Shown here: positions 1 to 64,000 of the stretch, piece after piece
How the letters are laid out: the number at the start of each line of letters is the position of its first letter
Position numbering within the stretch: position 1 is the first letter of the stretch
Assembly (NCBI GenBank): GCA_037951105.1
Contig: JBAMJV010008452.1
Location: 1 to 64,000, forward strand
Direction of reading: 5' to 3'
Length of the DNA: 64,000 nucleotides
Source: Echinarachnius parma
Taxonomy: Eukaryota; Echinodermata; Echinoidea; Clypeasteroida; Echinarachniidae
Position numbers and translations under genes: made by a program
Notes under the pieces: model-generated
The model's input: only the letters and a program-made list of their open reading frames with translations
What the model was told of the DNA's origin: nothing
The model's database searches: none

Positions 1-845
1 CACGAATGTTTTAGCATTGACATGGCCACATCGTATTATATTCAATAAAGTTGGCAAGGCAACCAAAGGATTAAAATTAGTCAATGAAACGAGAAATTCA
101 TATCCTTGTTTATGCTCCTAGAAACTTCAGTGGCGTATATACCTGGCGTACGTGGTACCATGAGGGGTGAATATGATGTACCTCGCATTATCGTGTAATA
201 ATTTAGGTGCTACCGTTAAAACATGGTGCTTTTCTTGACGTACATGGTGTCAAAAGTGGTATGTGTGTGGGGGCTCCGCCCGTATTATGGATTCGGCGTA
301 GAACTTTGGATGATGTATGTTAGTGTTCATTGGTTATGGATGTTATGAAAATCTGTGTGGTGTATCATCACATGATAAACAGAGGCGGGTTAGGTGCCAG
401 TGGTGATATGTTACCATATAATGTGATTCGTCTCCGTCTAGCCATTATGTAATATGTATTCATGCGGTAGCTCAAACATTTATGAAATATATTTTTATCG
501 TGGTCTCTACATAGGGGAGGGGGCGGACGGGGCACCGCCCCTATTCTGGCTACGCCATGGAACTTTGGATGATATGTATAAGTGCTCGTGGGTTATGGAT
601 GTTGTGACTCAGAGTCATGACGGTTCGATGCATCAACGAGGGTAGCGCATTACCTTTGGTCTTTATTGATCCCCCATTACAAAGATTGCATCTTCGAGAG
701 AGATTGAAATGAAAAGGGGGATTTAGCACTTGCCATGTAAAATCTTATCTTCTATTTTCATTTCTTTCTTCTGTCATTTTCTTTTGTATAAATTCTTACT
801 TTTAATTCTACTCCCTTCTCTGTCAATCTCTAGTTTCTTATATAT
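1..845. repeat. Diverged tandem duplication, period ~260 bp
   Basis: Bases 262-345 recur at 524-605 (shared AACTTTGGATGAT and GGTTATGGATGTT blocks). No coding sequence recognised. Confidence 0.6.
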
Positions 846-1262
846 TTGTTAATTGCCCTTTCCTGTTTTTTATTCTCTTCTCTTCCCCTTCTCTTCTCTT
901 CTCTTCTCTCTCTTCTCTTCTCTTCTCTTCTCTTCTCTTCTCTTCTCTTCTCTTCTCTTCTCTTCTCTTCTCTTCTCTTCTCTTCTCTTCTCTTCTCTTC
1001 TCTTCTCTTCTCTTCTCTTCTTCTCTTCTCTTCTCTTCTCTCTCTCTTCTCTTCTCTCTCTTCTCTTCTCTTCTCTTCTCTTCTCTTCTCTTCTCTTCTC
1101 TCTTCTTCTCTTCTCTTCTCTTCTCTTCTCTTCTCTTCTCTTCTCTTCTCTTCTCTTCTCTTCTCTTCTCTTCTCTTTCTTCTCTTCTCTTCTCTTCTCT
1201 TCTCTTCTCTTCACTTCTCTTCTCTTCTATTCTCTTCTCTTCCCTTCCCTTCTCTCTTCTTC
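846..1262. repeat. (TTCTC)n pentanucleotide microsatellite
   Basis: About 390 bp of almost pure pyrimidine on the plus strand with occasional one- or two-base phase slips. Long open frames on both strands here are artefacts of the repeat. Flanked by a direct repeat (655-715 and 1421-1480). Confidence 0.97.
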
Positions 1263-1480
1263 TCGTCTTTACTTCATGTTTTCTTTCAATTTTCTCTAAC
1301 ATGTATCCCTCTCTATTTCAGTCTTCTCCTTCGATAACGCAAACAATGATGCGATGCAATAGATTGAAGACTGTATCAAGCGTGATGTGGATCATGGAAG
1401 CAAGATAAACCAGACCTTAACTTGAATCTTTATTGATTCCATAATACAAAGATTGACTCTTTAAGAGAGAATTTTAAAGA

Positions 1481-3060
1481 ACATGATACTGATCTCTCAG
1501 CAGCCGTTCGTCTTCTTTTGATATCCTTCCTTTACCTTCTATCTCAGTTGCATTCTATATCACTCCCTCCGTCTAAGTATACAATACCCTTCTTATAAAA
1601 AAAAAATAGACATAATTTCTCTTCTCTGCCTTTGATTCGAATTATTGATCATGATCATCTATCCATCATTGCAATGTCCACATCTTCACACCATTTTGTT
1701 ATCACGCACATATAATTGATTGTTGTCTTTATCCCGTATAGTACCACACTTCGTATACTTTCGTCTCTCCGGAATACATAAGACATGCTTCTGACGATTT
1801 TGTTTTCCATTTCCGTTTCGTTTCTACCCCGAACAGGACCCGGTCAGTGTCCCACCTGCGATAGTGATCCCTTCTTCATTATTGTTTTAAATATTATCTA
1901 TTTTTAAATTTTTTACTCCGCCTGTACGTGATATATTTTGCTTAATGCATTTATGTGTGTATTTTGTTTCATCTTGCGTGTGTATTGTGTTTATGGGATA
2001 GGCCTTCATATAAGGAATCCTTCATTTCTGCCCAGCCCAAACGCTCTGTCATAAACATTGTAATTGTATCACTATTTTGTTGTTTTATCTCATTTTGGAT
2101 TAATTGTGTATGTTTTTAAATTATATATATAAAGAGTGTTCAATAAAAATTGAATTGAATATAATGGTATAAGATGAACAATCTTCACTTCTATTCTGTC
2201 CCCCTGTTATCATATTTTGCCTATTCTAAAGGTTTATCTTGTCATTCGCATAGTTATACCATGTTCATTCCACATTGTATTAATATTATTCATATTTTGC
2301 CAACCCCAATCGAACTGAGAAGTACCTCTGCAAGCATTCAACATTTAAAGGAGATAAATCATTCGCTTTCTCTCCATTATTGGCTATATGTCGACCACAT
2401 AAATGATTTTGACAGTTAGTTTTCGAGCCCCCGTTTACAGACTAATTTATGTAATTCATGTTTCTATAATTGTCTCGCTTACCATGGCCATGTATGATGT
2501 TACTTTATTACGCCCCTTTTTTCTCGACTAAAACCAGTAGAACCAAGGACCAGACCAGTGTCCCTTCAGCAATAATGAACCCTCCTTTACTATCTCTATT
2601 CTATGTTTTTGGTTATAATGAGAACAATCTTCACTTCTATTTAAACAAGAGGTGCAAAAGATCCAGCTCCGGTAGAAGGGGACTGATGATGTTTAGCTGC
2701 ACGTAGATTGATGTAGATTGTTTTTAACTGGCACTGTATAATATACACAACACCGGACCAGCCACAAGTACGAAAATACGCCAGATGGTGGACTGTATTT
2801 ACCTGAAGAAGACTCCCAGGCCTATTTACATCTTGTAACATTATATAGGTTCACCATGTCCTTCGCATAATCTATATTTACCATGTTCATTCTGAATTAT
2901 ATAAATTATCCCTATTTTGTCAACCCTAATCGAACTGAGTAGGTCCCCTTCAGGCATTCAGCACTTGAAGGAGATCCATCATTATATTTCTCTCCATTTT
3001 TGTGTGTTGCTTTACAGTTTGCTTTCGACACCTTATTTAAATCCTATGTTATGTTATTCA
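1481..3060. repeat. Decayed duplicated segments, no gene
   Basis: 2260-2390 recurs at 2878-3000 (AATCGAACTGAG, TTACCATGTTCATTC), and 1840-1890 at 2545-2590 (CAGTGTCCC...CCT/CTTC). Otherwise low-complexity AT-rich DNA with no recognisable ORF. Confidence 0.5.
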
Positions 3061-4194
3061 TGAACCGATAAGTGCCCCATTGGGGTCGAGTGGTTGTATA
3101 GACAATTCCCTTACATTCTTATAATGTCAAAACCTGTGTATAGTGACCACTTATGGGTAACAGGAAAAGTGAACACTGTACGTAGACAGGTGACCTCTAA
3201 AGAAAGGTTCATTTACACTGCTATCCTCTGCAAGCTCCAGGTTGTCACTATACATAATTATAGGCAGGTTGGTTGTTATAGACAGGTAGCTTTTAAGTCA
3301 TGTTTCACTGTAGAAAATGGTCTTTGAGTTTTTCGACTTGTTACCGTGGGTATTATTGTCTTAATATTTAATCTTTAAGCTTGTATAGCTTTCGTGTCCT
3401 TTAATCTTCTTAGCTTCACAATCATGAACATTTCTGCGTACTGCAGGATGGATGTTTTCGTTGTATTCCATCCCTATTTCATCGACCGTGAACATGAACC
3501 GAGTGAGATAGAGTGCCCCCTTCAGAAGAGGTCCCCCTCGGGAATCGATCCGAGCGAAGGCGCGATTCACGGCTCAATTCATAACATATTGATCGCCCCA
3601 TGTGCAAGACAATGGTAATGAATTCCCCCATGTGAGCACAGTCCATCATGTGGGCGCGGAATAACAAATGGCGTAGCCAGATTCACGGTTGAAAAGGGGG
3701 CGCCATGATGATGGATGATAATTCCAATCAAAACCATATTGATTATATACGGTTTGCAAATCAATGGGGAATTTCATCTTATACGGGTGCAAACTTGGGC
3801 GTACAGACATTTTCGATTGCCCGAATGACATTTTCCTATATGTTTTTTATTAAACTAAAATAATAAAATGAAGAAAAAAAAAGATAGCGGAGACTGTCCC
3901 CGAAATTATCTGACTATGTCCCCCAAATAATGTAATGATTTTGCCTGAATATAAGTTGTTATTTTGCCAAAATTGTTAAATTATCGGATAATGATAGGTG
4001 GGTTGAAAATATGGAGAAGATATAGATGGTCAAGAAATGCCACCCAACTCACAATATATTTATGTTTTCACAACGTTCATCATATTTGCGCACACACAGA
4101 CTTGATAAATTCTTCTTCATATATCCTATTCATCAATATTTAAAAGAGCAAGTGGGATTGAGAAAATATAGATAGAGGTATATTTATTTTTGTT
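3061..4194. other. Intergenic DNA, nothing recognised
   Basis: Short open frames only; none resembles a known protein and coding and non-coding stretches look alike. Confidence 0.4.
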
Positions 4195-4280
4195 GTAGAT
4201 TGGAGAGGTTGTACAGCGCATTGAACAGTTATTAACTTGAAATGCGCTTTATAAGTGTCAATTATTATTATTATTATTAG
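4195..4280 (+). mobile_element. Retroposon 3' tail with (ATT)n
   Basis: GCGCTTTATAAGTGTC followed by (ATT)5 is the typical 3' end of CR1/L2-like non-LTR elements and SINEs that use them. No upstream coding part is present. Confidence 0.5.
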
Positions 4281-4868
4281 AGGTATAGGTTTAGGTGCAG
4301 GGAAAAGAAGGAAGGAAGAGCTGGGTAGGAGGGAGAGATAGTAAGGGGGTTTGGTGGAGAGCAGGGCGGGGTGAAAGAAAGAGGTATAGAGTTATCGTGA
4401 GGGGATGAGAGGGGGTAGAAAGAGGGGACATTGGGCAGGGGAATATGTAAGGTGTTTGGGGGAAAGGGGGAAGGAAAATTGAGAGGGGAGAGAAGGAGGG
4501 GGATGGGACTGGGACTGGAGATTCCCTTAAATTCTAGTGGGTGGGGGCCCTACCCGGAGGACTAGCCATGGCCATGCTAGCCGGGTCCAGCTCGAGGTCG
4601 ATGAACATTGATGAAACGCAGATGTTGTTTCAATGGGCAAACATACTTCAATCGAGTAATCATTCATCGTAGATATAGGCATAATATATTATGAACATGA
4701 TGTAAGCAGACAACGAACAACATGACAAGTCACGTGGATACATTATCGCGAGATCGGAGAATGGGAGTTAGGATGAACATATAGATGAGACTTGAGAGAA
4801 CAGTGGCTCAACATATATGGGCAGTACGTGCGTATTGTAGATATAGTGCGAAGCAGCGGCAAAGCTGT

Positions 4869-5145
4869 GGGGGGGGGGGGGGGGGGCACGTACCCCCCCC
4901 CCCCCCCCCCCCCCCCACCCCACCCCCAACGCAATACAACACAAATACATTGGGGAATCCATTTAACTTAAGAATCACGAAATTCATATAGTGTGCCCCC
5001 CAACAATTTGCCAAAATGAATACAGAAAATAGGGGGAATCGTTTTAAGAATAAAGAAATACATAGAGTGTGCCTTAAATAACGTCCCCCCCCCCCCCCCC
5101 CCCACCCCACCCCAATCAGTCTAACCACACTACGCCACTGGTGTG
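4869..5145. repeat. Long G and C homopolymers at an element end
   Basis: G-run at about 4869-4887, C-runs at 4893-4916 and 5087-5103, then AATCAGTCTAACCACACTAC GCCACTG-type end seen again near 11470, 11600 and 40300. Probably the end of a dispersed element; Gly/Pro-rich ORFs here are artefacts. Confidence 0.5.
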
Positions 5146-5349
5146 AAGATACTGCGAAAACGAGAGGAGAGGGAGCGATATACATGATATAAGGCGCATG
5201 GGGACGTCCCTTTGAAGGTCAAAGACGCACGAAGGCCACTGAAGAGACACTAAACAGATTACAGATTAATTTCGGAGGCCGACAAATCGGGATGCTTATA
5301 AATAAATTCATGAATTATAGCCTACATCGGATCCAAAATAGAACTGCGG

Positions 5350-5580
5350 AGGTGTTGTCGGTTGTGGCACGATCGGATAGACGTTTGACTGCAAAGCACG
5401 GGAGCCGAGTTCGAAACCTATCGATGTACAGCACTTGTGTCCTTCAGCATTGAAGGCACTTTATCCACATTGCTGCTCCCCACCTATAGGTGCGTACTTG
5501 GAATGAATGAGGTAGCAATGTAGCACCTGCTGGATTGCTCCCCGGGGAGTGTAGAGAGTGCACATTAAGTGCTAGATTAA
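5350..5580 (+). mobile_element. tRNA-derived SINE
   Basis: A-box-like TGGCACGATCGG at 5365-5376 and B-box-like AGTTCGAAACC at 5408-5418, 32 bp apart, followed by a non-tRNA body containing GGCACTTTATCCACATTGCT. This is the arrangement of an internal pol III promoter. Not a functional tRNA: no cloverleaf closing stem seen. Confidence 0.65.
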
Positions 5581-6274
5581 TTGCGGGGGTTTATCCAATG
5601 GCCAAGAATAACACTTAATGGCTGTCATGCATGTAGGATTCTTCACCGCGGTCCGCCTTTTGTAACTAGTTTTTTTGTGTGTGTGCGCACTATAATACAT
5701 AACACTGAACCAGTGTGTATTTCGCACCGTGTGCTAGGAGTTTGCATGATGGCACCACGCTCTGACTTACGAATCCGAACCGTTCCTTGGAAACAATGGA
5801 GAGAAGAAATGTGAATGCCAGCAGAGGCAAACAGGCCAGGGTGTTTCACAAAGATTCTAAGTTGAACTTAAATTCTATAAGTTAAGTGTGTGGTCTTGTC
5901 GTGCAAAACATTTATAAGCACAAAGCAAATATTTGAGACTTCTAAGAAATTTTACGTCGAGAACATGGGTTAGTCTCCGTGATAATAGAAAATGTTGATG
6001 ATTAGTAATCAAATTGTATGCGGTGTTTAAAAATAATTTCATACACCATTCATGTTTACATAATTAAAGCAATAACTAACAGCTTTCCATAATTGTTAAG
6101 TCCAACTTATCAACTTAAATTCGTTGTGAATTCGTCGGAACATGCGGAACATTATGATAATCGGAAGCGATAAAGATAGAGCGCATGTTTATTTGATATT
6201 GACTCATGTTCAAGGTCTATGCTTGAAATTGAGACGTTCTGCGCAATAAAGCGAAAACTACATTCAATATTGAT

Positions 6275-6898
6275 TTAAAGGGACAATCCCTCTTTTGCAA
6301 GCCAAATTTTAAGAGTTGCGAGGTTAGTGTCTTATCTGAAAGAAAATGTCATTTAACAGCATGCCTGAAAAAATTAGGGCTTGAAATCTCTTTTTCGTGG
6401 AGTTATAGACCTAAAACTAATAAACCGTTGGACGACGGTGTATTGTGCATTATATGTATATTCACCCAGTGAGGAAGTTCGTACACAAATTCCACGAAGT
6501 ACCACAACGCTATGCGTGACCCCTCCGTGACCCGCGCTAGCTACGTGACCCACGCACATATAAGAAAAGCATGACCGCACACTAGGCAAAATAACCAACT
6601 ACATGTAATTACATATTCTTCATTTTTGAGATTTTTTCCCGTGACATACCTTTACAAATGTCGGCTTCACAATACCTGTACAAGAATAAGTACAATATAG
6701 TTGTAATATTATGCTAAATCAGTTAAACTCTTTGATTTACCAATATATAGTCGGATGGAGGGACGCATTTGTTTTTCATTCGTAGAATCTAAATTATAGG
6801 GCTGTTCGATGTGATTTTGTTTGTGTGTGTTTCATTCATCCCCATCCTTCAACTGGAAACTGTTCAGACGTTTTGTAAAAGAGGGACTGTCCCTTTAA
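6275..6898. mobile_element. TTAA-flanked miniature element, family 1
   Basis: TTAA on both sides (6275-6278, 6895-6898) with inverted termini AAGGGACA(A/G)TCCCTCTTTT of about 26 bp. No ORF. TTAA target sites are typical of Kolobok and piggyBac superfamilies; the AAGGG start favours Kolobok. Confidence 0.8.
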
Positions 6899-7019
6899 GG
6901 TGCGTAAAAGTATCGAGAGGTCCAATAAACAAATCAGATTGGAATAGACAGTGTGAATATTATAGAAATGGATTTTTTTTAAAGGAAGATGAGAACATGA
7001 AAAAAACAATATATTATGT

Positions 7020-8600
7020 CTTATGATGGATAAATGGAAAACAAAATACGCGATTTATTAAATTGAAAAACTGGCCTGTATGTGTAATAATACTCAATAT
7101 TGAATGAGGTCTATAGACACAGAATGCCAAATTTAGTTCAGTTCTGTTTAGTGAGGGAAAACAACACAAGATGTCGAACATAATTTATGTCATTATTAAC
7201 AGCATGGACGCCGTATACCGTAGTTCCCATCGATATTAAAGGGATCTAGTAACTTTGTTGGCATGTGCAAAAAGTGATGAATGGTTGATACAATGTATAT
7301 TGCTGTTATCTGATATGTCTACTGGGTGTTGTGTGAACATTTCAAGTTAAATGGATGTTATATGGCCGAGTGATGATCAAAAATGCACAGTGATATTCAC
7401 TAACTCATTGCACTCACTTTGTACACGGTTTTCGTGGTCCAGTTGATAATTTAACATCTGAACACTTCAATCTCAAATATCTTTGTAACGAAAGGGAAAT
7501 TTGAAAAACCGAAACTTGTCCTATGCTTTTATTGTTAATACGAATACAACCAGGTATGAGAATACTAGTTTTCCGATTGGATTTTGAGGATTTGGACAAT
7601 GTTACTAAGTCCCTTTAATAGTGGGGATCATAGATGGCCAACAGACAAGAAGAGGGAAACATGAAATAACGAGATGAGCTTCAGAATCAGCGCTAAAATG
7701 CTATGATGGGTAAATGGACAAGGTCAAATAAATTTGAATGTCCTCACAATACGGGAAACAACTTTAACTATTGAACTTGTAATGATGATCGTACGATTAA
7801 TCGTGAATCTTTATGTTACGGGGGGCCTGTTGTTTAAAATAATATAGATACATGGAGATAAGTGGAGACACGGAATGTTCTTTTGAAGGGAACACAAAAT
7901 AAAATATTTAAACTGTAATGATGGGCTAAAGATAATGTTGGTATGATGGCTAAATGGGCAACAACTTACAGTTAACACTGAATGTGATTATTAGCAAGAT
8001 GTTCAAGGTCTAAGACACGGAATGTTCTGCTCAGTGAGGGAAAACAACATCAAATGTTGAACTTGAAATGATGAGATCATATTTTTAAAGAATATGGATA
8101 AATGGAGAAAGATGCAGAAGAAAGAACAATATTGTCAACCTAATGATAGCGGGCAAATATAAAATAACGTGATGCATTGGAGACTAAATATAGCAATTGA
8201 TACAATAAGTGAAATGGACAAAACAGTTAGCATGGAATGTGATATAAGCTTGATGTTCCAAGGTCAAATAAACGGGCAAAACAGTATGCAATATTGAACA
8301 TGGATAATGATGAGATGTGTAAAAAAAAAAAAAAAACAAAGAAGAAGAATATTCAATATTGTAGGATCCATTATTACAGCAAAGTTGATGAGGATCGTTC
8401 AAGAATTCAAAGATAAACACACTCAAATGAGACGAGTTATTACAAAGATAATGCTGCTACGATGGGTAATTTGGGTATCGACATTCAATATGGAATGAGG
8501 CAATATGCTAGATGTTTCAGGTCAAAGACAAGAATGTTCTGCTCAGTAAATAATAATTTATTGAACATAGGAATTGCGAAGATGGCGTAACAATATCTGC
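7020..8600. repeat. Decayed tandem repeats around family 2 element
   Basis: Blocks such as GATGGxTAAATGG, CACGGAATGTTCTG and CAGTGAGGGAAAACAACA recur near 7030-7165, 7700-7900, 7925-8060 and 8450-8580. No coding potential. Confidence 0.55.
7236..7618. mobile_element. TTAA-flanked miniature element, family 2
   Basis: TTAA at 7236-7239 and 7615-7618; inverted termini AAAGGGAYYTAGTAAC followed by (A/T)TTGT. Truncated relatives lie at 15085-15279 and 63728-63927. Confidence 0.8.
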
Positions 8601-8985
8601 AGGTCAAATAATCAGAGAGAAAGCGTGTAGAGATAAAGAGGGTCGAGAAATAAAGAAAACAAAACGAACCTGATGAAACATGCAGGATGAGAGAGAGCTA
8701 GAAATGTTGATTACGTAATGCGCACTGTCATGACTTTGCGGATAGGTCAATGGAAAAAATAAGTTTTCATTGATCGAAATATTTGTATTGAATTGTTGTG
8801 AGCTACATGAATGTAAGTTTGGGCATAAACAGAATAATTGATGACGATCCAGTACCTGGAAGGAGCTACAACGGTGATATAAAATCGAGTATTAAAAATG
8901 AATGATAAATGGAAAGACAGAGAAAGAAAGAGAGATGGTGAGGAAGAATAGGGAAGGGGTTAGGGATCGGAGAGGCGGGGGAAAA

Positions 8986-9160
8986 ATATGAAGAGCAAAA
9001 GGCGCTAACTCTACTTTTTAAACTTTGGAGAAAAGCCGTTTTCTTTGCCAAACATTGTACATATGGGAATATGAAAAAGGTATACTGAACGCAATGATAT
9101 CGTTAGCTCAACTTGTATGGAAAGTGGATTTAGCGCCTTTTTAAACTAAGCTCTTCATAT
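8986..9160. mobile_element. Small inverted-repeat element, GGCGCTAA family, copy 1
   Basis: Ends ATATGAAGAGC and GCTCTTCATAT are perfect inverted repeats, with internal AAAGGCGCTAA / TTAGCGCCTTT. A second copy is at 22431-22674. Confidence 0.7.
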
Positions 9161-9639
9161 TAAAGGGGGAAATAGAAAGAGGGGACGAGAGGGTTGGGAT
9201 AGAGAAGGGGAAAATGAGAAGGGAGGGACGGGGGCTCGACTTTCTGATGAGAGACACCGCGCAGGCTCATATGCATCATTCGAGGTCGACAAACGGAGAT
9301 GCTGAGTTATTAAAAAAGGGAGGGAAAGCGTCATTCAACGCTCTCTATGACGCAGGCTTGGCGAAATATACACTGAGAAGAAAGATTGCAATCTACAGTA
9401 ATCATGAGGGGAGGAGGTTGGAAGATCAAAAGACTACTAGAGGGTCGAAAATCGAAGAGGGAACTATTCGATTGCGAGAGGAGGAGAAGGGGATGTGACC
9501 AAGCATGTCAGAGAGAGGGTTGGAAGATCAAAAGAATATAGTCGTACTATAGAGGGTCGAAAAGATCGAGAGGGAAAGGCAGAATAGGAGAATGTGACCA
9601 AGCATGTCGGGGAGAGGGAAGGGAAACCGATCGAATCAT

Positions 9640-9905
9640 AGGCGTATAGACGTGGGGGGGGGGGGGGGGGGGGGCTTGGAGGGGGGAGCTGCAGCTTCCC
9701 TAGGAGTTTTAGAAATTGCCATATTCGGGCAAAAATCACCTCAAACTCGACTCGGGCAAACCCCGTCATATTTGGGCAAACGGTCATATGCGGGCAAACC
9801 ATTCTGGCAAAGTCATGTCATTTTAGGGCAATAAATTATGACGTCTTTATTTCGGGCAAAACCGTCTCACAACTGGGCCAAAATGGTGTTATTTTCGGAC
9901 TAAAC
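9640..9905 (+). mobile_element. GGGCAAA-repeat element arm, direct
   Basis: CATAGGCGTATAGACG, a G-run at 9654-9674, then GGAGTTTTAGAAATTGCCATA and about seven TTCGGGCAAA-like units. The same series appears inverted at 12440-12690. Confidence 0.6.
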
Positions 9906-10351
9906 TATACAAAAAAAAAACAAAAAAAAATCATTTCAGAATTTCAGGCATCAAAGAGACGTGAGGACCTGATTCGGGCAAAAGACTTCAGCCCCCTGAG
10001 TGAGAAAATGTGCCCGTGCGTCCATGGATAGAATTTGAATGATTCATGTGCAATACCGGGAAAAGACATTAACTTTCAGAATTGACATCATGGGATGTGC
10101 CGGAAATGTTGAAATATTCAATAGTTATGATACAGTATTGGAATTGTGGATATCTTATACAATATAGAGACAGGTGGTCGGGATATTGAAATGTTAAACT
10201 TAGAACATGTAGAAACAACACAAGATAAGAACAAATGTATATTTACAAACGGTCGTTATTTCACGAGTGGTTTATTTCATTATGTGTAACCTCCCACGGT
10301 CTCGCCATAATATGGTGAACACTGAAAAGTTACAAATAGCTTGTAATACTA

Positions 10352-10919
10352 TTAAAAAGATAGTTGAGTTTTGGTAGGGAGGGCGCTACACAAAATCATT
10401 TTTTTGTGAGATAATGAAAAACTGAGTGTCAAATTCGAAAGAGCATACAATTTTAATGACAGAATAAACTTTATTTGATAAAAATTGGTTCAGAAATGGC
10501 TGAAATATCCATAAACATAGCCATTTGTAATAATTGTGGGGCCCCACAATTATTCAACAATTTTGAACCAGCCGTGAATTTTTTTTTTAAATGCTTCCTC
10601 TTTTCAAAAATGTACAAAATTGTTTTTTAGATAGCTGTTGATTATCTCTCTATCTAATCATTATTTCAACAAAACATCACATGCACAATATTTTATTTAA
10701 AATGGTTGAAACCGATAGAGCGCCATCTAGAGTTTCAACGGCTCTTTTTTTAAAAATGATAACAGGCTTTTTACTTAATCATTTGTAATGTTTTATTCAT
10801 TTCGAGCATAGTGGAGTTATATATATTAGTTGTAATGTAATGGTGCAGGTTTTGCTTACTAACATTCAGTTTTACCAAAACTGTATACTCTCTTTACCAG
10901 AACTCAACTATTCCTTTAA
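10352..10919 (-). mobile_element. TTAA element, GTTGAGTTTTGG family, copy A
   Basis: TTAA at 10352-10355 and 10916-10919. Inverted ends resemble TAGTTGAGTTYTGGTA. Contains AGGGCGCTAC near one end and a perfect 26-nt central palindrome at 10529-10554. Opposite orientation to copies B-D. Confidence 0.85.
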
Positions 10920-11310
10920 GTTTTCATATCTCACACATATCCTGTAATTATACATCTTTCAATAGGGTTTATGTTCAGGTGAAAATTCCTACATGGTAGA
11001 TTATAGATTTGCTTTTGAAAGGACATTATGTGGTTAGATGCAATGTCAGTTCATACGCGTTTATATAGGCCTGTATTTTATAAATACTGCGTAATATAAT
11101 TAATATGGAATTGATGTCATACTGTCATCATAATCACCTCAAAACAATATTGTTTGTGTCGCTAAACGTTGTTACGGGCACAGAGAGGACATTACATGTA
11201 TGTGGTTAGATATGGTGTCACTTCATAAGTGTATATAATTATGACTCCGAGTCGTCAGAAAGCGCTGAAACAGTGACAAAGCTATATGCAGGGGGCACAG
11301 GGGCACGACC

Positions 11311-12070
11311 CACCCCCCCCCCCCCCCCCCACAAAAAAAACAACAAAACAAACAAACAAACAAACAAACAAAACAAACAAACATTAGAGATAAACAGTCG
11401 TACAATATAAAGAAAAGCATCGAGTGTGCTTCCCAATATTTGTACCGTGCCCCAACCCGGCCCCAAAATAATCCAGTCGGACTACGCTATCATTACTGAT
11501 TAGAAAAGAGATTAAAATCAAGAACCATGAACATTAAGAAAAAACATTAAGTGCCCCCCAAATATTTCAAGTGCCCCACCCTAAAAAAAACAAAATCCAG
11601 TCGAACTGCGCTTCACTACTCATTACAGAAAGGAGATTGAAATCAGGATAATATGTACATAACATAAATATACATGAAGGCTACTCCTATGATTATACGA
11701 CTTGTGGTGATTCGTGCGGTTATAAGATGCATACGATGTAGCTTCCATCGTAAACAAGGTCGAGTGCGATGGCAGAATCGGATTCAGGGTCGTAGCACAT
11801 TTTCCCGAAGGTCGTCGATCCCGGGCCCCGAAGATAGCATGCCTGCAAGACTGAACTAGCATGCAATGGCGTAGTAGCTACCGGGACGGGGGACGTTTCC
11901 CCAACTGTTGACCTACCCCCCCAAAAAAAAAACCCAAAACAAACAAGCAAACAAACAAACCAAACCAAACAAACAACAACAATAAGCAGACAGGGGTTTT
12001 AAAAAAAGGGGGAAAAAAGGGGGGACAAGGGAGAAATAATAAAAAGAACAATAGGTACAAAAAAGAAAGA
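11311..12070. repeat. C-run / (CAAA)n element pieces
   Basis: C-run at 11311-11331 with (AAAC)n to 11385, a second CAAA-rich tract at 11930-11985, and AATCCAGTCG(G/A)ACT(A/G)CGC ends at 11470 and 11598. Probably two fragments of the family seen at 5.1 and 40.3 kb. Confidence 0.5.
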
Positions 12071-12439
12071 AATAATAATTTAAAAAACCTAGCATTGTGT
12101 CCCACAATTATTTTTCTAGGAACCCCTCCGCCCTCAAGGCTCAAGTGCATTTGACCAGAGAAACGCCCAATGACATGCTTTCATACAAAGTTGTACTATT
12201 TTGTTCATAATTGTTTTAACATTCGCATTACCAGGTCCATAGTTCAAATACAATACAAATACCGATAGTGTACCTCCGAGATTAATAGTTTCATAATTTA
12301 AATTTAGTCCTCCCGACGTTTTTAAATAAATTTTAAAATGTACCCCCAAAAGTTGTACACGCACCATGGGCGAAGGAGAACATTTCCTCAGTGGGGCCCG
12401 AATAACTTTCCTTCCCGACTTTTCACCTGACAAGCAAAC

Positions 12440-12690
12440 AAAAAAGAAGAATAAAGGGACTTGCCATTTTGATGGCTTTGTCCAAAAACCTCGACTTTGC
12501 CCGAATATGAGATGGTTTTTGCCAATAAATAAGATGACTTTGCCCGAATGTTACATAAGTTTGCCCCAAAATGTCATGCTTTTCACCAAATTTCAGGTGC
12601 TGTTTTGCCTGAATATGGCCGTTTTCAAAACTCCGGGGGGGGGGGGGGGGGCTCCAGCCCCCAGCCCCCCGCCTCCTACGCCTATAACAC
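12440..12690 (-). mobile_element. GGGCAAA-repeat element arm, inverted
   Basis: Reverse complement of the arm at 9640-9905, ending in a C/G run and CCTCCTACGCCTAT. They could be the two ends of one ~3-kb element or two independent insertions. Confidence 0.6.
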
Positions 12691-12900
12691 GCACAATTTA
12701 TGCAAATAACAATTATCCCACACCACCACTCAATCTTTCTCCTTTCCAAAGAATTATTTAATTTTTGTATTTATTACCACCCCTGGGGGGTGTTAAAAAA
12801 AAAAAAGAGTCATATTTAGCGAGTAGCTCTTAGCGCAAATATAACTAAGTTCAACTTACCCTAATAGCGACTTGCACAGACTTTGGGTGTTACGCATGAC

Positions 12901-13720
12901 TTAAAGAGGGTAATACAGTTTTGATAAGGCTGAGCTTTAGTTACCAAAACCTGCACAATAACATTAACAACTAATAGTTATAACTCCACCATGCTCGAAA
13001 GGTATAGAAAATTACCCGGGGGGGGGGGGGGGGGGTCTGTCCTAATAGAAAGGGGGGGTATCATGCGTGACCAAGGACTTGCCAAAGGCACCCTAAACGA
13101 GTATTTGCGTGGTGCAAAAAATACACCCTAAGCAAGTATATGATCATCGGTAATTTGATACCCTAAGCAAGTAATCAATTTTGTGTAAACCCCTAGAGAA
13201 AGTATTTTTGATACCCTAAGCAAGTAATCTGAGTTTTTGAGACCCTAAACGGGTAATTCATCTTTTTGATACCCTAAACGAGTAATTCATCAGCCTAAAA
13301 TAGATACCCTATTTCCTGATTTTGGGTGATTTTGAGACCCTAAACGAGATACTCGAGTATCTCGCCTGATCGTGAAAAACCACCCTAATTACTCGTTTTC
13401 TTGGTCACGCATGATACCCCCTTTCAATGAGGACAGACCCCCCCGGGAAAATTACAAACCACTATCATTCAAAAAGAGCGATTAAGATTAAAACACAAGA
13501 GTGCGCTCTCTACAAAAGCATTGGTTTCAATAATTTTCATACAAAATTATGCATACAATGTTTTGTGGAAATAATGATTAAACAGAGAGATCATCAAATA
13601 AAGTTAATTTTGTCATTAAAATTGTATGCTCTTTAAAATTTTACACTCACTTTTTCTTTATCTCGCAAACAAATCATTTCGTGCAGCGCCCTCTGTACCA
13701 AAACTGAACTACCCCTTTAA
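12901..13720 (+). mobile_element. TTAA element, GTTGAGTTTTGG family, copy B, with nested insertion
   Basis: TTAA at 12901-12904 and 13717-13720. Interrupted by the CCCGGG element at 13016-13447. Lacks the central palindrome region present in copies A and D. Confidence 0.85.
13016..13447. mobile_element. CCCGGG-ended element with 8-bp TSD, copy 1 (nested)
   Basis: Flanked by exact AAAATTAC (13008-13015, 13448-13455). Inverted termini of about 45 bp: G-run, TCTGTCC, GGGGGTATCATGCGTGACCA. The inside is a row of ACCCTAAGCAAGTAAT / ACCCTAAACGAGTAATTCAT units. 8-bp duplication suggests a hAT-like superfamily, but the termini are not typical. Confidence 0.9.
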
Positions 13721-13839
13721 ATCTTTCTGAAACACCCCCCTGCATACTTATTTCATACATATCTTACACAATAATTTCCAACTCTTTTGCAAATGTCAAC
13801 AAGAAGAATTCTGAAAACAGCAAGCAATGTATTATGTTT

Positions 13840-16511
13840 GAAATAAATACTTATTTATTTATTTATTTAGTACTATCTCATTTGTACAACTTTATCATAG
13901 ACAAACCGAATCATTCTAGTTGGCAAAATATGTCAGCAGTTTGCTTCACTCAACAAGAATAGATGAGAAATACAGAGCACAGAAGACGATTTACATTGAA
14001 TACAGAACATTTGTTTGCATTTATACTCTGATGTGAATTGAAAGTCGTGCAATGATAGATCACATTTCATTCCCATGTATATTATCCCACTAAAACAAGG
14101 ATAAATGAATCAAATACATGTATGACATATTTCTGACATGCATGCACATATATATACATTTTGATAATGGGGTGTCATGTTCGCAGAAAAATTTTAAAAA
14201 AACAAATATAAATTAATGTGGCATATTTCTGATGTGCATGTATACATTTTGATATTTGAAAGTCATATATGCTCCATTATTTCACATTATTTTACAAAAA
14301 CAAAGATTAATTGATGGGACAAATGTGACAAATTTCTGACATGCATGTAATTTCTAATAAATACAAAACACAAATTCATTCACTCTTGGGTAGGAAATTA
14401 AATTGCTCTGTATCAAGTCTTCTTGAGCTCCAAAGTGAGGCAAGTGTGATGATATCTGGTGTTCTGGAGTACGATTTTTACTGGCCATAAGCCTGTAAAC
14501 AAGTCGTAGAGAGCATGGCACGGGCACCGCAAGGGCACTGCACAGACACCATAGACTTTTTTCAAATATCGTACGATTTTGCGACTGAATTTTGGGCCAC
14601 TCAAATCGTACGATAGTTGTAAGATGTCAAAGATATCGTAAGAGTATCGTGCGATGTCCGTACAAGTCCCGTAAGGTGTCTGTATGAGCTCTCAGATTGT
14701 AGGTACGGGAGCCGTGCGATTTACTTTTGCCTTAACTTCCAAAGTCATCGTACGTGCCCCCGCGAATATGTGCACGCTTTGCAAAGATATACAATTCATG
14801 GAAGACTTCAAGAGCCTCCAAAATGCAAATACGGTAGTGTTTATTTTTCTGCAGGCAGGTTTAAAAAGAAGCCTTAGAAAAATGAAACTGATTTTTTTTT
14901 TCCCCAAGTACTACATTTTGTAAACATCACTTCATTGAATACATGAAATGTCAACTAAGGAAAACAGAATGTTACAGTCGGAAAAAAAAGTTACCAAGTG
15001 TACTGTACTTCATAATTTGAACACATGGTCCAATGGAAGAGGATCTGAATACAGAGAGCATTCTGTACAGGATCATGCTGCAGGTAGGGATCTAGTAACT
15101 GTGTAAACATGTGCAAAAACTGGCAAATGGTTGATAAAATGTGTATTTCTGTGATTTGCTATTTCCACTATATATATTCCATGCTTCTGTTGGTAATACG
15201 GATACAATGAGGTATGTGAGAATCGCTAGAGTTCCAAGTAAGTTTTGAGGATTTTGACAATGTTACTAGATCCCTTTAAATCTATCTCTATTCCATGTTT
15301 GGTGCACCCACTCAGAATTGAACATTTTTTCTTATTTCAAACTTTACTGAAATATAATTTACAAAACATTACTGTTTAGGTACTACAGAATAAGTACATA
15401 GGAAACATGTATAGTACACAATAGTATTAGAGTGTGGAATGATTTTTTTTTTAGAAAAACAAACATTATGCAATACATTTTCAAATACTGGGACATGAGA
15501 TAACATGACCAGTTTAGATTCAAATTAGACATGTTGAATACTTAAAATAATTATCAAAAAGTAATAAATGAAGAATGAACAGAGAATTTTACTTGTAGGG
15601 TTTTGCAGTGGAATAAGAGTTCTAAATTGCCATTATAAGGCATAAGTCCCTACACTAAATAATTTCTATGCAAATAAATAATACTCATAATGACATATAA
15701 CACTTATGAAGAAAAAAATATTGCACTATCCAAAAATGGAAATAACTTTCTTGATGACATTCATCAGTTCATAACACATAATTTGTATCCCCTTTTCAAG
15801 ATTCCAAACAAAAACACAAAGAATACTCTCAATAATATTGATACAACCCTTGTGGGTTGGCACTAAAGTAAGTTTTGTTTTCCTTCGATTGGGCCACCTC
15901 CTCTCTAGAATCTCATATTTTCAATATTTATTTACAACTCTGTGAAGAAATCAATACATTTTTATTTTATCTATAGACCCATTCATTAACACCCATGTTA
16001 TTCTGATTCCCCTTCATTCCCATGAATTACTTTTAACATCTTAATCAAGTTCCCCTCAATACCCCACCCATAATACCCTAGTAATACCCCTTCCTCTTTC
16101 TCATACTCTTCTTCCTTCCTCTCCTCTTCTTGTACCTACTTCTCACTAACCGGTGTCACACACAATTATCTAGATAAGTCACCTACATGTGAAAGGCATG
16201 CGACAGACATTCTACAAATTATCTAGATAATTGGCCCATGTGTGACACCACCTACTGTTCTAAAATCACATTCAGTTCTCTTTTATATATGAATATAAAG
16301 GTTCCATACAATTTCCAATGATATACCCCTTTTATTTTGCTCCTCTCTCTATTTCGCCCCTCCCATCTCATCCTCTTTCTTCTCTTCACCACCTCCTACA
16401 ATCCACCCCCCCCCCCAAAAAAAAAATTTACCCCAGTATTCTCCCCCTCCTCTGCCACCCGCCCTCCCACCCCAACCCTCTTCAAATTTCCCCCCAAATA
16501 CCACCACTTCT
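13840..16511 (-). other. Probable PICK1 3' UTR and downstream DNA
   Basis: AT-rich, no open frame of note. Minus-strand AATAAA hexamers occur at 15961-15966, near 15930 and as a cluster at 13850-13870, so a 3' UTR of ~0.6 kb or up to 2.7 kb is possible; the sequence alone does not choose. A TTAA-element fragment (15085-15279) and CGTACGAT-rich DNA (14540-14770) interrupt it. Confidence 0.4.
14500..14770. repeat. CGTACGAT-rich repeat
   Basis: TCGTACGAT and close variants (TCGTGCGATG, CGTACGTGCC) occur about eight times in 240 bp. Possibly part of a dispersed element; no second copy in the window. Confidence 0.45.
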
Positions 16512-16777
16512 CTATGACGTATCGATTAGGTTCCCCTCAAAACCCCCTCCTGATCCACCCCCATTGTTCTGCTCCTCCTCCTCCTCCTCTTCCTCTTCCT
16601 CGTCCTCATCATCGTATCCGTCGGTGAACTGGTCCGAGCGGTCGTAGTTGATGGTGGTCCTCAGGAGGTCGACTTCGATGGGGAAGAGATCCGTGTTCTT
16701 CATCTGTTGGTGGCAATCCTGCAGGTATTGCGTCATGGCCGAGACCAACCGATGTAGCTGGAACACGATGTCTTGCA
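16512..16777 (-). CDS. PICK1: PICK1 last coding exon, full-length copy (9a)
   Basis: Begins VQDIVFQLHRLVSAMTQYLQ after acceptor CCACAG, continues with FPIEVDLLRTTINYD, then an acidic stretch (DGYDDEDE followed by a Glu run), a Gly-rich patch and a stop at 16512-16514. Only this copy carries the acidic C-terminal tail characteristic of PICK1. Two other copies just upstream have acceptors and open frames but end early. Confidence 0.93.
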
Positions 16778-19700
16778 CTGTGGCAAAGGGTGAATACAAA
16801 AGATACAATTATATTAATATATTAATTCAGATCTTTGTCACAAATAATAATTGATGGTGGTCGTAAGGTCGACTTCGATGGGGAAGAGATCCGCGTTCTT
16901 CATCTGTTGGTGGCAATCCTGCAGGTACTGCGTCATGGCCGAGACCAACCGATGTAGCTGGAACACGATGTCTTGCACTGTGGCAAAGGGTGAATACAAA
17001 AGATACAATTATATTAATATATTAATTCACATCTTTGTCACAAATAATAATTGACGGTGGTCGTAAGGAGGTTGACTTTGATGGGGATGAGATCTGAGTT
17101 CTTCATCCGTTGGTGGCAATCCTGTAGGTATTGTGTCATGGCCGAGACCAACCGATGTAGCTGGAACACGTTGTCTTGCACTGTAGAGCAAGAAGAAAAC
17201 AACATTATTAGATCATTCATTTAAATTCAGTTATTTTTCTATTCTGAAACATTTAAGAGGAAGAGGTTCTTTACTGATTGTTTTGCAGCGATCCTGAAAT
17301 GACTCGATCATGGCTAAAACTAACCAATTTAACTAGAACACAATGTCTTGCACTGTGAAAAAGGGTAAATATAAAAGGATAGTTGAGTATTGGTCAAACT
17401 TAACTTTAGTAACAAAAACCTGCACCATTATGGTACAAAGTAATAGTTATAACTTCACCATGCTCGAAAAGTATACACAATTACAAACGACTAAGTAAAA
17501 CTGTGTAAAAAACTAATGTAAAACTGTTATCATTCAAAAAGAGCCGTTACAATTCAAGAGGGCGCTATTTAACAAAAATCATTGGTTTTAGCCTTTTTTC
17601 ATACAAAATTGTGCATTTAATGTTTGTTTAAATAATGATTCAATAGAGATATCATCAACGACTTTTTAAAAACCTATTCTGATTTTGTTCAAAGTAGTCT
17701 TCGAGCATTTTTTGAAATTTTTCTAAAAAGTCTAAATATCGCCCGGTGAATGCCGGGTGTAGATCATTTTGAATAAAAATATATTTATGGATATTTCAGC
17801 CGTTTCTAAACCGATTTTGATCAAATAAAGTTTATTCTGTCATTCAAATTGTATGTTCTTTCGAATTTGACAGTCAGTTTTTCATTATCTCACAAAAAAA
17901 TATCGGGGGGCACTTCGGAAAATACCAATACTCAACACTACCTTTAAGGTAAATCTGTTTCAAAACAAAATTGATTGAATAAGGAGGTAAATTTTGATGG
18001 CAAGTCAAGGGGGAAAAATCTGTGTTCTTTATCGGTTGGTGGCAAAAACATTGTAAAACATACAAATTCTTTAAAAAAGTTTAAAATATAGCGTAAACCC
18101 AGCCCCCCCCCCCCCCCCCCCTCATTGGTCAAAGCTTTGCTATTAACCCCATGACCACGGGAACCGAGTGGGTTGTGTACAAAGTCTATGGAGATTTCAT
18201 AAACTCGTAGGGAACGGGTTAACTGGTGTGATTCTTACCATGTTTTTGATCAAGGAGTTCCAGTTTGACCATGACGTCTGATCTCATCTTGGCGAACCTC
18301 ACCCTGGCTTCCTGACGACACCTTAGCACCAATCTAAAAAAAAAATAACCCAAAACATACAAACGTCATTTACATACAATGTAGAATGATGCGTTTTTCA
18401 TGTTCTAAAAAGGCACAATTCTTGGATCTCCGATCTGATTGTACATCCGACTGTAAATAAAGTATGTACTGATTTATTGTAAAGATCTTTAAAAGATTCT
18501 CTTCATTTTTTGAATAATAAGAGTTCATGGAGGAGAATTTTCAAGGATACATTTCCTACTGTCGAAAAATGCATAACCATGTTCAATCATCTTCATAATA
18601 TCTGATTAACTTTAATACAAATTAATTTGAACACACAAAACTTTTTCTTTGTCCATTTTCAATTTTTAAAGTTTCTGATTAGTTTCCTTTATTTATTTGA
18701 TTGATTTTTATATTTCACAGACATCACACTAACAAAAGAGGGATGTATCATTCATTGCACAGGGCACAAATCATGTTATTATCTCCAAATATATATTTTG
18801 TTTAGTTTCAAAGTGATAAACTACTATGTAGTTTTAACCCCTGAGTTCTGATTGCACATTTTGTTCATATATATATATATACATGTATGTCCATTGTAGA
18901 ATTTGTGAAGATAGTATTGAAGCAAGTCTGTAAATTTAATTATGTTTCCATTCCAAATTCTTGACCCAGGTGCAGAATGTAAAATTTCAGGATGGTTGAT
19001 TTCAAGATAAACAACATTGTAAATTTCACTCCTCTTGTAAATTCTTTAGCCACTTACAAATTGTAACATTTCAGGGCCTGCATAGCAGGTTGTTAATTTC
19101 AGTGTAAACAACTTTGTAAATTTCACCTTGTTCCCATTCTTCTACATTACTTGGCCAGGTTTAGAATGTAACATTTCAAGGCCTGCATACCAATGATGGT
19201 ATGATTTCACTTGACCGCCTTTGGTGAAATGTGCTGTTGACACTTATGTTCTCTTAGCAACAGCAGCTTGTGACACATAACTTTTTAGCCAATAAGAAAC
19301 AAGAAGTATTGTAGCTTGCTACAGTAGCTTATAACGTGAAACTTTTCTGACCAATCAGAATCAAATGCATCAAAGGTTAATTTCGTCTTGACCCCCTTTT
19401 TCATGAAATGTGTTCTTGACATACATTTCCTCTAATAGCAACAGTATATTGTGACAAGAAAAATACAGCCAATTATAATCAAGGACTATGGTGGCTTGTA
19501 ACAATAGCTTATAACATGCAGATTGTCAAGCAAACAAAAACAAAGACAAAATGAGTTCATACACTAATTCTTTTCAGGCAATCAAAAGCAAGAACAATTT
19601 GTTCTTTATACAATTTTGTTGATGCTCGTGAAACAATATCCAAGCTGAAAATTGAAAACAGTCTTTGATTTCCCACATTTATTCTAATTCATGGTTCATA

Positions 19701-22700
19701 CACTTATTGTCAAGCCTAATTCCATGACCATTACTGCAAGAATTCCACGACTTTTCACGATATGTAAGTAAACTAGGTTCTTTTACTTATTTCAGTTCCT
19801 TTTGTACCAAAATAAGTTCAACCATCGTGATTTGTATTTCAAGTTATGAGGAAACATAGATCAAATGGAACTCCCCGACTTTCCACGGCCCGATCATTTT
19901 AGAATTTTCCCCCGACTTTCAAAGCCTGGAAACAAACAAAAAGTCAAATTCCATGATTTTCCAGGCCCTGTGTAATTTGTTTGCTCCCCCTTTTATTTTC
20001 ATTCCACTGGTGTGCTCATATGAATTCAGCTTCCAACCACCAAAGTGATTTTTTCCCCCCCGGCAATAATTCCTTTACATTTTTTAATTTGTTCTTACCT
20101 GTATTCATAGTTGCCAGTCTCTACTCTGTAGAGAGGTTCCCCCAGGGTTGCATAGGCATACTCCTCATCATCCATTTCTTTCACCTTCAGGCAGTACGAC
20201 TGTAAAACAAAAACATTTTGGACATTAATATCCAAAAAAATTCACATTTTCTTCATAACAATTTATTTTTGTAGCTACATTCATAGTTGCCAGTCTATAC
20301 TATGTTATGTATAGAGTTCTTCCAGGGTCTCATACGCATACTCCTCATCATCCATTTCTTTCACCTTCAGGCAGTACGACTAAATAAAACAACAAAAATG
20401 ACATCGTTATCTGAAAGCGATCCACCTCGAAAGAATAGAACAACTTTCTTAACAATGAGAACTCAATATTGTAGTTATATTCATAGTTGCCAGTCGCTAC
20501 TCTGTAAAGAGGTTCCCCAGGGTTGCATACGCATACTCCTCAACCATTTCATTCACTTCAAGCAATATGAAGTAATGAACAAATCGGACATTATTGATCA
20601 AAACATTCCACCTAAAAAAAATAGAGAATGACTTTAATGAGTTTATTTTCATAGATACATTCATTACAGAGGTTACCTGTCTATTTAACAATGGCCACTT
20701 GTCTTGTTTCCCTTAGGTGATCACTATACAGGTTTGACTGCTTCAACATTCAAGTCAAACATTGAAATATACTTTGTCAAGACTGGAGCACTCCTAGGCT
20801 GTAACAATCATTCCCTTCCAAATAATTCCATCTAGTGCAATACTCAACATAAAATCAGTGCATTATCTCTTCTAAAATGACTGGGCAAAAGACAAAATAT
20901 CAAGAAATGATCTTAATAAATGTTAACCCATTGCCTACGGGAACCTGGTGGGTCCTGTATTAACTTTATGGGGATTGCAAAAACTAGTAGGGAACCAGTT
21001 AAGAATGAAACTCACCAGGTACTCAAACTTGGCATCAGCATACTTCTTGATTGTGAGTTTTGTATCCGGGATCGCCTTCGTGAGGAAAGTGCCTAGGTCA
21101 GACAGCATCTGTGGATAAAACAAAATCATTATTACCCTTTGACATATATTTAAAACAGGGAATAATATATTCTTACCAATGTAATCCATGTAACATACAA
21201 TCACCTGGATTTGAAAATGATTTGCATTCAACACTTTGGTAATTTGGTCTGTCAAATTAATTGTTAGGATATGTGGTATATTTGCTTTGAAATGGTTTTA
21301 TTCTAAAAATAAAACCCCTAATTAGGCCATTTGTGGCTTTAAAGGGTACAACTAACCAAAAATAATATTCTTATAAATGAAAGGTAACATCTTTAGTAGT
21401 CCATTCCACCAACAAGTTCAGAAAAATATGTTTCCAGAAAAAATTATATACTTGGAAAACGCATCACCATTATAAAGCATGCGTTCATGGGTCTGCATAT
21501 ATGAAGACTACCTTTGTCCAGGTCGAACAAATCATCTGGGATTCTATTGTCTCCAAACGTACGCATCAATAGAATTGGCGCACTCTCAGACGTTAAGCCC
21601 ATACAGAACCATCAGATAATGATGGTTCCGTAAGTAAGGGTAATTCATTGTATTGTTTATGAATTACACAACCCTTTGCAAAGTGTTGAGCATCTATTTA
21701 ATATCACACAACGGTACCAAAACATATAGTTATATGCCTGGTGGTCCCCTTTAAATTAAAGACATTTGTTCAGGTTTAGCTTCTCGATATGAATCTTTGG
21801 CAGAGTTTGGCTCATATCAATAATTTAGGAAGATTTTGAATTGGAAGAATTCTGCAGTGTACTCACTAGAAGCAACCAAGGAATTACAACAAATATATCA
21901 CAACTTTAATACACACATTACCATAAAGTTCCACAACTTTGTTTCCTTTTAGGAAGAGAACTTGTAGTACTCACTGGCTTGACTGTTCGAAGAAGTCGGA
22001 TGCCAAACTTCTCCATGTTTCGATGGGCATCACCAAACTTTGTGAAGGCTTCGCTTGCCTTGGGCTGAATCTCCCTGGAACCAATCACGCAGAACAGGTC
22101 ACCAAATGCTGTAGTCAGATAATCAAAATCAAGATTGAAAAAGAATAATGAAATAAAAGTTGCACAAAACGTCACTGTTATGGTGATCAGGTCACCAAAT
22201 GCTGTAGTCAGATAATCAAACTCAAGATTGAAAAAGAATAATGAAATAAAAGTTACACAAAACGTCACTGTTATGTTGATCATTGCTAAGTAGAAGCTTC
22301 AATCGCTTTTGGCTGAATCTCCCTAGCTCCGCTCTAATCACGCAGAACAGGACACCAAATGCTGTTATATATATGAATCAGGGTTGAATAATAATAATAA
22401 CGTCAAAATTACACGAAACAACCATGCTGCAGAGCTTAGTTCCAAAAGGTGCTAAATCAATTTTCCATAAAAATTGAGTTAACGATATCAATACATTAAT
22501 AAGCTACGTAGCTATCTAGAAATCGAATATTTAGGACTTTTTACACAATCAAAATCAAAATATGGAACGTTTCACTTTTAAATTCCCATAGGCATGTGCA
22601 CAAAGCTGGGCAAAGAAACCTATTTGTCTCGAAAGTTGAAAAAGTGGATTTAGCGCCTTTTGGAATTAAGCTCTAGGAAACGATAATGTCCATTTATAGA

Positions 22701-25700
22701 AAACTAGATAAATCTTGAACTATGCGCAATTGAAACGGATGCCTTCACCATTTGCAATGTTTATAATGAGTTTATAAAATGCCTTGGGCATATATATATA
22801 TTAGCTCGTTAAAGGGTACCACCACCCAAAAATAATTTTCTTATAAATTAAAGGTAACATCTTTAGTAGTCCATTCCATCAACAAATTCAGAAAAATATG
22901 TTTCCAGAAAAAAATATATAATTGGAAAACGCATCACCATTTTAAAGCATGCATTTATGGGTCTGCATGTACGAAGACTACGTTTGTCCAGAGCGAACGA
23001 ATCGTCCGGGATTCTATTGCCTCCAAACGTACACATCAATAGAATTGGCGCACTCTCAGATGTTAAGCGCATACAGAACCATCAGATAATGATGGTTCCG
23101 TTAGTGAGGGTAATTAATTGTCTTATTTATGAATTACACAACCCTTTGCAAAATGTTGGGTATTATTTGATATCACAAAATGGTACCAAAACATATAACT
23201 ACATGTATGTGTTGTTCTTTGCCTGGTGGTCCCCTTTAAAGCTAATTTTCATTAATTCAAAGTACTTTTAGGACAAATGCCAGGGAAGTGACATACCTTT
23301 GTGAGTGCACGCAGTCTCAAAAAACATCTTGAGCAGTTTCTTGGTGTGATCCATCAGGCCCTTGTACAGTCGGGATGTCCTGTTCAGTTCATCCAATCTC
23401 TTTATTAGGACATCTAGTAGGAACGAGCAATCAAAGAAAAAATGGTGAGTTTAGATTTCAACCAAGCAAAGAAGGATGACAAACATTCAACATATAACTC
23501 ATGAACATGTACAGTGATGTTAAAGAGATGATCACTTTATTAAAATTCAATCTAAGTAGACTTGAGAAAAATTATATACCTATTTAATATCCTTATTGTC
23601 TGTTGGCTGTCAATGAGTTCATACCTTCCAACATAAGATTCTTGACTTACACGTACTTCAGAACCAAAGACCAACTAACCCAAAAAATACCATAATGATG
23701 GCAACTCAAAATTAGAACCAACAAACTAATCCCTTTACACTCACCACTGCAGAGAATGGCCCTGCTCAGACTCAGGGCATCAGCTGTCGATGAGCTCATG
23801 TTCTCCACCATCCGATGCTTGACTTACTTCAGAACCAAAGACCAACTAACCCAAAATCAATTCCTTTTAAAGGACTTCAGGACAAAATACCAGAATGATG
23901 ACAACTCAAAACTAGAACCAACAAACTAATCCCTTTCCACTCACCATTGCAGAGAATAGCCCTGCTCAGCTGTTGATGAGCTCATGATCTTCAGAACCAA
24001 GGACCAATATCTCAAGAATTAATTTGTGTTCTTTCACACGTGACCAACAATGGCAACAACTCAAAGGACCGATAAGTATAATGATGCCAACTTTTAAGAT
24101 AAATAACACATCTGTAGGACAGTCGAACCCTTTCACTCACCATTGCAGAGAATAGCCCTGCTCAGACCCAGGGCATCGGCTGTTGATGAGCTCATATTCT
24201 CCACCATTGTTCAGAACCAAAGACCAACTACCAAAGAAATAATTACTTGTATGCCAACTTGTAAGATTAATAACACATGTAGGACAGTCAAACCCTTTCA
24301 CAAACACTTTTACTCACCATTGCAGAGAATAGCCCTGCTCAGACCCAGGGCATCAGCTGTCGATGAGCTCATATTCTCCACCATCCGATGCTTGACTTTC
24401 TTCATGACGATGTCAAGGCCCTTCGCCTCCTTCGTGTCTGCTCTCAGGTTGTTGTAGCTGATCACAACCTCACCCTGAAAAAGTAGAAATGGGGGAATTA
24501 TGTTATCTAGTAATGAAAGAAAACAAATAAGATAAGGCGTCTACAAAAATACATTACAGTAATACCTCAGATCTAACACACTTTTATGAATTTCCCTAAG
24601 TACTAAGTTTAAACCAGAGAAAATTGCTCTAGTTCATTATCATTGTCTTTTTTTGTTTATTGAATTATACTATTTTTAGATGAATTTATCGTGAATAAAT
24701 CATCATTGATATAATACCAAAGTCCAGATTTTAGTTCTTGATGCATACTATTCAAAATTAATTTACAAATGATGTGATTATATTACTTTTCATCTTACCT
24801 TAATTGCTTGTATCATTCTGGCCACTTCCACCTTTGTTCTCCCCTTCACAGACTTCTTGTTGACCCCTACAACCTCGTCCCCAGCGTTCACCATCTTGCA
24901 CTTGGATGCGGGGGTGTTGTCAAACACCTGTACGATGTAGAGACAGGGGCAGAGGGGCGCCCCTCCCCCAATGCTGATACCGATCAGGTTCTGACTGTCC
25001 TTCTTGAGGGTGACCGTCCCTGGGATGGCCTCCATACCCCTGCAGAAATCAATAAACAAGAGTAAAATATAATATTATCTAGGAAATATCTCGTGAACAG
25101 AAAACACCTGTAGCGAGAAAGGGGCATAATAGGTCCACTTCTCCCAAGACCCCAGACGCCGATAAATAAACCAGTCAGGTTCTGACTGTCCTTCTTGAAG
25201 GTCACCATTCCTAGGATGGCCTCCATACCCCTTCATGAATCAATGAGAGATAAACATTATAATCCATTAACTTGGACATACTTGTTCATGTTGTGAACGG
25301 AAAACGATAATGTAGCTAATAAGGAGCAAAATAGTTCCCCTCCCCCAACCAATCAGGTTGTAAATTTATGTCTTTTGACTGTTCCTGGGATGGCTTCAAT
25401 ATCTCTGCAGGAATCAATTGATACAAGGGAGTAAAACAATATAATACATTAACTCAGAAGAACATGTGAACAAAAAACTACTGTAGCTAATAAGGAGCAA
25501 AATAGTTCCCCTCCCCCAACCAATCAGGTTCTAAATTTATGTCTTTGAGGGTGTTCCTGGGATGGCTTCAATACCTCTGCAGGAATCAATTGATACAAGG
25601 GAACTCAGAAGTACAAATGTGAACAAAAAACAACTGTAGCTAGAGAGGGGCATAATAGTTCCTCTCCCCCAATGCTGATAACCCAGTCAGGTTCTGACTA

Positions 25701-28592
25701 TCCCTCCTGAGGTTAACCGTTCCTAGGATTGCCTCAATACTCCTGTTTGAATCAACAAAACGCACATTTTAGATTAAGAGTTCTCAGATTTATTGGAAAT
25801 TATTCACCTGTAGTGATGTGTCAAAATGGGCACAGCCAAATTATGGAGCAACACCCAATTAAATAAAAACTGTATTCAGATGTCAAATAAGACTAAAATT
25901 TGAAATTTTAAAATAAAATACAACAAAATAATTGTTAATAACTGATCACAATCATCACCACAAGAATTGTAATCATCCTCATTATTCCCTTTCTCAAATT
26001 TTTTTTTTTTTAATGGTTTTTTATGATTTTTATCTAATACCATTCTGTATGATTCAGGCAAATTAAATGCAATCCCCTAAATGTTAAGATTAGAAGAGAA
26101 AAAAAATACTCCAAATATTATGAATATATATAAAATACATTTACAGGTCCATTATCTTTCATGTGCATGTATGTTCTGATATTGTTACGCCGTCACACAG
26201 TGCTCAATTGAATTTTCAGGTTCAATTTCAAATACCATATCAGCCTGACAGTGTATCGTACTACTTCACTATGCAAATATATGCAGTCTATAATATTTCA
26301 TAAAAGTTGAAGGATAAACTGAAAGAATTTAATTATATATGCTGAACACCCTCTCAATTGAAATGTATGTACTCTTATGTGCAAACAAAATTCAACCATC
26401 TGAAAAATTACTGAATTCACTATGATGCAATACAATGAAAAATGCTGGTATGTAAAATACATAATAAATACCCCCAGGTATAACATTCAAATGGGTGGTT
26501 CCAAAGTGCACATTTATTTTAAATCAAATAATGCCAAATTTTGGAACCTTTTTACTTCAAATAAAAGTCCCAAGTTCCAATACATTCAAGTCAACTCAAG
26601 GTTTTACACTAAATTACGAAAACGATTTTGAGCAATTCATAATATAAACTGAAAGCATTGACAATGAAAACTAGAAGGCCGACAAAGTCAGCATACCCAC
26701 GCCTCCCATTAGCCCTGTTCTACCCCTTCGTCGGCCTCAACCCTGTTTTGCTTACCGCAGGCTAACCAGCGCGTTTTAGGCACGATTTGGTGAAAATGCC
26801 TAGGCCAGGGTGTAGGCCGCTTGCTTGCGGCGCGGCAGCCCCATGGCGAGGCAGTGTACAAAATTATTGACAACGAGAATATATCGTAAAAACACCTGAA
26901 TCATCCAAAAATGTAAGTTTCCAAAGTGCACCCTACTTCCGATTGCTCGAAAATTTGAGATTTCAACAAAGTTCACTGCGAAAATGCGGCAAAAAATGAC
27001 TTACGGAGGTTGAAATTGGTCGAGTTTCTCGATTCAAAACACGAACCGGATCTATAATCATCGCAAGCATCTCTTGTGTATACTTCACATGCATATTACG
27101 TGGTTCAATCAGCTGTTTGACCGCATTACATTTGGAAAAATAGTATATCCCTCCACCCTTGCAATAGCGAAGTTGCATTGCCCACAGCCAAACATCGCGC
27201 AAACTACGTGTACAAAAATATGGCCCATGCGCGCACGCCATGTAACGCCGAATGACGATGCCTAATTAAATACATACTCAAACTTCAAGGTTCCACAGAA
27301 TTTGCAGGGGTCAACCAATCATCACCAAAATCTAATCGATTCTTCCATGTCACTATCCAAACATTCCCTGAAAATTTGGTGCAAATCCGTTCACCCGTTC
27401 TCTAGTTATCTTGTACACAAACAAACAAAAAAAAACAAAAACAAACAAACAAACAAACAAACAAACAAACAAACATACGGAACCCTTTACATAACCCCCT
27501 GCCGATTTCATCGGCGTGGGTAATAATATACATATATATGCACATAATGAACACAGATCTACAGTATTCATTCACAGACTAGCAAGAATCGTATGCCATA
27601 CTACCAGCTACCACATCCAATTGTTAGGCAAAATTATGAGCAAAATCGAAGTCCTCCATTAACCAGTCTTGTTGACCATTTTCCTTGTAACATTACAGTA
27701 AATTTTTACATTTTAAAAACATTAAAACAAACTTTACAGGCTTATTTAAGCAATGCCCAAAGTTGAAGACTTGAAGTGCACAATCCTCTGTGAGTTCAAG
27801 GCAGAGTGAACAAAAATGTCAAAGTTTGATAAACTTGTATAGTCCGCAGCAAGACCAGAAGAAACCCAGAAAAGGCCACAAATAAACTGTAAAAATTGGT
27901 CGGGAAGTAAGTCACAGAACAGTAAGTAATATAATCTTCAATACGACTATGTACACGAAGTAATGCACAAAATCAGCGAAGTGATAGAGCTCTGCTGTGC
28001 ATAACTTGCAGTACTGTATTTGTTTTGAGCGTATTGTATGAGTGTAAGGGTCGGAAGAAAACCAAATACAATGCCACTAACAAGTTTGTTGGGAAAAATA
28101 TGTTGAGCAAAATCGATGAACCAGAGAGGCGGGAGTCCCTCCCACCACTGATCTGGTTCAACCAGTACCGCTTTTGTGTACTGTACATTATTTGTAATCT
28201 CTGTTGAATCTACATACTACAGGTAATACACTGTATGTACATGTACCTATGTAGGCCGACTAAACAAATTATAATGCAGTACTGATAGGAAGATTGCACT
28301 GATAGGGTACAAATAGCAACCAAATGCAATAAAGAATCTATGTACCTTTCTGAAAGTTAAATAAAGTCTTTTATCTCTATCTATGATTATCATCCTGTAG
28401 CTAACTTCCAGCACACAAACACTCAACACATACACACAAATGTATGCACACACAAGTTAAGTTCAGAAATTAAACCATGTCCTATCAAACTATCTATAAT
28501 TTCTTATTCATTTAAAAATAGATCGCCCAAACTTACAGCTTATCTTCGCACGCTGCAAATCCGTCTGGAGTTTTTATCACTTCGACAGGCAT
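16512..28592 (-). CDS. PICK1: PICK1, PDZ and BAR domain trafficking protein (9 coding exons)
   Basis: Coding exons in gene order: 28592-28537, 25039-24799, 24474-24318, 23413-23297, 22108-21975, 21108-21016, 20199-20099, 18333-18239, 16777-16512. They join in phase into 1260 nt, 419 residues (human PICK1 is 415). Family role: a peripheral membrane adaptor whose PDZ domain binds receptor and kinase C-termini and whose BAR domain binds curved membrane. Seen here: PDZ about residues 26-105 with KKDSQNLIGISIGGG, including the Lys-Asp pair at 32-33 that the family uses in ligand binding; linker VKHRMVENMSSSTADALGLS; BAR region about 150-360 with AIPDTKLTIKKYADAKFEYL and RLVSAMTQYLQDC; acidic tail of Asp/Glu ending NLIDTS. 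All introns are GT-AG. Start chosen because exon 1 ends EDKL, which continues as GMEAIPG as in the family. Several exons have extra partial copies nearby. It faces away from CLUAP1. Confidence 0.95.
16838..16977 (-). CDS. PICK1 alternative last exon copy 9b (in frame, short C-terminus)
   Basis: Near-identical to exon 9a over its first ~110 bases, with the same acceptor and the same phase. The reading frame stays open through MKNADLFPIEVDLTTTIN and then reads YYL and stops at 16838-16840, so it would make a PICK1 lacking the acidic tail. It is 200 bp upstream of 9a. Could be a genuine alternative terminal exon or simply a recent tandem duplicate that is skipped; no poly(A) evidence was seen. 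Confidence 0.5.
17038..17180 (-). CDS. PICK1 alternative last exon copy 9c (in frame, short C-terminus)
   Basis: Third copy of the last exon, 203 bp upstream of 9b, acceptor CTCTACAG, open frame with a few replacements (NVFQ, IPIKVNLLTTTVNYYL) and stop at 17038-17040. More diverged than 9b, so older or less constrained. Would also remove the acidic tail if used. Confidence 0.42.
17278..17352 (-). pseudogene. Decayed copy 9d of the PICK1 last exon
   Basis: Starts at a CACAG acceptor with VQDIVF, then an in-frame stop, then recognisable LVLAMIESFQDRC. It lies 172 bp upstream of copy 9c and directly borders a TTAA-type transposon insertion at about 17371. Confidence 0.7.
17371..17947 (+). mobile_element. 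TTAA element, GTTGAGTTTTGG family, copy C
   Basis: Right TTAA at 17944-17947; left end AAAAGGATAGTTGAG with an eroded TTAA. Inserted between copies 9d and 9e of the PICK1 last exon, so it post-dates that ladder. Confidence 0.8.
17980..18062 (-). pseudogene. Most decayed copy 9e of the PICK1 last exon
   Basis: The plus strand shows an eroded version of the same exon (shared TGTGTTCTT and TTGGTGGCA blocks). It is 926 bp from the matching point in copy 9c; removing the ~574-bp transposon between them leaves about 352 bp, i.e. two ladder steps. Confidence 0.55.
18239..18333 (-). CDS. PICK1: PICK1 coding exon 8 (BAR region)
   Basis: Encodes LVLRCRQEARVRFAKMRSDV and MVKLELLDQKH; acceptor TTTTTAG, donor GTAAG. 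Phase joins exon 7 (Arg split) and any of the three intact exon 9 copies (Val split). Confidence 0.95.
18955..19560. repeat. Two sets of intronic tandem repeats (PICK1 intron 7)
   Basis: 18955-19195: three units sharing GTAACATTTCA(A/G)GGCCTGCATA and AACAACTTTGTAAATTTCAC. 19205-19560: two ~190-bp units sharing CAACAG(C/T)A(G/T), GTGACA and AGCTTATAAC. Confidence 0.65.
19725..19980 (-). repeat. Dispersed 'GGAAAGTCATGGAATTT' repeat, copy in PICK1
   Basis: Minus strand: CACAGGGCCTGGAAAATCAT, AATTTGACTTTTTG. The same family is at 58682-58925 in CLUAP1 intron 10 on the plus strand. Confidence 0.6.
20099..20199 (-). CDS. PICK1: PICK1 coding exon 7 (BAR region)
   Basis: Encodes SYCLKVKEMDDEEYAYATLG and EPLYRVETGNYEY; acceptor TTTTACAG, donor GTAAG. 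Two disrupted copies lie upstream at about 20279-20379 and 20474-20570. Confidence 0.95.
20279..20379 (-). pseudogene. Broken copy of PICK1 exon 7 (first)
   Basis: Acceptor TTTATTTAG and SYCLKVKEMDDEEYAY are kept, then small indels put a stop before the tyrosine-rich end. 180 bp upstream of the true exon. The donor region reads ATGTAGC instead of AGGTAAG. Confidence 0.8.
20474..20570 (-). pseudogene. Broken copy of PICK1 exon 7 (second)
   Basis: More diverged copy 191 bp further upstream; keeps EEYAYATLG-like codons but has lost the acceptor, part of the acidic run and the frame. Confidence 0.75.
21016..21108 (-). CDS. PICK1: PICK1 coding exon 6 (BAR region)
   Basis: Encodes MLSDLGTFLTKAIPDTKLTI and KKYADAKFEYL; acceptor CCACAG, donor GTGAG; 31 whole codons. 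This is the strongly conserved basic segment of the PICK1 BAR domain. Confidence 0.95.
21339..21754. mobile_element. TTAA element, GGTACCACC family, copy 1
   Basis: TTAA at 21339-21342 and 21751-21754; short inverted ends AAAGGG(T/G)ACCACC-like. In PICK1 intron 5. About 90% like the copy at 22809-23239 by eye. Confidence 0.85.
21975..22108 (-). CDS. PICK1: PICK1 coding exon 5 (BAR region)
   Basis: Encodes AFGDLFCVIGSREIQPKASE through MEKFGIRLLRTVKP; acceptor CTACAG, donor GTGAGT. A 93-bp unit that includes its acceptor is duplicated almost exactly immediately upstream. Confidence 0.95.
22189..22281 (-). pseudogene. Recent 93-bp duplicate of the PICK1 exon 5 acceptor region
   Basis: Nearly identical to 22096-22188: the CTACAG acceptor, the first ~13 exon bases and intron sequence are repeated with only a few differences. 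No donor, so not a complete exon; it could compete as an acceptor. Confidence 0.85.
22300..22370 (-). pseudogene. Older partial copy of PICK1 exon 5
   Basis: Shares the GCTGAATCTCCCT, ATCACGCAGAACAGG and ACCAAATGCTGT blocks (plus strand) with exon 5, but has a 5-base insertion and a changed acceptor. Confidence 0.75.
22431..22674. mobile_element. Small inverted-repeat element, GGCGCTAA family, copy 2
   Basis: Inverted ends AGAGCTTAGTTCCAAAAGG and CCTTTTGGAATTAAGCTCT, about 28 bp. Lies in PICK1 intron 4. Confidence 0.75.
22809..23239. mobile_element. TTAA element, GGTACCACC family, copy 2
   Basis: TTAA at 22809-22812 and 23236-23239; ends AAAGGGTACCACCACCC and GGTGGTCCCCTTT. In PICK1 intron 4. 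A fragment of its right end is at 32570-32612. The short open frames inside are not convincing. Confidence 0.87.
23297..23413 (-). CDS. PICK1: PICK1 coding exon 4 (BAR region)
   Basis: Encodes DVLIKRLDELNRTSRLYKGL and MDHTKKLLKMFFETACTHK; acceptor CTACTAG, donor GTATGT, phase 1 at both ends. It aligns with the first BAR helix of the family. No duplicate copies were seen beside it. Confidence 0.93.
23745..23826 (-). pseudogene. Copy of the 3' half of PICK1 exon 3 (third)
   Basis: Keeps VKHRMVENMSSSTADALSLS-like codons and GTGAGT; 200 bp below the second copy. Its upstream edge coincides with the same point in the exon as in the other copies. Confidence 0.8.
23945..23990 (-). pseudogene. Copy of the 3' half of PICK1 exon 3 (second)
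   Basis: Shorter, with an internal deletion in the ADALGLS codons; donor GTGAG kept; 196 bp below the previous copy. Confidence 0.75.
24141..24212 (-). pseudogene. Copy of the 3' half of PICK1 exon 3 (first)
   Basis: Retains ENMSSSTADALGLSRAIL-like codons and the ATG|GTGAG donor, 177 bp downstream of the true donor. Lacks the 5' half and an acceptor. Confidence 0.8.
24318..24474 (-). CDS. PICK1: PICK1 coding exon 3 (end of PDZ, linker)
   Basis: Starts GEVVISYNNL after a TTTTTCAG acceptor and ends LCN plus one base before GTGAGT. Contains the VKHRMVENMSSSTADALGLS linker. Its 3' half and donor are repeated three times downstream, at lower coordinates. Confidence 0.95.
24799..25039 (-). CDS. 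PICK1: PICK1 coding exon 2 (PDZ domain)
   Basis: Begins after a CTGCAG acceptor, ends IQAIK before GTAAGAT. Carries nearly the whole PDZ fold, including the carboxylate-binding loop with IGISIGGG, the CPCLYIVQVFDNTPAS strand and the GRTKVEVARMI helix. Four decayed copies of its 5' end lie upstream (higher coordinates). Confidence 0.95.
25165..25230 (-). pseudogene. PICK1 exon 2 5'-edge copy 1
   Basis: Contains GMEAILGMVTFKKDSQNLTG-like coding; the acceptor CAG has become ATG-rich. 191 bp upstream of the true exon 2 acceptor. Confidence 0.8.
25340..25404 (-). pseudogene. PICK1 exon 2 5'-edge copy 2
   Basis: Diverged copy with CTGCAG acceptor retained; 174 bp beyond copy 1. Frame broken in the KKDSQNL segment. 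Confidence 0.7.
25511..25576 (-). pseudogene. PICK1 exon 2 5'-edge copy 3
   Basis: Very similar to copy 2 with which it shares flanking intron; CTGCAG acceptor retained; 172 bp beyond copy 2. Confidence 0.7.
25665..25742 (-). pseudogene. PICK1 exon 2 5'-edge copy 4
   Basis: Most distant copy, 166 bp beyond copy 3, with the acceptor lost but the SQNL(I/T)G and NADT-like blocks recognisable. Confidence 0.65.
26650..27540 (-). mobile_element. Dispersed repeat with (CAAA)n tail in PICK1 intron 1
   Basis: Reads on the minus strand as GGGGGTTATGTAAAGGGTTC, (GTTT)n at 27418-27476, then TACAAGATAACTAGAGAACG. Similar organisation at 63330-63520. Widespread family in metazoans; class uncertain. Confidence 0.5.
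28537..28592 (-). CDS. PICK1: PICK1 coding exon 1
   Basis: Encodes MPVEVIKTPDGFAACEDK plus two bases of Leu19; donor GTAAGT follows. EDKL joined to GMEAIPG in exon 2 matches the family's EDKLG junction, which fixes the exon and the start. The residues before EDKL do not resemble the vertebrate N-terminus, so an upstream alternative start is possible. A 5' UTR exon was not identified. Confidence 0.8.
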
Positions 28593-28599
28593 GCTTATC

Positions 28600-30800
28600 G
28601 TCTGAGCAAATCTCGGTCGACTAATGAGCACTGTTTGTACAGGTACGCAGACAAATGTCTTCAGAAGTTTTAACAGCTCAAACTATACATGTAGTTCCTG
28701 CAATTTAATCCTTGGAATGTTTATTTTGCACTCTGGTTGAGTTTTAACTTGAAGTTTGTTTGTTTGAAAATGCCAAGTATGTGTGTTCTACAATGCAAAT
28801 ATCAAGATGACTATTAAAATTGCTCACTATTTCACATTCTTGCATCTTTTTGGAATTGAGAATTTCCACCACAGTCATGTTACTCTCTGACCCATATCAC
28901 TTATCATAGGCCTCACTTTTTGTTGTTGTTTTCTTATTTAAAACAATGTTCCACGTTAATTTCACAGTAATGGTAAGTTGGCAGATCGCTGATCGTTAGC
29001 AAATTCCCAAACCTCGCAATAAAAATGACTAATTGCTTTAAATAAACATCATACAGAAGATTTATGAAGAGCTTATTTTCAAACATCTCCTATTGACTGT
29101 CTAATATGATAATATGAATCGCCGATCCTCATCTGAATACATTGTAGATGTTGGTGCCACCATCAAAACAAATTGAATTGATTTCCACCACTCCGCAACA
29201 AATTAGCAAACGACACTGTTTCGATGATGTAACACTTCACAGTTCAGACTTTTGATCACAATTCCTTGCAAATGAAAAGTGTCCAGGACAAGCACCAACA
29301 AAAACAGCAAACAAATATAAATCAATCTTGTTTTAATCCTTGTTTTAAACTCCTTGTTTTAAACTCCTTTCAATGCACCTTGCCCAAATTAAATGGTTGT
29401 GACACTATCAGTATCAGTTACTATTGCTGGCCAACAATTACAGTCAACATTTCACAGCTTACAACTGTACATATAAGCAAGGGGAACTACCATACAACAT
29501 ATTATACACAAGTTGTACAGATCAACACTTGTTTCAGAAATGCGCTGGTAGACAATCAATACCAAACTGTCTCTCCATGCCAGAAGACAAATCATGCATT
29601 GTTGAGTTTGAAAAAAAGAAACTTTTCAAAGCCTCTGCCTTTACAAGGACTCTCTGGCACTTCACAATAGGGCCAGGCACATGATCAATAGAGCTTGGAG
29701 TGGGATTCCATACAGAGCTAGTGGAATGGAAAGGCTAATTTCTGTTCCAAAGAGTGAAAAAAGCTCACAAAGTATGCAAAAGGCATAATGCACTGAATTG
29801 AACTGCAACTTGGGTGTTTTTTTTTTTGGTACTATGTACATGTATGTTGTAAGCTGTACACTGCAAAGTCTGTATGCTGACAAAAATTGTTTGTATTCAA
29901 TAGAGCATGACAAATCTTCATAATCCCCAACATGACTTCATCAGAGTGTGTGTTAAATCATGGACCCTTCTAGTACGGTCCATGATTAAATTAACAGAAG
30001 ATTGAAAACAGCATTCAGACGAATAAACAGACACGTTAGTAGTAAACAATGAAGAACTATTTCAAGTCTATTTCGTACAGCAATACATGTGTATGATCTC
30101 CCCTATTGAAGGTTCAAATCCAAATGAGGTTAATTACAAGCGTGAAAAATGAAGAGATTGTTTTCATTTGAATTTATTGATTTATATTTACAGTAGGACA
30201 GGAAAAAAAAGAATAAAACAGACTGATATTCGATACCATACAATATGACATGTGCAGTCAGCTGCAAGTAATGTATACACTTGTAATTTATGCTGTTCAT
30301 ATGGTGTTTTTTATTACTGCATATTATACTATGGGAGGGTTTCCAGTAGGAGCAATGTCATGTAAAGTACAATGTACGTAGGTATTGCTGGTAAATATGA
30401 CAGATGTTACATGTATATAGAAAACAAGAGATCGAGAGAGAGTGAGAAAACAAGCTAACTAAACAGATAAACAGAGATATAAAAAGAGAGAGAGACACAT
30501 AAACACAGACATCTCGAGAGAGAAAGTGTTACTGAAAAAAAAATCTATGTGTTAAATACATCATTGTATGTATCTGTAAACACCTCATTCATGCATGTAG
30601 ATCAATATCTCTCTTGCAATTACATCATAAAAAGGGAACAAACTGAGATAAAATTAGTCAACAACTTATGGTTTACTAATATCAGTCCCAAAGAATCCAC
30701 ATTACATGTACTACCATAAACAGGTTTCACTTTGGACAGTGGGGGAAATAGGCAAAATTGTTGTTTCATCATTATTTCCTCTTTTATCATCATGTTTTCT
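28600..30800. other. Upstream of PICK1, no gene recognised
   Basis: AT-rich; would include any PICK1 promoter and 5' UTR, but no TATA, initiator or CpG island is distinctive. Two overlapping open frames at 29266-29684 resemble no known protein. Confidence 0.35.
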
Positions 30801-30806
30801 AAAAAT

Positions 30807-31490
30807 ATGCTATTTATGCAGGGCAAGTCGGTAACGTGTATATATGAAACTTGAGGTTTTTATTTCACTTGATAAATGCCACACAACTATTTCAAACAAA
30901 GTCTGGACCTCCTTTACTTTTCTCCTGAAAAGATGTAAGATACAAAATGCTTAAAAAAATAATCTTGTCCAGATTCTGTGGTTTATAATGTCAAAACTTG
31001 ATTAATTTCTTTACAATTTTAAGTCAAACGATTTCAAACCTAAATGCTGGACCCCCAGCATTTTCTCCTGTCCAGTCAACACTCCATCCAAGGCGAATTT
31101 CAGCCAGATGCAATCTCAGTTCACATCTCCTCAGCACCAAAGACTAGTGCTGTATATTTGTGCAGGGCAAGAAGGCAACATATAACTTGACTGACCAAAA
31201 GGTTTTATATACCTGTATTTAATAACATGATTTTTTTTATGTCACTTGATAAATGCCACATAACTATTTCAAAAACAAAATAATAATAATAATGATAATA
31301 ATATATTATTGTCCAGATTCACTGTGGTTTATAATGTCAAAACTTGATTTAATTATTGATAAAAGTCACAACAATTTCAAACCTAAATGCTGGACCCCCA
31401 GCATCTTCTCCTGTCCAGTCAACATTCCATCCAAGGCGAATTTCAGCCATTAAGCTGAAATCTCCGTCTGCATCTCCTCTCTTCATCACT
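30807..31490. repeat. Tandem duplication, unit ~345-370 bp
   Basis: CTGGACCCCCAGCAT, CTCCTGTCCAGTCAACA and CACTTGATAAATGCCACA occur in both 30866-31095 and 31239-31450. No coding content. Confidence 0.8.
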
Positions 31491-31944
31491 TCAGCACCAA
31501 AGAATTATATGACCATTTATGAGTCCAATTTAAGAGCCCCTTTGCCCTACTCTCCTTCTGCAGTTTTTTCAGAATAGATCATAATGGATTCTTGCTCCAA
31601 AACAGCATTTACAATGAACAATGCTGATAATGCCCTCTACATGGTCCAGCACCCTCAACAAAATTAGATTGTTTGGTCCTCTTGGAAAATACAGTTTATA
31701 ATCTCTAGTCTATGTTGATCACTGACAAAGCAATGCACACGCCTAGGGGGCCTAGGGAGATTCAGCCCCTTCAAGATGTGAAAAGGAGCCCTCAAAATGA
31801 CATAAAAGAGTCACCAAATTTAAATGATGTTCACAAAATGGGACTCTAAAAAGCCATTGAAAACTCACTGCGATGAATGATTTCACACAGACACAGAACA
31901 GTACTTCATTCAGGCCTGGTGCCAGAAAATATAATTTAACAAAA

Positions 31945-33165
31945 CACATTTTTTTCTAAGATCGACGCCCATTGCTTGTTTTTTTTTTGGCATTTTCTAT
32001 TTATATCTATAGCACAATTTATTATAATCACCTCAAGGCTCAAGCTACCCCATCAATCTGCACATGTCTGCTTCCTTGTCAGGCCTCATCCTTCTTTTAA
32101 TTTGAAACCTTAATCTGGTGGCCCCAAACAAAGAAAAACATTGAACATTCTCTTAAATGTGGCTGCCCGTTGCCCCGTTTGGCATGTCAAATGTAAGCAT
32201 TATGAAATGTTGGTGGTCTGAAGCTAAATTTGTAATGCCCCCGGGCCAATGAGCCTGTGCTAATTTCAAACATTGCAATTATGCAAATACAATACAATTT
32301 TACTATAAAATGCCAGTCCAAAAAAAAAAATTGGGGGGGGGGGGTGGGGAGGTGCCAATGAAATTTGTGAGGAAATCAATTTACTGGCCCAACCAGGCCA
32401 CTAGCTAGTACAATAGTTACTGTTGAGCCCTGATGGATTGTATCATTGTAGGAATGAAAATGCAATCATTACCAATCTCTAAGACTAAGAGGACAAAAAG
32501 TTGGAACCTTCTAAATAGTAATGTAAACAAAAATCAATATGGAAAATACTGCTGAAAACTGCAGAAACAAAACGGTACCAAAATATATAATTATGTGTTG
32601 TTCTTTGCCTGGTGCCCTTTAACAAAAATACATTTTTTTCTACGATCGACGCCCATTGCTTGTTTTTTTTTTTTTGCATTTTCTATTTATCTATAGCACA
32701 ATTTATTATAATCACCTCAAGGCTCAAGCTACCCATCAATCTGCACATGTCTGCTTCCTTGTCGGGCCTCATCCTTCTTTTAATTTGAAACCTTAATCTT
32801 GTGGCCCCAAACAAAGAAAAACATTGAACAGTGGTTGCCCGTTGCCCGGTTCGGCATGTAAAATGTAAGCATTATGAAATGTTGGTGGTCTGAAGCTAAA
32901 TTTGTAGTGCCCCCGGGCCAATGAGCCTGTGCTAATTTCAAACATTGCAATTATGCAAATACAATACAATTTTACTATAAAATGCCAGTCAAAAAACAAA
33001 ATTGGGAGGGGGGGGTGGGGAGGTGCCGATGAAATTTGTGAGGAAATCAATTTACTGGCCTAACCGGTTGAACCGGGCCACTAGCTAGTACAATACTTAG
33101 TTACTGTTGAGCCCTGATGGATTGAATCATTGTAGGAATGAAAATGCAATCAACAAAAAGTTGGA
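31945..33165. repeat. Tandem duplication, unit ~685 bp
   Basis: 31948-32470 recurs at 32634-33165 with few differences (GATCGACGCCCATTGCTTG, TGGCCCCAAACAAAGAAAAA). Each unit contains a GGCCCG-family repeat; a fragment of the GGTACCACC element lies at the junction (32570-32612). Confidence 0.88.
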
Positions 33166-33649
33166 ACCTTCTAATCATGTTTATTCAAAGTCTCAATGAC
33201 CAGTAAAAGAAACAAACTGTACCATGCTTGTAAATAGTAAAGATTCTGAGAATATGGTAACTGAAGAAAATAGTAGACTAGACATTACACAAATTATACT
33301 GTTTGAGTTTTCGACACAGCAAAATATATTGATAAATATGGGAGGGGGAAATTCCCGCTAGGAATTACTGTCTGGGAAATAATGCAAGCTGCCCATTTGG
33401 GAAATATGAGCAAAGCAACAAAATAAATGCTTGGTTTTTCTCTTTTCTTTTGTTTTCATTTACTTATTTGTATCAATTGTTTTATTTTGAGTTCTTTGTC
33501 TTTATTTGTGTTCTGAAATATTTTGCAACAGCAACAGGCTGTTGTTGTTAGCCTAATTTAATTTAGTCTGAAACAAATAAGTTATAAGGTCAAACAATAC
33601 TATTGTTATTGGGAACATTAAGTTGTCTACATGTCGGTTTGTCTACTAA

Positions 33650-35040
33650 GTATCAATGCTAGAAATTAACCTTTTTGCCTTGTGGCCCAGTCGGGCAAGT
33701 AAAAACAAGATTATTCAACTTTGAGTGGCCCGAAACCTAAATCTGGTGGCCCCAAACAAAGAAAAACATAAACAAATTCTGTTAAATTTGGTTGCCCGAA
33801 TGGGCCAGTGGAATGTAGAATTAATGAAATTTGGTGGCCCGGAGCTCATTTTTAGTGGCCCCGGGCCAGCAGGCCTACAATTTCAAGCACTGTATTACTA
33901 ATAGACATATTTTGTGGTTATTACCTTGAATTAGAATTACAAGTCTTTTTAATAATAAGGGCTATGCTCAAGCCTGGGATCCGGGCCGGGTTACCGGGTT
34001 CAACCCGCCGGGTTTTGGCTCTGAGCCGGGTTTCATCAATGGGTGCTCCATGTGCACTTGTAGACTATATGGTAATAGGTCCTTTCATTACCTGAACTGA
34101 TGATTAGACAGAATGACGATTATTTGATTAGACAAATGAGTTATAATGCATGTGGTCTATTCATACTGTAGATCTTGCATTTGGTGTAAACCAAATGACA
34201 ACAGATGAAAATTATATTAGACAAACTGGATATCTAGACAAACAAATATAAACCATCAACTATCTAGCATGTCTACATGGAAATTTGTCAAATAGACATA
34301 TTTGGGGGTCATTTTTCAGTCGTGTTTCAAGAATTATTTTTAATGTGGGTAAGGCTACAAAATAGGGAATGACAATGCTAGACAAAACTTGTTCAAACAT
34401 GTCTAGACTAGATTTAAAATTATACTGTAAAATATGTTGGAATTTTTTGTAGACCAAATGTAGGTTGGTGTAGGGTGACAATCTAGACAAAACTTGTATT
34501 TTAGAGTCTTATCTAATGAAATGGTGCGAGACAAAAAGTAACCCACCAAAATTAGCTTCACAATTTATGCACAAAAACACCAAGTTTATCATATTTTAAT
34601 TCTCCGTGAAAAACTACACAAGTCAGTGGGATTATCCTACTTTGAGGGCGCACCATCGATCATAAAAAAATCATCCTTCCAGATTTAAGACTTCTTGTTG
34701 CTGCCTCAGTGAGTGGCCAGATTTAGTACATGTACATGTGTATATCAAATGAAAGCTGGCAAATCACAGAATCCGATAGTCACAGTCAGCATATTAAGTT
34801 ATTAGCAGGGCTCGGACAATAGCAGTTGCCCGCTTGCCGGGGCAAGTAAAAATTGGTGTTGGGCAAGTAAAATTTAATAAATTGTCAAATTGTCAAATTT
34901 ACTTGCCCATCGGGCAACTAAATAATTGTTTGACTACGAGAGAACAATGTAATGTGTCAATCTCATGTTAAATGGGGGCAGGACAAATGTCAAAATAAAT
35001 TATTTTACTTGCCCAAAAGGGGCCAGTACGGAAAATGGTT
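33650..35040. repeat. GGGCAAGTAAAA / TGGCCCGAA dispersed family
   Basis: Copies at 33660-33890 and 34800-35035; relatives at 32085-32300, 32770-32965, 50878-51010 and 60158-60370. Contain palindromic GCCC/GGGC pairs. No coding content. Confidence 0.6.
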
Positions 35041-35769
35041 TAGTGTTGAGGCTTGGTATTCCTAGTTTCTGAGATACAGTGCAAGTTTAAAATGAGTCAA
35101 GATGTTGGCATTTTTTACCATCATATTCATGATTCTGTAAAATAAAACATTTACAACAAAAATGTGATTTTCAAATCAATGAATATGACAAAGAAAATTC
35201 ATGCCTTTCGTCAGAGGTACTTAGAACACCTTCACAAACTTGAGGAAAATGAGATTTAAAGGGCATCAAGCGTGGGGATGCTACATAGCGGGTCGCCATT
35301 TTGAACTGGGTTAGTTTGCGCGCACCACATGACACTGAGCTAACGTGCATTACGCACCGTGCGCAACGCGTATGCAAGATGGCGCCGCGCATCTCATTTG
35401 ACGAATCTGAACTACCTTTAAAGAGACCCTGCAACGAGGCAGATCCTTGAGTTGTGAAGGTACATGTAGGAAGTTTTGAGTTTTTACTTTAGTGTGCAGA
35501 AGTTGCATGATTCACACAAAAAACACCATCACAAACACTATAAATATAAATATAAATTCAAATTAAAGTACAGTATCATTCAAACAATTGTGTAAATAAT
35601 ATAAAACACAATTAAATTAAAAGCATTTATTTTTAGAGATTTTGGCACAAAAACAAGAGGACAATTTACATGGTCATAATGATATGAATATGAATATGAT
35701 ATGGACACGATGTACATATTACCATGTACATGTACATTGTATGGTCATCATTCATGGTGTCGCCCGCGG

Positions 35770-36470
35770 CACATAGCCAGCGAGCGGTACCTTTCGCGAA
35801 CGATAATGTATGCATGACATCATTGATCGCGTGCGCACGCATCTCATTACGAGACTTGGCTGGCTTCTGGGTCGGTTATGCATGCCATGAAAATGTGGTA
35901 TCGGAGCGGTATCGGTCTGGACATAGCACAGGGTTTACCCTTTTCGCTGCATTCTCTTCCCACAATTCATTTCGATGCTTACGTCATTGGCTTTCTGAAC
36001 GCCCATTCTACACGATGATACCAAATTCGTTACGCTTCTCTTTGGACTAAATCTTGTGAAAGAAGGTCTTTTTCACCTGCCGTTTTTCGCCAAAATGGAT
36101 TTTGAGCTATTCGGGATGCCGTTTATAAGGTAAGTTTTCAATATTTCGAAAAATTTTGTATGTGAAAGATGATAATTTTTCGAAAATCTACATGCTTTTT
36201 TCGATCGGTTCGTAGACATTTTCTTGTGTGCGAGTGTTGATAACGTTGTTGACATGGGCATTATGCATGGTTTTGCAGTTTCGATATTTTTTGCCACACA
36301 GCTATCGTCATACTTTTTTGTGCATGCACTCGCGCTCTGCACGTGTGCGTGGTGCTCGCCTCATAAATTATATTCATATTATTTTCATGCGCAAGCGCAC
36401 TTCGGCTGTACAGGCGCTCGGCGAAGCCATATAATGGGAATACACGTTGAATGGGACAGTTGGCTATGTG
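35770..36470 (+). mobile_element. CAC-ended element with 5-bp TSD, copy 1
   Basis: CACATAGCCA at the left and its inverse TGGCTATGTG at the right; exact CGCGG on both sides (35765-35769, 36471-36475). Inside: ACGTCATTGG (CRE half plus inverted CCAAT), then ATG at 36095 reading MDFELFGMPFI and an AG|GTAAGT donor at 36129/36130. 5-bp duplications and CAC ends are the signature of the Transib/RAG-like superfamily; a transposase is absent, so this is non-autonomous. Confidence 0.75.
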
Positions 36471-36520
36471 CGCGGCCGTCGAGTGTCAGAAAATGAACGC
36501 ACACAAAATCTCACTCTCAC

Positions 36521-37073
36521 CCCGGGGTCTGTCCTCATAGAAAGGGGGTATCATGCGTGACCAAGGACTTGCCAAAAGCACCATAAACGAGTATTTGTGT
36601 GGTGCAAAAAATACACCCTAAGTAAGTATGATTATCGGTAATTTGACCCTAAGCAAGTAATCAATTTTTTGTAAACCCCTAAGCAAGTATTTTTGATACC
36701 CTAAGCAAGTAATCAATTTTTTGTAAACCCCTAAGCAAGTTATAACTATTTTTGATACCCTAAGCAAGTAATCTTTTTTTTGTAAACCCCTATAATAAAA
36801 GCAAGCGATAACTATTTTTGATACCCGGGCCTAAGCAAAATAAGCTGAGTTTTTGAGACCCTAAACGAGTAATTCATCTTTTTGAGACCCTAAACGAGTA
36901 ATTCATCAGCCTAAAAAAGATACCCTTTTTCCTGATTTTGGGTGATTTTGAGACCCTATTCGAGATACTCGAGTATCTCGCCTGATCGTAAAAAACCACC
37001 CTAATTACTCGTTTTCTTGGTCACGCATGATACCCCCCTTTCAATGAGGACAGACCCCCCCCCCCCCCGCGGG
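36521..37073. mobile_element. CCCGGG-ended element with 8-bp TSD, copy 2
   Basis: Flanked by exact ACTCTCAC (36513-36520, 37074-37081). Same termini as copy 1 at 13 kb but with a longer internal array of ACCCTAAGCAAGTAAT and CCCCTAAGCAAGT units, so unit number varies between copies. Confidence 0.9.
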
Positions 37074-37238
37074 ACTCTCACTCAGTCCGTGTTGCTACCC
37101 CCTGGCCTGGGCCCTGCCCTCATTGCCTCAAATTGAACATTTAAACGTTATATCAGCACTAGTTACATTATTCATTTCTGATTCTCCTAACATGCCTAAA
37201 TTGTGTGAGACAACAATTATTCTGTACGCCGTTTTAGC

Positions 37239-37370
37239 TAGATCGACAAATCTATCGCTTTCATGGCCTTTTTGACATTATTATTGTTATTTTCACTGCT
37301 AGAATGCCGACAGTGAAAATAACAATAATAATGTCAAAAAGGCCATGAAAGCGATAGATTTGTCGATCTA
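37239..37370. mobile_element. Palindromic foldback element, 9-bp TSD, copy 1
   Basis: Arms of about 59 bp, TAGATCGACAAATCTATCGC onward, almost perfectly inverted around a ~13-bp loop; flanked by exact CGTTTTAGC (37230-37238, 37371-37379). 9-bp duplications and long inverted repeats fit Mutator-like elements. Confidence 0.92.
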
Positions 37371-37388
37371 CGTTTTAGCCAACCCCAC

Positions 37389-38574
37389 GGTAACGGAAGG
37401 ACATTCAGACACAATTTTGGAACTTCAATCAAATAATTCCAGGATCCTGCTTTTGATTTTTTATTCTGAATGGCATGTCTTTGATCCTTGTTGGGACACC
37501 TTTGATTTCCACTGTTTCTAAAAATTTTGACCGCATTATGTAAATTATATATGGACACTAATGAGGCCGGTAACGGAAGGACGCCAAAATGGACATGGAT
37601 TTTCAAGTTTTTTAGTTATGACCCAATCTCTGTGAAGTTATGAGGTTTATCATGTTAAGTTGGCTACTAGTCAATTTCCTTATGTTCACAGAGTATAACA
37701 CCACCTTCTAAGAACAATATCTACATTGGTATATTAATTATGAGAAATTAATTACTCCAGTGTTCGGTAACGGAAGGACGGTAACGGAAGGACCTCTGAA
37801 AAGTCTATTGGAATTGTACAATAAAATTAATTTTGAAATTTAAAGACCATTTATGAGAAGGTCTTTTGTGGTCTACAATGAGTTTGTATCATAGATAGCA
37901 TATGGACATCACAAGCATTTACATTTCTATTTTTTTCTTACTATATTTCATGCTCCAATGGCTCTTATTCATGGTCAATCCATGGTAACGGAAGGACACT
38001 CAGACACAAATTGTCAACTTTAAGAAAGACATTTTTAAATACTTGTGTTGTTAGAACAGTCTATTTTGATAACAATACTTCCAAAACATACAGTTTTAAG
38101 GTCCCATAATTTTTATTTTTTTTTATCTCCGCACATTATTGAATATGCATACAAATGAGGTCGGTAACGGAAGGACACCAACATGGACAAGGTTTTGTTA
38201 TCAAATCAGTTTTAACTAAAACTCTGTGATATTAAATAATACAAAATATTTTAAGGGTACACATTTCATTCTCTGAAGGGTTAAGAATAATTTACTTGTT
38301 CTTTGATTAAAATTTGTCCGCAGATATTTGAGTTATTTCACACAAAGCGGACCAATGTTCGGTAACGGAAGGACATAATGGACTATAATGTATAATATGA
38401 CACAGTAGGGTCATTCCATGTCAAATCACCTTTTAAAAAGTAGAAAATTTTCATCGCAGCCCCCTTCAAATTTGCTAATATTTGGTATGCATGATATTTC
38501 AACCTTTAAAAGCGCAAATATTTAAGTTTTAGCCCAATCCGCCCAATGGTTTAGGCGCTATGGGGGAGTTTTGT
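37389..38574 (+). repeat. Higher-order tandem repeat (595 bp) with conserved 14-mer
   Basis: GGTAACGGAAGGAC occurs exactly at 37389, 37569, 37766, 37780, 37984, 38163 and 38361. Equivalent positions in the two ~595-bp units (37389/37984, 37569/38163, 37766/38361) share flanks such as CATTCAGACACAA and CAAAATGGACATGG with many differences. Confidence 0.85.
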
Positions 38575-41500
38575 AAGAAATGGGCGTGGGCACCATTTTT
38601 CAAATGGCCATTGTCCATTAACCGTTGGGTCAATTTATTTTGTAAAGGTGTCATTGGACTGGGGATGTTATGTGCAATCCATTTATGCCATTTGTGTTCA
38701 TGCATGAGCGAGTTTGGATACGATAACCTTTGACCTTAGATTTTGACCTTCCGTTTTACCTCGTGGATCAAATAATTTTGAGAATTTTGTTTGCTTAAAT
38801 CTTGGCTTGATATAATTTCTACAACATATGAAAGAATTGGAGATATATTATTTCTTGCTTTTTCTACAGCATTGTTTTTAGTTTGCAAATTTCATGTAAA
38901 ATTTAATTATTTTAGACCTACACCCATGTCCAAGAATTCTATAGGGGTGTATTGTATAACAAAAAGACATATGTGTCTGTGTCTTTCAGTTTGGGTATAA
39001 AGTCGCAATGGGGGTTTAGTACATAGAGCACCAAAATCATAAAAAATTGTCTTTGGCTGAAAATTTCAACTTAACGGAATTTGATACTTACATGTGTCAT
39101 CTACATTCTCTGAAAATTTCATGTCCTAATTCGATTGTTTTATACCGAAAATAATGATTTTTCTGAGCAACCTTCAATTCGGTTTCGGCCTGAAACTCGG
39201 TTTATCATCGCTGGCTGTTCATGATCGATCGTTTGTGCATTGATTGAGCGGCACACATGCGACGCCCGACCGCTGGTATTGTGAGCGGTGTGAGCTAGCT
39301 GAGCCCGAGCGGAAAGCGCTGTGATTGGTCAGACTGAGTTGTACTGGGTATGTACGTTGTGTTAATTTCCGTATAGCGTGCGCGACTTACTGTATAATAC
39401 CGCATTTAATCGCGCCTTGTTATGTAAATTCTGTAGCTAGCTTTTCCTCGGATAATCAAAATACGCCTCCCCGGTGCGAAGTTCATTGTGTATAGTTCAA
39501 TGTTGCGGTAACGATCGGGCAGGATGAATGACCAGGTGGGTCGATATGGCCCGACCAGCGAGGACTGAAGTTACCGCTCTATTGTACCATTCATTGTTAT
39601 GAGGGGGTCATGCCAGCTAGCCCGCCGGGTTAACTTGCATGCAATTGTACGAAACTGGAGCGGCTTTGTACAAATTTTACTGTATGTATCGGTACGACTA
39701 TTAGACTAGGCTACATGCCGCGATACGAAAGCTTTGCTGATTGGCCGAGGAATAACAGTAAACTGCGCATGCGTTATATTGTTTGTTGATAACTTTATTT
39801 TCACGATCGATTGTGAAAAACGAACGGTCAAACCGAGAATTTGTTCAACCGCTCGCTCGCTCTGTGAGGATGCTTTTCTGAATGGATGCGAAACTTTAGA
39901 AGCGATTTTCTCTGTTGTTTGACAAATAGCTGAGCTCTGGTCCGCGTTATTAAATTGCGTTTTTCTTTCCTTCATGACAATTATATGTAGCAAGTTACAT
40001 GTATGTATCATTTTAAAGCTGAAATCCGAGAGAATTCAAAACACTAAAAATCTCAATTTTGATATTGCCGATGAATTACCCGAAGTGACAGAGGGGGACA
40101 CATATTCAAAGTCATGATCAGAGCCTATTCACACCCTGGCTCACCACAGTTAAATAGACCTACTAATCCCCATACAATAGAAATCCAGACAAATGGCATC
40201 ATGGTACAAGGGCCCTGTTGCAGAAAGAGATAAAATCAATTGTGAGCCAGATCAAATGTTCTAAATGCACAAATCTGATTGGTTGACACACAGAAAATTA
40301 CTAGTCTGACCACGCTACGCCACTGATAGCTGGCCATTGCAGGTATTGTTTCATTATTTTGGGTTTTCATATATGAGAGACCAATTTTTGAACATAAATT
40401 TTGTCATAATATGTAATATGAGGTACCTTGTCCATCTGTTACCATGTGTGGTAACGGAAGGACATTTTCTTTTGTTATTTATTAATTAACGAAGAAACAA
40501 TGAGTAATACAATTGTTAGCAATGGGAAGGCCTACAGTACATGAACTTGCTTTGCACTGAAGATTGGTCTGCTCTCTAACAATTATGTGAGCCACAAAAT
40601 TAAAAATATTGATTTTTCGGTAACGGAAGGACATTTTCATAGGCTGAAAATAAGAAGTCATTGAAGCATAACAAATCAAATAAATCATACAAATTTACTA
40701 TTTTACGAAATGGTCATATCTCAGGAGTCAGAATAATGTTTTTTAGGCTTAACTACGTAGGACGGCGCCTGGCATTCTGAGCTGTGTATACCGTGATGGT
40801 AACACTTTATAGGCTTTAACGGCAAACACACTTCTACAAAACCATACAATATCATACTTTAAATAACATATCTCGGTTCATACTTACGAATTATGTTATG
40901 CATGGACATCAATGATCCAACTGGTAAAACGTCTGATGCTCCATTCGTTTGATTTATCCTGAAATTTACTATAAAACTGGCAAGATTACAGAAGTGACGA
41001 AAATGGTATCCGAATTTGTTCGCTACATGCAATATCAGGTAATCGAAAACTTGTCGGCAATGCGCGAGGTCGCAGGTCAAACTTTGGCGTATGAGCCTGG
41101 ATGTGCGCGCGTTCTGTACAGCGATTGATCTATTTCTGCGTGCGCGATACACCCCTGTACACGTACATGTGACAGTCCCTGGCTTATTGTATTAGTCAAC
41201 CGATCGCCACTTACGCGCGGAATACCTCCTATCCCGCGCATACGCTATGCATTGCCGACGAGTTTTCGGTCACCTGACATTCTCTCGGTCGGACATCCGG
41301 GGATTTTCACTAGCGAACGGTAACTTCCGCTTAACAACCGATCGCGAAGGGGCAAACAAAAGCGGACTCGCCATACGGATTTAGCGGTATACCAGGCGTA
41401 TACCACATGTCATGCCTGTGTAAGCCGAAGCTCGGGCGGAGCTTTTGTCGCACGCGCGCGCACGAATCATGCGGCGATACAGGAGTTACACTACCAGTTG

Positions 41501-41975
41501 TTGAGATGTGCACATTTATTAATTTCGGTCACATTCGGGTGATTTTGTATTCTTATTGCAGATATTAATACAGTTTTCAAAATTTCCAACCATATCCACT
41601 AATTTTGAGCTGGAAAATGACTGATACGTGATAGTGACTGATGATAGTGATAGTTAAACTTTTTCCAATTTAATTTTGGTCATTTGGATCAATTTTTATT
41701 CAGATTTCTCAGAATTGTTTAGTCTAGAATGTTTTGAGTAGTGTTTAACTATTACTTAATCCCTTCTAAAAAATGTTCATGTGAATATATTACTATTTTA
41801 TAGTTATACTACGGTCTATAAATCCTAATCTAGTCAGAATTGAAATTCCTAGTTTTGGTTTACGCAGGAAATGTGTAACAATTTCATGTAAGTTATACCC
41901 GACTTGTGTCTTTCTTTGATAAAATTCATTATTAACTTGTTTCTTCATTTTTTAAAATTCTAACACAGGAAAATC
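38575..41975. other. Intergenic DNA, GC-rich patches, no gene recognised
   Basis: Patches rich in CpG at 39190-39660 and 41080-41500 contrast with AT-rich surroundings and could be promoters or inserted elements. A GGGTCATTCCATGTCAAATC block at 38409 is a widespread repeat end. A 97-codon frame at 40859-41152 (minus) matches nothing known. Confidence 0.35.
40450..40632 (+). repeat. Two further copies of the 14-mer, 169 bp apart
   Basis: GGTAACGGAAGGAC at 40450-40463 and 40619-40632, both followed by ATTTTC. Spacing is like the ~180-200-bp steps of the main array 2 kb away. Confidence 0.8.
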
Positions 41976-42028
41976 ATATAAATAATATGAATGCTTACCT
42001 CATGCTGGCAACGGCAGTGCGAGGTCGA

Positions 42029-42173
42029 GTTGCCATCGCTAACGCCAACCCGTCCTGGGACAAGACGCAAGGTTGCTAACGTCAGCCTTGTACATACAAC
42101 GATGCAAGTTTGCTAACGTCAAGCTTGCTTCATGATGGATGTTTGTGAGGTACAAGGTCGCTCACGTCGACCT
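42029..42173. repeat. Four short hairpins around GCTAACGTC
   Basis: Units at about 42029-42049, 42068-42090, 42105-42127 and 42154-42173 share GCTMACGYC in the loop, with flanks that pair differently (GTTG/CAAC, CAAGG/CCTTG, CAAG/CTTG, GGTCG/CGACC). Confidence 0.65.
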
Positions 42174-44880
42174 CACCTCGGGTTGAATGATTTTGATGTG
42201 TCATGTTGTTAGATTTTTTCTTTATTTATTTTCAACATATTGAACAATAATTATGATTTATACAAATTGAATGATAAAGAAATATATTCATTGCATAATT
42301 ATAAACATTGCATGATTAGGCTACTGATAAATTGATCAACATAATAGTAAAGACTAAAGGAGAATAAAACACATCTTTTCAAAACATGGGTAAATATTAT
42401 AATGAATATGTTGCTACCTTCAACTTTTATATGTTGGGATGAGATTTAAACTGTCGGGTGTCAAGTTTATTATTGCATGATTTGTTCCACCTGTTCATTG
42501 CTGTTCATATTGCATGCCATGTTGCGTACATGTCTTTTTAACTTTCATCTTTTATTCTAACATGAAATGAAATTGCAAGTACTATAATAATGTTGCACTT
42601 TATTACACATAAAGAACAACCAGGCGACATGAAATGAATTTATACAAACTTGTATTGCGCAGATCATTTATAATCAAAGTTTGCAGATAATATCATAAGG
42701 GTAATTAAAAACAAATGGGTACTACTGGGAACTATCTTGTTCATGGCCCAGGGAATAATTTCCAGCCCAAAAATTGCATAGCAAATCTGCTATACAAAAT
42801 AATTTTTGTATAGCAATTGGATAAACTTGTATAGCAATTTTTTTTCAGGCAATCATAATGCACATTAACACCACACACAATGACCAAATGAAATTATCCT
42901 AAGGTAAGGAAAGTGTACTGTGCTGTGTGGAAAACTGTGTATAGCGTGCGATACAGCAGCCCAGTGCAGTGCAGTGCAGTACATTGCATACACACCATAG
43001 AGTTATATATAGGTACGATACACACTCACTGGGCTAGCTGGCCGGCTGTGTGTGCCTAGCCAGTGTAGCTTGGAAGAGCAGCATGTCTAGACTGCATAAT
43101 TAACTGCATGTCTAGACTGCATGTCTGCATAGTTTGCATACACAGGGCTGGCTAGTGTGTGAAACATGTATGCTTACACAGCTGTGTGAAACATGTATCT
43201 TGCATTGCAGCGCACAAGTGCGATTCATAAAAAAATATGTGTCGCAAATGGCTAAAAATACATCGCAAATTGCGATGCGATACCGGGAAAATTATTCCCT
43301 GTGGCCGAATCAATATTGGGAAGAATGATATGTATGTGTGGTAACGCTGCGTTATGAAATTACCTACATATCTTTTAAAGACCCCCATATCAGTGGGGTA
43401 GTAGCATATGGTCAGTCTGATTGGGGGTACACTAAATGTATTGGGGGAGGAGGGGTACACAGTATACATTCCTTTTTTAAAATGTCATCTCATGTTTTAT
43501 ATTGTTTTCTTTTCTAGAATAAATGGGGTGCATGTGCCACTATCCTATTATATCTTTAAATTACTTATCAATATGGTCACATGGTTGATTCAAATAAGCT
43601 CAAGATCAAAAGCGACTTGGGAAGTAAGTACTATGTTGTGTCGCTCTTTACAAATCTGGTGATTAACATTCATCTTTTGAAGATCATGTTGTCGGTTATT
43701 TCTTACTTCTCCTGAAGTAAATATAATCTGCCGAGCCCTGTAAAATAAAAGAAACAAATCAAGGTAAGATGGGTTGATAAAGAATTCATCATAATGTCAT
43801 AACTATTATAAACGTTTTTTTAAATTTTTATTTAGCCTATTTTAGTCTTAACAAAACTTATAAAACTAATCAGCCTAGATTATTAAAAGTATATAATTAT
43901 TATTGTATTAATACTAATAGATATGTATTAATTTATTAAATACAATATATCTATTTACATTTCCTGATATCATGCATAAATTCAATCGGGACAGCGCGCG
44001 ATTGACATGCAATCGCCAATCACCGTGGCCGCTGGCTGCGTGTGTTGCTGTACTGTGCACTGCACCGCGCCGCACGCATCGGCTAAACGATCCCCCGCCG
44101 ATCCCCATCGCGAAGATCGCTAGTGAAATCGACGGTCACAAAACGCAATGCAGAAAGTGACCATGAAACATCTGTTTTTTCTGGATTTTGGTAAGACGTT
44201 TAAAAAAACTAACTTCAGATTTGTGATCTGTGATTATTGTTCTTCATTTTGATATGTAATTCGCCCCGATTTGTTGAAGTTCAGAATGTACATGAGCGTG
44301 CCTAACTAATGTCAAGAGTACTGCACAGTACAGTCAACACTCGCTCGCGCTAATTGTTTGCCCCTTTGTCAAAATGGCCGATCGCGTAGTTAGGGAAATC
44401 ACGTGACTGTGACGTCATGCCGACCGTGAGAATTGCATGCAGCGAACAAAGACGAAGGAAATAACAGTCATCATCATCATCATCATCAATTTGAGGTAAG
44501 TTATCATTCTTTTGCAACAAATTAAATATCAAGCAAGGTAGGTTGAATGTTTAATTCATGTCTAGAACTAAAAAAAAAATAATAATAATAGATGGAAAGT
44601 TCTTGAAACCACCCGTCGCAAAATTTCCTCAAAATTTTGTAACGTCTCGTCTTCACAGCGCCGTCCTACGGACGGCGCTGATCACAGTTAAGCCATTATT
44701 TGCTCCCAGGCATAGCCGAAATCGTATACGCTCCACAAACTAAAAATAAATAAATTCAAACAAATCGATGTAACCTTAAATCAAAAGTATACATACATTC
44801 TATCCTCTTCTAGCTCGAAATCCATGCTGCAATGATCGTACTGTAGATACGTGGTCAAATGGACAGAACATTGACGAAAA
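42174..44880. other. Intergenic DNA, no gene recognised
   Basis: AT-rich with short direct repeats (GCATGTCTAGACTGCAT at 43080-43130, GTGCA run at 42960-42980) and a (CAT)n tract at 44468-44488. A GC-rich patch at 43980-44130. Confidence 0.35.
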
Positions 44881-44955
44881 CAAAACAATATGCTGCTTCG
44901 ATCGCTTCTGAGTTCGACCCGACTTCGTCTTCGTGCCAGCTACCCTTGTGACGCC

Positions 44956-45112
44956 AATAACCGCGAACAACCGCGGCCGAACAACAGCCAACTTATTTAC
45001 CGCGAACAACAGCGAACTCATTTTCCGCGAAAAACAGCAAACAACCGTGGACCACGTACCATGGAACAACAGCGAAGAAATTATTCCGTGATATAATTTA
45101 CCGCGAACAACT
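44956..45112. repeat. Irregular minisatellite of ACCGCGAACAAC
   Basis: Seven or so variants of (A/T)CCGCGAACAAC(A/C)GCGAAC over 157 bp. Not coding; spacing irregular (16-30 bp). Confidence 0.65.
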
Positions 45113-45275
45113 GTGAAGTGATACAATGTGATGATACAGCTAGCTCTAGCTCTATGCATGCCATGGGTGAAACCATGACCCAATTATCAAACAAAGTGAC
45201 GATGTCAAATTGAACTAGGAATGTAGGATTTTCCGGCGACACTAACTACAGACTAATTAATTGCGGCATTGCTCC

Positions 45276-45921
45276 TTAAAGGGGCCCTGCAACCCAAATG
45301 CATGTTGACCTCTGTTCATCTGTATCAGTGTACACATTCAATATTTGTAAACGGTTTGACCCAAATATGTTTTGTATATTTTTAAACATTTTATCATTTA
45401 TTTGTCTTCATGTTGCTAAGCCCCACCTCCTAAAAAACCCTCCAGAGCAAATTCTATTGTTGACCTGCAGTGACATCATTTGTCAATCACTGGTCAGCTA
45501 CCATGAGATTAACAAAAGATGAAAGTACAAAAAGAACATCCACACAAAAGCATGCCCTGCATACCTCCATGCAATAGCTTAGACATTGCTTTTCTTCTGA
45601 CATAGCAACAGCTATTGTAATTGAAGTTGTGTGAGTTGGTATTCTATTCAACCGTGTGATGCTATTGTGATTAGGCTAATCACAATAGCATGGTAGCTGA
45701 CCAGTGATTGACAAAATGATGTCACTGCAGGTCAACAATAGAATTTGATCTGGAGGGTTTTTTAGGAGGTGGGGCTTAGCAACATGAAGAAAAATAAATG
45801 ATAAAATGTTTAAAAATATACAAAACATATTTGGGTCATACCGTTTACAAATATTGATTGTGTACACTAATACAGATGAACAGAGGTCAACATGCATTTG
45901 GGTTGCAGGGCCCCTTTATAA
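45276..45921. mobile_element. Large foldback element with ~240-bp arms
   Basis: AAAGGGGCCCTGCAACCCAA at the left is inverted at the right; arms of ~240 bp match closely (both translate to HVDLCSS(V)...YT(F/I)NICKR). Left TTAA at 45276-45279; right side reads TTATA, so the target site is eroded. The ORFs are only the arms read outward. Confidence 0.88.
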
Positions 45922-46810
45922 ACAGATAGCCTACAACTGGGGGGGGGGGGGGGGGGGGGGCGGTAGTGGCCCCCGCAGTCCGTCCGTGATTTCCTCCGCG
46001 GCTCCCCCCCCCCCCCCCCGGCCCCCTCGTCGAGGGGTCAGAATCACAGCAGAACTGGGGGAGGGGGCGGAGTTTTCCGTCATCATTCCTCTCCTCCCTC
46101 CCCCTCGATCACCGTGAGAATGTTGTCAGTTTGTTATTTGATGCTGCATGCTGCTTCAGTTTTCGGCGTGTAGATATACCGTTTTCCCGATGTAACTTTG
46201 TTTTAATCGCTAACTTGTTTAATGACGGTATATTTATGTATTTTATGTATTTATATTTGGCTGCTGTGTAAATTCCACCTGATACAGGTCCCCCTTTTTG
46301 AGCAAGCCTTCTACCCATGTGTTTTTATTAAAAAGAAGACTGAATAAATGAATAACAAATAATTTCACACGACAGCCATAATTGTCATAATAATAAAAAT
46401 AAATTAAATAAAAAAGGCTTAAATGGCCCGGCCCCAAGCCTGAAAGATCCCTCTGTTTACAATATGTTTTTCTTAATTTTGTGTAAAATTTATTTGATTT
46501 GTAATGTTTTGTTGGAAACAGGAATAAAATTTAAATTGCAATAAAAAATAAAATTAAACAAATGTAAACCTATAGGCCTACCCACCAACCACGGCTCCCA
46601 ACGAAATGCGCGGTTTAGCTCGGAGATTTGAGATTGGAAGATGGGAGAATTCCATTAACATGTTTAAGTTTCGCCTTTTTTTCTTTTATCATGTTAAACA
46701 AATTAACCAATCCTCTTCTAGTCACTGGAAAGTAAATACAGAAATTACGACAAAAGTTATACCCACCCGTGTCCATCAACCTCTCAAATGGACCCTAACG
46801 TCGAAAACTT

Positions 46811-46885
46811 GTGGACCTGAAAAGGTACCCTTTTTGTGGACCTGAAAAGGTACCCTTTTTGTGGACCTGAAAAGGTACCCTTTTT
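46811..46885. repeat. Perfect 3 x 25-bp tandem repeat
   Basis: GTGGACCTGAAAAGGTACCC plus TTTTT, three exact copies at 46811, 46836 and 46861, just upstream of CLUAP1. Confidence 0.95.
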
Positions 46886-47179
46886 GTGTTTTTTTTTCTA
46901 ATGAGTGCTGAAAACCACCCCTTTGGAAAACGTCGACGACGCCGTATAGCTGAAAATAATACCCTTCCCCGGGGGGATCAAAGTTGTGCCACTGATGATA
47001 ATTCGGGCCATAGAGACGTATTTATACAATTAACTCTATTTTTGTACAATAAGTATGTTTAAAATAATTATTTTCATTATCAACCACCGTTGTATAATTT
47101 TCTAGATGCAGAGCCTGCTTTTTGTTTTCGCGCTCTAGCTCGCGCTCTAGCTTTGTATTAAATGTATAGCGCCATCTAC

Positions 47180-47195
47180 GTTGGCATAGTGTAAC
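47180..47195 (+). promoter_or_regulatory. Weak RFX X-box-like site upstream of CLUAP1
   Basis: GTTGGCATAGTGTAAC, 40 bp before the start codon, resembles the two-half-site X-box used by RFX factors at ciliary genes, but with at least two mismatches. Family knowledge: CLUAP1 orthologues are ciliary, often RFX controlled. Position fits; sequence match is imperfect. Confidence 0.25.
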
Positions 47196-47235
47196 TATAG
47201 CAGCATATTTTCGCCGCAAAGTCAAATTTTCCAAG

Positions 47236-60796
<13,561 letters not shown>

Positions 60797-60951
60797 GTCA
60801 TGCGACAGTCATGTCTGAAATCGATGAACTTTGACTTCTATGTCCTTTACATTCTAGGTCTTGACTTTTGACCTTTGAACTTTGAACATATTTTCAAGGT
60901 GCAGGCCTTTGGCCTTTGACCCCCTTGTTCTGTGAACAGATTATTTCAAGA

Positions 60952-60957
60952 AATAAA
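60952..60957 (+). terminator. Poly(A) signal AATAAA of CLUAP1
   Basis: AATAAA 156 bases after the stop codon. The homologous position in the next repeat unit reads AATAAC, so only the first unit has the signal. Confidence 0.6.
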
Positions 60958-60978
60958 TGCAATTCAAAGTAGACTAAA

Positions 60979-61680
60979 GACAGCAATGATGACTTCTAGG
61001 TCATGCGACATTCATGTCTGAAATCTTTGAACTCCATGTCCTTTACATTGTAGGTCTTGACTTTTGACCTTTGAACTTTGAACACATTTTTCACAGGGCA
61101 GGTTTTTGGCCTTTGACCCCCTTGTTCTGTGAACACATTATTTCAATTGATGAAATAACTGCAATTCAGAGCAGACGAAAGACAGCAATGATGACTTCTA
61201 GGTCATGCGACATGCATGTCTGAAGCCCATGAACGTTGAACTCCATGTCCTTTACATTGTAGAAAGGTCTTTGACTTTTGACCTACTTTTTCTGTGAATG
61301 CACATTATTTCAATGGATGAAATTCCATTCAGAGCAGACTAAAGGTCTTTGACCTTTGACCTACTTTTTCTGTGAACGCACATTATTTCAATTGATGAAA
61401 TTCCATTCAGAGCAGATTAAAGGTCTTTGACCTTTGACCTACTTTTTTGTGAATGCACATGATTTCAATTGATGAAATTCCATTCAGAGCAGACTAAAGA
61501 CAGCCATAATGACTTCTAGCTCCTTTTAGGTCATGTGACACTAGTGACTTCTAGGTCATGTGACACTTAGGACCTCTAGTACATGTGGCACTTGGAACCT
61601 CTAGGTCATGTGATATTTCTGACTTCTAGGTCATGTGACACTTGTGACTTTTAGTGATCACTTATAAGTAGTGATGCCCA
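60979..61680 (+). repeat. Tandem copies of the CLUAP1 stop region and 3' UTR
   Basis: GACAGC(A/G)ATGATGACTTC plus stop recurs at 60979, 61181 and (altered) 61499 after the true one at 60776: steps of 203, 202 and 318 bp. Between the last two, an ~80-bp subunit with GGTCTTTGACC is repeated twice more. At 61510-61660 a short unit of CTTCTAGGTCATGTGACA is iterated five times. Confidence 0.9.
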
Positions 61681-61699
61681 AGGAGAACCCTACGACTAG

Positions 61700-63300
61700 A
61701 AGTGACATGAATTTATTCACAGATCAGTGACAGTAAGCAAACATGCTAGAAATTGGTTTCCCTTTAACCTCAAACCTTCTAACTCTTGATCCAGACATGT
61801 CTCCATTTGAAACATTTCAATTGTTTTAACTAAGCTAATTTCAGGCTGAAAAGGATCAACTATTTGTTTCAAACGAACTGATTTGACAATACTTTTATTT
61901 ATTACCAGCAAGAAAAAGGAAATTAATCATGAAAGGCACTATGATTTCCTCTACATACGTCAAGTATACATGTTCCAATCAGATGTGATTAATATAATGG
62001 CTTTATAATGGCTTAATAATGTTCACTATAAGAAAGCATTATACTATCAAGTGAAATGTTTTTAGTTGTTTACCTGTTCTTTTTCAGTACAGAGTTTGTT
62101 CCAAATATATATGTTAAAACGCTAAACCGTGATGGTTTATTATACAAATTTTAGCCTAAAATCATGCCTTTGATATTGCTTTTGTGTTATTCAAGTCATG
62201 CATAATGTTGTGTGAAATCTGTTGAACCCCCCAAAAATACACATTTGTAGGCTTTTGAAACCTATTCTTAACCCTCAGTCTTAGATATTTTTCAAATTAT
62301 ATATTCAAAAACACTATCAAATTTCATATTTATTCATAATAAAATGTTTGATTTTCAATTGAAATGGAAAAAAGAAGATATTTTCATATTTGAAGAAGTT
62401 TTACCAGTGATTGGTATGAAATTTGTTGACACGTTGTCCCATGAATCTGATGTAAATGTATGTACTTATACTCAACGTTGTAAATATAAGATTATTAAAC
62501 TATTGCAAATATATATTAGTATTCATGTGTGTATTCTTTTATCAGACTTAAGAGAGAACTCTCTCCAAGACAAAGCATTCCTACAGATTCAACCCATCAC
62601 ACACAGAGTAGTCTTGACCCAATCTAAATGGTATTTTAGTGTGCCTTGCCTTACAACTCGACTCCAGTGTTACTATTCAATGAACTTTAAAATGGAATTA
62701 AAACCAACGAACTTAGTGTCATGGGGCATTTCGGGAATATACTAATACTCAAGTGTACCTTTAATGTGTTGCATTTCTGTTGGATATTCTCCACCCTTTT
62801 AGTTTAAAATATGTATAACATTTCTTTTCGTGCGCAATTCTTTGCCTGTATTGCTGAAATAAAAAGCTTATGTTTACCATGACGTATACATGCACTGTGC
62901 AAATGGATTGCGCATGAATAGACATGGGGTTTGGCACACACACACACATACACACACAAACAACGTTGTTCAAATACTATTTGTTATAAACGGTCCAATG
63001 CGTTTACATAATTACAACAAGGATCTGGATGAACCTCCTTTTTTATTGAAATTGAAATGTGCATGCTCCAAACAATGAGAAAACGTCATGGCGGATTGTA
63101 AGGAATGTTGAATTAACTCTTTAATATAATATTGTTATGAAGTTTGAGTAGAGCTTTGGATTGAAGCAACCTCTAATGTTGATTCAAAATAATCTTTTGA
63201 TCCTGTCATGTGGATAGGGTAGGCCTTATATTGGAAACGAGTTGGAGGAGGTTATGCTTGAACACCATTGGACAATGTAAAACAAATTTTAGTTTGATTA
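61700..63300. other. Downstream of CLUAP1, no gene recognised
   Basis: AT-rich; a 133-codon frame at 62344-62745 shows no family features and ends in sequence like the right end of the GTTGAG TTAA family (CTAATACTCAAGTGTACCTTTAA). A (CA)n-like tract at 62935-62960. Confidence 0.4.
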
Positions 63301-63329
63301 ATTATGGAGAATAATTTCAAGTTGCAAGC

Positions 63330-63520
63330 ATGTGTTCCATTTCCAACTAGACAGAGTGCACTCAAGGAGTGCATACCTCCGCCAACGCCAGGCGCAGAAC
63401 ACACAGACAAACATGCAAAACAGACGAACACACTAACACGTACACTAACAGACGAACACACGAACAAACGGGACCGAAAACATAACCTCCTCGGCGGAGG
63501 TAACAAGAACAGAGCACAAC
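63330..63520. repeat. Dispersed repeat, CCTCCGCC...CGGAGGT type
   Basis: GAGTGCATACCTCCGCCAAC, an ACAGACAAAC/GAACACAC tract, then ACATAACCTCCTCGGCGGAG. Inverted-repeat-like ends. Open frames on both strands are incidental. Confidence 0.5.
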
Positions 63521-64000
63521 TCATAATATACCGTAAGTCAAACACAAACTGTACAACGTATAGTACAAAACAATTTATGATAGTGTACGTTTTATTTTGT
63601 CCTTGTATGTACGATAAAGTACTAATATTAAATTGAAATTGTGCGACTGCCATTCAAAAACAAAAAATGTAAAGAAAACACAAGAAATCTATGACAAGGG
63701 GGATTTACATAAGACGGATGAGATATAAAGTGATATTAACTAACTCATTACATTGACTTCGCATCTAAACACTTCAATCAAACATATATCTATAACATTA
63801 TTTATAAGGAAAGATACATTTTGAAAACCAAAACCTGTCCCATGCTTGAATTGGTATAATATGCGAATACAACGAGGTATTAGAGTTATAAAGTATTTTG
63901 ACAACGGCACAATTATGGCTCCCTTAAATTATGCCAGATGTCCAGGGGGTTAGGGTTTATAGTAATTTTGCACTCTCAAGTTGTGGTTTATCGTTTGAAT

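Follow-up and report, generated by a model that had tools for sequence, protein, structure and literature searches.

Why should the exons of two conserved animal genes be lined with partial copies of themselves? The original prediction for this sea-urchin locus was that exon after exon carries such copies at steps of about 150-206 bp, and that they arise by a genome-wide process of tandem duplication at roughly nucleosome-repeat length. We analyzed the window, i.e., the whole stretch of 64,000 nucleotides (C8437:1-64000), and searched the assembly to which it belongs (1.2 Gb in 14,790 contigs) for similar structures. The two genes are located as follows.

16512..28592, minus strand: PICK1 gene, 9 canonical exons, intact 419-aa frame.
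49309..60796, plus strand: CLUAP1 gene, exons 2-11 located, end of exon 10 approximate.

Exons were mapped by tblastn with three sea-urchin proteins together with splice sites, which placed 19 exons, 9 in PICK1 and 10 in CLUAP1; tblastn with the sea-urchin proteins gave no match to CLUAP1 exon 1 in the window. Spliced without any of the copies, the canonical exons of PICK1 yield a complete 419-residue reading frame, whose best protein match is from Lytechinus variegatus (89% identity over 421 aligned columns). CLUAP1 exons 2-10, with the approximate end of exon 10, form an open frame that agrees with other sea urchins, the best protein matches being from Strongylocentrotus purpuratus and then Diadema; because that end is misplaced, the frame breaks where exon 10 joins exon 11. 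No structured RNA was found in the window by Rfam at gathering scores, and no tRNA by ARAGORN.

A self-BLAST of the window returned 70 direct-repeat pairs (offset 40-1500, score at least 22), against a mean of 0.1 pairs per window in a control of 20 block-wise dinucleotide shuffles. The alignments bore out the predicted list of exons with extra edge copies: 10 of the 19 mapped exons are accompanied by diverged partial copies of themselves, mostly head-to-tail. Arrays with a step of 80-260 bp touch nine of these exons, and the tenth, CLUAP1 exon 4, belongs to a more widely spaced pair. In PICK1 the arrays are the following.

16645..17377, minus strand: acceptor-edge ladder of exon 9, edge plus 3 upstream copies, steps 200/203/172.
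18920..19544, no strand assigned: tandem arrays in intron 7 without exon contact, steps 84/186 and 177.
20086..20664, minus strand: ladder of exon 7, with 2 copies of almost the entire exon, steps 180/191.
22048..22425, minus strand: acceptor-edge copies of exon 5, steps 93/160.
23606..24404, minus strand: donor-edge ladder of exon 3, 3 downstream copies, steps 200/196/177, GT kept in 3 of 3.
24941..25800, minus strand: acceptor-edge ladder of exon 2, 4 upstream copies, steps 191/174/172/166.

The 93-bp step at exon 5 was absent from the original description. Its unit is young, and a microhomology of about 5 bp could be read at the breakpoint of this unit only (98 matched columns). The arrays of CLUAP1 are listed in the same way.

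48933..49387, plus strand: acceptor-edge ladder of exon 2, 2 copies, lying 206 and 407 bp upstream of the exon.
52991..54075, plus strand: exon 4 (53969-54075) and its copy (52991-53095), 978 bp apart.
54540..54790, plus strand: donor-edge ladder of exon 5, 2 units in the window.
55002..55427, plus strand: tandem array in intron 6 without exon contact, offset 138, top lag 147.
56898..58083, plus strand: acceptor-edge ladder of exon 9, 8 units, steps 149/174/98/186/154/156/156.
60765..61522, plus strand: exon 11 array, the last 32 bases of the frame including the stop plus downstream sequence, 203 bp.

Part of the CLUAP1 exon-9 unit (57637-57714) has many matches in the genome at about 80-91% identity, among them an array of ~70-bp units on contig C4171, and a dispersed repeat seems to have been caught within this ladder. 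Other repeats lie elsewhere in the window. Four self-complementary stretches (45277-45918, 37239-37370, 47775-47914 and 59478-59646), 84-94% identical to their own reverse complements, look like hairpin-type transposable elements; a 0.7-kb element occurs twice in opposite orientation at 92% identity (35770-36470 and 47947-48641); and positions 873-1268 are a 396-bp array of the pentanucleotide TTCTC.

By our reading of the alignments, acceptor-side copies occur at seven exons (PICK1 exons 2, 5, 7 and 9; CLUAP1 exons 2, 4 and 9) and donor-side copies at two (PICK1 exon 3 and CLUAP1 exon 5). The copies are direct and contiguous, the alignments running through whole units in most arrays, with two exceptions: in the window, the match at CLUAP1 exon 5 extends over half a unit, and the copy of exon 4 stands at a distance from it. 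Steps were measured by mapping the splice-edge base through each alignment. Exon steps range from 93 to 206 bp overall, with 20 of the 23 splice-edge steps in 150-210, and nearly all of those predicted (e.g., 191/174/172/166 and 200/203/172) were recovered almost to the base; for CLUAP1 exon 5 the step was 166 by splice edge and 170 by BLAST offset. The intron-6 repeat, predicted with periods of 139/147, is real and lies near 55.0-55.4 kb. The description of each copy as one exon edge plus adjoining intron held for most exons, but not for CLUAP1 exon 11, where no intron is involved, or for PICK1 exon 7, which is copied nearly whole. At its distance in the window, the CLUAP1 exon 4 copy, whose match begins about 4 bp inside the exon, does not belong to the ~150-206-bp series in which it had been placed. 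A 595/3 periodicity claimed at 37.4 kb reduced to a single 59%-identical pair at 595 without a clear sub-period (best lag 212 at 3.4 SD; 198 at 2.6 SD).

A second copy of CLUAP1, on contig C272, carries the same ladders as the window, with whole-unit differences at two of the five. The exon-5 ladder has four units on C272 and two in the window, and the exon-9 ladder nine and eight, respectively. The main units at exons 2, 4 and 11 show no clear difference in number between the haplotypes; C272 has more occurrences of a short piece of the exon-11 repeat. The exon-4 copy lies 149 bp from its exon on C272, with about 829 bp more between them in the window, and at exon 2 the gap separating copy and exon is wider on C272, by about 390 bp. 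The differences in exon-5 and exon-9 counts and in exon-4 spacing indicate that units come and go. The second exon-5 unit of C272 equals the functional unit of the window at 167/167 aligned bases, plus a 3-base gap, although it is a spare copy there. Another exon-5 unit of C272, 12% diverged from the other units, has no counterpart in the window, pointing to a loss, and two adjoining exon-9 units are 99.3% identical, suggesting a recent gain. Short duplications apparently continue to occur and to generate spare splice sites. For PICK1, a genome search with the exon-9 ladder found no second haplotype. In CLUAP1 introns, two further stretches of the window, 51199-52935 (1.7 kb) and 49579-50140 (~560 bp), are absent from the other haplotype and represent insertion/deletion polymorphisms; the latter matches a repeat found also at 10.3-10.9 and 17.4-17.9 kb.

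Similar arrays occur beyond this locus. Across 13 random regions of the genome, 119.6 kb in total, there were 29 arrays with a step of 80-260 bp, or 0.24 per kb, a count in which two arrays enter twice from one region that seems to be internally duplicated. A kinesin-motor profile search of the assembly gave 130 exon matches, with, by reading, at least five partial copies of the same profile within 350 bp of another match (contigs C10331, C4289, C12482, C1423 and C1406); four of the five recur as DNA repeats. Arrays touched 8 of 20 kinesin exons, taken in order of profile score from 16 contigs, compared with 86/600 (14.3%) of segments drawn by resampling within 16 random regions (p=0.0045). 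The touched exons fall on six of the 16 contigs, with three of three touched on C4289. The 20 kinesin extracts hold 19 arrays, 11 of which are without contact to an exon, and array density is higher in these extracts than in the random regions. The segments C12482:46327-46727 and C1423:20151-20701 are a presumed haplotype pair of a kinesin gene; the exon copy lies ~167 bp away in one and ~332 bp away in the other, perhaps a unit-wise difference. The random-region arrays, the kinesin exon copies and the unit differences between haplotypes agree with the prediction of a genome-wide process that makes short tandem duplications.

The ladders probably stem from short tandem duplications that continue to arise in genic DNA, with selection acting as a filter and preserving their traces at exons. 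According to this model, DNA-level tandem duplications of ~80-260 bp would arise at many genome sites. Where a duplicated segment spans an exon edge, the complete exon would be kept, and the adjoining intron would gain a partial copy and a splice site. Duplications inside an exon are assumed to be purged. Edge-spanning ones would survive, and they would be recognizable for longer than intronic ones because the exon copy is held by selection. Slippage or unequal exchange would then add or remove units, giving ladders with allelic copy-number differences. The tandem structure, the intact PICK1 frame, the broken frames in the copies, the haplotype polymorphism and the occurrence in other genes were observed directly, whereas we infer the filtering by selection and the molecular step, which may be replication slippage, flap or break repair, followed by unequal exchange.

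It is also conceivable, if rather doubtful, that exons are themselves mutational hot spots for tandem duplication of ~150-200 bp in this germline, through exon-tied base composition, gene-body methylation, positioned nucleosomes or Okazaki-fragment ends. In the span of the two genes, nine arrays touch exons and two to three others do not, a count stable to dust and threshold settings. Random placement of 12 such arrays predicted 5.45 exon-touching ones against the 9/12 observed (p=0.017). In forward simulations of uniform duplication, purging and decay, exons were touched by 23-26% of arrays under four settings, and by 31% or 41% if exon-derived copies decayed 2 or 4 times more slowly; the observed share of 75% was reached in 0/360 runs, a contrast inflated by the choice of the window for its striking look. 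Slow decay of exon copies as the cause of the exon excess in the window was therefore not borne out by the simulations. The kinesin count likewise lies above what the passive simulation model would suggest. Steps are nearer 150-206 in exon-touching arrays (8/9, compared with 2/10 of the others; p=0.005, with values and cut entered by hand after the data had been viewed). By analogy, FEN1-linked inverted triplications have been described in yeast and tumours, with breaks close to the midpoints of nucleosomes and to Okazaki termini (PMC13334657).

Other tests argue against hot spots. When exons were rotated, nine were touched against 5.66 expected (p=0.056), nine edges were spanned against 9.1, and one whole exon was covered against 3.76 (p=0.058 for so few). 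In the kinesin extracts, 12 of 40 flank segments were touched, no different from the exons (p=0.31), so that exon edges are not clearly preferred. As the window was chosen for its look, i.e., is a selected sample, we do not take its exon excess as proof of targeting. Similarly doubtful is the wider proposal that exons are germline hot spots at ~150-210 bp, with near half of them carrying a polymorphic, self-derived ladder of spare splice sites that would continuously provide, across the genome, the material from which exons could shift and introns arise.

A further, improbable alternative is that the copies are retained because they function as decoy or alternative splice sites. The splice dinucleotides (AG/GT) are kept in 22 of 23 mappable copies (25 tried), but 19.3 would be expected, and at p=0.087 this gives no clear sign of selection on them. 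In 19 older copies, conservation is higher in the splice core (-5 to +8; 222/246) than in the body of the exon (697/853; Fisher p=0.001), in a test whose cells are not independent, the copies being related, and in which gaps inflate the contrast. Comparison of copies with exons gave a dN/dS of 0.31 (bootstrap 0.25-0.37; the copies share ancestry). In simulations of a neutral copy beside a constrained exon, the median ranged from 0.40 to 0.56 with the transition rate. Differences in the intron parts comprise 66 transitions and 115 transversions; as transitions are not in excess, the appropriate neutral median is that at the upper end, 0.56 (0.42-0.79). The observed dN/dS is clearly below it, which counts against strict neutrality; faster synonymous change in exons is one possibility. 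In-frame stops are not depleted: there are nine, in 8 of the 24 copies, compared with 3.6-4.8 in the neutral-copy simulation. The copy-number differences between haplotypes at two ladders and the absence of the GT donor from both copies of PICK1 exon 7 also argue against retained splice sites.

Sequence decay in the copies was assessed on trimmed local alignments. Across 24 copies, identity is 87.9% in the exon part and 85.1% in the intron part, and in 18 older copies 85.6% and 78.7%; because the alignments are trimmed and local, the intron identities are if anything too high. Higher identity in the exon part is what constraint on the exon side alone would produce. In our view the copies are non-coding debris that shows a weak hint of constraint. 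Duplicated alternative exons were rejected as an identity for the copies, most of which have one edge only, given also the stops and the donorless copies of exon 7. Intron gain by tandem duplication was rejected as well, since the canonical exons of PICK1 alone give the full frame without a new intron.

The predicted link to nucleosomes, by which breaks in linkers would duplicate one nucleosome repeat, is very improbable. The clustering of exon steps within 150-210 and a hump at 150-240 in the random regions (12 of 22 contiguous arrays) are in its favour. However, exon steps of 93, 98 and 149 are also present, and the spread is broad, with a hump from about 60 to 300 overall; 21 of the 22 random-region arrays have a step below 300, and 8 fall in 150-210. 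Published sea-urchin repeats measure 218 bp at the gastrula stage and 240 bp in sperm (PMC12961432), values that may not be those of Echinarachnius parma. The nucleosome reading is not supported because the ladder steps lie below them.

An assembly artefact, in which allelic or repeated reads were joined as false tandem copies, is hardly credible even in an assembly with uncollapsed haplotypes (C272 beside C8437), because the CLUAP1 ladders recur on the second haplotype, with partly different counts, and the copies differ from their own exons by 2-27% in the exon part, with private indels.

If ongoing short tandem duplication acts genome-wide, it would be a running source of duplicated splice sites for conserved genes. 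Such a source is invoked by theories of intron gain and exon shifting and could be caught in progress here, and the haplotype differences make the birth and loss rates of units measurable. The ladders are also a warning for gene-prediction pipelines: partial exon matches beside true exons may be debris. A full-text literature search, screened by titles and the starts of abstracts and covering few subscription papers, listed no account of sea-urchin exon-edge ladders among its matches.

Several known systems resemble the ladders in part. With mutually exclusive exons, too, the neighbouring intron contains exon sequence a second time; unlike these, the ladder copies are mostly partial, one-edged and often frame-broken, and number up to nine units. 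Minisatellites and short satellite arrays consist of head-to-tail monomers of ~100-250 bp whose copy number is polymorphic between haplotypes. The ladders share the head-to-tail order and the polymorphism in unit number, but have 2-9 units per locus, and the unit of an exon ladder is local gene sequence (that of CLUAP1 exon 9 being found partly elsewhere too). Sp185/333 is an immune multigene family of sea urchins flanked by simple repeats (PMC5103432); it likewise combines repeats and duplications in gene regions of a sea urchin, whereas the genes here are conserved ones. Inverted triplications tied to Okazaki-fragment maturation measure 148/160/148 bp on average (PMC13334657), so that their unit, like that of the ladders, is near 150 bp. 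Their middle copy is inverted, whereas the sea-urchin copies are direct, and the resemblance is an analogy for, not evidence of, a possible origin through replication in this genome. Intron gain by tandem genomic duplication, in which an exonic segment containing AGGT is duplicated and a new intron appears (PMC3443670), is likewise a short intragenic tandem duplication that multiplies splice signals. In the ladders, unlike that process, one end of the segment is intronic, and the canonical exons splice without the copies.
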